A stretch of DNA of 64,000 nt, from positions 1 through 64,000 of the forward strand of contig BDIU01000358.1 in assembly GCA_002118135.1 (NCBI GenBank), in the 5' to 3' direction. A program made the translations under genes and the position numbers. Position 1 is the first letter of the stretch. Each line of letters opens with the position of its first letter. Under the pieces are notes generated by a model that was not told the DNA's origin, searched no databases, and saw nothing but the letters and a program-made list of their open reading frames with translations. Source of the DNA: Trebouxia sp. TZW2008. Lineage: Eukaryota > Chlorophyta > Trebouxiophyceae > Trebouxiales > Trebouxiaceae. Positions 1 through 64,000 of this stretch are shown piece by piece.

Positions 1-350
1 TACTAAGTCACATGTTCATGAATGGGTTGACCGAATTTCCCAGACCATGTCTATGTTTAGCAGCATTCAGGACAAGATTTTCCGCGACAGTGGCAGTCAA
101 ATGCTTTGCACATCAGTCTAGGGTTGTACTTGCTGTAGGGTTAGGGCCGGGCATTTGAGTATGCACTTGCGGCAGGGCAGCGTTGTTTTCCAAACTCTGT
201 TCGCTACGACGCCCTTTAGACACCGCATTGTGCCGAAGTGAACTTCTCGCGTGGTTTTCGGTTGCTGAAGGACGTAGTCTGACCAGCCCGAGGCCAAAAA
301 GCCCTGTCCAGCATTGCTCGCCTGCTTTCCTGAACTTGACCTCCGCGCCG

Positions 351-2966
351 ATGAGCTCTGACGATGACTCGGAGTACAGCTCCATGGATGAAGAGGTTAG
401 TTGCCGATCGCTCTTGCGGTCGATTTGTTCCCCAGCTCACGGCCAGCTCACAAAAGGCCCTCTGTTGTCACAGGAGACCGCTGTAGCCCTTGCAGAGGCA
501 GAAGCGGCGCCCGCAGCCGAACAAGAAAGGCTAAATATATACAACACAGACGCGCTGCACGACAAGCTAGAGGACATAAGCTGGAGCGCAGAGCAGCCCT
601 GGGTTGAGACTCAGGTCATAGCGCATTCAGAAGCAACAGCTGTCAATAATGTTGATGATGACCTGGCCAGAGAGCTAGCATTCTACAACCAGGTGCGATA
701 CAGACCCGTGCAGCACCTGTGTGCAAATGTCAGCTTGCAACAAATGACACATTGCTTGAATTTTGCGTGTTGATGTATGCTATATTCATTTGGCCAGCTG
801 CTTTGATGCAAAGGCTGGAAAAACAACCTTAATTGGCACAATAAGCCTGTGACGTACATAAAATTGATGTAAGGAGTCACAAAATGGGAACTCTGTCCTG
901 TGTTCTGTTTCCAGTTTGATCAAGGGCAATTTGATGCAAGGGTACACCTCTTAGGGATGAGTGTAGTGGTTACATCAAGAAACCAGGTCATTCCTGACAG
1001 GCTCTAGGCGCTGCGCAGCAAGCAGTGCGCAAGTTTGAAGCTGCTGGCATGACCCGGCAAAGGCCATCAGACTACTATGCAGGGATGGTCAAGAGTGACA
1101 ACCAGATGCGTCGTGACTACAGTCCTACTTCCTGGGAAACAAGTGCAGTGATCACATCCAAACAACTCTACACCTCTTGCTGTAGGCTCTAGGTGCTGCA
1201 CAACAAGCGATACGCAAATTTGAGGCCGCTGGCACACCCTGGCAACGGCCACCAGATTACTACGCAGAGATGGTGAAGAGTGACGACCACATGGCCAAGG
1301 TCAAGCAGCAGCTGATGCATGAGCAGGAGCAGATGGAAGCTGTAGAGCAACGGTATGTGGCATGTGTCTCTGTCTGTATAGACTATAGGAGTACTGATTC
1401 TGTACAGCTCTTTGCATCTTGTACTTGTGCAGCGCCATCTTGCATTATGTGCAGCGCAAGCTGACTGCATGAGACAAAGAGACATTTACAAAAGAAAAAA
1501 TCCATATGACTGAGGTCAAGCAGCAGCTTATGCATGAGCAAGAGCAAATGGAAGCTGTAGAGCAGCGGTAACTTGCAGTCACCTCCACATGCGCTGCACC
1601 AGTCCAGACCCTATTTAGGTCTGTGTATCTAGGCATTTGCATGTGGCCACATGGACTGAATGAGACTTGTTTTTGTACAGATCTTGACACTCGAGAAGAT
1701 GGTACTTGGAATGTATACTTTTTTGGGATCCAGTCAGCAAAATCAGGTTGCACAGGCCTCGTGGCATTTGCATATGGTCCAGGACGCAATGTGGCACCTT
1801 GCACACCAAGTTTGCTGATTTTGGCTGCTGATGTTTGCTGCTGTGTGCTGTCAGGCAGAAACAGCGGGAAAACAAGAGGTTCAGCAAAGCTGTACAGGCA
1901 GAGCGCATAAAGGAGAAAGCTCAGCAGAAGAAGGCCAACATCACTGACATCACACGGTTGCGCAAGCAAAGGCAGAAGCAGGTACAGTGCGCCACCTGCC
2001 ATGCAGTTCAAGAAGATTGTCCCTGCACTGACTATTTTCACTCAGCAGTTCCCAGTTCCCAGTGCAATAAGAACGCAGCAACAACTTGCATTGCATTGTG
2101 TCTGCAATGAGAAAGTTACAATCAGGCGCCATGTCACAAATTACTGACCTGTGCAGGATGTGCGTGTCAAGATGTGTGGTCCAGGAATGCAAGTATACTT
2201 GGCAATTGCGCTGAGCATGGCTTCAGCTCATCATCATTATGCTGACTACTACAAATGCTTGACAAGCCACAAATCATGAAACTCAAAACAGAAAAGAAAG
2301 CAGCACACAGACATTTGTAGACTCATGACTTATGTGCAGGGCTTTGCTGGAGAGCTTGATATCGATGAGGCTTTAGATCACAAGAGGCCTGCTGGCAGGC
2401 CTGCTCAGCGAGGGGGCAGAGCGTCACAGCCCTCAAAGCGGCGCCAGTATAAAGATGAGAAGTTTGGTGAGCTTTGCATGCTGAGCTCAGTTAGAAGCAG
2501 TGAAGCCATGTTCATTGCTGTGCCTTCAGAAATGAGTGTATGTCAATGTGGTCAATTCCTAGCATTTTGGCTTGAAATTGCCAATCAAGACTTCAGACAT
2601 GCAAGCTAGCTTTTTTGAGAAAACACTTGCTGGCTGTGGCTCTTGGCTAAGTTAAGCATGCGTCAGACAGTCAGGCTTCAATGAATGTGCTGTTCAGGAT
2701 TTGGAGGTCGCAAGAGGAAGCTCAAGTCAAACGATGCATCCTCAGCTGCTGACATGGACGGCTTCAAGACTGGCAACTTCGGCTTTGGCCGCGGCGGAGG
2801 GAGGGGGGGCGGCAGGGGTAGGGGTGGGGGTAGCAGCAGGGGTGGGTTTAGAGGCAATGGCAGGGGTGATAGTAGGGCCAAGAGAGGCAGGTTTGGGGCT
2901 ATGAGCAGAGGCACTAAGGGAGGCAACAGACCAGGCAAAGCGCGGAGAGCTGCTGCCAGGGGCTGA
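351..2966 (+). CDS. EBP2: rRNA-processing protein EBP2 homolog, six exons
   Basis: EBP2 is a nucleolar factor needed for 27S pre-rRNA processing and 60S subunit assembly. I read the exons as 351-395, 474-692, 1186-1352, 1855-1981, 2340-2466 and 2698-2966. The phases agree throughout and give about 317 residues, the normal family size. The start MSSDDDSEYSSMDEE is an acidic N-terminus. Family landmarks follow: NNVDDDLARELAFYNQ, RPPDYYAEMVKSDDHM, a lysine-rich coiled coil (about residues 140-185), then RRQYKDEKFGFGGRKRK. The C-terminus is glycine/arginine-rich (GRGGGRGGGRGRGGG) and basic, as expected for a nucleolar RNA-associated protein. Introns are GT..AG. Exon 3 has a decayed tandem copy upstream at 1001-1107, and its 3' end has another at about 1510-1572. 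Family identification is secure; exact splice sites are my reading. Confidence 0.9.
1001..1107 (+). repeat. Decayed tandem copy of EBP2 exon 3
   Basis: This stretch follows an AG acceptor-like site and closely resembles the start of the used exon at 1186, about 185 bp downstream. It would read ALGAAQQAVRKFEAAG, against ALGAAQQAIRKFEAAG in the used copy. It then drifts: it carries MTRQRPSDYY where the used exon has TPWQRPPDYY, and it loses homology and a donor soon after RMRRDY-like codons. A partial copy of the exon 3 end (QLMHEQEQMEAVEQR region) lies at about 1510-1572, running into TAA. I infer that neither is normally spliced in. Confidence 0.8.
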
Positions 2967-4107
2967 AAGTGATGTATATCTGCTGAGTTACAATAATATA
3001 GGGCAGAAGAATGTCTGCAGACATAAATCAACGCTGAGGTAGACGGATGTGAATGTCAGTTTGGGATGTCAAGTTGGGAGTCCGTGGTCCTGCCAGCAGC
3101 ATATGATACAGATCCTGAATTGTGTTGTGGTCAATGTGCCAGTTCGCATTGCACCTGATGTTTGTCAGTGGGGTTTCATGTCAGCTGGTGAAAAGTCAAA
3201 TTTATTGGGCAGTGGGTTGCTGCTGGCAAGATTCCGCCTATTATCAGCGCTTCTTTGTGCTGTGTCACAAAACTTGGACTTTCTTGATGTTTTGGTTTGT
3301 CTTTCTCCTGATGTTTTGGTTTGCAGTCATGTATATTTGCAAATGGAAGCAGCTTGCCTCCTATGTTCCCTCAGACTGTACATGTCAAAACAGATTTCGT
3401 TTTCTGCCCTGTTGGGTCTGGTGGTGTTGCTGAGGTGCATGCTGACTAGCCAGGCATGAACATGGGGCTTGTGCAGAAGTGCAAACGTAGGTTGTTCTAG
3501 TCGGATAAATAACACGGTCTCAGTCAAAGCATCATGTGTAATCATATCTAGCTCAAGAAGATGCACCAGAGGGTGCCGGTTGAGGCTTGCACAAGACAGG
3601 GGTCAAACAAATGATTATCATCATGTTATGCTCTGATGCTGGAGGATTTGTATGTCAGGACGCTTGCACCTGCCTGCTAGAGCACATGACTGGTTGATCA
3701 CAGGCTTGTGTGGAAGCGCCAGCATGGATTCTATCGTCGCTGTCCTTTGCTTGATGCAGTGACTAAGGCACCAAACTGTGGCCATGGCAGGGCTGCAGCA
3801 GCAAACTTCTGCATCAGCTCCAGATCTCTAGATGGACAGGAGAAGCTTGTCCTCACAAGACAGACTGCATTGAGGCAAACAGCCTGAAATTGAACTGCGA
3901 AGAAAATCAATGAGGCACTTCAGCACTGAACGTGCCAACAGAGTGATACACCCCATACAAAGGCCTGAGCAGCAGTGACGCCAAAGCTTGTTTGCAAGTG
4001 TACGCACTGCAGGCCTTATGCTGTCAAGGAAGCGACTCATATATGTTGCATGCAGAGATGTTTTACACTGCATTCCAGTGGGCACAAAGCATCCCGAGAT
4101 GAAGATG
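2967..4107. other. Convergent intergenic region, no gene seen
   Basis: This interval lies between the EBP2 stop and the proteasome alpha-4 stop, which face each other. Open frames here are short and show no recognisable protein or consistent splice structure. It should contain the two 3' UTRs. A TTACA at about 4064-4075 reads TGTAA on the minus strand, 30-45 nt past the proteasome stop. TGTAA is the usual green-algal polyadenylation signal. Confidence 0.5.
4064..4080 (-). terminator. Possible TGTAA polyadenylation signal for PAC1
   Basis: A TTACA on the plus strand at about 4064-4075 reads TGTAA on the transcribed strand, just downstream of the PAC1 stop. The position fits the chlorophyte poly(A) signal. 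The motif is only five bases, so chance occurrence cannot be excluded. Confidence 0.3.
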
Positions 4108-6340
4108 CTATATCTCGTTTTCCTTCTCTTTCTCCTTTTCCCGTTCTTGGTTCACAGCATCTAACAATGGAGTCAGCTCAGCATCTTCATAGATATGAAA
4201 CAGGACCTGCATCATCATGCTAGGTCTAGGATGTGACATCAATTCTTTTCAGTCAAAACCTTGGTGTGGTGGAGTTGCACGTGAGGACAGCAATGCAGAC
4301 AAATGATCCAAAAGTGGGCATACAAGCAACAAGATGTAACCGTGTGGGGTGTGAAACAGCCTCACACTCTATGAACGCAGAACAAGAAGGACAAGTACGG
4401 GAGAGCATGAAGCAGGCATATTGTTTAGTTGTGTGTGGGTCTGACCTCATCATTGCCTTCGTCTCTTCGTACAGTTGAGAGCTCTATCTTCTCAGGACTC
4501 AGAGTTGTGCTGTCCATGGTTTTGCTGAGCACCTGTACAGCAGTCACCAGGGTCAGGACGCAAATCCTGTTTGCAAGAATCTGCTGCAGAGGCTGTGTGT
4601 CGCAATACCAGCGCTTCTGTTTTGACCCACTTACAAATGTTCAGACGAGTTGCTTGCTTTTTCCCATAACTTGATAAGGTGTCAGACACATCACCATGCT
4701 CATGTGAGACAATTCCATGCATGAGGGCAAACAGAGCTCACAGTATTTGCCACACTGTTGCACGCGACATGTTGAAACAAAGGCAGGCCAGTACAACCAG
4801 ACAGAAGCCCCAGCAAAATTGAAGTTCTAGGGGAAAAAAATTATAATTTCCAGGATATCAGCGGCTGACTGCATTACGATGGCAGGAGAAAACATTGGAA
4901 AGGGGCTGACCTTGATGATGAGCTTCACTGCTTCTTCCAGCGTGATCTCATCCTTGAAGTCCTGCTTCAAGATGTTCTGTGCTGCTTGGCTGTTGGCACC
5001 AATGGCAGTGGCCTTCCAGCCACCGTAGTTGCCGCTGGGATCACTTTGATACAGCTGGAAGCCATTGCTGACGTCCCTGCATATGCATTGCGCTTTCAGC
5101 AGCCAGATTGGAACAGGCGCAGCTGGTTTTGTAACAGCGTTGTGCCACTGCTGACAATCCCACTCATGCAGTGTGTTGCTAGGTGTTGCCACTTGCTGAC
5201 TAGCTGAGGCATAAGTCAAATTCAAATGTCAGTGTCAAGGCTGCACATTGCGTGTTAGATACAGCTGCAGCGGGCGAGTCAATGTGACGGCATTATGCTG
5301 TTGCGTTGTCTTGAATTTCATCAGCAGGGCCAAAAGCAAGCATTACTTACAAGCAGTGGTTGTTGAAGATGTGCCAGATGAGCAAAATGTTGCCTTGCAC
5401 ATGCAGTGCAGAGCTGCTGCAATGTGCAACACAAAGTACTGCATGTTGCCAAAGGATGTTCACCAAGCACTTTCATGTTGGCAAGTTTTACGCTTAGGAC
5501 TAGCAAAGCTGCTGCTTATGGTGGGCAAATTGAGTAGGGTAAGATATCATAATTGGCACAAAACACTTACCAGCCTGCATACAACAGGGAGACACCAAAG
5601 GGTCTGAGGCCTCCATACTGTGTGTAGCCCTGCGCACATCTACATACTTGAGACGGCTCAAGTTTGCCTGCTGCTTGAGCGCAACAGTGACTCAGAGAAA
5701 CATGCGCCAAGCAAGTAACAAAGTGCTAGTGCATTCAGGATCAAAGTAGCATTGAGAGCAAGGACAACTGAAGCAAGCAAAGCAGGCTTTGGGCAGGAGA
5801 ACAGCAGCAAGACACTGACCTGCTTATTGTCACACAGCGTCCGCACTAGCTGCTCTACAGGTATTGGTTCTTGATACGCAAATGTGTATCGCTGTGCAGC
5901 TAGCCGGCAGGTGTTGATAAGAATGTTGGCATCAGCTACACTCACGCCAAACTTTGTCAGCGCTTGCAACATGAGGTATTGGACACCTGCCAGGGCACTC
6001 ACCTGTAATGCCTGCTACTGCACAAGCAACATGGCCATCTAGCTTGTACATTTTCTCACGCCTTACACCAACTGCACTGGTGTCTAGCAGCTGCATAGCA
6101 GGCAACAGAAGTCAGCCTCGAAAGACACGACATCTGCTTTGGCTGAGGCGTGTCGTATGCAAACGAATGCAAAGTCACCTTTGATGTGATTCGCTTCTCT
6201 GCTGCGAGGACGACACCGTCCTTTGCGAGGATGCCTACTGCTGATCCAGCGTTCCCGATTGCTTCCATTGCATACTCGACTTGATACAGGCGGCCTTCGG
6301 GGCTGAAAATCGTCGTACGAGAGTCATATCTGCGTGCCAT
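4108..6340 (-). CDS. PAC1: 20S proteasome subunit alpha type-4 (alpha-3/PAC1)
   Basis: This is a non-catalytic outer-ring subunit of the 20S proteasome. Seven exons, in transcript order: 6340-6179, 6090-6003, 5935-5820, 5629-5571, 5076-4911, 4532-4446 and 4206-4108. Phases agree, giving about 258 residues, the family length. The N-terminus [20 protein letters not shown] is the proteasome alpha signature (PROSITE-type motif) that closes the gate region. Later landmarks are [66 protein letters not shown] and [19 protein letters not shown]. The C-terminus is charged ([12 protein letters not shown]), as in other alpha-4 subunits. All introns are GT..AG. It is single-copy in this window and convergent with EBP2. 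Identification is very secure. Confidence 0.95.
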
Positions 6341-7650
6341 GCTCCCCTACGAGGCCCTTACCCGTGCACAAACCCCGTGTACCGCAGGAACAGCTACAGA
6401 TCAGTCAAAATCTGGCAAACAAGCTACTGTTTCTGCCCACAGGTAGTGTACACAGCTGCGTTGTTGCTTGAAAGCAGATGCCAAGCTCTCTAGCTGACAG
6501 ACCGATGAACGTCGACGCACGCACAAGGACGTCCTAATGCATTGCTCGAGTCGATGCTCGCTACGCACCATGCAAGGGTTCTAAAGCCCATGCAAGCCCT
6601 AACAATGCAATTTGCTGGGCATGCATCATTTCAACATCGGAACACTTCACCATCTTCTGAGCTTGCGATGTAGAACCGCATGTCTGACACCCAGCTGATG
6701 TACACTTTGTGGCAGCAGCGCAACAGATCAGGATTGTTGTCATGAGGTCAGGTGTAGATAGAGATTCAGACAGGCTGTCAGCACAAAATGGTGTTCTTTA
6801 CATATTGTGATTGCTTGCACAGACTTGGCTATAGCATTTATTGCAATGTCGACATCGCTTCCTGAGGATTGCCAATGCCCAGATTCAGCATCAAACAGAT
6901 GTGTCGCTGGCAAAATGTAGTGCTGAATACTATAAGGGTTCAGCAAGAAACAAAATGGGCCACTGACTTAGCACAACAGGCAGGAAAATTGCCAACTGAG
7001 GCAGGCAATCACACAGGTGACCAAGACAAGCATACGTAGGGTTTGTTTTGTCTCAAAACTAACCACACCAGGACTAAACTTCCAGCCATCTTGCGACAGC
7101 ACGGCATTCTAGTTCTTCATTGGAGCAAACAGACTATAACCAATGATTGCTCGAAAAAGAAAAAGAGAGGGGACAAAAGCTACTCTACAAAAGAAAGAAA
7201 AGGCCAGCACGTCCAGTACCTCACATCAGTGCCTGCTTCTGGATGAACCACCAGCCAACACTGAGAAAGAATCAAATTCTGAGAAGCAGTATCCATTTCA
7301 CACAATCAGACTTTGTGTTCGCCGCTCAAATATGTGGGCGCCTCCTGACTTTGTACAGGACACCTGACATGCCGAGCTTGCTGTTGTGTCATACTTAAAA
7401 AAGCACCTGACGTGCTAGATCATGGCTGCGCTGCTTGATAACTTTGGTTCGACCCAAAACCCCTGGCTTGCACACCAGAAAGAAAAGCAAGGAAGAGATC
7501 ATGGGAAAGGCAAAGAAAGCGACAGTGAGGAAGAGGCAATGCTGCAGAATCAATGAGCGAATGCCGTATCAAATGCTGTAAATGGCTAGAAATCCCATCC
7601 TAGCCTACACAGATCTGCTTTGTGTCACGCTGAGCCACAAGTCAGACTAG
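6341..7650. other. Intergenic region with unconfirmed small open frames
   Basis: This interval contains the PAC1 promoter, because PAC1 is transcribed leftward from 6340. No known gene was recognised. On the minus strand at about 6830-6946 a frame reads ...HLFDAESGHWQSSGSDVD..., which looks protein-like but has no consistent partners. It could be an exon of an unidentified small gene or a leftover of a gene. The A/G-rich stretch around 7140-7210 (repeated AAAGAAA) is low complexity. Confidence 0.35.
7422..7556 (+). CDS. Possible 44-residue protein, unknown
   Basis: ATG to TGA, 44 residues. It begins MAALLDNFGSTQNPWLAHQK and continues into a charged tail, GRDHGKGKESDSEEEAMLQNQ-like in composition. 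An in-frame TAG sits six bases before the ATG, so the frame is either a free-standing micro-ORF or a last exon entered just after that TAG. I do not recognise it. The clean aromatic/charged composition is unlike the surrounding noncoding DNA, but length alone gives little support. Confidence 0.25.
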   Translation: MAALLDNFGSTQNPWLAHQKEKQGRDHGKGKESDSEEEAMLQNQ

Positions 7651-7830
7651 CTCATATGTGTCAGAATATGAACTATGCCCATATCTGTCGGAAACGAATT
7701 CTGCCCATGTCTGTTGAAAGTATTGAACTGCACCCAAATCTGCTGGAATGCAAACTCTGCCCATATCTGTTGGAATGTGAACTCTGCTCATATCTGTTGA
7801 GACATGGTCTCTGCCCACGTCTTGTGACAG
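7651..7830 (+). repeat. 27-bp minisatellite, about six units
   Basis: Six or more degenerate units of 27 bp follow one another; the clearest are at 7741-7795 (unit like TGTTGGAATGTGAACTCTGC then CATATC). The unit length is a multiple of three, so one frame stays open and encodes a nine-residue repeat (LLECKLCPY / LLECELCSY / LLRHGLCPR). I see no evidence that this frame is part of a gene. It lies between the PAC1 promoter and the 3' end of the U2AF-like gene. Confidence 0.75.
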
Positions 7831-7991
7831 ATGAAGTGCGTCATGGGTGGGATGATGGCTTCGGTTGAGGTCTGCACCCTATCATGTTGAAAAGCTGCTG
7901 CACACTGTGAGTCCTGTACAAACAAGGGGCTGCCTTGTATGCCTGAACCACTGGACTGCGTCTTCAATGAGACAAGCAGCCTTGATCAGGG

Positions 7992-10927
<2,936 letters not shown>

Positions 10928-10929
10928 GC

Positions 10930-13459
10930 AAGCTTGGCCTCGTGTTGGAGGAGTGCATGTATCTGCATGAAGTGAGGCCTATGCAAGCATGCTTGCCCAC
11001 ACTCAAGCTGTCCAAAAGTGTGCAGCACTGCTTTGACACTGCCTGATGTACCTTGTGCTGTTTGGTGCAAAGCGAGTGAAGCTGTGGTGAACACTCTGCA
11101 GATGCTGCTGACTTGAGGCACTGTGAACGGGCTCAACAGTGTGCAACTTCACAGTTGTGTCGCAAGTAAAACAAAACAGAATAATCAACTTTCTGTCATA
11201 GGGACCCAGCAGCGGGTCATACAGACAGTGTCAGTTCAAAGTCAATGGCAATCTACAGGATGTGACAGTCAAGCTTGCTGTGCCCATGCCCTAGAACATG
11301 TCAAGATATCATTGGGTGGGTTGCGCAAATCAAGTGCAGCAGCCCATGTGGCAGATAAGATACAAGACGCCCTACCTGCACTGAAAGGAATCTTGACCCT
11401 GTCACAAGATGCTCCTGCTGGAACTGCCGTTGCCTCACGCAGTACACCTACAGCATACAGCAGGTACTTTGTCCTTTGCTTCCTCACGCCACAGCACATT
11501 GGTACAGATCTACCCCTTTGCTGTAGGAAAGGCTGGCATACAGATCAGAGTACTCAGAGCACAGCTTGGAATTAACAATTCTTTTGGACTTTGTGAAGGA
11601 GTTCTGGAGCGCATTGTGCTCCAAGTGTTCTAGCGCAATGCTCAGCACAGCAGACAAGCTCACAAGACGCAATCATGCAACAGATGCACTGTGACATAGA
11701 GCAGACTTACAACACACAACACGCTGTTGCAATTGCAATTGTGTGCTGCAGGGAGGCTGAAGCGCAATGTGATCAAAGTATTCACAGCATGTCTGGAAAA
11801 GTTGCAAGACGCAACTCAAGGGTACCTTGAGCACACACTGTGATCTGAAGGCTCTGATGCGACGCCGAACATGGCAAAAAAGCTCATGCACAGCAGGGAT
11901 GCAGCAGGTGCAATGCATAAGCTCTGGCCAAGTAGAGCAGACCATCATGCAGGAACCTATTGTTGCAGATGGACATCTGCTGTGAGGAATGCTGGGGCGC
12001 CCTGTGATCATTCAGAGCACGTTATGCGCTCAAGACATGGCTAGGATTTTCTCCAAGAGGAAATCCGAGCAAGGTCCTGAGTGCACAAGGTCACCTGAAT
12101 CATCTGTTGCAACCCTTAGCACAGCAGATACGCTCGTGCACAAAAAGCTGCAGCACTTAGTTTATGTGGCAGCCCAATACATAGTGTGCTTCAACCAAAA
12201 AGCATTTAAAAATCCCAGAACAAGTTGCACAGCTGATCCTGCTAGGCAGCTGTTTTCACGCTTTTCGGTGAGATGTGCCATATGCACAACACCCTGCAAA
12301 AGCTTAAGAGGTGCGGCTAGGATGGCTGCTTGGGGTCACCTGTCGAGCGCGCCTCAAGCACCGATGCTGGCAGATCCGGCTTTGAAATTAAGCCCAGCGT
12401 TCCGCTCTGCGTTCAAGCTGCTGGCCCTCACAACAATCAGTGATTATCCTCGAGCTATCTCGAGCAAGCTTGAGCTGGGGATTAGCTTTTGCGAGAAGGC
12501 TTCAGCTAACTTCACTGCATGCAGTAGTTTTCTCAGTCAGAATTTGCCGCCTTGGTGTAGCGACTGGGCGTAACAGACGATACGAACGACCATGTTGCCA
12601 TTGCGACACGGTCAGCGTTCTGGCTACAACGTGCCTGGGCGGCTGAACCAAAAAAGACCTTCGGACAGTGGGCTGCCGAGGCCCCAGCAGGTACTAGACT
12701 TTGGCTGCTTCGATCGCACTGCTATGAAGTCAAGTGCCTGAGACGGTACTAAGCTTGACTAGAGGGTTGAGTAGTCACCAATAACAACATGTTCTGAGCG
12801 CCAAGCCTAGAGTGCGTTATGTGATGCCAGGCGAGCCGGAATGCACCGGGTCAGTAGTTGGCAACACAAAGGCGGTGCGAGGGCTCATAGTACAGCTGTA
12901 ACGAGGACTCCCACAGCGCCAAAGCAAGCGCAGTCCGCAGCAGCAGTCGCGAGGGAAGCGATCACACCCAATTGAACCTGCTTGTGGTGCTGCTTGCGCT
13001 GGAATGCGTAAAAACTGTCAAATTACCTTCCCTTCGTACCTAGGGCTGAAGTTGATAATTCGCCTTATGTATTAGAGGATTTGACATAAACGCCAATCGG
13101 ATGGCACCGATGTTTGTCAGACAGTCATGCAGACCTTGGCTCGATCCCCTGTGGCAATCAACCGGGAAACGCTTCCAATGCTTCTGATGACGCCAGCAAA
13201 TCTTCGATTTGCAACTATGCCAGCTGCGCTTGCAGGCACACTCCTTACACGTTGTGGCATTGCTGAGGTTTTGCCACCTATTTGAGTAAGTCGTAAAATG
13301 CTCATATGCATACCGAACGACTGCAGCTGTCAATGATCAGGACAGCATGAAGCTGCTGTACTCTGGCTTGAGCAAGTCCAGGGCAAGCTGACATGGCATG
13401 CGATTCAACTTGGACGGTAGAGGCAGGTTGCGCATTGCAGAAGGCACTTATGCTGAGCA
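10930..13459. other. Unresolved region upstream of the U2AF-like gene
   Basis: About 2.5 kb that should include the 5' part of the U2AF-like gene and the 3' flank of uroporphyrinogen-III synthase. The longest open frame is on the plus strand at 12034-12573 (from the internal MARIFSKRKS). It has no recognisable domain and lacks support from splice structure. A minus-strand frame near 13311-13117 has a leader-like composition (MHMSILRLTQIGGKTSAMPQ) and could be a first exon. I cannot assign either. RS-rich coding sequence expected for a full-length U2AF65 was looked for and not seen. Confidence 0.4.
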
Positions 13460-16400
13460 CTACAATGTCATCCCAACTTGAGAGTCAGGGCCAGCATAAT
13501 GCTGTTGCAGCGCAAGGACCAAACCAGCAAAGCTTGAGAAGTCCTTGTTGACGCAGGGAATTGAGGTTTGCAGCACGTCACTGGCACCGTCTGCTGTGTA
13601 AGGGCCATGAGCAGCCAACAGAACTTTGTGGTCCTTCACAGCGTTTTTGATCACATCTACACCACCCATGATGTGCGCCAAGCCTTGTGCCTGCATGATC
13701 ATGTGCAGAACATACAGAGTTAGCTCTGTACAAGCAGCTTGTGCATATCAATGCACAGGGTTGGATCAATGCACAAGGTTGGTGACAAAACAAGCATGTG
13801 CACCACCCTGAGCAGAGGCGTCGAGTATCTGCAGCTGCAAGTCGCTAGTCTGATATCAGGCGCAGCTGAACCAAGCCTGTCAAGCTCATGATGGATGGAT
13901 GGATGGATGGATGGATGGATGGATGGATGGATGGATGGATGGATGGATGGACAGACACAAGAACGGACAGACAGACAAATGGGCAAACGAATGAATGAGT
14001 GAGGGAGTGGACGATTATGTCATGAGTACTATGACATGGCAAGATGACACATCTACAACCACGAGCACATACCTCTGCAGTTGACGTGATTGCAATTGCA
14101 TCAATCTGACCATTCACCAGCATCTGCTTCTCAACATCAGCGGCTGCACCAGCGGACGTCTCATACACATTCACCCTGACAGCCTCTGCACCGCCTCTCT
14201 GCATGACCAACAGAATATGCATGTGAGTCACAGGCTTTGCAAGGTTTTGTTCATTTCCAAAACCGCGCACTGATTGTCATGACCACATGACCACGGAGTG
14301 ATCAGCATGATCTTCATGGTCTGTTTGGACCGCTGTTCAGTCTCCAAGACAATGGAACTTTTTGGTTGCTTTATTTGGTTGTGCTTGTCTTTGGGGCATG
14401 CATGGTGCAGAGGATCAACTGGCAAGGAAAGGCGAAGGAAAAGCGACTTGCTTATCCAACAGCTGATTGCTCTCTAGTGTGAGAAGACCAAGTGCTAGCT
14501 GAGATCAGCGAAGCCAGTGCAGGCAACATTTGCATGTTATTGTCACAAACGCATGCAAGTGCAGCGCAAACTGCCATTTCTGGAACTTGATGCCACAAAG
14601 TCAAGCACAACTTGCCTCAAGACCCTTGGGGCTTCACAAGAAACACCACAAATATGTTTGGCAATACCTGAAGCGCAAGCATGAAATTTGGAACAGTGGG
14701 TGGCTCAGTCAGGCCCCCTGTTACCAGCGGCGTCGGGCACAGTATCCGAGCTCCTCTCAATTGCTTGCGCTGCGCTAACTCCTTGACCAGACCCATAGCA
14801 CTAGACTGCAAGCCAGCAGACTGCAATGAAAGACATGCAACCCATTCCCAACAGCAGCGAGCACAGTATCTGTGCCCTTTTGCATTGATTGCGCTGCGCC
14901 AACTTTTTGACCAGGGCCACAGCACTTGACTGCAAGTCAGCAGAATACTATCAAAGATGAGCAACCTGTGACCAGCAGCATTGGACAAATTGCTTCTGCG
15001 TCACTCAACAATGTTACTGCTCAACAAGTTGCAGCTCCTGAACCAGACTGACAGCACTTTGCAAAATCTAGAGCCCGTGCCTTGCTACTGGGTACAAAAG
15101 ACATGTAGACATGAAAGTTGAGGGTACGCAGGCTAGCAAAAGGGTTCACAGACCTCCATTGGGGTCTGAACAATCTTCACGCCAAGTTGTCTCAGAACGT
15201 GTGCATCAGTCACCACAGCCCACCAGTATGTTCTGCTACTGAATACAATGTGCATCAAGACATAGAAAGTTGAGGTACATGGTAGCACATGGGAAAGCAG
15301 ACCTCCATTGGGGTTTGGACACTCTGTACTCCAAGTTGTCTCAGGACATCTGCGTCCGATCCCAAAGCCCAGCAGTATGTTTTGGAGTCCAGGAGAGCCT
15401 TGAGCGCTGCTTCATCACTGCCATGCAGCTCTGTCAGCTTCTGAAAGACTGCAAAGATGCCTTGCTTGGAGGTGAACACGATGTGGTCAAACTGAAATAG
15501 GTTCTTGAGCTGCCTCTCCGCCTGCAATGCCAAACATGAGTGAGCTTTGCAAACATTGCAAAGACGCCTTGATTGGAGGTGAAACAAACTAAAAGAGACG
15601 CTGGCTGTTGAGCTGCCTGTTTGTCTGCAACAGTAGTCACAAGCATCTTCACCACTGATGTGCAGCTCTGTCAGCCCCTGAAACATCACAAAGATGCCTT
15701 GCTTGGAGGTGAGCACAATATGATAAAACTGGAACAGGTTCTTGTGGTGCCTCTCTGCCTGCAACACCAAATACAAGCATTTCAGTTGGTTGCAACACAG
15801 CACACGATCTTGCACACATGCCACTGATGTGCAGCTCAGTGAGCTTCTGGAAGACCGCAAAGATGCCTCATTTGGAGGTGAAGACCCTGTGGTCAAACTG
15901 AAATAGGTTCTTGAGCTGCCTCTCTGCTTGCAATGCCAAAAGCAGGTGACTGCAGTATCGAGACAGCGCATGCTCTTGTGCATGGAGCATCAGGTTCAAC
16001 TCCCCTTGTCAGCATTTATAGATGTTGGCATGGCGCAAAAAAACCCTCACGGGCGACATAGATATACACATCAGTCCGTCCATGAGTGCATGACGACCCT
16101 AGTACAGACACAAAAGCCTGTGACGTCAATAAGTCATACTTGCGTGCAAAATGAACATTCAGACTCAGGCACACAAGCTACTGTAAGCAGTCAAGAGCTA
16201 GCAACTGCCAGCCTGTGACAAGCAATAGACACTGACAACTGTGCATTGCCATCCGGTTATGCAACACAGCTGCAAGATGCAGTCCACACAGCATGTGACA
16301 GATACTGCTGCCAGTCAGTGTCATATCATGACATCATCTGCAGGGCACCTTCATGCAGCCACAAATGGCATGCAGCCACAAATGGCATGCACAGTGCACT

Positions 16401-17572
16401 CATGGCACTTCATGAAAAGGTCTATGTAGAGTATCACACGGTCATGCACTCACAACTTGCATGCCTGACACACATGAACAGTTGACATAAGCCAGGGGTT
16501 GCCACACTGAACTCATTGGCAGTAGCTCACCACACTGTCATGATCTGTGATGGCATTGACACGAATGCTGGGTACCCACACAGGGCGAGCTCCTGCTGAG
16601 ATAAGCATGAATGCTAGCTTTGCAGCATACTGCCGGGGAGCTGTGATCATCACATGTTTGCCAGCAAGCGGCAACACAGTTTCATCTGCAAGGATACAGA
16701 ATTCTGCTCAAACTTGGGCATATGCCTTTGATGTACAGGGGTACGTTCTGAGACTCAGGATCAATGCTAGCTTTGCAGCATACTGTTGGGGAGCTGTGAT
16801 CATCACATGTTTGCCAGCAAGTGGCAACACTGTTGCTTCAACAGGGGCATGTAATTGTGAGCACTTGCTTGTCATGCATGCAGGTGCAGTTGCTCAGTGT
16901 TACGAGAGCCAAGGATAGGGTGTCGTAGTGATCACATGTTTGCTGCTGAGGAGCAAGTTTGCATCGCACCCAAAGGCACAGGGTTTTGCTCAAAGTTTTG
17001 GGGAGTTCGGCTGTGCTGCACATCAAAAGACATGCTCTGTGATGCACAGTCCGAGCACTACATCTTGTGTGAGATCTATATCAAGGCTGTCTATATGACA
17101 AGCAACAGTTGCTGCCAAAAGACATACAACTCAACATGCAACCGACATGCCTGAAAAGCAGCATTTCCATGTCAGTCACAGGAAGGGAACAGGGCAATGC
17201 TTTGCAACCTGAACTGCTTTTCAGAGATGTCATTCAAGACACACTCAAAGTATGGACCAAGCATGCACATGAATGCATTCAGCCAAGGCATCACGTTTGG
17301 CCCTTTGAGCTTTTGCAGAAACACAGTGTTCTCACAGATCACTGGGGTGTACTACTGCATCTGCAAGATCTCCTGCTGGTGCAACTGTATCAATACAAGA
17401 CATCATCCATATTGTGGTCAGCACTACAGCGCTTGTTTTTCCTTTGTGTTTCATCAAGGTGGCACAAAAAAGGCTCACCTTGCAGAGGTCCAGGCCCTTG
17501 AGTGAACGGTATGGGCTCTGCATTGCACGTTATCCTTGGCTGTCGCCTTTGGCCACAAGGCCCCAATCTCAT
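13460..17572 (-). CDS. HEMD: Uroporphyrinogen-III synthase (HEM4), plastid-targeted
   Basis: The enzyme cyclises hydroxymethylbilane to uroporphyrinogen III, the branch point to chlorophyll and heme. Six exons in transcript order: 17572-17479, 16685-16531, 15521-15303, 14805-14668, 14198-14073 and 13690-13460. Phases agree, giving about 320 residues. The first 31 residues ([20 protein letters not shown]...) are basic and lack acidic residues early on, like a chloroplast transit peptide. The HEM4 fold follows: [20 protein letters not shown] with [73 protein letters not shown], then [15 protein letters not shown] and [15 protein letters not shown]4 sequences are poorly conserved, but motif order and length fit well. 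Exons 2, 3 and 4 all have decayed tandem copies in the flanking introns. An (ATGG)15 tract lies in intron 5. Confidence 0.85.
13891..13950 (+). repeat. (ATGG)15 microsatellite
   Basis: Fifteen uninterrupted ATGG units inside intron 5 of the uroporphyrinogen-III synthase gene. Degenerate GACA/AATG-type runs follow to about 14010. A length-variable site is likely. Confidence 0.95.
14820..15070 (-). repeat. Decayed copies of HEMD exon 4
   Basis: Two successive copies upstream of the used exon 4 (14805-14668) in transcript sense. The first, about 14826-14940, repeats the acceptor-side sequence (TGCAGTC...TGGTCAA-like, ...GCGCAGCGCAATCAA...). The second, about 14945-15070, is weaker. They carry frame changes relative to the used exon and lie in intron 3. 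Confidence 0.65.
15150..15935 (-). repeat. Array of decayed copies around HEMD exon 3
   Basis: The used exon 3 (15521-15303) is surrounded by relatives. Its start (GAGAGGCAGCTCAAGAACCT...[20 protein letters not shown]) recurs at about 15930-15830 and 15765-15650 with substitutions ([20 protein letters not shown]), and in shorter form at about 15630-15540. A copy of its 3' part (Q..VQTPMEV region) lies at about 15240-15160. The spacing is roughly 130-190 bp. Only the assigned copy has a full-length frame linking acceptor and donor in the right phase. Confidence 0.75.
16740..16975 (-). repeat. Two decayed copies of HEMD exon 2
   Basis: The segment at about 16840-16756 is almost identical over 75 bp to the used exon 2 start ([15 protein letters not shown], then QQYAAKLA). 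It then diverges and has no plausible donor. A third, more worn copy at about 16970-16915 keeps only the AAACATGTGATCA core. Both lie in intron 1. Confidence 0.8.
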
Positions 17573-18477
17573 TTTCAGTTTGCTATGCTGTATGGAAGCG
17601 CAGGGTGTTGTTGCTTGCTGCAGGAATGTGGCGGAGCAGTGACACCTTCTGTGAGTCCTGCACAGTATTCCTTTTGTATGACAATTTCCAACAAATTTGC
17701 TGTTATAAAGCGGCCTACCTAACTTTGATTGCCATTGTCATTGTACATACCAAGCATTTGAAACCTGACACTGCAACATGACTGCAGTCATGTTTCTGAG
17801 TAAAGGCATCTTGAGTTGAGGTACCAGAAACAGACTCATTCCTCGAAGCCAAAAATACCTGTCTGATGCTTGACAGCTGGGATCCCTCTGTCTGGCACTG
17901 GCACGGCTCTGCGTCATGCACCAGGATGGTTGCCTGGTGTGCATGGGCAAGTGCGTGTGACAATGCCCTGCTGACATCATCATGGAAGGAGGGTGGCGCA
18001 AGCTGGGTGGACTGGGTGCTCCTATATCAACAGTGAACAGTTGCTTGTATAGCTGAACTGCCCAGAGCATCAAAACTTTTGAATGGCCTGGAAGTGCATC
18101 AGCTCCTGTAATGTAGATCTACATGCAGCAACTATCCAGGTGTAGTCAATGACACATACTGCAATGGCAGCAACTATGACAGTGCTGATGTCAAGGACAA
18201 TATGAAGGAAGGAAGGCAGGCAATTGTGCAGTCTCAGGCAAGATGCATGGCGGTGCTAAGCAGGTGTTCGCTCTGCATCAGTAGAACAGACAGTCCACTG
18301 CCGCAAGCACAGTCTATTACACTTGTCATGATCTCCTGCCCTAACAAAGATTCTCAACTAAGCATCTCAGGTCATCTATCCTAGCTAGGCTACTGTACAC
18401 AAAGCATATCACAACACCTCACACACAGCTGACACACAAAGGCGAGGTCAAGGTCATGTCATTGGCTGTCTACGTTG
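17573..18477. other. Intergenic region, HEMD promoter side
   Basis: Lies between the HEMD start and the SNAPC1 stop, both genes reading leftward. It must hold the HEMD promoter and the SNAPC1 3' UTR. Open frames here are short and unconvincing. No sequence motif stood out. Confidence 0.4.
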
Positions 18478-21400
18478 TCACTCGCTATCAGATTTGAGGA
18501 AATCTTCAATTTCAGCTATGCTATCCTCAAGCGCTTTTCTTTTGGTCTCTTCTGCATCATTCTGTGGCGTGGGTTTCTGTATGACCAAAACTGAATTTGC
18601 TACTGCTGATGCTGCTGCCAGTGCTGCTGACTCTTGCTGCTGCGGCTCTGGTACCACAGACATTTGGCCTTCTAAAGCAGTGACCTGACTGTCTGCTGAT
18701 GATTGCTCAGAGGTCAGCGGTAATAGTCCAGCAGATGCTGAAGGCAATGCTTTCTGTCTTTTGGCAGCAGGCTGCTGCTCAGTGGCAGATGCAACTGTGC
18801 CTGAACCCTTTTGCTTCGCATGACTGGGGTTCTGAGCTGGACCACCAGGACTGTTGGGAAGTGCTCTTTTGCGAGATGATCCAGGGGCCTTTGGCGGCCT
18901 GCCTCTGCGCTTTGCAGGTGCAGGAGAAGCTGCTGCTGCTGCTTCTGCTGTTGCTGCTGCAGGCTTACGAGCAGCTGAGCCAGCCTCTTCAACAGCTGCA
19001 GCCGACTGTGACGCTTCAGCGGCAGTTGCCTGATCTGCCTGACTGGTGCTGGCTGGCTGGCTGCCTTTTGCCTTCAAAGGCCTGCCCCTTTGCTTAGCAG
19101 GTGGAGAAGTGACAGCCACTGCTGAGACAGGCTGTTGAGCTGGGGCAGCAGAGTCTACCAGCTGGGCAGCAGCTGTGGCAGACTCTGGCAGCTCTGCTTC
19201 AGCTGAGACAGGATCTGGCAGCTGGGCAGCAGCTGCAAGAGACTCTAGCAGCTGGGCAGCAGCTGCATAAGTGTCTGGCAGCTGGGCAGCAGTTGCAGTA
19301 GAGTTTGGTAGTTGGGCAGTGTCTGCTTGATCCGCCTGGCTTGTGACTGCCTGCTTGCTCTTTGCCGTTGAGGGTCTGCCTCGCCGCTTTGCAGGCGCTG
19401 TTGCTGCAGGCTCCCCAGCGGGTGCAGCATTGTCTGTCACTTCAGCAACAGATGCATTCTGTGCGTGACTGTCATGGAGTGTGCTTCTGCCCTTTGCCTT
19501 TGAAGGCCTGCCTCCACGCTTCTTGGGCACAGCAGAGTCTGAGGCAGCTGTAGGGGAGTTTGACAGTTGTGCAGCAGCCGCATTGTCTGCCTGATTGTCT
19601 GTGCTTGGCTGGTTGCCAGCTGTATCATCAGCTTGCACTGGGGCAAGAACAGGGCTCCCTGGTTCAGCCCTGTCCTGCTCTGCACTGTGCTTGGTCTTTG
19701 ACTTGGGACGGAAGCGAGCGTGCTTGTCTTTTGTGGCTGCAGCAGGGGTTGCAGCATCTGCAGCTTGTGGCCTTTCAGCAGCTGCTGCAGCTGCCTGTCG
19801 TGCCTTTCGAGCTGCCTTGCTTGCCCTTTGAGCTGCACGCCTCTTTTCCAAGGCAGCTGCAACACCATTGCTGGCGTCAGACGCATTTGCATCAGCAGCG
19901 TCAGCAGCTGTCTCTGGCCTTTGTGGGTTTATCAGTCCCTCAAGGGCTGAGTCGTCATCATCTGAGCTAAGGCCAGCAGCAGCCATCTGGGCAGCTGCCA
20001 GCAGTGCGTCTACAGGCGAGGCAGCTTCAGGGATGCTGGGCTCAGCTTGACCATTGGGAGAGGCGGGTCCTGCAGATGCAGGTGGCTGCTGATCTGACGC
20101 TTGGTGCTCATTATCTCCACTAAGCAATTTGTCCTGCAAAGCAACGGTGTATTCAGCTCAGCCAAGATGCTTCCACATGTGAGTTGTTCGATGGCCACTG
20201 CATCTAGTCAGGCAAAGCATGTGTAAAGTTGCAATGTAATGTAATGTAATGTCATTCTCTCAAAGCCATGATGTGACAAATCATTCAATTGACAATCACA
20301 GGACAGGTGCACAACTTCACCTTTCAAGCAAGAAGGCAACATGCAGGGTGAAGCAGCCAAGCATACATGCAGCACATCTGCACAAAGTGGTCGTCGCTTG
20401 AGCTTGCAGCCCTGTTGCCGTCAAAGCCTATTGCAGTGGCGCATGTTGAGCACACGTCACGACAACCGCAATCTGGTAAGTCACATGGCAACACTTACCT
20501 CAAAGCTTTGCCAAGCAGCAACAGCGTACTGGTGCTGCCTACGTCTAGCATCGCTCCTGGTCTGAGCAGCTCTGAAGCCACTCCCGCCTCTGATGTTGCT
20601 CAGGTTGGCCAGATTCTCTGCAGAATCCATCTCATCAGAATCTTCTTCATCCCCCAAGGGAGCCTTGCTAAAGCCTTGGGGGGCTGGGATGGGCGCAGAC
20701 TCATCATCTGACTGTAAGTCTGCTAGGCAAGCATCCAGAATGCTGTCTAGCCCGCCATCATCAGCATCAGCAGCAGCCTGTGGTGGTTGCTCCGCCTGTG
20801 GCGCTTGTTGACCCTGTGTCTGCTGCCCTTCGGCAGCAGGGGCAGGGGCAGTAGCAGGGGCAGGGGTCTGTGGATGTTGCTCAGCCTGTGGTGCTGGTGT
20901 ACCCTGTGTCTGCTGCCCCTGCTGCTGAGGGGCAGGGGCAGGGCCAGAAGCTGGGGCAGGGGCCTTGCGCCCTGCCTTGCTGTCACGGCGTACCCTGCGC
21001 ATGAATCTGCGGGCTAGCTTGGGCTGGATTTCTGTGGTTGCTTTGTTCAGCATCTGGGCAAGCTTTGCACCTACTCCAAGGTTGAAGATGCCCTGCAGAC
21101 AATGGCAGTCAGCATGCCTGACAGCAGAAGCCATGCAGATTATGGCAAGATATACAACCTCTACACTCTTCGATGACAGCATTGCTCCATGAAGCAGCTG
21201 CCGCAACATGCAGCATATGCACATGAGCATCAGCCGAACGTGAATATCGCAGTTACCAAATCGGCCTCAGAAGTGCTGTCAACTCATGCATCAAATATAG
21301 GACCCCAAAAATCAGATGTCTGCAAGATACTACATGCAAATTGTCGCTTTGAAAGAAATCTATAGCAGGTAGACACACATCTAGCACTTCTGTCAGCACG

Positions 21401-23952
21401 TGTAACATTCAAAACTGTTGTGAGTGCGGCAGGGCGCACCTTGGGTGGCTTGTTTTCGCCAGACAGCTGAGCAAACATGAGCTTTGCATCCCTGTATTCC
21501 TTGCACGCCCCAGCCAGGTTGCCGACAATGGTGAGGCCCCTGTACATGCTCTGCACATGGTACACAGCTTCCCGCTCTTGGGTGACGCTGGTGCGAGTAC
21601 CCACCAGTGAAGACGCTGCCAGCCTGCAGCATTGGGCACCACAGTGTCTAGGATGCTGCTGATTGATGACTTCACAAAGTGCTCAGCAACATTTGATGTA
21701 GGGATGACAGCAGGGATTTGCAACAATACTGCTCTGGCACAGCTGGCAAGCTCTTCAGAAGGAGCCCGTATGATACATACGCCATTGTAAAAGTATGCAG
21801 TCAAGTGACCAGCACTTGACCCGCTGAATGTGTGATTGGTCGCTGAGCATCAGGATGCAGACGAGTACTGTTCATGGTACAGGGTTCGTGTTACAGAGGG
21901 TGCATGGGATTAAAAGCATTGCTAGCTAGATGGCGAGGTGCTAATTCCTCACACTGCTACATCCTGCCTATTGCAATGATTGCAAGAGCACAACCATTTT
22001 CAAATATGCGCTGCAGCACCACAACCCAGCCACAGAACAAATATATAAAGGCAAGAGTGTGGAAAGGAATTGTCACAAACAGCAGGCATTGAAAATACAG
22101 TATATTCTCTTTGTAAGGACACTCAGTGTAAGGACATTCTTAGTGCAACTGGTCACCGATCACTGCATTCTGATTGCAGTGGCACCTCTGAGTAAGGACA
22201 ATTGGTTTGAGAATCAAAGCAGTTGTTACAAGAGAAATCACTGTACCTGTTAGGTGGCAATGCAGCTGCTTCTTCTGCTGCACTGCCCCTAGGAGGCCGT
22301 CTGATAGCACCCACCACAATGGCACCTTTACTCATGAGCTTCTGCAGGGCTCTTGCAACATCAGGAACGGTGGCCACTGTAGCCTTGACCAATACCAGCA
22401 GCTGCTGCAGCATCTCCAGGGGCATGTAGATGGGTATGCGACCTGGCTGTGTCTCATAGATGCAGTACAGAGCGTAAACAGCGCCAGCTTTTGTGGCAAG
22501 AGGTACAGCAGCTGGGTCCAATTTGGTGTAAGGTCTGGGCTGAGGAGGCGCTTCAGTCAGTGGTGAAGCAACATCTGGTCGCTGTCCAGTTCTGTCTGCA
22601 TGGCTTGCATCAGCGCCATCAGCTGATTGCTCTGGCACTGATCCAGTGTTTGGCCCAGGTTGCTGATATGAGGGAGGCACAGCCTGTTCCTTGGCTGAAG
22701 GCATAGGCGTATCACCACCAGACTGCTGATCTGACAAAGGTACAGCACTATCTTTGGCTGAAGGCACAGGCGTGCCATTTAGTGCTTTGCCTTGTGGGGT
22801 TGCTTCACATGAAGCTTTGGCACCATGAGGGGCGTCTGCTGACTCAGGAGAGAAACCAGGGGAGCCCATCAGGTCGTCAAACAAATTGGAACCAGTGGGG
22901 CTGACCAGCAGTGCAAAAGAACCAGACCCTGCTGATGTTGGTCTGCTTGGCCCCTGTTGCAATCCAGCTGATGTTGGTCTGCTTCGCGGTTGACCTCCTG
23001 CCCTTGAGCCAGCTGGCAAAGGGGGTTTGGACCTGCCTGGCCATTGTTGATTATCATTGCCATTACAGACGCCAAGTGATGTGAAATAGCTCATGTTAGA
23101 GGCGTTCTGGCTGATGTTCAGAATGCCATCTGGTATGGTGCTGCCATCAGCTCTTGTGTGGTCCTCGTCATTGTGCATTTCGTCATCATCACTGTCAGAG
23201 TTGAGCATCGTGTCACGCAGCACATCCCCTGATATGTTTGGCTGGGGATGAGATGCAGCATTGGGCTGGTCTGCTGGCTGAGTGCTGTCAGCCGCCATGT
23301 CAATGGCATCATCTGTTGATGCTGGCTGGGCTTGAGATGGAGCAGCAGCACGATCTACTGGCTGCCTGCTGTCAACTGCCATGTCAGTGGCATTGTCTAA
23401 TGACGTTGGCTGTGTGTGAGGTGCAGCACTAGCATCGTTTGCTGGCTGACTGCCGTCAACTGCCATGTCAGTAGCATTGTCTGTTGACGCTGGCTGATTC
23501 CCCTCTTGCGGATGGGCTGACTTTGGCCTAGCTGCTTTCATGGGAATGGGAACATCCAAGCAGTCCAAAGCCATTGAGTACAGGCTCTGGACATACTTGT
23601 CAGTGCTGAGGCCTGTGTTGTTGCCCTGCAAGCATAGCAGACATGCATGAAGGTAGAGCCCGAACAGCTATGCACATCCAGAATGTCTTCATTGCACAAA
23701 TCAATAATACAACAAAGCCTGAGGGATGCTGCATCAAGCTTTTGACGTGTAGACCAAAGCGCAGTGGAGCGGAGACAACTGGCAAGCCTGACTCACCATA
23801 TATATGTAGGAGAAGTGCCGCTCTGCCCATACTTTCTTGAACTTGGCAAAGCTTGGGGGCTTGCCTTGCTGCACTTCCCTTGTGAAGTTTGCTAGTAGCA
23901 CATGCAAGTCTCGTTCTGTAGACTTGAGTCGCTTGTTGTTGTTGAGATTCAT
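18478..23952 (-). CDS. SNAPC1: snRNA-activating complex subunit SNAPC1/SNAP43, AT-hook tail
   Basis: SNAPc binds the proximal sequence element of snRNA promoters. Five exons in transcript order: 23952-23797, 23625-22247, 21623-21440, 21092-20499 and 20133-18478. Phases agree, giving about 1,322 residues, several times the usual size. Exon 1 has FAKFKKVWAERHFSYIY and exon 2 opens with YVQSLYSMALDCLDV, both matching the plant SNAP43 N-terminus. About 330 low-complexity residues (repeats of NATDMAVD, SRPTSAG) then intervene before the core, GAVYALYCIYETQPGRIPIY. Exon 3 holds the helical EREAVYHVQSMYRGL region. Exon 4 is P/A/Q-rich. The 551-residue last exon has three canonical AT-hooks (KRRGRPS, KQRGRPL, KRRGRPP) and a weaker KKRGGRP. 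The AT-hook tail is unusual for SNAP43. Family call is strong; exon 3 start rests on phase. Confidence 0.82.
20231..20252 (+). repeat. Short (AATGT)n tract
   Basis: About four tandem AATGT-type units in SNAPC1 intron 4. A simple repeat with no further significance seen. Confidence 0.7.
22096..22245. mobile_element. 146-bp pogo/Tc1-like MITE with TA target duplication
   Basis: The element occupies 22098-22243 and is flanked by TA on both sides. The left end is CAGTATATTCTCTTTGTAA. The right end, read inward on the other strand, is CAGTGATTTCTCTTGTAAC, so the termini are inverted and similar. The interior has repeated GTAAGGACA motifs and no coding capacity. TA duplications and CAGT-type termini are typical of Tc1/mariner/pogo non-autonomous elements. 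Its right end abuts the 5' splice site of SNAPC1 exon 2. Confidence 0.7.
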
Positions 23953-24552
23953 TGCAGCTGTCGCTGCATATATGCTGCAAAATCCTCACAGAGACCTGGT
24001 ACACTGTGAGACTGCCTTATGTGCTTGGCCTGAACTTACACGTGAACGCGTAACTGACTACATCCTATGCTGACCTATGCACTTCGAACACCAACTGTGT
24101 AGCCTGTACGTCTGATGTATTGGCAAGATCAGCACCAAACCTGCGAGACTGCGCGCCTCCAGGCTGCGCGGCCCTTCCTGCTTGCAGCTCCCACGGCTAG
24201 GCACCGCCAACCACTCCAAAGCCCTGTCACTCACGCCACCGCAGGATCTACCGTCCCTACGAAGGCTTAACGAGGTCAACGCTGAAAGTGTTGCTGTTAG
24301 GTTCTTCAGTAGGTTCCGCAGTTTAGTGTTCACGCTGCTTCGTGTGCTGTGGTCAATGTGGACTCGACTGTGTACCTACACGTCGAAGAGCCGTTCAGCT
24401 GCTCGACAGGCTACTGGCAATCCAGATTTGGCCCTTTAGGCGTTGGAACTGTATGTGAGAGCTTGTTGCATTAGCCGCCTGCGTCGCTCACGGGTGATCT
24501 CGAATAGTGCTGTCTCCCCCTTGCCCTTGTCGAGATCCGCCTGTGATCAGCT
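23953..24552. promoter_or_regulatory. Shared SNAPC1-DIS3L2 divergent promoter region
   Basis: 600 bp separate two start codons facing away from each other (SNAPC1 at 23952, DIS3L2 at 24553). No other gene fits in between, so both promoters must lie here. I saw no defined core-promoter motif. A bidirectional promoter is inferred from geometry only. Confidence 0.55.
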
Positions 24553-27500
24553 ATGAATGCCAACAGAGGAGGAGGAGGCAGCAACAGAGGTAAAGGCAGG
24601 CAAAGCGGTGGTCAACATGACGGTGGTCGAGGCAGAGGGCGCGATATGAACCGAAGCAACTCAGATCGCAGAGGATCAGGATCGCGTGACACCGCCTCAG
24701 CAAGCTTTCCGCCTGGCTTGGGCCATTTTGTTTCAAGCAACAACGCTAGAAGCACACAAGCACAAGCAGACGGATGGGGTATGCCATCGACGGACGGTTG
24801 GGGCGACGCTGAGGACGCACAACAGAGTATCCCCACCAGAGGCCAAGCCGTTCCAGATGCTGATCAGCGTGCTAGAAGCTACAATGACGCTGGGTCTCAT
24901 GGCTCCAGAAACAGGAGATTCAGCCGTGACAGGCCCTCTCCACAAAGGCCTCAGGGACAGATTCCACAGAACTTTGAAAGGCAAGACTCAGATGCTTCCA
25001 GTAGGCACAGGAACTCAGGGCAACGCAGCTCAGGCAGAAACTCTTATGGCTCCTCAAATGTGCAAGGCAATGTAGTTCCTATACCCAGCAGGTACTTTAA
25101 CACACCAGATGGTCCTGCCAGGCTTTACAGTAATGAGCAGCAAGCAGCAGGACAGCAGAGGTCAGGAAACAGTAGGCTCAGACATGATAACAGTACCCCA
25201 GGTGAGAGCATTAACAGCAAAGTGTTCTTGCACCTGGACTCCTGCCGTCACTGCTACTCAGCATAGCATCTCTGCAGTCAAAGAGACTGCATATGGCAGT
25301 ACTGCAGTACTTGCATGGTTGCAGTCAGAGACAGCGTATGGCAGTACTACAAATTTGCAGGGCTGAGTCAGACGCTGCACATGACCAAAATGTGATGCAT
25401 GCATGGCTTTGTCCAGGTGCCAGTCAGGCGGCCGCTCCTGAGCGCACCAGGCATAGCGCATACTGGCCTCAGGATATTCTGCAGAAGGGCTTCAAAAAGA
25501 TGGAGCTCTTCCGAGGTGTCATCAGAATCAATGCAGGGGACAGAAGCCAGGCATACATCTCTTTGCCAGGTCTATCTGCAGATGTGTTTGTCAGGGTGAG
25601 CGCCGTATGCATTGTCTCAAGAACAACATACTGAATTAGCTTGCATGAGTGCAACCTCTTGCCAGATACTTTCCTGTGACTAGTGCCATGCACAAAACGT
25701 TTTTGAATGTGGAAGCATATCCATAGCCTTCAATGTCTGCTAGTACACAGCATGATGCTGCACCATTGCATGGTGGCCGCCAGCAAAGTGAGTTCACAGT
25801 AGATACTGTAAATGATAGCCTCGTTTAGCAGAACTCCGATGATGCCTTGACATGCAAAGACTGCTTGCAGGGTCTTGAGTCTCAGAATCGTAGTGTTGAG
25901 GGTGATGAAGTAGCTCTGCGCATCCTACCTCCTTGCGGCTGGTGGGTTTTCAAGAGAGAACAGCTCAGGGCAGCTCAAAAAGCAGCAAGCACTGCAGCGC
26001 CCAGTGATATACAGGGCATTGACTTGGGCACACGCACAGATGACCCCCAGCTGACTGAAGTAGCCACACCTGCAGGTCTTGGCCTTTGGTCCACTCAATA
26101 CTGCATCAGCAATGGTGTGATGATGTATACCTGGTCATTTGTGAGGGTGTTGAAAAGGTCTTTGCTTTGTAGCAAGCTCTCCTAGTGATGACTGACTAAG
26201 TGACAAAGCTTTCCAAAAGCGACGTGTTTAGTGACAGCGCATTGCTTTCTGACATCTTGTTTGTTGCTTGCAGCAAATGGCATGGAAAATGCAGCCAGTG
26301 GTGGGGAGGTGCCATATCAGTTTGCAGAGGACGAGGGTGAGATCTATTGCAGTAATTCAAAGCTTGCATACATAGCTGAAACTTGCAAAGATCATCGCAA
26401 TTTGCGTCATGGCAGCACATGCATGATGCATTGGCACTCTAGGGTTTCATGAGACTCTCCTCTGCATCTCGGGCTGACACATACATTTGCTGAGAGCACT
26501 GTGTGCTTGCATGTGCAGAGACCAAGGGTGAAGGTTCAGCTGCATCTGGACTCCAGGCCTTGCAGCCTGTTGACGAAGACAGCGTTTTTGAGATGTCAGA
26601 CATCAACTCATCAAGCACCGCGCCACCACATGCAGCTACAGCACAGTCACAAGACCTTGACCAGCAACGTGACAGCATGCTTGATGATACTAGCAGTCAG
26701 GCAAGGGAGTCTTCTGCCAACAATGAGCAGGAGCAAGACCTTGACAGCACACTAGACAGTGCATCAGTACTTGGCGTTCCTGAGTCACCCATTGAGTCAT
26801 CCAGCATGCAAGCAGCTTCTGGTACTACCCCGTCCAGTCAGGCTGACAGCTTCAGCTTGTCAGCAGACCTTGTGAGGAAGCTCAGTCTCAACCAGAAGCA
26901 GTCTGAGGCAGGGCAAGAACCACCTGACTCAACGCTGGCTGTGGGTTCAGCTCCCAGCACCACTTTAAGTGACTTCAGTGCTGTAAATGCTGCATCTGAC
27001 ACTGGACACCGCAACAGGAGTTCTGCTCAGAAAAGTGGAGGCAACAAAAGGAACAGCTATGGCTCAAACAGGTATGTCTTGCCTGAAGATTGAATGGCTT
27101 GCCAAGAAGCCGTGGAGTCTGCAACGACTGTCAATAACGCACAAGACCTAGGCTGAGTGTGTTGACCTTGTCAGCAGCACTCTGTCATTACGTTGCAATC
27201 AGTTGCAATTGATGCTACCCACTCAACAACTGCATCTGTGGCAAGTGCCACTGCTGCTGTCATGCTCATCACATGCCTGTGGTGCAGGCGGCGCTCTGTG
27301 GACAACAGGGACAATGGGGCTCCAAAGGATTCAGCTTGGCACGGTGCAGACTCTGTTGAGGCTGCTGTGCAGATCCTGAATGACCTGTGAGCAATGACCT
27401 CTGACCATCATCTGCCAACTCTTTGTGCTTGCCTGTCCCGTCAGCATTCTAGCGTGCAATCACAATTTGCATTCCTCTGACACGCGTGGCATGCATTGAG

Positions 27501-30500
27501 CCATGTCAACCGTCTTGTTTAAGGTTGGCGGTGTGCTGTGCTGAGCGCATCCAATCCAGGACTGTCCTGCTGTGTCTTGCAATCACACTGCAGCAAGTGC
27601 TGCATGTACTTCAGACTTGTGCGCTCAGCAATAGATGATTGCACGATCTTGATGCACATGCCTTTGCAAGACATCCCTTGTCAGTGCTGCTTCTAGCTGT
27701 GACCAATGCATGCCTGATCTCCCTCTTACATGCATGATGGCTGTCACCAACATGGTACACGTTGATCTTGATCTGCCTCCAATATTGCCCGTAGTGGTGC
27801 AGCATGCTGAAGACCCCCAGGCATGAGGCCCACAGCTGAAGTAATGGCCATCCCGAAGTCAACACAGTGGCAACAAGTCATGGGTCCACTTTCATGCGTC
27901 ACTTGACACACATGTAGCACATACTTGAGTTATCCTTGCATTGATGTTATCATTGCTGGTGCAGAATGCTGAAGTTCCCAGGCATGAGGCCTACAGCTGA
28001 GGTGGTCGCTATACTGAAGCCCTCGACACGGCGGCAGCAGGTGGTGGGCATTCTGAAACAGGAGCATGACCATGACGTTTTGGCACTGTGGCCTGCTGAA
28101 CCCCGCATGCCCAGAATGATGGTGAATGCTGCCAGTGTGCCTTTTGAGCTGCGCCAACAACTGCAGGTAAGCCTATCAGCTGTGCAGACATGCACTGTCA
28201 TAGTCTTATGGCTTCACATGGTTGTGGTCTGTCAATCTGGCAAGTGTTGCAGGCCTCAGTCAGTAGTAGAGATGCGTCGTCACGGTCTTGTCTCTGTAAA
28301 TGATTGTGCTGAGTGGCCTGCTGACCCTCGCATGCTCAGGATGATGGTCAGTGGTGCCAGCATGCCCTTCGAGCTGCGCCAACAGTTGCGGGTCAGCCCA
28401 CCAGCAGTGAAGAAGCTGTCATGGTCTTGTCTCTGTGAATGCTTATGCTCTCTTGGTCTGGCAAGTGTTGCTGGCCTCGGTCAGTTGTGCCGACATGCAC
28501 TGTCACAGTCTTGTGTGCTCAGTGGCCCACTGCCCACCGCATGCCCAGGGTGTGGTCATGCTGCCAGCATGCCTTTCGAACTCCGTCAGCAGCTACAGGG
28601 CAGCATAACAGCAGAGTAGACTTGAGCTGTCATGTGCATGGCTGTGCTGTGTGACCTGCTGACCCTGCATGCCAAGAATGCTGGTTAATGCTGCCAGCAT
28701 GCTCTTTGCGCTGCGCCAACAGCTGCAGGTCAGCCATGTCATGTAACAACCCCTATTGTTGCACTAAGCTGTATCTGTACCAAAGTTGGGGATGTCTTTG
28801 GCATTTGACATCACATCCCCATTACCTGCTGGTTGGTCTGGCAAGTGCTTTAGGCCTGAGTCAGCAATGCAGGCACACGCTGTCATGGTCACGTCTCTGT
28901 ACAAGATTGTGCTCTGCTGGTTCCGCACATGCTGGGTTCAGGCAGACTTGCCCTGTCATGCTCTTGTCTTTCTACATATTTCTTCCCTGCGGCTTGCTGA
29001 CCCTCACATGCCCAAAACGGTGCTCACTGTCAGCATGCCCTTTAAGCTTAGCCAACAGCTGCAGGTTGGTTTACAGGCAGTATCTTGTTATCTGTGCGCA
29101 TTGTTGTGCACTGGTGGTCAAGTGGGTGTTGCAGGCCTGATGTCATGGCGACTGAAGTTTGCAAGGGCTTTGCTTCTGTAATGGTGAAGCGTATGAGGCA
29201 CTGCCACAGAATCTGTCCCAATTAAGTCTGATGTTTGTGGCAGGTTTTCAGTGAGTGGCAGTGCTCCCTCCACTTGACAGAAGCAAGCTTAAAGCTGCAC
29301 ATCTAGATGCCTGGAAAAGGATCTTCTCATGTCTCCTTCAGATTTATGCAGCAACACTGCACCTTTCATGACTGACCAATGACTGACCAATGGACAGCTT
29401 GGTGCGCCGTGGCTTTGAGTTGTTGATCATGTACTGTGAATGTTGATATGTGTTGTCTGATTGTTAGTGTTACTTAAAAGTGTTATCCCAGTCCGTTCAT
29501 CAACTGAGCCTTTGGTTTGCGTATTGCACACCTGCAACTTTCTTCAGGCTCCACCTTGCATTAGCCTTGTATCCCTTCAATCTTGTCAAGATTTGGCCAG
29601 AATGCTCTGGTATGCATATTTCTTGTGTAAACATGTGCTGTGAATGTGTGTAGGCTGAGGCAAAAGATCAAAGCGTTGGGGCCAGGACCCTGGTGTCCGG
29701 CATCATGACCACATGGGCAGCTGGCAGTGTGTATCCCATGGCAGATGTCCGTTCTGCCCTGGGCCAAGCAGGTGAGGTGTCGTATACATGTAAATGGTAT
29801 GATAACTGCCAGCTACCACAATTGGCAATGGCGCTGTGTGATATACAGCTCATGTAGCATGCCACACCGCTTTGCTTAGGCTGGGTAGTTTTGACGCAAT
29901 GAGCAATGAGCTGCACAGGATTTTGGTATGAATCTGGCATTGCTTACAGCTTGCAGCAAATGAAGTCTATGCAGAGACCTATGCGCCCTCACTCAGTCAA
30001 GAGGTTGCCTGCTGTATCTGTGTTTTGAGTCAGAGCTCGCTCCTTCCCCAGACAGCGACCCTACTGATTGATTGATAAACTCATTGGTCCATGGTAGGTG
30101 AGCTGGAAGCTGAGACCCTGGCCTTGCTAGAAATGGAGGCTGTGAACAGCGCAGACTTCACCCCAGAAGTTATGGCCTGCCTGCCAAAGGAGAAGCCCTG
30201 GATCATCAGCCAGCAGGACCAGTCTCAACGCAGAGACTTCACCACCACAAGGTAACGGCTTTCCAGCTACCGAGGTATCTTGATGCTGATGGGACTTGGT
30301 CGCATCTCCTGACACCTTGTATGGTTTGACCAGCTTTCAATGCATGTTCACAGTTCCTAGCAAGCAAGCAGTAGATCAATGCATATCTGTCAAGCTTTTC
30401 CTTGCATCCTTGCATGCTCAATGGCAAGCGTTGGCAGAATCTTTTCTCACTAAATGCTTTGAGTGCAGATTTCGTGTCAATAAGCAGCTATCTGAAATCT

Positions 30501-33500
30501 GCGTTTTTTCTTTCTGCAGGCTGTTCAGTATAGACCCTCCAACTGCCAGGGACCTGGATGACGCCCTCTCCATTCAGCCCCTGCCAGGTGGCAACTTCCG
30601 AGTGGGCGTACACATTGCTGATGTAGCCCATTTCATCAAGTAGGCCTTGTTTCCCTGCAAGCGCATCATCAGTGCACTTTTGCTGCCTGTGTCAAGCATT
30701 TGTGCTGCGCCCCAGTGCCCTCAAAAAGTAAGGAGAAGCAGGTCGCCGCATCACGTAGTGTTTGCGTTCAGGAGCGTGCATGACCATACAATCTCTGCTC
30801 GCATTGCGAAGCATGCATCCTGCGCACCTGCTTTGTTGTTGATGCAATGCAACTTATCCTAAACCAGGCTGGCATCAATGCAGCGTCCATCAGACCCCTG
30901 TCGCTTTGACAAGCATCGCATGGCCTTTGCTGGTCACACAAAAACTCATTTGCTCTTCCCTCAGGTTGCTTCACATGGTATACCCACTGACTGCATGCTT
31001 TCTGTCAGCAAAAACTTTGCTCTTCCACCAAATCTGCACATAAAATGGTTGGCCGCATGCATGAGTTTGACATTTGAGCAGATCACAAGGCATTGCAGTA
31101 ATGCTCATATAATGTTGCTTCAGTTTCAAAAATTTGGAGGTGTTGGCTGATGTATGTGTCATCTGCCATCTTCAGGCAAGGCAGCGCACTGGACGAGGAG
31201 GCACAGGCCCGTGCCACCAGTGTGTACTTGGTGCAGCGGGTCATCCCTATGTTGCCTCGCCTCCTGTGTGAAGAGCTGTGCAGTCTGAATCCAGGTCAGC
31301 CTTAGCATGCGTGAGACAGGCCAAGTACAAGGAACTGGGTTTTTTGTACTGTGTATGCTGTTGTAGCATGTCACAGTGTGCATGGCCTAAGCAGCACAAC
31401 GTCGCAACAAATGTTCTTTGTGCACTGCCACATGGTGGCAGCCTGTGCCTTTGCTGATAGCGTGACTGTCCAAGGCTTTCTTACCGTTCTGTCTGGCTTT
31501 GCTGTACAGTCTGTTATCAAACCTGCACAGAGTAGCTAGACTCTCAGGCATGACCTTTGGTGCAGACAGTCATCTTTCAGGTCTCATTGGTGACCATCAA
31601 TAGCAGGAAGCTCACTTTCTGAATTTTGATGGTGGACTAGTGAGAACTCAATACTTTGGCTGACTGACTAAGGCTGTGTCAGGAGTAAAAATTTGCCATC
31701 AACATTGTATGCCCAAGCTACGTGCGCATATGCTTAAGCACCTGAAAGCAGATTGCCATTGCCCGGAGCAGCAGGCTTGCGGATGGATCTATAAAACAAT
31801 GCATTCCAGCGTCAACTGGACAATCCTACGCTGGGATGAGCCAAGCAGCCAGCCAACAGCATCTCCAAGGTTTGTGTCCCTTTACCCCAAATTTGTGCAT
31901 CCAATGTTGCAAATACAGGGGTGGAGAGGCTGTCTTTCTCCCTGACTTGGGATCTGACCACTGAGGGCGAGGTTCTGGCTCTGTGGGCAGACAGAAGCAT
32001 CATCGAGTCTTGCATCTTTCAGCAGAAAATCTGTCAAAGTGATGCACCTGCGGGGGTGCAGACGCTGTCCTCTCCATTTTTTAGAGTTTTGACCCCTGAG
32101 GGCAAAATTGTGCTTGGTCCAATTCGCAGGCGCAAGCATCATCATGTCCTGCATCAAACTGGCCGATGTCCATGCTCAGTCTTTCAACATTAGCACATCA
32201 ATCTAGCGGTGATTGTGTGCAGGGGTGGAGAGACTGTCTTTCTCCATCACTTGGGATTTGACACCTCAAGGCAAAATCTTGGCACAATGGGCAGGCAGGA
32301 GCATTATCAAGTCTTGTGTCAAGCTGGCATATGGTCATGCTCAGGAGATGATTGAGGGCAAGTTTGCAGGGCTGCAAGGGCAAGAGCCCCCTGGTGTGGA
32401 GCTGCATGGCTATCAGTGGTCTGAGGTGTGTCCATGAGAGCAATATCAAGCTCCAGTCGTCAAGCTAAATCTCTGGCATGGCCGTTGGTGATATGAAGTA
32501 TGTCTGCTCAAATTGTATCAATTCTCAAGTTGCATGGCCATCAGTAATGTGAGGTATGTCCGTAAGCGACGTCAAGGTCAATATCTGAAGATTCATGCCA
32601 GGCATTGGCTATCAATGGTTTAAGATGTGTCTGTAAGCATGACACCAGTCCCAGAGTTTGAGCTAGACGTCTGTCATGGCTATGAATGGTCTGAATTCTG
32701 TCTGCTTGAGTGGTATCAGATTGCCGTTGTCATGTTGCATGTATGGCACAGCTATATTGTATGTACACATGAGACTCCAAGTTCCAAGCCTGGAGTCCCA
32801 TGGTTGTCATGGGCATCCTGCTGTCAACATGCTACAGATTTTTCCTTACCATGTGACCAGCAAAAGTGGTAGCAGCCTTGTAGAAACATCACTGAAAGTG
32901 GCTTAGGGGTGTGCGACAGGGTCTGATAAGGCAGCATCATTGAGCATGACTGCTTGCTGGCGTGGTCAAGCGCCTTGACTACGGCTTCGTCAACTGCGTT
33001 TCTGCTGATTGATGAAAAAGAAATCAAGGCGTTTGGCATATGCCTGAAGTCAGTTTATCTGCTTGCTGAACCTGCCTCCTTCTCATCCCGTCCTGCCTGT
33101 CTGCACTGAAAGTGACATGGTCTGAACATTTAAGGCTGCAGGCTCAATTGCTGCTGTCAGCGTGTCAGCAAAAGCAGTTGCTGCCTTGGTGGCCCAGGCA
33201 TGAGTTTGGTACAGGCTTGCAACACAGGTTCTGAGAAGGCAGGTTCGTTGAGCAGCATAGTTGCTTGCTGGTATGGTCAAGAGCCTTGACTACATGTTTG
33301 TCAACAGTGTATTCATGCTGTGTGATAGACGAGTTTCCAAGGGTTTTAGCACATACCTGAGGCCAGCTTCCCTGCTTGCTGATTCTGCACTTCAATCATT
33401 CATGTTGCATCGCTGCACAAATCGAGGTATTGTCTCAATTTTCAAGCCTGTAGGATCACTTGCCACTGCCGACGTATCTTACACCTTGCTTTGTTTAGCC

Positions 33501-36500
33501 GACGTCCCTGTGTCTAGTCAAACGGAGTGAGCGTCTAGGGCTTATACAGCACATGTCTCATGTTTTTGTTGCATCAGGAGGTTGTGGACATACTTGAGAA
33601 GAGTTTTCCCTTGTCTGTGTCAGCCACGCACATGTTCAATACAGGTGGTTGGGGATGTGTTAGCGTTGAATGGCATTGCCCGCCATCTAAAGGCTGGGCG
33701 AGCTTCCAACGGGGCTTTAAGGCTGGACAATACCAAGCTATACTTCCAAATGGATGACAATGGCAACCCAGTGTCTGCAGCCCCATATGGTGAGTCACAT
33801 GCTCAGCCGCCCTGTGTTACCATGCATGTTGATTGACACTGCTGTGAGTATGAGTCTCAGCAACCTAGATTTGTCTGCTCAGACTGCAGGATAAATTGCA
33901 TGGATGCACTCCAGCTACATGGAAATTTGAATGTGTTTGAGTGTTGTGTGTGGTGGTGTCCTTGATTGCAACTCCAGCTCCTGTTGCTAGGAATGCACAC
34001 CGGCATGCAAGCTGGCATGTCGGCCAGCCATTAAAATAGATGCAGCTGGGCTTGCTGCAGATATGGACATGCTAGTTGTTATGCACACATTGCATTTCTG
34101 GTGTCATTGTCTCCGCCTGCAGCGTACCCTAGCGCCTGTCTGTTGTTGCCCTTTGGAGGTCAAGTCAACATTGCACATGGCAGCATGACTATGACTGACC
34201 CGGCATTTCCTGGCTGCTTTGCTCATCAATGTTCTGGGCCTGCAGTGCAAAGGGAAGCCGATCAGATTGCGGAAGAGTTCATGGCGGTGGCCAATGTAAG
34301 CATAGCCAAGATGATTTGCCTCACTGCAGTCTTCAACTCAACTTTCTGAGTCCAATTGAGCAGTAGCTGATTTGTCTCTAGTAACATCCTGATCAGACTG
34401 ACTTGCAATCTTGCAGTTCAAAGGGAAGCCAATCAGCTAGTGGAAGAGTTCATGCTCCTGGCTAACATGAGTGTGGCTAAGATGATTGCTGATGCCTTCC
34501 CAGAGCGGGCACTGCTGAGGCGCCATCCCCCGCCTGACGAGCGCAAGATTGGAGACTTGACTCAGCTAGCAAATGACCTGGTCAGTTGCCTCTGCACTAA
34601 TATGCCTCTTAGTTCAACGGGCTACGCTGTACCAACAGCAGCTGCTTTATGTCCAATGTCAGTTCATGACCTCTGAATGCTGTCAAACAGCCTGCATATC
34701 TGAGGTTGCGAGCCCTGTGTGCTGAGCGTAAGATTGGGGACCTCAATTGGCAGAAGACCTGGTCACTTGCCTCTCTGCCCTCCTGAATGTCACTTCAGTG
34801 ACTGTCTGTCTCCCTTCACTTCACTCAAACAGCTGGCTCTCTGCAATGCTCAAGTTCACTTCAACACGTGCCTCTGTGCATTGCCACAGTCCGGTGCAAA
34901 ATTGTCTTGTGTATAGAAGGCAGCTGCCTCAGGTCCACTGTCCCCATCACCTAGTCCTAGTAGTCCACTCAGCATTACAGTCTCAGTCCATGTCTGCGTG
35001 ACAGCACTTGCAGTTGGCGTTTCACAGCACAGAGGCTGCAACACCATGGAAGCCGCAGCTGCAGCTTCAGCAACAAGACGTCAGATGCTGACTTCTTGAT
35101 GCTCTCAATGACGACACTTGCATAACTCCGATATAAGCTGGTGTTGCAGAACAACTTTCATATCTGGGGTACTCGTCCCCATGACCTCTGTTTGCTGTCA
35201 AAAGGGATAAACCTGTTCGCTCGCTGTGGTCCACCTGAAGGAGGCATGAAGCAGACAAATCACCGTCCATGCCTCTGCTCATTGCTTGGTAACATATGTT
35301 GTTTTGCCAGCTGTGTTGCTCTGACAGATGCTTGTTTCTGCCAGCATCAGCAAGCTGCATGTCAACGCTGTGCTGGTGGCGTCAAGGGTCTGTGAGGGCA
35401 ACAATGCTGGCAAGAGCAGTTGCCTTTCCAATCCAATCAGACGTGTGAACCAGCATTGCAAGAAATACGACCATTTCTGGTTTGATCAAATTGCAGAGGC
35501 ATGCACCGCAAGGTTGGTGATGCCAATCTGCTCGGCACGCTGAATGCCAAAGCATGTTCTGGAGTCTGGTAAATATGCTGATGCTGCAGGGGTTATTGCT
35601 TCATGTGAGCACAGCAGGGTCCACTGCATGCAGCCTACAGAGCCTGAGGGCTATCCTGAAGCTGCAGGAAAATTACTTGCATTGCAGATAACAGCTAAGT
35701 TGTGTATCTTTTCTGATACTGCAGGGGCTTTGACTGGATGTGGGCACAGCTGCACCCACAGTGCACAGCCTGCACAGCCTCAGGAATGCTCTGCAGCAAT
35801 TGTCGCTTGCTGTGCTAAGCCATGTTGTGCTGAGCTTCACTGATCTGCTGCGAGTGGTCTTAGGCTACTTGGAATTTTGATGCTGCAGGGGCTGTCCCGT
35901 GACGTAAGCACAGCAGGGTTCATTGCGCGCAGCCTGCAGAGCCTGAGGAAGGGCTGCCCTTTCACTGCAGATATGTCACTTGATATCCTGAGTCTTGTTG
36001 TGCTCAGTGTGAGTGACCTGCTTTAGTTGGACCTGAAGCTACTTGGTGTTCTGATGCTGCAGGGGCTGTCACTTGATGTGAGCACAGCAGGGTCCATTGC
36101 GCGCAGCCTACAGAGCCTGAGGGAGGGCTACACTGACAAGGCTGTCATGGAAGTGGTCACCCTGTTGGCCACCAAGCCAATGAAGGTACAGCACCACCTA
36201 TAGCTGTTTAGGCAGGGTATTCTTGTATCAGCTTTCCCTTGCTGCTGCAGCATTACATGTGGTTGTCCTACATGGTGCTAAAAGTTTGACCAAGTAGCGG
36301 GTGTCTTCAATAGCACAAAGCTGTTCGATGGTCATTTACCTTTCACATTCTGCATGGTATTCTGACAATTGTAATCGTGTGCTGGCTACAAAAGGGTACT
36401 GACAACTTCGAGGGTCTGATCTGTTAGAGTGTGACATTTTGCATCTACAAATGCAGTGCTAACAATTTTAAAGAACTGATGATCCATTGCAACATCCACT

Positions 36501-38587
36501 TGTGATTCAATCTTCACCTGATGTCTGTCATGCAGAATGCAGAGTACTTCTCCACTGGTGATTTTGAAGATTCCACCAAGTGGCATCACTACGCCTTAGC
36601 AGTCTCGCACTACACCCACTTCACCTCGCCCATCCGGCGTTACCCAGATGTCATGGTGCACCGTTTGCTCGCCGCTGCACTGCGCCTGAACCCATCACTT
36701 ACTCAGCTTCCGCCAGAGCTGCTGAGTGACTCACCCCAGCCAGGGCCACAGCTGGACATGGCCTCACACAACCCATCAATTTCAACAGCAGATAGGACAG
36801 ATGACGTCAGTACTGCAGCAACACAAGGCAATCATACAGAGGTCCAGTCAGGATCTGGGTTGGAGAATGCTGGGCCTGCAGCAATTAGTGGTGATGACAC
36901 AAATCAGGCTACAAATGGTGTAAGTGTTTCAGCAACCAATGGCGTCGCCAAACAGGCAGACTCAAGGGCTGTGTCAGGGTCTGGTCAGCAGCATAAGGGG
37001 CGTGTTGCTGCAGTCACAGCGCAGCATGGGCTGGTGGACAGTGATACAGTCTCTGCCATTGCGACGCATTGCAATCAGCGCAAACAAGCAGCAAAGAATG
37101 TCCAGGTGAGCAAGCACTGCATGCCATGCAAGCTTGCTGTTGTTTGGTTTGCTGCATTGTAGGCTTGGGTGCCATCATCCTCAAGTTTGACAACATGAAC
37201 TGCTGCCTTGCCAGGAGATGCAAGGGCTCGTTGCTTTCCCATTTGGCGCATCTGCAACTTTATTGCTGATTTTGGCCATTGCATGGAGTGGCTTTGGTTT
37301 GTGAACGGTCACTAGCTGGCTTATATGTTTGTTGGTGACTTTGTTCACATCATCATTCTCTGGCGCTTGGTGTTCATGAGATCAATTTGCCTGACTGCAG
37401 GATGAGGCTACTGAGGCTGTTCCTGTGTGTCTCACAGATGGCCACACTTCTCATGTGCTCTTTTTGATCATTTGCAAACAGAACTTTGATGATGCATCCG
37501 TAATGTGTGTAATTGTTGGGTGCAGGATGGAAGCTTGAGGCTGTACCTGTGTGTGCTGCTCAGACAGCACCCAATTGTCACAGAAGCAGTGTGTCTCCAG
37601 ATTGGCGGCAACAGGTTCATTGATGTGTACATTTCTGAGCTGGGCATGGACCGCAGAATACACATTGAGCACATGCAGCCCTCTGTCACTGCTGATTTTG
37701 ACAAGGAACACAAGTGGGTCATTCATCTGGTGCTGCACTCATTTCCTGGTTACGTGTCACATGTTGCACAGGGCCTTTCACTCACGACTGCTCTGACAAT
37801 GACTAATTCTAAAGTTGCAAAGCTCGAGACTGCACGTCCTCTTTGCCAGATGCTTGTGCCGTGGCTCATCTGCCAAGCTTTTGCGCAGCTGGTCAGCACG
37901 CAATGTTCACAGAATGTCTCAGGGTGTCTCAAATCCCAAAGAGCTTTTGGGTCTCACGCTAGTGCTCCTGAGATGTCAAAGTCTTGTGCGTTGTTGCTAC
38001 ACAGACTTCGGGCTTAGGAGCATTTTGCAAGCCAAACCACTCTGTTCACTGACATTTTGTGAAAATAGGTTTGGCATATGCATCAGACCAGGTGTGAGCT
38101 GTCCCACCGATACTCTCATGCCAAGGTGGCCTTCAAGAAGCATGACACATTCAGCATGCATGTCTTATGCAGGCTGCTCTCTCTTGCTCGGTCACAGCCA
38201 ACCAACAGCCCCTTTCAGCTTCATCAACTCAATGGACAGCATCCGTCCTTGACTGGCCCCAGCACACAAGCCAACAGCTCCGATGCAATCTCACAGGCTT
38301 TCGCAGCTTCAGCTAACCAAGACAGCAATGCTGCAAACACCAGCAGCACTGAAGACAAAGCTGTAGCCTCATCAGGCAGTTCTTCTGTTGCTGTCAGACT
38401 AGAAGATGAAGCTTGCATGCAAGGCATCGAGTTTGTCCAGAACCTGAGGAACCCAAGCAATCTGCAGCCAGCATTTCTGCCACTGCAGCTGAAGCTGTTT
38501 GCACGCGTTCCTGTTGTCGTCTCTGCAAGGCTGTTTGGTCAGACTGGCAAGCCGTCAGAAACCTTTGCTCAATTGCTGGTGAAGTGA
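24553..38587 (+). CDS. DIS3L2: DIS3-like exonuclease 2 (RNase II/RNB family)
   Basis: Cytoplasmic 3'-5' exoribonuclease acting on uridylated RNA in animals; SOV in plants. I read 18 exons: 24553-25201, 25417-25595, 25832-26075, 26274-26336, 26519-27071, 27288-27386, 27965-28166, 29654-29771, 30098-30251, 30520-30639, 31176-31294, 32223-32425, 33645-33789, 34417-34580, 36063-36185, 36536-37105, 37526-37713 and 38092-38587. All phases agree, giving about 1,462 residues. The N-terminus is a Gly/Arg/Ser-rich disordered region. Cold-shock domains carry [27 protein letters not shown] and [10 protein letters not shown]. The RNB catalytic motif [13 protein letters not shown] has all its aspartates. 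Then [52 protein letters not shown] and [10 protein letters not shown]. Two disordered inserts (exon 5, late exon 16) lengthen it. No PIN domain is present, which separates DIS3L2 from DIS3. Introns 7, 11, 12, 13 and 14 are filled with decayed exon copies. Confidence 0.93.
28300..29070 (+). repeat. Four decayed copies of DIS3L2 exon 7 end
   Basis: The end of exon 7 ([28 protein letters not shown], ending at 28166) recurs downstream in intron 7 at about 28305-28395 ([20 protein letters not shown]), 28525-28605, 28655-28735 and 28990-29068. Intron sequence such as GTCTGGCAAGTGTTGCAGGC is repeated with them, so the duplicated unit is exon end plus following intron. Spacing is about 130-330 bp. 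The later copies carry more frame damage. Confidence 0.85.
31919..32180 (+). repeat. Two decayed copies of DIS3L2 exon 12
   Basis: Copies at 31919-32030 ([20 protein letters not shown]) and about 32048-32180 precede the used exon 12 (32223, [20 protein letters not shown]). The first copy keeps an AG acceptor and an open frame for some 35 residues, then departs. The second has lost the start but regains homology through CATGCTCAG. Confidence 0.85.
32396..32720 (+). repeat. Repeats of DIS3L2 exon 12 donor end
   Basis: The last codons of exon 12 with the donor (CATGGCTATCAGTGGTCTGA then GGTGTGTCC) recur about three more times in intron 12, near 32524-32560, 32600-32640 and 32665-32710. Each has point changes and short insertions. 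Confidence 0.7.
32850..33395 (+). repeat. Tandem duplication of about 314 bp in DIS3L2 intron 12
   Basis: The segment 32850-33075 reappears at 33165-33390 (shared landmarks GACCAGCAAAAG/GTCAGCAAAAG, TTGCTTGCTGG, GTCAAGNGCCTTGACTAC, CTGCTTGCTGA). No exon is recognisable in either copy. It lies in the intron between exons 12 and 13. Confidence 0.65.
34246..34330 (+). repeat. Decayed copy of DIS3L2 exon 14
   Basis: Reads [19 protein letters not shown], then IAKMI, after a CAG acceptor. The used exon at 34417 reads [20 protein letters not shown]. The copy loses homology after KMI, at CCTCACTGCAG. It lies in intron 13. A third partial relic (GAGCGTAAGATTGGGGACCT) at about 34724-34760 repeats the later part of the used exon. 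Confidence 0.85.
35585..35990 (+). repeat. Three decayed copies of DIS3L2 exon 15
   Basis: Copies beginning CTGCAGGGG at about 35587, 35722 and 35886 precede the used exon 15 (36063-36185). All retain the core read as GTGAGCACAGCAGGGT in the used exon and its relatives, and GAGCCTGAGG downstream. Spacing is about 135-175 bp. The copies contain in-frame changes that break the [20 protein letters not shown] sequence. Confidence 0.85.
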
Positions 38588-39077
38588 ATGTTATATGGCT
38601 CTCTGCCTTGTCTAGTGCTAGGTGGTTTCTTGATCGTGTTAAGTTCGAATTCAAGATGTGCACAGTGGCTAGCATTTGGATGTGCGCATACAAGCACAGA
38701 GACATGGTTTAACGACTGACATGTCATCTTGTATCACATTAACCAACTCCCATCTCGTTATGCCTGCTGCAAGGCAAATGCAGTTGAGCAGTGTTTGCAT
38801 AAACACCATGCATGCACTATGGACTGCTTTGCAGACACTATCAGGCTGCCAGTCAGGGTCCATGCTTCTGCAACAACCTGTTGCACAAAATTCTGGTCAG
38901 TCATTATGACTCATGCAGCATGCTGCATATGCCAAGAGATTTGACGACGTCTTCTTGCGCGTCATGATCAGCTGCCCGAGCACTACTCAGATCGTGGCAA
39001 CCTTGTGCCAGAACTAACATTCGAACATTGCTGCGAGCAGTGACGGCAAGTGCAGCAGCTGCACCTGCACTAGCACG
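38588..39077. other. Intergenic region between DIS3L2 and the DUF1348 gene
   Basis: 490 bp with the DIS3L2 3' UTR and the promoter of the next gene on the same strand. No gene or distinctive motif seen. Confidence 0.5.
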
Positions 39078-39778
39078 ATGTCCGACACAGAGCCTGACAG
39101 ACCTCCCCTTCCGCCTTTCACGCTTGAAACTGCCATCAAGAAGGTGAAAGCTGCAGAGAACGCATGGAATACGTGCGACCCTGTCAAGGTCGCTGCAGCG
39201 TACACGCCGGGTGAGATGCGCTGCGTCTATGCTTGCAGCTTCGCATGCCGCTGATCGCTTCACAAGCATGCAAGACAAAGTCTTGGAGTTTGGCTTATCT
39301 ATGTTGCTGCATCACTTGCAGATTCCGAATGGCGCAATCGTGACGAGTTTTTCCGGGGCAGGGATGCCATCAAAGCTTTTCTCACCAGAAAATGGCAGAA
39401 AGAGCTGCAATACAAGCTGATGAAGGAGCTCTGGTGCTATCAGGGCAATCGAATCTCTGTGCGTTTTGAATATGAGTTTCATGACCATGAAGGCCAATGG
39501 TGGCGAGCGCATGGCAATGAGGTGTGTGCTGTTGCTGCACTTCATCTGTCAAGCGCAGCACCTCTTTTTTACCATCATAAGTCAGTTGTGTCATTTGACT
39601 GAACCATGCAAAAGGCTTGCAGTGTTGCAAGTGACTGGTGTTGACATGGCCAGAGAGGCTGCATAAAATTGGATTGCTTATGCAGCATTGGGAGTTTGAT
39701 GATCAAGGTTACATGGTGAGGCGAGACATGTCAGCAAATGACTACAAAATCCAGGAAAGTGAGAGGCGATACAACTGA
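39078..39778 (+). CDS. DUF1348 (NTF2-like fold) protein
   Basis: Three exons, 39078-39210, 39322-39521 and 39686-39778, with consistent phases and 141 residues, the usual length for the family. It begins [20 protein letters not shown]. Core landmarks are [67 protein letters not shown] and a C-terminal ESERRYN. These match DUF1348, a small family common in bacteria and patchy in eukaryotes; it adopts an NTF2-like cone fold. Its biochemical function is not established. Bacterial members are intronless, so two introns indicate a long-resident or anciently acquired gene. Confidence 0.85.
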
Positions 39779-41581
39779 CAAGGCAATGTTTCCCATGCAC
39801 AATGTCCGGGCGTTGCGCTGCAGCAAAATTGGTCATGCCATGTGCTTGACGCAGCTCAGATCAGCACGGAGCTATTGGAGAGATGAACGAGTGTTGTGCT
39901 GCAAAGATTGCTAGCTTGTACGTGTTGCTGCTGATGTCAACTTGAACAGCTCCTGTCTGACATTTAGTTAGTAGCTCAGCAATGCTCACCAGCAATACAC
40001 CTGCAGTTTTGGGTTTCAGTGGTGGTATGTTGCACTCCTCCCTTGTTGTACAGTACTCAATACTTGTGATCAATGTGTCAGTGTGTGGCTAGCACACATC
40101 CTGGAATACCAGGTTGCTATTTTGCCATTTCTAACTGGGTGGCGTTGCAAGTTGCAATCAAGGACTGACATTGCCTTCTGATATTTTTGCAGCAATTTAA
40201 GGCAGGCATAGGCTCAAGACCCTCAGGACTACAGGACAAGTACTACTGCTTGTGTCTGCAGGATAAGTTGGTAGATCTACAGCATAAATCACAGCCTAAT
40301 CGAGATCACACGTTATGATACAGTACACATCGTCTTATACAGTATCTAATTGTACATCTGAAAAACACATTGTAAATTCGTTCGATACTATACAGTGTTG
40401 ATGCCAACAAGCATGATTAGCAACATAATGTCACAAGTTGACTTTGCAAAACCATTGCAGGCCACATCTGTTGGAAAATCTAGGTGATTTGCTGCGTCGC
40501 GCGCCTCCGCACTATGCCTGCCATACCCTAAGGCCTTGAGCATAAGTGTGGCACACTGTCTGCTACCCACTGAAACAGAACTCAAACGTCAACAATCAAG
40601 CAGCTCATTGAGAAGCTTGTGGCTGCTTCTGAGACACTGTATCTTGAGCTATATGTTGCAGCAATTCCTCATCAGCAGCAGCAGCATATGTGTTAATGAC
40701 AAGCTTCCACCATTGAGTATCAGGAAGTCGCAGCATGTGCAGAGCTGTCGTCATCAGGACAATCAGCTACAAAATTATCAAGGCATCACTCTGTCCTGCA
40801 AAGTTTGAGACTTTGGCCTGCCTTTAGGTGAAAGGAATCTGATGCTCTACACTGCGTTTGGTGTGTACTGGCCGCAGAATATGCCCAATGTTGTCTTGGA
40901 CTGTGGCGAACGCTGTGCTTGAAGCTGCCACGAGAAATGCTTTGAGTGCTTGCTGTCCACAGTCAGACAACGAGAAACATGTGACATCTTGACCCTGAGC
41001 TGCACTGCTCTGCATGCAACAAAGGGACTTGAGAGCTTTCAGCCATTTCGAGCGTCCGACAAGACGCACTGTGCATGCTAACGATAAGGCTCGTGAGAGA
41101 GCATGTGTGCTGCAATACTGAGGACATCCTGTCTGGCAGCCATGTGACACAGTTGTGGGCCATTTGCTGATGATTGTGCACAACAGCTCATGTCATTTTG
41201 ATTTACAGCGATCTGATACTCAGCATATAAAGATGATGTGCAACAACAGCACAATGCAAATCTGATGCCACTTTTCAACGATGCCCTGCTGACCGTATGC
41301 ATACAGCAATGCACGCTACACAACCGACGTTTGCTCATGGCAAGGTGGCTCAAGAAGCAGACAAGTATGCTTTTGCAAACTTCAGTTGCGCCCAGGAAGG
41401 CGTCGTCTAAATACCAGGCAGTATGCAATTGGCGATACGAAGCATGGTAAACAACTTGGCACAATGTTTCAGAGTCATGAACGGTCACTGTATGAATGTG
41501 ACACAATGATGACACAGAGCGCAAGGTGACTCATGGTGAAGCTGCAACTACCTCTGCTTCTCACAGGACCCTCCTTTTGAA
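39779..41581. other. Long intergenic stretch, nothing recognised
   Basis: About 1.8 kb between the DUF1348 gene and the next minus-strand frame. Short frames on both strands lack domain or splice support. Tandem echoes as seen in the gene introns were not obvious here. Confidence 0.4.
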
Positions 41582-42007
41582 TCAACGTCGTTTACCGCGT
41601 CGAGTCTGAACAGGGACCGATGTCTGCTTCCGTCGTTGCCATTTGAGCTGCTTTTGAGTCGCTTGGAGAGGTTCACGTTTGATCTTGCCGTGAGGGTCCA
41701 CTGCAACCAGTTCCTCATCGTGCTCCTCCGGGCGCTTTGCGATTGGCAGGACTTGTGCGGCAATGTTGCGCGCTACATCGGGCGGAAGAGGACGTAGCGC
41801 GTTGAACACGCAGAATACATGCTTCTCGTGTGCACGCAGCTTCCTTTTCTGCTCTGCTTTGCCGATGCGCTGGCGCCGGACTTGCACACTGTTCGGATCA
41901 CTTTCTTTTGGCTCAGATGCGATGCTGAGATAGCTGATGAATTTGTCCAGAGCAACGTAGTGGTGTACTGTCCAGTGCTCAAATTCTATCAGCTGGAAGC
42001 TGGCCAT
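41582..42007 (-). CDS. Hypothetical basic protein, 141 residues
   Basis: A single open frame from ATG at 42007 to stop at 41582. It begins MASFQLIEFEHWTVHHYVAL and becomes strongly basic toward the end (KQLKWQRRKQTSVP, RRGKRR). A mid-part reads LPPDVARNIAAQVLPIAKRP. I do not recognise a family. The basic tail would suit a nuclear or nucleic-acid-associated protein, but that is only composition. The region shows a denser CpG/GCG content than neighbouring noncoding DNA, in line with coding. It may be one exon of a longer gene. Confidence 0.45.
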   Translation of the reverse strand: MASFQLIEFEHWTVHHYVALDKFISYLSIASEPKESDPNSVQVRRQRIGKAEQKRKLRAHEKHVFCVFNALRPLPPDVARNIAAQVLPIAKRPEEHDEELVAVDPHGKIKREPLQATQKQLKWQRRKQTSVPVQTRRGKRR

Positions 42008-42011
42008 TTTG

Positions 42012-43648
42012 ATGCAGTGCGACTACGCACGGCACTTAAACGCAAACGCGCTTCAATGGGCCAAGAGGGTGCGCGCGCAGGACTACGTAGAGGACCGTCT
42101 CGACTCACAACCGCAAGTACAACCAAGCTGTATGCGACATGACTTGCATCTCGGGGCACCAACAACACGAGCCTCGTTTCTGGTGAAATCCGTTGTGGGA
42201 AATCTCAATTTGAGTTGAGCTAGACAGGTGACTGGCGCATTTGCTTCCAACCAAGTGCCAACTTTGCAGCAACTTTTTGTCCGTCTGTCAGCAAAGCTCC
42301 AGAAGATCTGAGGGCCTTCGACCGGGATTGTTCGGCTTGCAGTGTTGTCGTGGGGGTCAAATCAAAACTCAAAGCCCTCACTGCTTGCTGCATGCAAGAC
42401 CTGTGGAGCCCTGCACCCAGTGAAGGGGTCTGCCCTTTTGGCCCATACTTTCCCTAGAGAAATGATTGCATGCATCAGACTGCATGGCAGCCTGTGTGGT
42501 GTGTAATATGCAAAGCCAAACCTGAAGCAAAGCTGAAGTTGTAACTGATCAAAGCTAGCAGCAATGCAGCACTTTCTGTGTATGTATGTGTGTTTCTCCG
42601 TCAGTAAAGATGTTGCTGAAGACCTGAGTGCCTTCGTCAGGGAGCTTGCACTGGCACTGTGGAATTATGGTCAAAACTCAAAGCGCTCACTGCTTGCTGC
42701 ATGCAAACATCGTCGGGGCCTGCATCAAGTGACAGGTGTATCATCAGCCCATGTGTTTCCGGCTGGAAGGGTCTGTTTGGGCGCTCAGATCTGAATGGAC
42801 AAATCTCCACATCCACAACAGATCCACAACCCGTGGGCAAAGTTGGGCAAGTCTTCCACTCCAACCAGGACAGGACGGTCAGTGTCAGAGAATGCGCCAG
42901 GGCACAGGTATGCCCTCAAATCAAACGCTGCTACATTGTATGCAGCCTATGGTTGTCAGCTGGCAACATGCATTGTGGACAGAATCCAGCCAGGGTGCAT
43001 GAGCCAAGCATGATGTGCTGACCAATTCCTTGTGTGAACACTGATTGCAATACTAGTAAACTGGCAACATTTAATATAGAAGCAAGTTTTGTTTTGAAGC
43101 CGTCGTAAAGTATGGCATAGCAGGTTGGCTAGTCATAACATTCACAAGCACCACTTGTACATGACGTGACATAATCAGGATAATCATTGATCTTTCTGCA
43201 AACTGAATCAGAGTCAGCAGTCAGCAGCACATATATGTATCTCACATATGTGTGGCACATTTCTTGTCTTGCCAGGGTGGCTTGTCTATTTTTAACATAT
43301 ATGACTGTGCAATGTTCATCTTCTAAAAGTCAGGCAAGACATTGTGATGTAGTTGATTCTGCAGCCATCCTAAGGACTGAGACCTCTTACTGCTCAAAAC
43401 ATGACCTTGGACAGTCGATTGTCAACGTTCTGCAAATATATATATTTATACATGTCCATAGCATCTAAGCCTCTTGCTCCTCAGCTAGCTACAGGAGCTC
43501 ATGGAAGAAATGCGACATGCCTACACAATATCTGCGATTGAGATGCGGTCCCTCAACAACTTGCCACAAGTATGCCTCAACCAGCTCAGCAACAAGACAG
43601 ACATAGCAACGCAGTGTAAGTTTAATAGCGCTTATGTAGCTGCTGCAT
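42012..43648 (+). CDS. Unidentified multi-exon gene
   Basis: Several exon-like blocks share a compatible reading frame. About 42616-42737 reads [20 protein letters not shown], then [20 protein letters not shown]. About 42825-42908 reads [20 protein letters not shown]. About 43488-43620 reads [20 protein letters not shown], then SLNNLPQ. A possible first exon at 42012-42116 ([20 protein letters not shown]) opens four bases from the start of the opposite-strand hypothetical gene, so the two cannot both be right as drawn. A decayed copy of the first block lies at about 42290-42410, as in the better-known genes here. I do not recognise the protein. Confidence 0.4.
42290..42412 (+). repeat. Decayed copy of an exon of the unidentified gene
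   Basis: Shares CAGAAGATCTGAGGGCCTTCG / CTGAAGACCTGAGTGCCTTCG-type sequence and the run GTCAAAACTCAAAG(C)GC(C)TCACTGCTTGCTGC with the block at 42607-42710, some 315 bp downstream. The reading frame in this copy is interrupted. Confidence 0.7.
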
Positions 43649-43670
43649 GACACACTATAAGCGATTATTG

Positions 43671-44396
43671 CTAAAGTGGTGATGTCATAAGTTGCCCAGA
43701 AAAGACGGTTGGAAGGTCACAGCTGCCTTGTGGACTTTTCCGGCGAAGACTTGGCGGAGCATACTGAGCCTCTTGTGGGAATTTCTCTTTGAGAAGGACC
43801 GCTGCTGGCTGTTCTGTACTTGTGTTTGTGCTTGGAGGCGTTGTCCTTGCGCTCAATTCCTGCCCTGACTTGCCTGGAAGCTGCTGTTGCGTGCTTGGTG
43901 CTGCTTGATGCTGAGCCATAATGACTGGATGATAGGCACAGGTATGCCACAAGGGCAACTGTGGAGCAAGAACAGCTGTGACTATTTACACACAGGCCAA
44001 AAAAGTTAGTCAAGCCTGATAGGGTGCTTGAAGTCAGCTGGACAACCTTGCAGGCACTGTGTATACAGACGGACGGCAGAAGCGCTCAGCGGATGCGAGA
44101 AATGCGTAAACGCAGTGCAGAAGCAACCGATCCAGCGGGACTTTGGGACTCCGTCCTTACCTGCTTCGCGGAAGGCGTATATGTCGCTTGCCGAAGTGTA
44201 GACAACGCCTGCTGAAGCCCGCACGGCTGTCTCGCAGTAAGGTCGAAAGCTGAACTCTCGAAGTGCTGTCTGGATACTCTTATGATCACGTTCGCTCCTT
44301 ACAAGGAAGCCCAAGTCGTCGAGGTCAGTCCTTGGCGCGTCTGTCTGAGCAATCCAGAAGCTGCTGGTTTCCTATTTGCAATGATCAGTCGGAGTC
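43671..44396 (-). CDS. Unidentified two-exon (or longer) gene
   Basis: Exon A runs from about 44396 to 44161 and reads ETSSFWIAQTDAPRTDLDDL, then GFLVRSERDHKSIQTALREF and VVYTSASDIYAFREAG, ending at a GTAAGG donor. Exon B runs from about 43991 to 43671, joins in phase (VTAVLAPQLPLWHTCAYHPV) and ends in a Q/S/T/P-rich tail (GQLMTSPL, stop). An upstream frame at about 44700-44560 (LDGLIAAFQLDASTRQIFLE) could be a further exon, but its phase does not join as I read it. I do not recognise the family. The intron phases and protein-like exon A make a real gene likely. Confidence 0.45.
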
Positions 44397-44817
44397 TTGA
44401 ACGCGTACCACGAAACCAACAGCGCGTATGATGCAGCATGCCCAGCAGCTGGATAGGTCAGACTGTGTGCCAGCTGGCACCTGCTGAGCAGTCAAGCCTC
44501 GACTGTCATGGTTACTAATCTCAGAAGCTTTACTCATCGTAGGATTGAGGCTTACTCATCGACCGCAGAGGGCTTGCTTGATCCAGCCCACACTGTTGTC
44601 ACAGCAGTCTGACTTGCCGGGAACCATTTCCAGAAATATTTGTCGAGTGCTTGCATCGAGCTGAAATGCGGCGATCAGCCCGTCAAGATCGTGTTCACAC
44701 AGCTGACTGGTGTTCTCGCTGCGTGGTATCCGAGGTGTTGCTAGGTCAGTACGATGCTCAGCAAAGCTTAAAGTCGATAGAGTGCGACGTTCAACTGTCA
44801 AACTTTGCGCAGGCACA

Positions 44818-46134
44818 ATGAACTTTGAAGTTCGCAGTGACATCATGTCGGTTAGCTGGGCGGCACTACCGACCGAGGTATGGGCTAAAGTCTTCTCGTG
44901 CCTACAACCTGCCTTCGTTCTGGACTCTCACATCGTGAACGGTCCTGACATGAACGCATACCATCGAATGTCACGTGTGAGGCATGCTTCGCGCATGTTG
45001 CATCAACTCCCATCTGTTTGCAAAAGATTCAAGAACGTATTCGTGGAGAACTCAGGTCTGAGATCTGAGCTAATCTTGAAAACAGTGGAAAGCAGTCAGG
45101 AACTGATTGCGTTGACCGACTACGTAACGCGGCATCATGGCTGTATGGATGTGGTTGTAGCAAGATGCTGCCAGCAACTGTTGTCACCTCTGTTTGCTCT
45201 TAGGTCTCCAGTCAAAACACTGTGGCTTGCATTTAGTGACGTTGAAGAGGTTGCGAACATAATTGCACTGTCTGCCCAATTTGCCTCCTTGACCACGTGT
45301 ATGCTCGACTTTGATCTGCGTGGCGAACTTCTTTCAGATTCGGGGGTCACCTTGCTGCCATTTCGCAATCTGCATCACCTGAAGCACCATGAGTTGCATG
45401 GGGGTATATTTTTGGACCTACATGCGCCCATGCATTTGACATTTCTGAGCTTGAGATGGTCTTCAGCTGACTGCAGCGAAGATTTTCAAAGCGCTGTGTC
45501 TTTGCTAGAGTTGCATCTGTGGCATGCAGACATTGCCAACTTTCATAGCTCAGGTGTCACAGCTTGCACGCATTTGTGCCAGCTTTCATGTGGCTACTCA
45601 CTTGTATCATGTGGAAACCCTGGTGAAGTCATGTGTACAGGAAAAGGGCGATATTTTGATGTCTTTGCTTTCAGTATGCCTGACAGCTTGTCAAATTTGA
45701 CAGGCTTGACGAAATTGACCATTCTTTGCGGAAGAAACTTAGAGTTTCAACTGAATTGGCTGACGCATTTGACAGTCCTGCAGAGCTTGACTGCCACTTT
45801 TAATGACACCAGCATTCAAGCCCCAAGCACCTTGAGTAAAATGATCAGACTGTCATCTATAGAATTGCTAAATGCGCGCGTACACCCACAGCAGGATACA
45901 TGTGTTGATTGCGACTTGGCTGATTTTGTCGCATTGCAGAGTTTGACTTTGAGTGGTAACTTGAGATTCAAGCAAAAGTTGCACCACCTCACTGCTTTGC
46001 CATCACTGAAAGAAATCAGGTTGCAAGATCTAGATGCTTGCTCTGGTGAAGCAGCTGCAAGGTCAAACATGCTTGCACATTATATTGGCATTCATCGGCC
46101 AGATGTGTCCTTAGTTCTGATAGGCAAGCCTTAG
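44818..46134 (+). CDS. F-box/LRR-like protein, intronless
   Basis: A 438-residue single-exon frame from ATG 44818 (MNFEVRSDIMSVSWAALP). An F-box-like start (LPTEVWAKVFSCL, then LPSVCKRFKNVF) is followed by irregular leucine-rich repeats (LHLTFLSLRW, LTGLTKLTILCG, LQSLTLSGNL). F-box proteins of this type are substrate receptors of SCF ubiquitin ligases. The target cannot be predicted. It is one of only two long intronless genes here, and it is paralogous to the gene at 56681-55383: both keep LTFL...AEDC/SEDF...L..LHLWHA/WVDLWEC and SACSDLEHLALSY / TACTHLCQLSCGY. An alternative upstream GTG-initiated extension is unlikely in a nuclear gene. Confidence 0.75.
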   Translation: MNFEVRSDIMSVSWAALPTEVWAKVFSCLQPAFVLDSHIVNGPDMNAYHRMSRVRHASRMLHQLPSVCKRFKNVFVENSGLRSELILKTVESSQELIALTDYVTRHHGCMDVVVARCCQQLLSPLFALRSPVKTLWLAFSDVEEVANIIALSAQFASLTTCMLDFDLRGELLSDSGVTLLPFRNLHHLKHHELHGGIFLDLHAPMHLTFLSLRWSSADCSEDFQSAVSLLELHLWHADIANFHSSGVTACTHLCQLSCGYSLVSCGNPGEVMCTGKGRYFDVFAFSMPDSLSNLTGLTKLTILCGRNLEFQLNWLTHLTVLQSLTATFNDTSIQAPSTLSKMIRLSSIELLNARVHPQQDTCVDCDLADFVALQSLTLSGNLRFKQKLHHLTALPSLKEIRLQDLDACSGEAAARSNMLAHYIGIHRPDVSLVLIGKP

Positions 46135-46452
46135 TCATAATGGGTGAACATTTCAGCCCGAACTGGTCAGCTCATTTTGCTATTGAATACTAACAATGTT
46201 ATTACGTTCAGGATGTTGCATTGAGTGGGATCATTGCACTGAGCTGTACTTGACAAGCATGTTACAATAATACACATCAGCATTGACACAGAAGTGTTGC
46301 GTGTCGATCTACTGTCTGGCTTGATCTCCCATGAGTCTGGCCAAGCAAGTACTCACACATAAAACAATTCAAGGGGAAGTCGCTGTTAGAGACAAGTATT
46401 GGCTGTTGTTCATGCAGCTGTGCTCCGTTGTTGGGAATATCATCTGCAATCA

Positions 46453-46522
46453 TGTGTAGCTTCAGCAATGCCGGTGATGCTAGCTGGGCGGATGATTGCA
46501 CCGGCATTGCTGAAGCTACACA
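46453..46522. repeat. Perfect 24-bp inverted repeat, 22-nt loop
   Basis: Left arm 46453-46476 (TGTGTAGCTTCAGCAATGCC then GGTG) is the exact reverse complement of right arm 46499-46522. The spacer is 22 nt. A transcript would fold into a stable hairpin of small-RNA-precursor size. It could equally be a remnant of a transposon or of a palindromic repair event. Confidence 0.9.
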
Positions 46523-46769
46523 CATAGCAGGAATTGCAAATGTGTTGCTGCTGTCAATTGCAACAGCACCAATAGAGTGCGTGAATATGCACTGCAGTGT
46601 GCGTTTGAGCAACGTTAACCAGAATTGGCAGATGAACAGGGTGCCTTGTGACGCCAACATAACACTGAATTATGTTGACATGTCTACATCTTGTGACAGA
46701 TCTGTGGTTGATGCTTTGCTTCAGCTACGCTTGCAATGAGCCCAGCCACATGGCATCAGCCACATCACA

Positions 46770-47215
46770 GGTTTTGCAACAATAGCACGTCAACATCTGC
46801 TGTCTGGTAAGCATTATCCAGCTGGCTGCTTGGCACAGCCTCCAAACTCAACTTGCCTTGGCGTAGATTAACTTGGGAATTGTTAGTTTGCTGGAGCTGT
46901 AGCGCCAATGAGCTCAGCCTCAGTTGGCAACGGTCACACCACAACTTTTGCAGCAGCAGCAGCACATCAATAGCTCCTGTCTATAACCTATCATCTAGCT
47001 GGCTGCTCGGCACAGCTGTCATACTCAGCTTGCCTTTACATGAGTTGGAGCTCACTAGTTTACTGGAGCTACAGCGCCAACGAGTCCAGCCACAACTGGC
47101 AGCAGTAACATCATAATCTTTGTAGCAGCAGCACATCAACAACTCCCGTCGGGTGGACATCATCCAGCTGGCTGCAGGGCAAAGCGTTCACACTGAGCTT
47201 GCCTTTGCATCGGTT
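46770..47215 (-). repeat. Three decayed copies of METTL21 terminal exon
   Basis: On the minus strand each copy reads close to KLSVTAVPSSQLDDVYQTGD VDVLLLQ of the used exon, split here for length: for example KLSLEAVPSSQLDNAYQTAD at about 46870-46770. Spacing is 165-175 bp. They lie past the stop codon at 47271, so they would be in the 3' UTR or beyond. Confidence 0.8.
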
Positions 47216-47270
47216 GAATATTGTGAGTTTGCTAGAGCTGCATGATGAAGGAGCTCAGCCATGACTAGCA

Positions 47271-49534
47271 TCAGTCACATCTTAACTTTTGCAGCAGCAG
47301 CACATCAACATCTCCTGTCTGGTACACATCATCCAGCTGGCTGCTCGGCACAGCTGTCACACTCAGCTTGCCTTTGCAGCACTGCAGGAAAAGCTGCTCA
47401 GCCTGGCGGTTTCTGCCATGCGCAATGTAGATGTGTGTTGCAAGCGAGGAAGCTGCCACAAGCGTTTTGACAAGGTCTGGAATTGCCTCTGCAATGTACA
47501 TGACATCTGCAGGCAGCAGAACATGATCTGTGGTCTCTTCATGTTTATGTCTCTGCGCTTACATGGCAGGGTCAACACCAATGATTGTTACATATACCAT
47601 GTCTTCCAATGTTGCAGTTGGGGCTTACTTGAAGTACAGGCTGCTGCATCAGAAGCTCATGGCACATTTGTTACTGCCAACACAGTCCGCATGACGACTT
47701 TCAGAAACGTGCTCAACACAGCCAGTCTCATGGATGTTGCTCTAGATCGGTCACTAGCAGGGGGTGCTTGTATGCAGCTGTCACTACAGCACTGCTCATC
47801 TGCTCTGTACCGAATTGTCTTTGCACCACAAATGGAGTTATGCAGGCAAGCAAATGCTGACAGCTGCGTCATGACCTCACATGCTGCTGTGCATGCGTTT
47901 GATCTTGCTCACTCCAGCCTGGCAACGCAGGGCTTGCGCAACACATACCTAAAACCTGTGCTAGAACGTGTGACGTTTTTGTTGTGTGCATCGTTTATCG
48001 CAGTGATCATTGCCGGTATCTTCATTCTATTGCTGCTATTGCTGTTGCTACATCATTATTATTATGATCGATACAGTCAATACTGTTACTGTAATCGTGA
48101 CCATGCTGCTGTGCTGGTGCCAAAAACTCAGCACAGGCTGTTGAGACATCAGTGTAACTGTTTGCACTGAAATTGCACTGCAACTCTGCCTGCAGATGGG
48201 GCTGTGCAAGCAAGCAAATGCTGACAGCTGCATTGTGACTTCACATGCTGCTGTTCATGATGCTGAGCTTACCACTGTGACATCAAAGCTCAGCTCCAGG
48301 CTTGTAACAGGCTTGATCATGACATTGTGACTTGCACAGCAACATTGTGCATCAGCATGTACGACAACCCTATCATTACACTGTGTCAGTGCTTCAACTT
48401 ACCACAGGTCACTATGACATCAAACGGCAGCCCTAGGCTTGTGACAGGCTCACCCAACTTGTCAGGCGTCAACACAGCTAAATGTCACTGCAACTCTGAA
48501 ATGTGGGGCGGCGCAAGCAAGACAGTGCTAAATTGTAAACTCACATGCTGCTGTGCAAGATGCTGAGCTTACCACAGGCCACTATGACATCAAAGGGCGC
48601 CCCTAGGCTTGTAACAGCTTCACCCCACTTGTGAGGCTTCACCACAGCTGACCCTGACCCATTAGTCAGGGTGTCTTGCAAGGTGTCTTTCAACTGTGGA
48701 ACTGCAGCATCAAGTGGAGCTTTCATTGCACTGCGTAAAAGTAATATGCATTGATACATGACATTCAGGGGCTGGTCTGCATCTTTGTCATGTGTGTTCA
48801 ACGTTGACGCAGTCCAACAGGCATGTTATGTCCAAAGGGAGTTCTGACACAATCTCAGGCCAAACACAGGCCTGCTTGGCTCGTATACACATGTTCATAT
48901 CTCACTTTGCCCAACTCAAAGTTGTAAGTTCTGCAGACTATCAAAAGCAAGACGCAAGCATGAGAGGTTATCAGGAGTAGAGCATGAGGCTTGGTGGCAC
49001 GAGTTGCTGTGTGCATTGGTGTTGCAAGAGGATCAGACTGTCACCATTGTTATTGCAGTTGGCAGTCAGCAAAGGCAGATTTGGCTCCAGATCTGTCAGA
49101 ACGACCTGTGCTCCCAGCCTAGCAAGCACAATCCCTGCGAGGAGACATTTGCTGTCAACGATAAACAAGCCTTGTTTGCAGTGCACATCCCTACAGCAGA
49201 TATGCCAATTTGCCACATGCTGTCTGCTTTCAAAACTGCAGCACGATAGCAACGCAGCAAAGCAAAGCCGCTGATTTGCAGTGTGCTTTCTGCTGTCATA
49301 CTTGCACTGAGCCAGCTTCTTAGCGCACCAAAGAAAAGTTGCTGTTTTGCAACGTGCTGTCTGCTGTCACAGTTGCAGTAAGCCAGCTCTACGACGCAGT
49401 ACAGAAGCGTGTAATGCAGATGCCAATCGCACCTACCAGACCGCAGCCAGCACTCAGGTCCAAACACCTTTTGCCAACCCAAAGATTGCTCCAGCGCTCA
49501 AAGTACTTGGCCATCACAATGGAGCTGTCCCAAA
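47271..49534 (-). CDS. METTL21-type lysine methyltransferase, N-terminus missing
   Basis: A class I SAM-dependent methyltransferase of the methyltransferase-16 family, which methylates lysines on non-histone proteins such as chaperones and elongation factors. Four consecutive exons in transcript order, with consistent phases: 49534-49433, 49134-49045, 48701-48573 and 47506-47271, about 185 residues. Motif I is GKRCLDLSAGCGLVGIVLAR, followed by VVLTDLEPNLPLLTANCNNN. The third exon carries KPHKWGEAVTSLGAPFDVIV, ending in AC, and the fourth DVMYIAEAIPDLVKTL, then IYIAHGRNRQAEQLFL and QLDDVYQTGDVDVLLLQKL. The DxxY-type catalytic signature is DVMY here. The N-terminal exon before VWDSSIVMAKYFERW was not found between 49535 and 50640. 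Introns are crowded with partial exon copies. Confidence 0.75.
48240..48480 (-). repeat. Decayed copies of METTL21 exon 3
   Basis: The used exon end (48573 region, CTTACCACAGGCCACTATGA in plus sense) recurs at about 48400-48470 (CTTACCACAGGTCACTATGA, with CATCAAACGGCAGCCCTAGG) and more loosely at about 48265-48315. Period is about 165 bp. They lie in intron 3. Confidence 0.8.
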
Positions 49535-50650
49535 CTGCAAGACAAAGGAAGCATGAGATGTGTGACAGCTCAGAGCATTGCAGCAAGGAAAGCCCGAGTG
49601 AGAAAAGCTTGTGAGTTGCTATGATGAGGGAAAAGACAAGTTGCACAGCAGTCTCACTGGTTGATGCAGACTACTTGGCCGTCACAATAAAGCTGTCTCA
49701 GACTGCAAAGTGAAGGAATATGCAATGTGCATTGCCTCACCATGTACATTGGAAAAAAGCCTGGAAGACACCTTTTGCTATGCCATCACAATGTGGGCGG
49801 AATTTGAAATGCATGGCAGTCTTACTGGTTGACGCAAAACCTTCAGCATCAAATTTCGACTGCTTCAAAATCAACTTGACAGGAGGGGACAGCATTCCAT
49901 GGACATATGGCCTGTGGAATCTGACTCTGCAGAGCGCATCTGAATGGAGAAAAATTCAAGCACACGGCAGTCAAGCCAGGAAATAGTTTTAAGCTGAGAA
50001 ATCGTACTTGTCAGGCCTGTAGTCCATACACGATGCATATTGAGTTGCAGGTCCCGCTCATGGAGCAGGGAAATCTATGTCGAAGCAAATGCAAATCTGC
50101 TTGCCTGTGCTCCCTTTTCCAAGCCCATGCACGCAGAAATCTGCTGGTATCCTGGCTGTTACCTTGCGCAGGCTCATTTATTTCCGGACATTGGTGCTCG
50201 GTTGATGTATTACTGTCCATCAGCTGCAGCCTTACGTAGGCTGCACCAGCGGCATACACTGAGCACGCAGCACGTCACTCAGTCACACTGCCAGTCTGTC
50301 AGAAGAGAGTCGCGATTGAAAATGTGTGCCAAAAGCAGTTGGCACCAAAACGTTCATAGATGGTGTGCCGGGGCTGCAGAGGTCTCGCATCGCGCATCGA
50401 GGGCAGCATGCTGAACAACATGTCAAGCACAGGATGCCAAGCCTCGCACATCCGATCGGACGCTTTAAACCAAATTGATTCAGAGTCCAAGTTTGCACAC
50501 TGCTTAACAGCATGAGGTCCAGCAAACCCGTCAAATTTGCTCTCGTGTCACTGTAATCCCTCAATTAATCCTGTTCCTGCACCGGGAAGAGCAGCGCACT
50601 TCTTTACAGGCCATCTTGCGTAGGGTCGGGACCCGAGCGGACTCGCAAAC
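49535..50650. other. Region probably holding the METTL21 first exon and divergent promoter
   Basis: The METTL21-like gene lacks its start and MsrB begins at about 50651 on the other strand, so the first METTL21 exon(s) and a divergent promoter are expected here. A minus-strand ATG at about 50035 opens MDYRPDKYDFS, which resembles METTL21 N-termini, but it meets a stop before a good donor. A second frame at about 50490-50300 (MDSESIWFKASDRMCEAWHP) is unassigned. Confidence 0.4.
49668..49800 (-). repeat. Decayed copies of METTL21 exon 1 (as numbered here)
   Basis: The plus-sense run ACTTGGCCGTCACAATAAAG then CTGTCTCAGACTGCAA at about 49672-49708 corresponds to ACTTGGCCATCACAATGGAG then CTGTCCCAAACTGCAA at 49505-49540. 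A weaker copy is at about 49778-49800. Another family of echoes, built on TTTGCAACGTGCTGTCTGCT-like sequence, fills 49200-49400 in intron 1. Confidence 0.7.
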
Positions 50651-52425
50651 ATGTTGCAGGTAGAGCTGCAGACAGTACTTCGTGTACGTTCAGCTCTGCA
50701 AAACGTACTGTCACCCTTCGACGTTTGCAGGCAGTTCAAGCGTGTCAGACGTGTCAATGTCACAGAGCTCACACTTTTCCAAAGCCCTTCAGTTCAGGGG
50801 CCACACGTTTCCAAACAGCCCGTGGCAACAGGCAGCACAGCAACACACACAGAGCTCAGCTCGTACAGACTAGATGTCAGGCGTCCACCAGCTCAGCTGT
50901 AGGTCGAAGGGTGCTATCAGGGCTCGCTACTGCGGCAGTCTTGACATGGGTGCTGCAGTCAGCTCAGGCCAAAAGCATGAAGCCAGGCGAAGTTGAGCGC
51001 AGAAGTCGGGAAGAGGAGACGGCAATCTTTGAAAATCGTGAAGGAGAAGTGAGTGCTCGAGCAACCAAACTTGTGCACAAGTCACTCTCAATGTGCCACA
51101 AAGATATGTTCTGCAACAGTTTCATGACGTCAGCAGGCTTGCCTGTTTAGGTACACCATACAGAAGCTGAGTGGAAGCAAATTCTGAGCCCTGGAGCATA
51201 CAGAGTTTTGCGGAATTCTGGCACTGAGTTCCCACGCAGCAGTGCTCTAGATAAGGCAAACATGCCCTTTTTATGCATGCTGCATGATCTGCTATGATGC
51301 TGTGCTAATGCCAGACCTTTGCTGCACTGTACAACGAGGAAATGTACAAGTTCCCACAAATTCAGCGGTCATGCAGCACTAGTATCATTTGTTGCAGCAA
51401 AGTTCAATTGCACCTGGCTGTCAGTTTCCGCCTCACAAACTTGTTATGCTTATGTCAACTGCATGTGTCCTGCTACACAGTTGATGCGTTTGACTTGCAA
51501 TATGCTTTAAAGTCTTTGCTGGGCTTGTTCGGCGTAAGTTGCCATCTCAGCTTACATCAACTTAACCTGAACCTGCTGTGAGTACTCTGCTAGCATCCCA
51601 GCACAGCATCAGCAACTGCAGTCCTTCACCCTGACTTGACAATCTGACAGTGCAAAATCAAGACGAAGGGAATATAGTGGCGCATGAACAGCATACAGTC
51701 ATGTCATTATTTGTCATCTGCTGATTGTGTTATGCGCCACCTGCTGACCGTCAATCTTGCCAACTGCTGACTGTATTACTTGCGCTTTGATGGCTTACAT
51801 TTGCCATCTGCTGACTGCAGGAGAAACGTACAGGAACCTTCAAGTGCGCAGGCTGCGGTAATCCTGTCTATGCCTCTGAGGCCAAATTTGACTCAGGCAC
51901 AGGCTGGCCTTCCTTCTATCAAGCTATTTCTGGAGGGATTGATGAAACCATAGACCGCTCTATTCCCTTCGTCCCCAGAGTTGAGGTCTGTATGCACTCA
52001 GGGTGTGCAATGATGGCATACTCAGCATGTTGGCTGTGCACGTCAACTGCATGCAGAGATGCCTCTTCCCGCACGCTCATCAGCTGATGCAGGTGCTATT
52101 GCTCTTTGCCAGCAAGAAAGTTGAGATGCGCCTTGACAGATATCAGGCCATGTTTGTCGATACACATTGCATTGTCAATGCATTCGTGCCTTACAAGCTT
52201 GAATTCAATTGGTGAAGTACGATCAAATGCCTGCTGTTGATGCATGAATTTAAAGCTATTCAGATCATCATGGAGTTTGCATAAGGACTTGTGTGTTTGC
52301 TGCAGATTCGGTGCCATAAGTGTCAAGGCCATTTGGGGCATGTATTCAATGATGGCCCTCCTCCCACCGGCAAGCGCTACTGTATGAACGGCATTGCGAT
52401 GTCATTTGAACCAAAGCAAGCCTAA
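50651..52425 (+). CDS. MSRB: Peptide-methionine (R)-S-oxide reductase MsrB
   Basis: MsrB reduces methionine-R-sulfoxide in damaged proteins. Core exons are 50731-51048, 51151-51255, 51821-51985 and 52306-52425, all in phase. The catalytic domain runs [71 protein letters not shown] and [15 protein letters not shown] and CHKC are the zinc-binding pairs, and the Cys in RYCMN is the catalytic cysteine. The leader has a transit-like part ending RCQASTSSA, then [23 protein letters not shown] (split for length): a twin arginine, a hydrophobic core and an AQA cleavage site, as in thylakoid-lumen proteins. The start is uncertain. A short first exon ATGTTGCAG (50651-50659) plus a 71-nt intron is one possibility. 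Intron 51256-51820 seems to use a GC donor. Confidence 0.88.
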
Positions 52426-52430
52426 TTATT

Positions 52431-52435
52431 TGTAA
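52431..52435 (+). terminator. Possible TGTAA polyadenylation signal for MSRB
   Basis: TGTAA lies five bases past the MsrB stop codon. It matches the green-algal poly(A) signal, but would give a very short 3' UTR. Confidence 0.35.
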
Positions 52436-52733
52436 ATGTTGGCAACGTAATGAGCCCTTTTGGGTTGTCAGTTCACACATGCTGTACGTGCCATCTGATG
52501 CTCGCTCTTGTAGCTGCCTCCTCGACACTGTACCGCATTGTCCTTGCCCTAGCAGCACTTCTGTGACATAAGCATCAGAGTATTGTTTGCCTCGTGTTGC
52601 GGATTTCCTCAGGCAAAACATCAGCCAGCGCTGATCACCACGTTGATATGGCTCGCTGTCGTTGTTTGTGAGCTGATCAGCGACTCCCTTGTGTCGGTGC
52701 CGCAGCGCACGACATGCTGATCCAGCAGAGTTC

Positions 52734-54796
52734 ATGGCGGTTGGCTTCAGAGCCGTTGCTGCAGTGACCGTCTTGGTGTTCCTTTTGTCATTCCTATCGC
52801 TTCTGAAGGTACGGCAAAGCCTTTAGCTTTGTGAAGCCGTATTCCGGTATTGACTCTGTGCTGCCATCGCATGCTGCAGCTCTTCCACAGTGGTATATCA
52901 GCTGAGTTGGTCGATGGCCAAAGCTCACTCCCAACAACAGTACATCAACTGCAGCAGCAATTGGATGCTCAAAAAGCTCAGTATGCTGAACTGCAACACC
53001 AGATTGAGCAGCTTGAGGCAGCTGCAGAGTCTACACCAGGGCACAGAGCTGCAACATCCAGTGGCCAGTTGCATGCCAAACCAAGACCCTCAGATGCAAA
53101 TTCTGGCAAAGCACACAAGCTGGCAGTCATTGTGCCATACAGAGACAGAGAGCAGCATCTTGTAAACCTTATTTCACGGCTGAGTCAGTACCTCACGGTG
53201 AGTCCTTGTGAGCGCTATGTTTGCAGCTCCAGAAACCGATGCATTATGGAAGAGTATGCAAGACTTGTTGCATTCAAGGCATGACAACGCTGTCACCCAT
53301 GCTGCGACCTTTGCAGACCCAAAATTGCATATTTGCAATCTTCATTCTTGAGCAAAGCCCCTTATACTTGTTCAATAGAGGCGCCTTGCTCAATGCTGGC
53401 TTCCTGCTGCTATCAGCTTCAGATTACGACCACTTTGCCTTCCAAGATGTTGACACGATTCCAACAGACAAGGGCAACATCCAGTACAGCTATCCAGTTG
53501 GCAAAGCTCCTTTGCACCTGACTCCCTATGGAATCCATCCCGCTGCAAACTTCGTGGTAAGGACATGTTTTACCTGTCACACCATGAGCTGTTGACCAAG
53601 TACCAAATCTCTTTTTCACCCGCCTGTACAGCAGCGTGACCACCAAGTCTTCTCAAGCTGTGACGTTTTGGGTAGGCTTTTTATTGGAAAACAGTGAGCA
53701 GTTGAACACAAGCCTTGATGTTGCTTGCACTTCTGCAGTCTGTCATTGTGCTGGCACAAATACTACAGTCATGCATGATTTGAGTTCCTAATAACATTGG
53801 CAGCTGTAACCATAAACAGCTGTGCCTTGTGCTTTCCACACTCCTTCTGCTGCAAATCGGCTCACAGCTACCTTCTTGTCATGGGCTGCTTCTACACACA
53901 GCGGCTCCCAGTATGATGCCCAACAGCATGGACCTGTTTTCCGTCTAACATGAATAAGATCTTGTGCATGACAGGACTTCTTTGGCGGCATCACCATCTT
54001 CACTCGTGAGCAGTTCGAGAAGGTGAACGGCTTTGGAGTCAACTTCTGGGGCTGGGGCAGAGAGGATGACAACATGCGCTACAGGCTGATTCAGCAAGAC
54101 ATGTTCCCGCCAGAAGTGCCTGATGTCCCTAAGAGGTCCCGCCGATTCTTCTTTGAGCATCAGAAGCATGTCAAGGCCCTTGAGGTGTGTCCCACATTGG
54201 TTTACAATGTGCACGTGCATTATGACTTGAAACTCCTCAAGTTGGTTGTGCCGATCTTTCTTTGAGCATCAGAAGCATGTCAAGGCACTTGAGTTGTGTC
54301 CAACATTGATCTACAGTGCGCACATGCATTTTGACTTGCAACTCCTCAGGTCTTTTGTGCTGTTTGACTCCATACGTTTCTTGCTTATTAGCCAGCAGCC
54401 CAGAGATGGCACAGTGTTGCTTTTTGTGAGTGCTGAGAGACTGCGTGCCATAGGTGCTGTTACGCTTCTTCCTTAAATGTAGTGTACTGTTCCCCAAAAC
54501 CCTAAACTGTTCCGTCCCCATGAAAGTATTCACTCAACTGCCTGATGGTTGCTGTGCAGTGGCGTGTGGAAGGAAACGGGTCAGAGGCAACATACTACGG
54601 TGTGAATCCAGACAAACCCTATGGAGATGCGCGCATTGTGAGCGTGCAGCCACACCTCATGCAAGAAACCCTGTCAGGCCTCAACAGTACTCATTTCTGG
54701 ATCACTGGTGTGCAGACTACATTGTCTGCAGTCCACTATACTGTTAAACTTTTCTGTGATGTGACAGAAACGCCTTGGTGTGACCAACAGACTTGA
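52734..54796 (+). CDS. Beta-1,4-galactosyltransferase 7-like (GT7 family)
   Basis: A type II Golgi glycosyltransferase that in animals adds galactose to xylose in the proteoglycan linker. Five exons, 52734-52808, 52880-53197, 53317-53556, 53975-54184 and 54560-54796, all in phase, 359 residues. Residues 1-25 are a signal anchor (VAAVTVLVFLLSFLSLL). A stem coiled coil (residues about 40-75) is Q/L/E-rich. The catalytic domain has KLAVIVPYRDREQHL, LFNRGALLNAGFLLL, HFAFQDVDTIP (DVD metal-binding motif), GGITIFTREQFEKVNGF, then FWGWGREDDNMRYRL, the acceptor-binding WGWGxEDD signature. All are intact. It resembles B4GALT7 more than B4GALT1-6 by the short length. The acceptor in an alga is unknown. 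Exon 4's 3' end has a tandem copy in intron 4. Confidence 0.88.
54140..54352 (+). repeat. Tandem copy of B4GALT7-like exon 4 end
   Basis: The exon 4 end plus donor-side intron (54140-54245: TCTTTGAGCATCAGAAGCAT, GTCAAGGCCCTTGAGGTGTG) is repeated immediately at 54250-54352 (TCTTTGAGCATCAGAAGCAT, GTCAAGGCACTTGAGTTGTG), a unit of about 108 bp. The second copy has lost the GT (GAGTTGTG) and so should not compete as a donor. It is the freshest echo in the window. Confidence 0.92.
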
Positions 54797-55382
54797 CTGT
54801 GTGGGTGACTCAACAGCTTTGGGAAGCAATGCGTGATCAGGGTGTGCATCGTTTTCAAGCTGGATTCTGAATGCAGACCTAACATTTACTGAGGTGTGTC
54901 GAGCACATAAGTATCTTGTATGCACCGCGCGATGACTGGCAATGGCATTGTGGCTTGACAGGTATCAGCTGAGACCTTTTGCAGCTTCCGCTTGTATACA
55001 TCAGCGACGTGATTTTGACTGTCAGCTCACGTCACAATGTTGTCTAGTAGTTGGCAGGATCTTACTGCATTGTTGAGCGCAATGACAAGTCAGCAGCTTG
55101 CTACACCGGCAAAAGGAGTCAGACTTTGCATACACATTCTAAAGTACCGAAACAGTGTATTGAAGTTAGATACAGCAGAGCGAAGAGTCAAACAGCATGA
55201 TGAAATTATTAGCTGTGACAGCGCTGGCATGACCTAGCACCTGAGCATGAAGCTGCTGCTATTTCAGGCAGACTTGATGGGTTACATAACGTGTGAGCTC
55301 AAACTGGGCCTGGCTGTGCTGCAAGCTCAACGTGTTGATCAGCAGGGGTCATGAACAGACCAGTACAGCTGAGGCAACTCCA
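54797..55382. other. Convergent intergenic region
   Basis: Lies between the stop of the B4GALT7-like gene and the stop of the minus-strand F-box/LRR gene. It should hold two 3' UTRs. No gene recognised. Confidence 0.5.
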
Positions 55383-56681
55383 TTACACGTTCATGTACTC
55401 CAACATCTCCAGAAGGGGAAGCTGTTCGAGCGTCAACTCAAGTTGTGGGTTCACATGAGGGAGTTGATGAAGCACAGCAATCATGTATGAAAAAGTCCTG
55501 GAGTCTTGCGCAGTAACGTCTTCAAAGCAGAGATTTCTTAATGATGTCAGTCGCAGAAGGCTGCCAGCGCTGTGTGGTGAGAATTCGATTTCAAGATTGG
55601 CAAATGAAAGTCGTTTTAAAGCATGTAGCCTATGCCACAAGCAATGTGACTGCAGCTTTGACTGAGGGGCCTCCTCATCCTTTCTCAAGGATTCAAGATG
55701 AATTTCAGTAAGGCTTGTGAGGCTGAGCAAACTGTTGACAAAGCTGCTCGGAAAATGCTCAAGTTCAAATTCAACACTCCTGAGGGAAGTGAGTCCCGAA
55801 GCCCAATGAGTGCTCAAGGACTGGAGGTCTGCAACATTGTCTCTGAGCATCAGGCTGGTGAGCCTGCTTGAGCAAGGAGGGTAGGCTGTTGCTGATGTAC
55901 GAGTATTGAGTTGTTCGATGCCCTCTGAGTCCAGCAGTTTGCAGTAGCTCAGTGCTAGATGTTCCAAGTCTGAGCAGGCAGACAACCCCTGCTGATGCAG
56001 ACCATGGACTGTGCATTCCCACAAATCCACCCAGCGCAGCGATGATACAAATTTGCAGTCCTCTGCAGTAGAATTATCTGCATCCTGAATTTCCAAAAAT
56101 GTCAAGCCTGTGAGCTGCTCCAGCCCAGTAAAATTGCCGCTAGAAAGCCGGATCTTTGTCAAATGTGGCAGATTCTGCAGGGGTAGCAGGTCCAATGCTT
56201 CCAAAGTATGGAATGCTGACAGCAGCTGCAGGGAGGGTTGTTTAAGCATCATGATGACAAACTTGATAGGAAAGTGTAGAGCAACCATGGCTCCCAAGAC
56301 TATGTCCACTACATTACTGAAGCAGGTAGTCTCAAATCTGTTGAGGGACATCTGATTATGTCCAAGCCAGGTCAGCAAGCTGGGAAGTGCCTCCAGAGGA
56401 AATTGCTGTGCCAGAGTAAAGCGGTGAGTCTGCTGTTCGGACAAGCGACGAAATCGCTTGCACGACAGCCTGAGAGTCAGCAGCTGCTGTATCTGCTCAT
56501 CAAAACCGAGTTCAGGGAAGCTTCTGAGGTTCGAGTCAGTATGGCCGTGGACGAACAAGTCATCAAGATGCGCGAAAACATGTGTCCAGAGCTCATCTGT
56601 CGATGCAATGACAGGCCGCTCTTGACGCGCCGTGCGCTCGACGCCAGTAGAGGTGTCGCCCATCACTTGTATGATGAACAT
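55383..56681 (-). CDS. F-box/LRR-like protein, intronless paralog
   Basis: A 432-residue single-exon frame from ATG 56681 (MFIIQVMGDTSTGVERTARQ) to the stop at 55383. The F-box-like region is weak (TDELWTHVFAHL, then LRLSCKRFRRL). About ten leucine-rich repeats follow: LEALDLLPLQNLPHLTKIRL, LTGLTFLEIQDAD, SSLRWVDLWECTV, LEHLALSYCKLL, LTSLTEIHLESL and LTSLRNLCFEDV. It is a probable SCF substrate receptor by family analogy. The long repeat region and the lack of introns match the paralog at 44818-46134, although the two lie on opposite strands about 9 kb apart. Confidence 0.72.
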   Translation of the reverse strand: MFIIQVMGDTSTGVERTARQERPVIASTDELWTHVFAHLDDLFVHGHTDSNLRSFPELGFDEQIQQLLTLRLSCKRFRRLSEQQTHRFTLAQQFPLEALPSLLTWLGHNQMSLNRFETTCFSNVVDIVLGAMVALHFPIKFVIMMLKQPSLQLLSAFHTLEALDLLPLQNLPHLTKIRLSSGNFTGLEQLTGLTFLEIQDADNSTAEDCKFVSSLRWVDLWECTVHGLHQQGLSACSDLEHLALSYCKLLDSEGIEQLNTRTSATAYPPCSSRLTSLMLRDNVADLQSLSTHWASGLTSLRSVEFELEHFPSSFVNSLLSLTSLTEIHLESLRKDEEAPQSKLQSHCLWHRLHALKRLSFANLEIEFSPHSAGSLLRLTSLRNLCFEDVTAQDSRTFSYMIAVLHQLPHVNPQLELTLEQLPLLEMLEYMNV

Positions 56682-57102
56682 TATATCCGCGTGTCACAGC
56701 GGCGAGCCCGACCCCCCGAGACTGTCTAAATGCGTCTTGTCTGTTTACCAGCGTTGGTAACTTTCTGCCGAGAACGCTGTGCAGGATGTACTTGTCTACT
56801 GACAGGCAGCTCAAGATTCAACCATGTTTCCTTCAAAAGTTTCATGCATTTGAACTATGTGCCCAGTAATATAGCGGAGTCCAGTTTTGCTGTGTCATTC
56901 CTGCGACGGTTCATGCAGCACTCTGTGTGCATTGTTACACAACACTACATGCAAAGTATGGAGGTAACAGCATGAAGGCTGCTATATTACAAAGTGGGAG
57001 TCAAAAACTTGGGAGTCAAACAAAAGTCTTGACGAGACAAACATCCCTGTAGCTGACTGGACAGATGATGCTAACAAAGCTGAACGTGGGCAGATTGGCA
57101 GA
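56682..57102. other. Intergenic region, F-box/LRR promoter and HECT 3' UTR
   Basis: 420 bp upstream of one minus-strand gene and downstream of another. A TTACA at about 56935-56939 reads TGTAA on the minus strand, about 165 nt past the HECT stop, a candidate poly(A) signal. Nothing else noted. Confidence 0.4.
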
Positions 57103-60100
57103 TTATCCAAAGCCAAATCCTTCTGAGCCTTCATGAATGGCAACCATCAGTCTATCTCTGAGCTGCTCCTTGCTCTCGTACTCTAGAATGTCTAGCTGGT
57201 TGAAACAAGTATGTGCGCTGGGCAATCGCTCTTGAGGCCCGTATGCCTTGTGAATCTGGAACTTCTGGGGTCCTGAAATGCCCTGCAGATAATAAGGTCA
57301 CGCTTGAGCATGCAAAAAGGGTGTCCTACAATAGCAGATCATGCGGACAAGGTACACGGTCAAAACTGCTTCCACTCACGCAAACTCCCCTTTGGATGCC
57401 TGATGGCACAGCCTCTCCTGTTGCTTTCCTTCCTTCACTGGAGCTGTACAAGTTGTACTGGACTGGCAGAGTGCTTTACAGTGTCACATGGAGGTGTCGA
57501 ATAGTCTCAGATAAAGACATCTTCAGATGCAGTCACTCTTGCCAAGGCATACAACTCTTTCCTAATAATTGTCACACCAAATTGAACAGCAAGCAGGAGC
57601 ATCTGCAGGGCACTTGACAGGTGCCCTTAGAATGGCAGGTTGCCTGTGCATAAGCGTGTGGGAAACAAAAAATGGCAAGACGCATTACCTGCAGGGCCTT
57701 GAAGCCTTCCAAGGGCACTTTAGAGGTGCCAGTAGTGAACTGCACCAGTAGCGCCAAGTCTTCTTTGCTGAGGGCAGACACCACTTCCCAGAACCACTGG
57801 ATTTGCTTCGCTGCTGGAGTGTAGCCTGTGTACTCTGTATTGGCCCGTAGGTCATCCACATCAATCTCTGGCAGACCCGAGATCAACAACTCCAGCTCAT
57901 GGTCATTGAACATGTTGATGAGCTCCTGTAGAGCACGAAGATTGTCAGCATCTGTGCATGGTGCTTTGGCCATTTCCTCGAAGGCGTACATGAGAAGGAG
58001 AGCATTCAAAGGTTGCAAAACAATGGTCATTGAATATGTTGATCAGCACCTGCAAAGCGCTCAGACTGTGAGCATAGCAGGTCGTGTCTACGTTTCCAGT
58101 ATTTGCACAGGCGTGTATGCACAACAGAATGTTGCAATTTGCGTGCATTCACCACGCTCAGAAGCACATTAATGTACTAGTCTACAATGGTGATGGTGAG
58201 AGCTATAGCAGAGCATATGAACCTGTACTGGCTTGGTCTGAAAGGACACAGTCAGCTGTATGCTACAAGCATGATCAACAAGCAGAGTGTGGCTGAGAAC
58301 AAGCAACGCTGACCTTGGGCACTAGGTCCCAGAAGCCTTGCAGGAAGGAGTTGATCTGGGACTTGATAGCAGTTGTCATGCGATGCCGAGCCACCAAATT
58401 GACATACTCCCGCTTGTTCTCCTCTGTCACCCTGCGCCATACACCACATTTGTCAGCATCTGACTTGCACAAATGATGCAGCGCCAGCACTTGTAGCGCA
58501 GCCAGAGCTGTCTCGGCCCGCGGTGCAGCACATGCACATGTATAGCTGAAGCAGACAGCATGCATATTGAAGCAGGTCACAAGATATGTGATGCATCATA
58601 TGCAAAGTGATTGTCACTAGGGAATGCAATGCGCTGCAGCCAAGTGCATTTTGTGTGTTGTGCTGGACAAGTTGCCTCACATGCTGTAGACCAATGCAGC
58701 ACATATCATGGTATATCATGCTCCAACGCCTTCAAGGTCTTCATTGGATTTCATTCCATTTATCAGGTATTGGAGGTCTTCCTCCAATATTGTCCTCCGA
58801 TATATGGTATATATATGGGACATGATATGGTTTCTTGAGTGAGCAAACTGCCTGATGTGTGTCTGCCACCCATAACATTATGCAGCTAAGTGGATCACAT
58901 GTGTTGTGCTGTGCCAGACAAGACCGTATGGCTATTTGAGTGAGCATCGTGCCTGATGTCTTTGCCGCCTGGCTTGAGCTCCACAAGTTCTTTCTTGCCA
59001 AAGTAGTCAGACTCCTCAGTGAAGGTCAGGTCTAGCACATCTGTGATGTTGTTCTCCAGCATCCAGATGAGGTTCTTGTAGTACTCAGGGTCCACCGCCT
59101 CAATATCCTGCAGAACAAGAACATCTAAGTCACACTCCTGTTGTGTAAGAGTGTCACATAAGACTTGATGATGGCTGTCTGTGCATGCAATGCCGATCAA
59201 ACTCCTGTGTGCGTGTGTGTGACAGAGCTGATAAGAATGATCGGATTCTGAGCAGGTTGACGCCAAAACAGCCAAGGGTGCAAGCTTGTAGTAGCACAGG
59301 ATGCAAGCATCATATGAGCACAGGGCCATTAAGCAACAAGCAAGACAAAGTCTTGACTCCGCTTATGACATATCTGAGGGGACAAGTGGGAGAATCCCAA
59401 GAGACTCCTGCCAAGCAAATACCTCGTAGGTGAGTGGGTCTCCCAGCATGTGCTTGTAGAAGGAGCGTGTGAAGAAGGCGTCAATCAGCTGGCCATCATA
59501 CAGCGCCTTGCCGATGATACGCCCCACAAACTTGAAGAAGTCCAAGTGGTTCGTCCCTCGAGCCTCATCATTCTGTACCACTGAGTTGGCATTTGGCTGG
59601 AACGTGGTTCCGTGCTCTGGCACTTGGACGAACAAGCTGAAGTTGGGATTGAAGATCTCCCTTGCCATTACCTGCAACAAAACCAGCCTCATCATTCTGA
59701 GCTGCTGAGTTGGCATGTGGGTGGAGTATGTTCCATGCTCTTGCACTTGGACAAACAAGCTGAAACTTGGGTGAAGGTCTCCCTGGGCATGACCTGCAAC
59801 AGAATGAGCAGAAGCTTGCCAGTCTGGCCTTGCATACCAGCATTGCGTGCATACCTCAGTACGCTCTGCTTCAAGTGCTGTGCAAGACATAAGCAAGCCG
59901 GAAGAAAGTCATGTGGATCAGTATGGTGTGTTGAGCAGCTGACCTGATACCACTCCCTGGAAACGCCACCTGCGTCAATGCCCTCCTCTCCCTGGAACTG
60001 CACGCTCAGCTTCATGCGCATCTCCTCTGGAGACCTGCACCACCATCACAAATTTGTTTGCTAACGCGCAACATTGTACATCCAAAACAACACTGCCTAT

Positions 60101-63100
60101 ACGAACAACAGGGCATCTGCTACAGCGCAGTTTTAACTGCAGCCTTAATCTGATTTGCATGAGCACCAGCTGCTGGTAAACAGCTACTTGCCACTTACAG
60201 GACTGTCGCTGAAGCATGCATGAGTTCAAGAGCCCACTTGTCATTCTTACTTCCAGCCATCTGTCTGTCGTCAGGTCATGCATAGCTGGGCATGTAGCTG
60301 CACAACGCAGCAATAGGGACAGTGAACAGGCAAGACCTGATACAGCAACAGCAGAAAAAGGGATTACCTCATACGCAGCTGGTGGAAGCTGTCCTCAAAG
60401 ACATGACTCCTTCTCACAGCCAGCCTGAGACCGCCGTACCGCCTGTGATCATCTCCAGTGGCGTGGATGCGGTTTCTGAAATAGGAGCGCTTGTTGTCAA
60501 ACTCTATGAGGCGGGGCACCTTCAGCAGAGGCTGCAAGGAGCCCTGCAGGAGGCTAGAATTCTGGCGCAGCAGTGTGTTCAGAAGCCGCCTGTGCTTCTC
60601 TGCAAACCTGCAGGCAAGCAGATGAGCCTTTTGGCCATGCAGTTTAATGTGCACAGGACCCTCAGCAGCTACCGCCACAGTGTGCAATACTGCACACGTA
60701 CTCAATCAGTGCAGAAGCAGGCATAGTCATTCAGCAGCTGCCTGTGCAATTCTGCAAACCTGCAGGTAGCAAGATTGGCCACTTTGACATCTAGGGGCAT
60801 GGGCACAGGAACCTCAGCAGCTGGGGTTGAAGTTTGGCAAGACTGTGGTTGTGTGTCAACAAAATCATGCAGTGAACTGAGCCTCAGAGAACACTGCAGC
60901 AGTGAATTGCAGGCAGACCCTGTATATTGTAGGCCAAGAAACTGCTGATGTTGTTCTGAACGGCCTGACCTGATGAGCGTCGCAGGGGCAAATCAAATGT
61001 TCAGCTTTGCCAATGTTGACTCATGCTCTTGATGACAATTAACAAAAGTATGAATCAACACTGCAAAAGCCAGACATGCAAATTGCCCTAGTGACAACAA
61101 ACATGGTTTAGGGTCTAAACTTCAACAGGAGCAATGCACACGCAAGCTGGATGCAAGCAGCGACGTTGCCACCGTTTGACATCCTTAAAAGAGGGCAGAT
61201 GCATCATCTTGGACTCAGCCATACTGACATCCAGTATAAGGGCAAGCCTACCTCAGGAAAGGCACATGAGACTCAGCCACGGGCTGAGAGGGGGCAGATG
61301 CACCCCCATGGGCATGCTGCCAGCTGGCAGGGGTCTGCTGGGGGGTCTGCTGGGGTACCCCCTCTGAAGAAGAAGCAGGACCTGGGGTGGCTCCCATTGA
61401 AAGCTCAGCTGACATGGCTGTCTGCAGAGGGGAGCTGGGTGGCGCTTGTGGTGGAGCCCGTGCATCACACATGACAAAGAACGCCTCAACCAGAGGCAGC
61501 ACCTGCAGTGACGAACAGGCTTGAGTCAGGCAATACAAGCGCGTGGCTGTCTGCAGAGTGGAGGTGGGTGGGCCTTGATGCCAGAGAACTCAATGCAAGC
61601 AATGCAGTTTCACATGAGCCAGGCAAGCAGTTTGCACCAGCACTGGCATTGACACTGGCATTCAGTGCTGCAGTGTGAAGTGTCCAGCAAAGCATACATG
61701 TGTAGCATCAGGCAAGTGAACTGCTCTGGCATCAGCATAAGCAGCACCAATTGCATCTACAAATGATACCTGTGCAGCACCAGGAGGGAGTATGCTAGCA
61801 GCTGCAGAGGGCTGCTCGCTGCTGGTGTCCACATGGGCAGGCAGGCCGGCCTCAATCTGGCTGATGGCAGCGCTGAGCGCCACCCACAAGGGCTCCAAGC
61901 ACTGGCCCATCTCTGCTGTGATGGCTGTGTCGTGCTCATCTGCTGCCTCTTGCGGCTACAAAAACACAGGCAAGAGTCAGTATCAGCAAATTTCAGCTAA
62001 TGATTGCTGTCTCCATATTCAGTACAGGAGCAGCAAGAACTGCAAATGTCTGCTTACATCAACTTCAGTCAATGCAGAACTGGCCCCTGCTCCATTGCAC
62101 ACAAAATAGCACAAACATGCATGTGAATGGAAGACATGAGATCAACGCAAACCTTCCCTGTCTATCAATTTGCCCAAGACAACAAAATTGCTCATGACTA
62201 CATGATGAATTTGTTGGTTTACAATGGCTGTCGAACAGTTTGATGTACGAAAGCAACCTTGTACTGCATATACATGCATCAAAATGTGGAGCAAAGGGAA
62301 AAGCAGCAAGTGCTACCTGGTCCTTCTGCTTGGCAGCCTTGGCCTTGGTGAGGGACACCGCTGCCTTCAGCACTCGCAGCACCAGAATTCGGACACCACT
62401 GGCGTGCGCTGAGATATCCCCTGTGCTGCTGAAGTTGCTGCTTTGCAGTGCAGCGAGCTCCCTGCCTGCCAACTGAGCCAACCTGCAAGGCAACACAGGT
62501 GCCCTGACCCCCACTCTAAGCCTCGGACCGGTAAAATGTCACTACTCATGTACCACCCCCTGATAATCAGACAGATCTAGCGCCAAAACAGAATTTAGCG
62601 GCAAAACGACTCTGACAAGTGCTTACTGAAAAGTCTCTGTTGCGGGTACATGTGATGACATGCAGGCAGGCTGAGTGAGATGCTGCAACATGTATGCCAG
62701 CGACATGGCGTCACCACAAGCAGAGAGTTTTGACACATGCAAGAAAGGCTGGAGCAGTGGTGTTGTATGCAGCAGTGGTTTACAGCAAGATGGGTGCAGC
62801 AGTGCAGGGTTGCTCACCGCTGCAGTTCTGTCTGCAGCTCTGACAGCATCAGTGGTTTCAACTGAGGGCAGATCTCAACCAGCATCTTGATGACAGCAGC
62901 ACATCGCTTCTGCGCCAAATCAGACAGCCCAGATCGCCCAAGCAAGCTCGCCAGCTGCTTGAGCAGCTGCTCAGGCAGGGTCTGAATCACTAAAGCAGGG
63001 TTGTCCTTATGATCCAGCTCCGGAACCACAAGAGGCGGTGCTGGCTGCTGCTGCTGCTGTTCTTTGCCACTGCCACTTGCGCTGGCGCCAGCTGTGCTGC

Positions 63101-64000
63101 TGGCAGGCTCCTGAGGTGCAGGAGGTGTGGCCGCAGCTGTGGGACCTTCTGCCGCAGCTGTGGAGGCAGGCCCTGCATCAGGCTGAGCTGCATCTGTGGG
63201 TTGCTGCTGCTGCTGGGCAGCTTCTGGCTTCTTGGCAGCTTCCTCAGCTGCTTTCTTAGCTTCTGCTTCTTTTGCTTCAGCTGCCGCCTTAGCCTCAGCG
63301 GCAGCAGTCTTCATTGCATTGTGACCCTCAAGCAGGACAGTCCAGTGCAGGTTTGCATGACTGAGACTGCATTCCACCAGTTGCAGAGCCTGCTCAAGGT
63401 GGTTGTTGCTGCGCCGACAAAGCGTCCTGCCAGTCATGGCTATGAGTACCTCTAGCGCTCGCTGCTCCTGAGAGACCTCTGAGGTCCAGTCCATGGGTCT
63501 GCCTTTGCCTTTCCTGTCCTGTGAGATACAAAGACAGATGCAGGTGCTGCTGCCAAACGCACAGCACAAGGCTGCCTCTATATTATGAAGCATGCCATGC
63601 TTGCTCAAATATACATGAGCAAAAGCAAGTTGAACTTTGGGATGAAAGGCCCAGGCATAGGCCAATGTATCACCCAGCAGCTTGCCCCAGTCTGTGTTGA
63701 AGGACGGTTTGCTCTGAACAAATGCAAAGCAGCACCCTTGGACTTTGACCTGAAAACAGGACCAGCTACCTTTCAATGATTCATGCATTGAAGTTCTTGT
63801 TGAGGTGGCTGCAGAGAGTCAACTTTGTGCACACAAAGGCAGTCATCTCTTTCTTCATAAGCTTGTGAGAAAAGCAAATGCTGACACCAACTGAGACCCA
63901 TCACGGCATGTTTGTGCTGTACCTGAAGAGCTGCTGTATGGCGTGCCAACTGATCAGGAGTAGGCACCCGGAGCCTGAGCAGCTCTCTGGCAACTTCTGA
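57103..64000 (-). CDS. UPL1: UPL1-like HECT E3 ubiquitin ligase, C-terminal part
   Basis: A HECT-domain ubiquitin ligase of the plant UPL1/2 (HUWE1) type; the gene continues past the right edge. Coding blocks, in transcript order and approximate: 64000-63925, 63520-62817, 62485-62320, 61955-61770, 61505-61250, 60610-60367, 60035-59943, 59670-59430, 59110-58940, 58445-58310, 57934-57690 and 57282-57103. The block at 63.2-62.8 kb carries [20 protein letters not shown], then a DUF913/414-type helical repeat ending in [10 protein letters not shown]. The HECT fold includes [105 protein letters not shown], and the catalytic [13 protein letters not shown]. The end is EGSEGFGFG, the conserved UPL1 C-terminus. 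The catalytic Cys is present. Q/A/P-rich inserts (about 63.3-63.0 kb) are lineage-specific. Exon echoes are seen near 57.9, 58.85, 59.7 and 60.75 kb. Confidence 0.9.
57890..58065 (-). repeat. Tandem copy of a UPL1 HECT exon start
   Basis: The exon start in plus sense, CATGGTCATTGAACATGTTG then ATGAGCTCCTGTAGAGC (about 57899-57935), recurs at about 58020-58062 as AATGGTCATTGAATATGTTG then ATCAGCACCTGCAAAGC. The spacing is about 122 bp. Confidence 0.8.
59560..59795 (-). repeat. Tandem copy of UPL1 exon [15 protein letters not shown]
   Basis: The used exon start (to about 59670; CACTTGGACGAACAAGCTGA, AGTTGGGATTGAAGATCTCC) is followed upstream in transcript sense by a copy at about 59676-59793 (CACTTGGACAAACAAGCTGA, AACTTGGGTGAAGGTCTCCC). 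The unit is about 121 bp. The copy keeps an acceptor-like CTGCAA but is frame-damaged. Confidence 0.85.

Follow-up and report, generated by a model that had tools for sequence, protein, structure and literature searches.

Introduction

Close direct repeats are continuously created and decay in eukaryote genomes, where they exceed inverted repeats. The Trebouxia copies analysed here show the same direct-over-inverted excess and the same decay with age, but their age distribution is short of young copies. Introners, mobile elements that insert into introns, are about 70–300 bp in size, and a study of potato reportedly describes intron gain by tandem genomic duplication. Such gain follows when an AGGT motif is duplicated within an exon and a new intron results (PMC3443670; for Drosophila, PMC2891723). 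Like those events, the Trebouxia duplications lie inside genes and the extra copy would be removed by splicing, whereas in Trebouxia the duplicated unit runs across a junction that was already there, so that gain of an intron is not required. The nearest described mutational product is the short tandem duplication left by error-prone break repair, which consists of local, direct, abutting copies (Schimmel et al. 2021, PMC8355091, which cites Messer and Arndt 2007). The Trebouxia copies share this arrangement, whereas their units are mostly longer (60–230 bp), they are old, and they make up about a tenth of the sampled DNA. Short tandem duplication is a known type of mutation; the density of recognisable old pairs is what is notable here.

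Trebouxia genomes are given as 63–74 Mb with a G+C content of 49.6–51% in tables of two papers (PMC11523091, PMC12712428), in neither of whose main texts the word ‘tandem’ appears and in which ‘intron’ appears zero and one times, respectively. In the literature searched, we met no account of such duplications in Trebouxia. The window, the whole 64-kb stretch of DNA analysed, comes from the 68.5-Mb genome of a Trebouxia-like lichen alga. A preliminary description of it had reported degraded copies of exon ends (‘echoes’) beside the exons of many genes, and had proposed an ongoing duplication process aimed at exon–intron junctions. We argue below that the echoes are probably the decayed remnants of largely untargeted, mostly old short tandem duplications, seen through filters of selection and recognition.

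Material and methods

Pairs in the window were identified in a first pass by self-BLASTN (E ≤ 1e-4), and the census was extended to a genome sample of 292,196 bp. Inverted matches and a reversed-sequence search served as controls for direct pairs. Exon, intron and intergenic labels came from HMM gene models made for this analysis, in which an echo was sometimes labelled as an exon. True exons and echoes were told apart by orthologue-guided tblastn with Trebouxia proteins (EBP2, DIS3L2 and HEMD). The null for placement was a circular shift of arrays against the gene models; in simulations of untargeted placement, the HMM labels were applied to simulated and observed sets alike. Echo junctions were mapped at 13 selected exon boundaries in the window, 12 of which had mapped echoes, giving 19 echo junctions.

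Results and discussion

Direct copies are dense and local

Self-BLASTN of the window returned 44 forward and no inverted pairs, so that the copies beside exons are real, recovered at their reported places and far above chance. A later setting gave 53 significant near direct pairs, with no inverted and no reversed-sequence pairs. The sample yielded 201 direct pairs against 8 inverted ones and a single pair in the reversed-sequence control, which bears out the proposal of a dense process of local tandem duplication, genome-wide in the sample, that yields partial, decaying copies. The sample pairs group into 98 arrays, one per 3 kb, occupying 10.4% of bases. These duplications are head-to-tail, span roughly 60–400 bases and lie within and around genes; the spacing of the best pair was 60–229 bp in 76 of 90 arrays. 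The two copies abut (within 10% of the period) in 39 of the 98 arrays, are intermediate in 20 and have a wider gap in 39, for which decayed intronic ends could account. Breakpoints are blurred by age. Outside the arrays (262 kb), a further 71 direct and 26 inverted near pairs were found at 24–40 bits, so the array counts are lower bounds.

No clear hot spots were seen among arrays per 5 kb (variance/mean 1.24, P 0.11, 57 bins). Best-pair periods were commonest at 120–130 and 170–180, with too few arrays for a claim of a nucleosome-like period. Periods modulo three were distributed 27/26/29 (82 arrays), with no general preference for multiples of three. Both copies fell within one exon in only six of the 98 arrays; all six are in frame and are ordinary coding repeats. 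The even distribution speaks against protein repeats or coding minisatellites as a general explanation, although those six do fit.

Echoes beside exons of the window

The features of the window are as follows (percentages are identities; offsets in bp).

998..1114, + strand: EBP2 upstream echo, 5' part of the exon with acceptor, AG kept (81%, offset 185)
1186..1352, + strand: EBP2 true exon (tblastn: 98% identical in amino acids to EBP2 of Trebouxia sp. C0006)
1491..1570, + strand: EBP2 downstream echo, 3' part of the exon with donor, GT kept (self-BLASTN, tblastn, junction mapping)
14840..14980, − strand: HEMD upstream echo, 5' part of exon 14820–14668, AG lost (offset 124, 75%)
15083..15237, − strand: HEMD downstream echo, 3' part of exon 15521–15303, GT kept (offset 151, 76%)
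15642..15940, − strand: HEMD, two upstream echoes, 5' part of exon 15521–15303 (offsets 237, 406)
16748..16860, − strand: HEMD upstream echo, 5' part of exon 16685–16531 (offset 152, 91%; tblastn)
27803..27891, + strand: DIS3L2 upstream echo, 5' part of exon 27965–28166, AG kept (tblastn, junction mapping)
27965..28166, + strand: DIS3L2 true exon with five echoes (81% to Trebouxia DIS3L2 P0123, tblastn)
28313..29066, + strand: DIS3L2, four downstream echoes, 3' part of exon 27965–28166 (self-BLASTN, tblastn, junction mapping; single genome place)
31916..32016, + strand: DIS3L2 upstream echo, 5' part of exon 32223–32425, AG kept (offset 304, 79%)
34233..34316, + strand: DIS3L2 upstream echo of exon 34417–34580, AG kept (offset 171, 78%)
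34724..34774, + strand: DIS3L2 downstream echo, 3' end of exon 34417–34580, GT kept (junction mapping)
35566..35981, + strand: DIS3L2, three upstream echoes, 5' part of exon 36063–36185 (tblastn, junction mapping)
42302..42732, no strand assigned: tandem pair in the gene at 42–43.6 kb (offset 316, 73%)
46734..47378, no strand assigned: array with a period of about 172 and three to four copies (offsets 172, 344, 513; TRF 2.5 copies; single genome place)
47829..48649, no strand assigned: compound array (offsets 137–364)
54141..54251, + strand: B4GALT7-like, 3' part of exon 53975–54184 with intron start (self-BLASTN)
54250..54360, + strand: abutting echo in the B4GALT7-like gene, donor now TT in place of GT (86%, offset 109; single genome place)
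57899..58075, − strand: HECT/UPL1-like pair across an acceptor, echo upstream (offset 124, 81%)
59561..59804, − strand: HECT/UPL1-like abutting pair (offset 124, 82%)
60578..60822, − strand: HECT/UPL1-like pair (offset 152, 75%)

A further pair in the HECT/UPL1-like gene lies at 61415 (self-BLASTN). The EBP2 upstream echo matched Trebouxia EBP2 (P0001) at 72% in tblastn, against 98% for the true exon. At the DIS3L2 exon 27965–28166, one upstream and four downstream echoes agree with the one to four copies per side first described; the downstream donors map to 28391, 28598, 28728 and 29064, with GT kept in three of the four. TGCAG acceptors are intact in all three echoes of 35566..35981, while a second, weaker acceptor echo of exon 32223–32425 maps to 32054 and has lost AG. 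Of the two HEMD echoes in 15642..15940, the farther one contains an in-frame stop and no longer keeps its AG. For the HEMD echo at 16748..16860 the acceptor lies outside the aligned part, and no echo junction was mapped. Its identity of 91% is the highest in the E ≤ 1e-4 window list, and the copy at 54250, which had been called nearly intact, is in fact 86% identical. Of the genes named in the preliminary description, pairs were recovered in EBP2, HEMD, DIS3L2, the B4GALT7-like and HECT/UPL1-like genes and the one at 42302; the METTL21-like gene could not be confirmed, as no Pfam family was detected in four ORFs of the window, taken unspliced, near 42.6, 44.7, 47.3 and 48.8 kb.

Direction, frame and decoy splice sites

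The 25 exon–echo pairs of the sample comprise 17 that include a single junction, seven reaching no junction and one reaching both. In 17/17 single-junction pairs, copies of an acceptor lie upstream and copies of a donor downstream; the same rule is kept by 19/19 mapped echo junctions in the window, a set that overlaps the first. GT or AG is retained at 14 of the 19, so decoy splice sites adjoin real exons.

The direction and frame rules are the pattern expected to survive if the mRNA must stay unchanged, and the mRNA presumably skips the echoes. Many independent short tandem duplications, with units mostly of 60–230 bp, would have hit the gene-rich DNA of this alga, for the most part in the distant past and with little preference for or against exons, the second copy abutting the first whenever one occurred; all pairs would thus have begun as clean tandem units. 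Within a single exon, a duplication would survive only if in frame. Across an acceptor, the downstream copy would still join the exon body and the upstream copy would be left as an intronic decoy; across a donor, the decoy would be left downstream. Recognition would add a filter of its own, as the exon copy hardly changes and an exon–echo pair should diverge more slowly than an intron–intron pair and remain visible for longer. It is likely that exon-adjacent copies look special mainly through this longer recognisability and through the survival of protein-preserving duplications. The duplications may have originated in break repair, by staggered-break fill-in and end joining, or by template slippage.

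Age and decay

Mismatch was 0.216 between two noncoding copies and 0.178 between exon and noncoding copies, where it was 0.148, 0.140 and 0.245 at the three codon positions. These values are close to what is expected when the exon is constrained and its echo is free to change, and they show roughly neutral decay of the echoes. None of the 93 BLAST-dated arrays had a divergence below 4%, where a constant rate predicts 10.9, and two were below 8%, against 21.3 expected. The process can hardly be called ongoing, as had been proposed; the exception is a minisatellite (L018) whose neighbouring units are 99% identical, and no other near-identical units of at least 60 bp were found.

Placement and alternative origins

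Might duplication instead be aimed at transcribed exon–intron junctions, splicing or transcription there triggering local copying? Under circular shift of all 98 arrays, junction contact was 63% against 55% (P 0.05) and coding contact 74% against 68% (P 0.12). With the six same-exon repeats left out (92 arrays), junction contact rose to 66% against 55% (P 0.013, about 1.2 times chance), with no coding excess (mean 0.328 against 0.318, P 0.39). A smaller set of 82 arrays gave junction contact of 68% against 58% (P 0.04; coding and junction P 0.04–0.05), and its periods not divisible by three 73% against 60% (P 0.026). Intron coverage is also 15% within 25 bp of an exon, compared with 9–12% at 26–400 bp. 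Against such aiming, exon and intron bases are equally covered (11.5% each), coverage is heavier, not lighter, in intron bases beyond 400 bp of an exon (17% of 5,473 and 49% of 1,186), the best pair is less than 10% coding on both sides in 26 of the 98 arrays, and a survival filter alone raises the junction share. Simulated untargeted old copies (neutral divergence 0.4–1.0) already gave 68–87% coding and 57–65% junction contact, compared with 74% and 65% observed in 86 genic arrays. Younger simulated ages (0.12–0.40) gave coding contact of 53% (P < 0.001) and, in another run, 49%, both below that observed, and junction contact of 55% against the 65% observed (P 0.037). A detection-weighted flat mix of ages 0.12–1.0 gave 57% coding and 53% junction contact, and ages 0.4–1.0 only gave 73% and 58%; with the latter ages, noncoding copies should be about 75% identical, whereas the observed figure is 78.7%. 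As the observed coding share is matched only with mostly old copies, there may be a modest junction bias, with much of the excess explicable by selection and slower exon decay. Clear targeting of junctions, as first proposed, is not what these figures show, and we consider it quite improbable as the origin of the copies. The 21 most similar arrays (at least 85% identity) had a coding fraction of 0.465 against 0.319 (P 0.016), which could reflect slower exon decay or a placement bias; the 42 least similar showed no coding excess over chance.

A past burst of duplication confined to gene bodies, through transcription-linked breaks and now nearly silent, would account for the shortage of young arrays and for the scarcity of copies between genes. 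Intergenic coverage is 2.55%, against 11.5% in genes, and three of 98 array centres are intergenic, against 12.1 expected (P 0.001). Intergenic DNA looks poorer in copies rather than equally rich, although exons preserve pairs within genes and the deficit is no more than suggestive once opportunity is allowed for: among noncoding arrays only, 3/26 are intergenic against 5.9–8.8 expected (P 0.13–0.009). Constraint or turnover may also affect short intergenic stretches, intergenic labels rest on HMM gene models, and the L018 minisatellite holds near-identical units. We regard such a burst as unlikely. On this reading, an episode in an ancestor of this Trebouxia, largely limited to gene bodies and probably transcription-linked, would since have almost stopped; its legacy would be exon fossils in their thousands, each on one side of its exon, and splicing would have to pass over the intact decoy sites that many of them carry. 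Functional, mutually exclusive exons would explain why reading frames stay open in several echoes and splice dinucleotides are retained (14/19). However, only part of an exon is copied, and on one side, at the window exons examined; a stop interrupts the frame of one HEMD copy, changes are common at codon positions 1 and 2 (mismatch about 0.14), and the extra EBP2 segment is missing from the aligned proteins of 6/6 relatives; this origin is very unlikely. Insertion into introns of mobile elements such as introners, or of fragments of a repeat family, would suit echoes that are intronic and of introner-like size, but the idea is hardly credible given that three of the 98 arrays (the 54250 copy, DIS3L2 28313..29066 and 46734..47378), searched against the whole genome with a DNA tool that skips very common words, each returned their own place only, and that within any single source sequence all direct pairs were separated by 2 kb or less. 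Neither a tRNA nor, at gathering score, any Rfam family was detected in the window, and viral contigs scanned for EBP2 in search of sister-species DNA yielded no relative.

Consequences for introns and gene models

The suggestion that the copies explain much of intron length was not supported, as no lengthening was detected: copy-bearing introns have a median of 325 bp, against 353 with tracts shifted randomly. Intron gain by tandem genomic duplication was also considered and rejected for the arrays, since among 512 complete introns a single candidate (L022 9343–9527) has a donor and acceptor that are two copies of one site, with a period equal to the intron length.

With about a tenth of the sampled DNA in recognisable old pairs, the sequence itself displays how such duplications survive: in frame within exons, on one side only at junctions, and with exon copies decaying more slowly. 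The scarcity of young copies makes the history of the mutational process testable across Trebouxia species. Intact decoy acceptors and donors next to true exons provide a natural test set for splice-site choice. Echoes can also mislead gene prediction: the HMM gene finder labelled some of them as exons.

Genes and gene models

The window opens a contig of 363,894 bp, covering its first 64 kb; the genome has 68.5 Mb in 527 contigs. Its EBP2 is 85% identical to that of Trebouxia sp. C0006 and 80% identical to that of C0010, and for DIS3L2 and HEMD the best match among named organisms is also Trebouxia, so that the source is in all likelihood a member of this genus of lichen algae. Genes were modelled with a small gene-finding HMM trained on the window and on stretches sampled elsewhere in the same genome; after a second training it gave a median exon of 118 bp, a median intron of 275 bp and the acceptor TGCAG. 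Pieces of the window models carried Pfam domains (proteasome, RRM, galactosyltransferase, HECT, SelR and HemD), and the Pfam scan returned no family in four unspliced window ORFs. GC-AG was called for 70 of 512 introns across the sample, which is probably an over-call; inspection of 21 exon ends in DIS3L2 and EBP2 found a nearby GT donor in 18 and no clear donor in three. Three further features of the window were recorded:

13890-13951: perfect 62-bp GATG microsatellite, inside a HEMD intron
44707-46131: long open frame, by eye presumably leucine-rich-repeat-like; no family in the Pfam scan
55383-56663: long open frame, by eye presumably leucine-rich-repeat-like

Census of repeat copies

The preliminary description reported decayed partial copies of exon ends and junctions ('echoes') beside the true exons, and these copies are real: the window holds 53 direct near pairs, against no inverted pairs and no hits in a reversed-sequence control. 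The full sample (window plus 24 stretches, 292,196 bp) yielded 201 direct pairs, eight inverted pairs and one control hit; the first 30 kb added (L020-L022) was similar, with 16 direct and no inverted pairs and 8.3% coverage. The pairs of the full sample group into 98 arrays, on average one every 3.0 kb, which take up 10.4% of its bases and show no clear clustering when counted per 5 kb. A whole-genome search with three arrays found each at one place. In 76 of 90 arrays the two copies of the best pair lie 60-229 bp apart, and periods show no preference modulo three (27/26/29, n = 82). The commonest periods among the 90 arrays were 120-130 bp (11) and 170-180 bp (10), numbers too small to tell from noise. 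One sampled stretch, L006, contains a compound tract (5749-7039) with direct and inverted copies together, and supplies five of the eight inverted pairs; those listed start between 5758 and 6592.

Direction and frame of surviving copies

Of the 25 pairs that join a coding to a noncoding copy, 17 contain a single junction, one contains both and seven reach none. In the single-junction set, the echo lies upstream in 9/9 acceptor pairs and downstream in 8/8 donor pairs. In EBP2, DIS3L2, HEMD and the B4GALT7-like gene, echoes were mapped at 12 of the 13 boundaries selected, and all 19 echo junctions, a set overlapping the 17 pairs, kept the same direction. Arrays within a single exon have periods divisible by three in 6/6 cases. 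These two rules are what must be left when tandem duplication keeps the protein unchanged; the direction rule speaks against exon fragments having been inserted at random to one side or the other.

The echoes themselves decay. Mismatch is 0.216 between noncoding copies and 0.178 where one copy is coding; by codon position, the latter class has 0.148 (first), 0.140 (second) and 0.245 (third), near the expectation for an echo drifting beside a constrained exon. An in-frame stop interrupts one HEMD echo, and GT or AG is kept at 14/19 echo junctions, about what neutral decay permits. The EBP2 echo segment is absent from the proteins of all six relatives aligned, of 334 found.

Placement relative to genes

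The preliminary description further proposed that duplication targets transcribed exon-intron junctions. Coverage argues against this, being equal at 11.5% in exons (10,671/92,625 bases) and introns (18,761/163,504). Intron bases up to 25 bp from an exon have 15% coverage; the figure is 9-12% for distances of 26-400 bp, 17% between 401 and 800 bp (5,473 bases) and 49% farther out (1,186 bases). Since exons are short and frequent, most randomly placed arrays touch one: circular shift of all 98 arrays predicts 68% coding contact and 55% junction contact, and the observed values were 74% (P 0.12) and 63% (P 0.05). Without the six same-exon repeats, the mean coding fraction matched chance (0.328 versus 0.318, P 0.39), but junction contact was 66% versus 55% (P 0.013). 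An earlier test on 82 arrays had given P 0.04-0.05 for both measures; the 55 of its arrays whose period is no multiple of three had a coding fraction of 0.300 versus 0.320 and junction contact of 73% versus 60% (P 0.026). A coding excess appeared in the 21 most similar arrays (0.465 versus 0.319, P 0.016), whereas the 42 least similar had none.

Intergenic DNA seems poorer in copies than genes, with 2.55% of bases covered (920/36,067) and three of 98 array centres against 12.1 expected (P 0.001). Because exons help to preserve pairs within genes, the fair comparison uses noncoding arrays only; three of these 26 are intergenic, where opportunity alone would give between 5.9 and 8.8 (P from 0.13 to 0.009). 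The scarcity between genes is thus suggestive. The proposal that copies explain much of intron length found no support: introns with copies have a median of 325 bp (n = 113) against 266 bp without (n = 399; P 0.11), and the same tracts shifted at random fall in introns of median 353 bp.

Age of the duplications and the origin of the exon excess

Nor does duplication appear to be ongoing. Detection in simulation was nearly complete to 25% true divergence, yet reported divergence was below 4% in 0/93 arrays and below 8% in 2/93, where a constant rate predicts 10.9 and 21.3; the least divergent BLAST pair was below 4% in 0/98. The exception is a 122-bp minisatellite in another sampled stretch (L018, 2261-3100), whose neighbouring units are up to 99% identical; the gapless unit-by-unit scan that revealed it found no other unit of at least 60 bp at 93% identity or more. 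Steady birth with any loss cannot leave fewer young copies than old, so either the rate fell, fresh copies diverge unusually fast or the assembly collapsed the youngest. Collapse is judged unlikely above a few percent divergence, a range in which young copies are likewise too scarce.

We simulated duplications random in genes, with a protein-preservation filter, decay with constrained exons (at assumed exon rates) and the same search and gene finder. Ages of 0.12-0.40 gave 49-53% coding contact, below the 74% observed in 86 genic arrays (P under 0.001; 73% in 80 without same-exon repeats). At ages 0.4-0.6, 0.6-0.8 and 0.8-1.0, coding contact rose to 68%, 82% and 87% and junction contact to 57%, 60% and 65% (observed 65%), while detection dropped to 38%, 12% and 4%. 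Weighted by detection, a flat mix of ages 0.12-1.0 gave 57% coding and 53% junction contact, and ages 0.4-1.0 alone 73% and 58%; the latter predict noncoding identity near 75%, against 78.7% observed. Slower decay of exon copies can thus, in these simulations, produce most of the excess if duplications are mainly old, and a modest real exon bias in addition is possible. The protein-preservation filter, by removing exon-internal events, raises the junction share by itself. A process aimed at junctions is improbable, although the age-mix comparison and the shift test without same-exon repeats move the balance slightly towards it. We consider it likely that these are untargeted, mainly old tandem duplications, seen through selection and slower exon decay.

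Relation to known systems

Break repair is a known source of small tandem duplications (PMC8355091), and introns can arise by tandem duplication of exon DNA (PMC3443670); the Trebouxia case differs from such intron gain, only one sampled intron having the fitting geometry. The word 'tandem' is absent from the main texts of two Trebouxia genome papers (PMC11523091 and PMC12712428), as far as these were available. In DIS3L2, decoy acceptors with intact TGCAG stand at window positions 35590, 35725 and 35889, all within 475 bp upstream of the true acceptor at 36063, so the choice between them must depend on something beyond the core motif.
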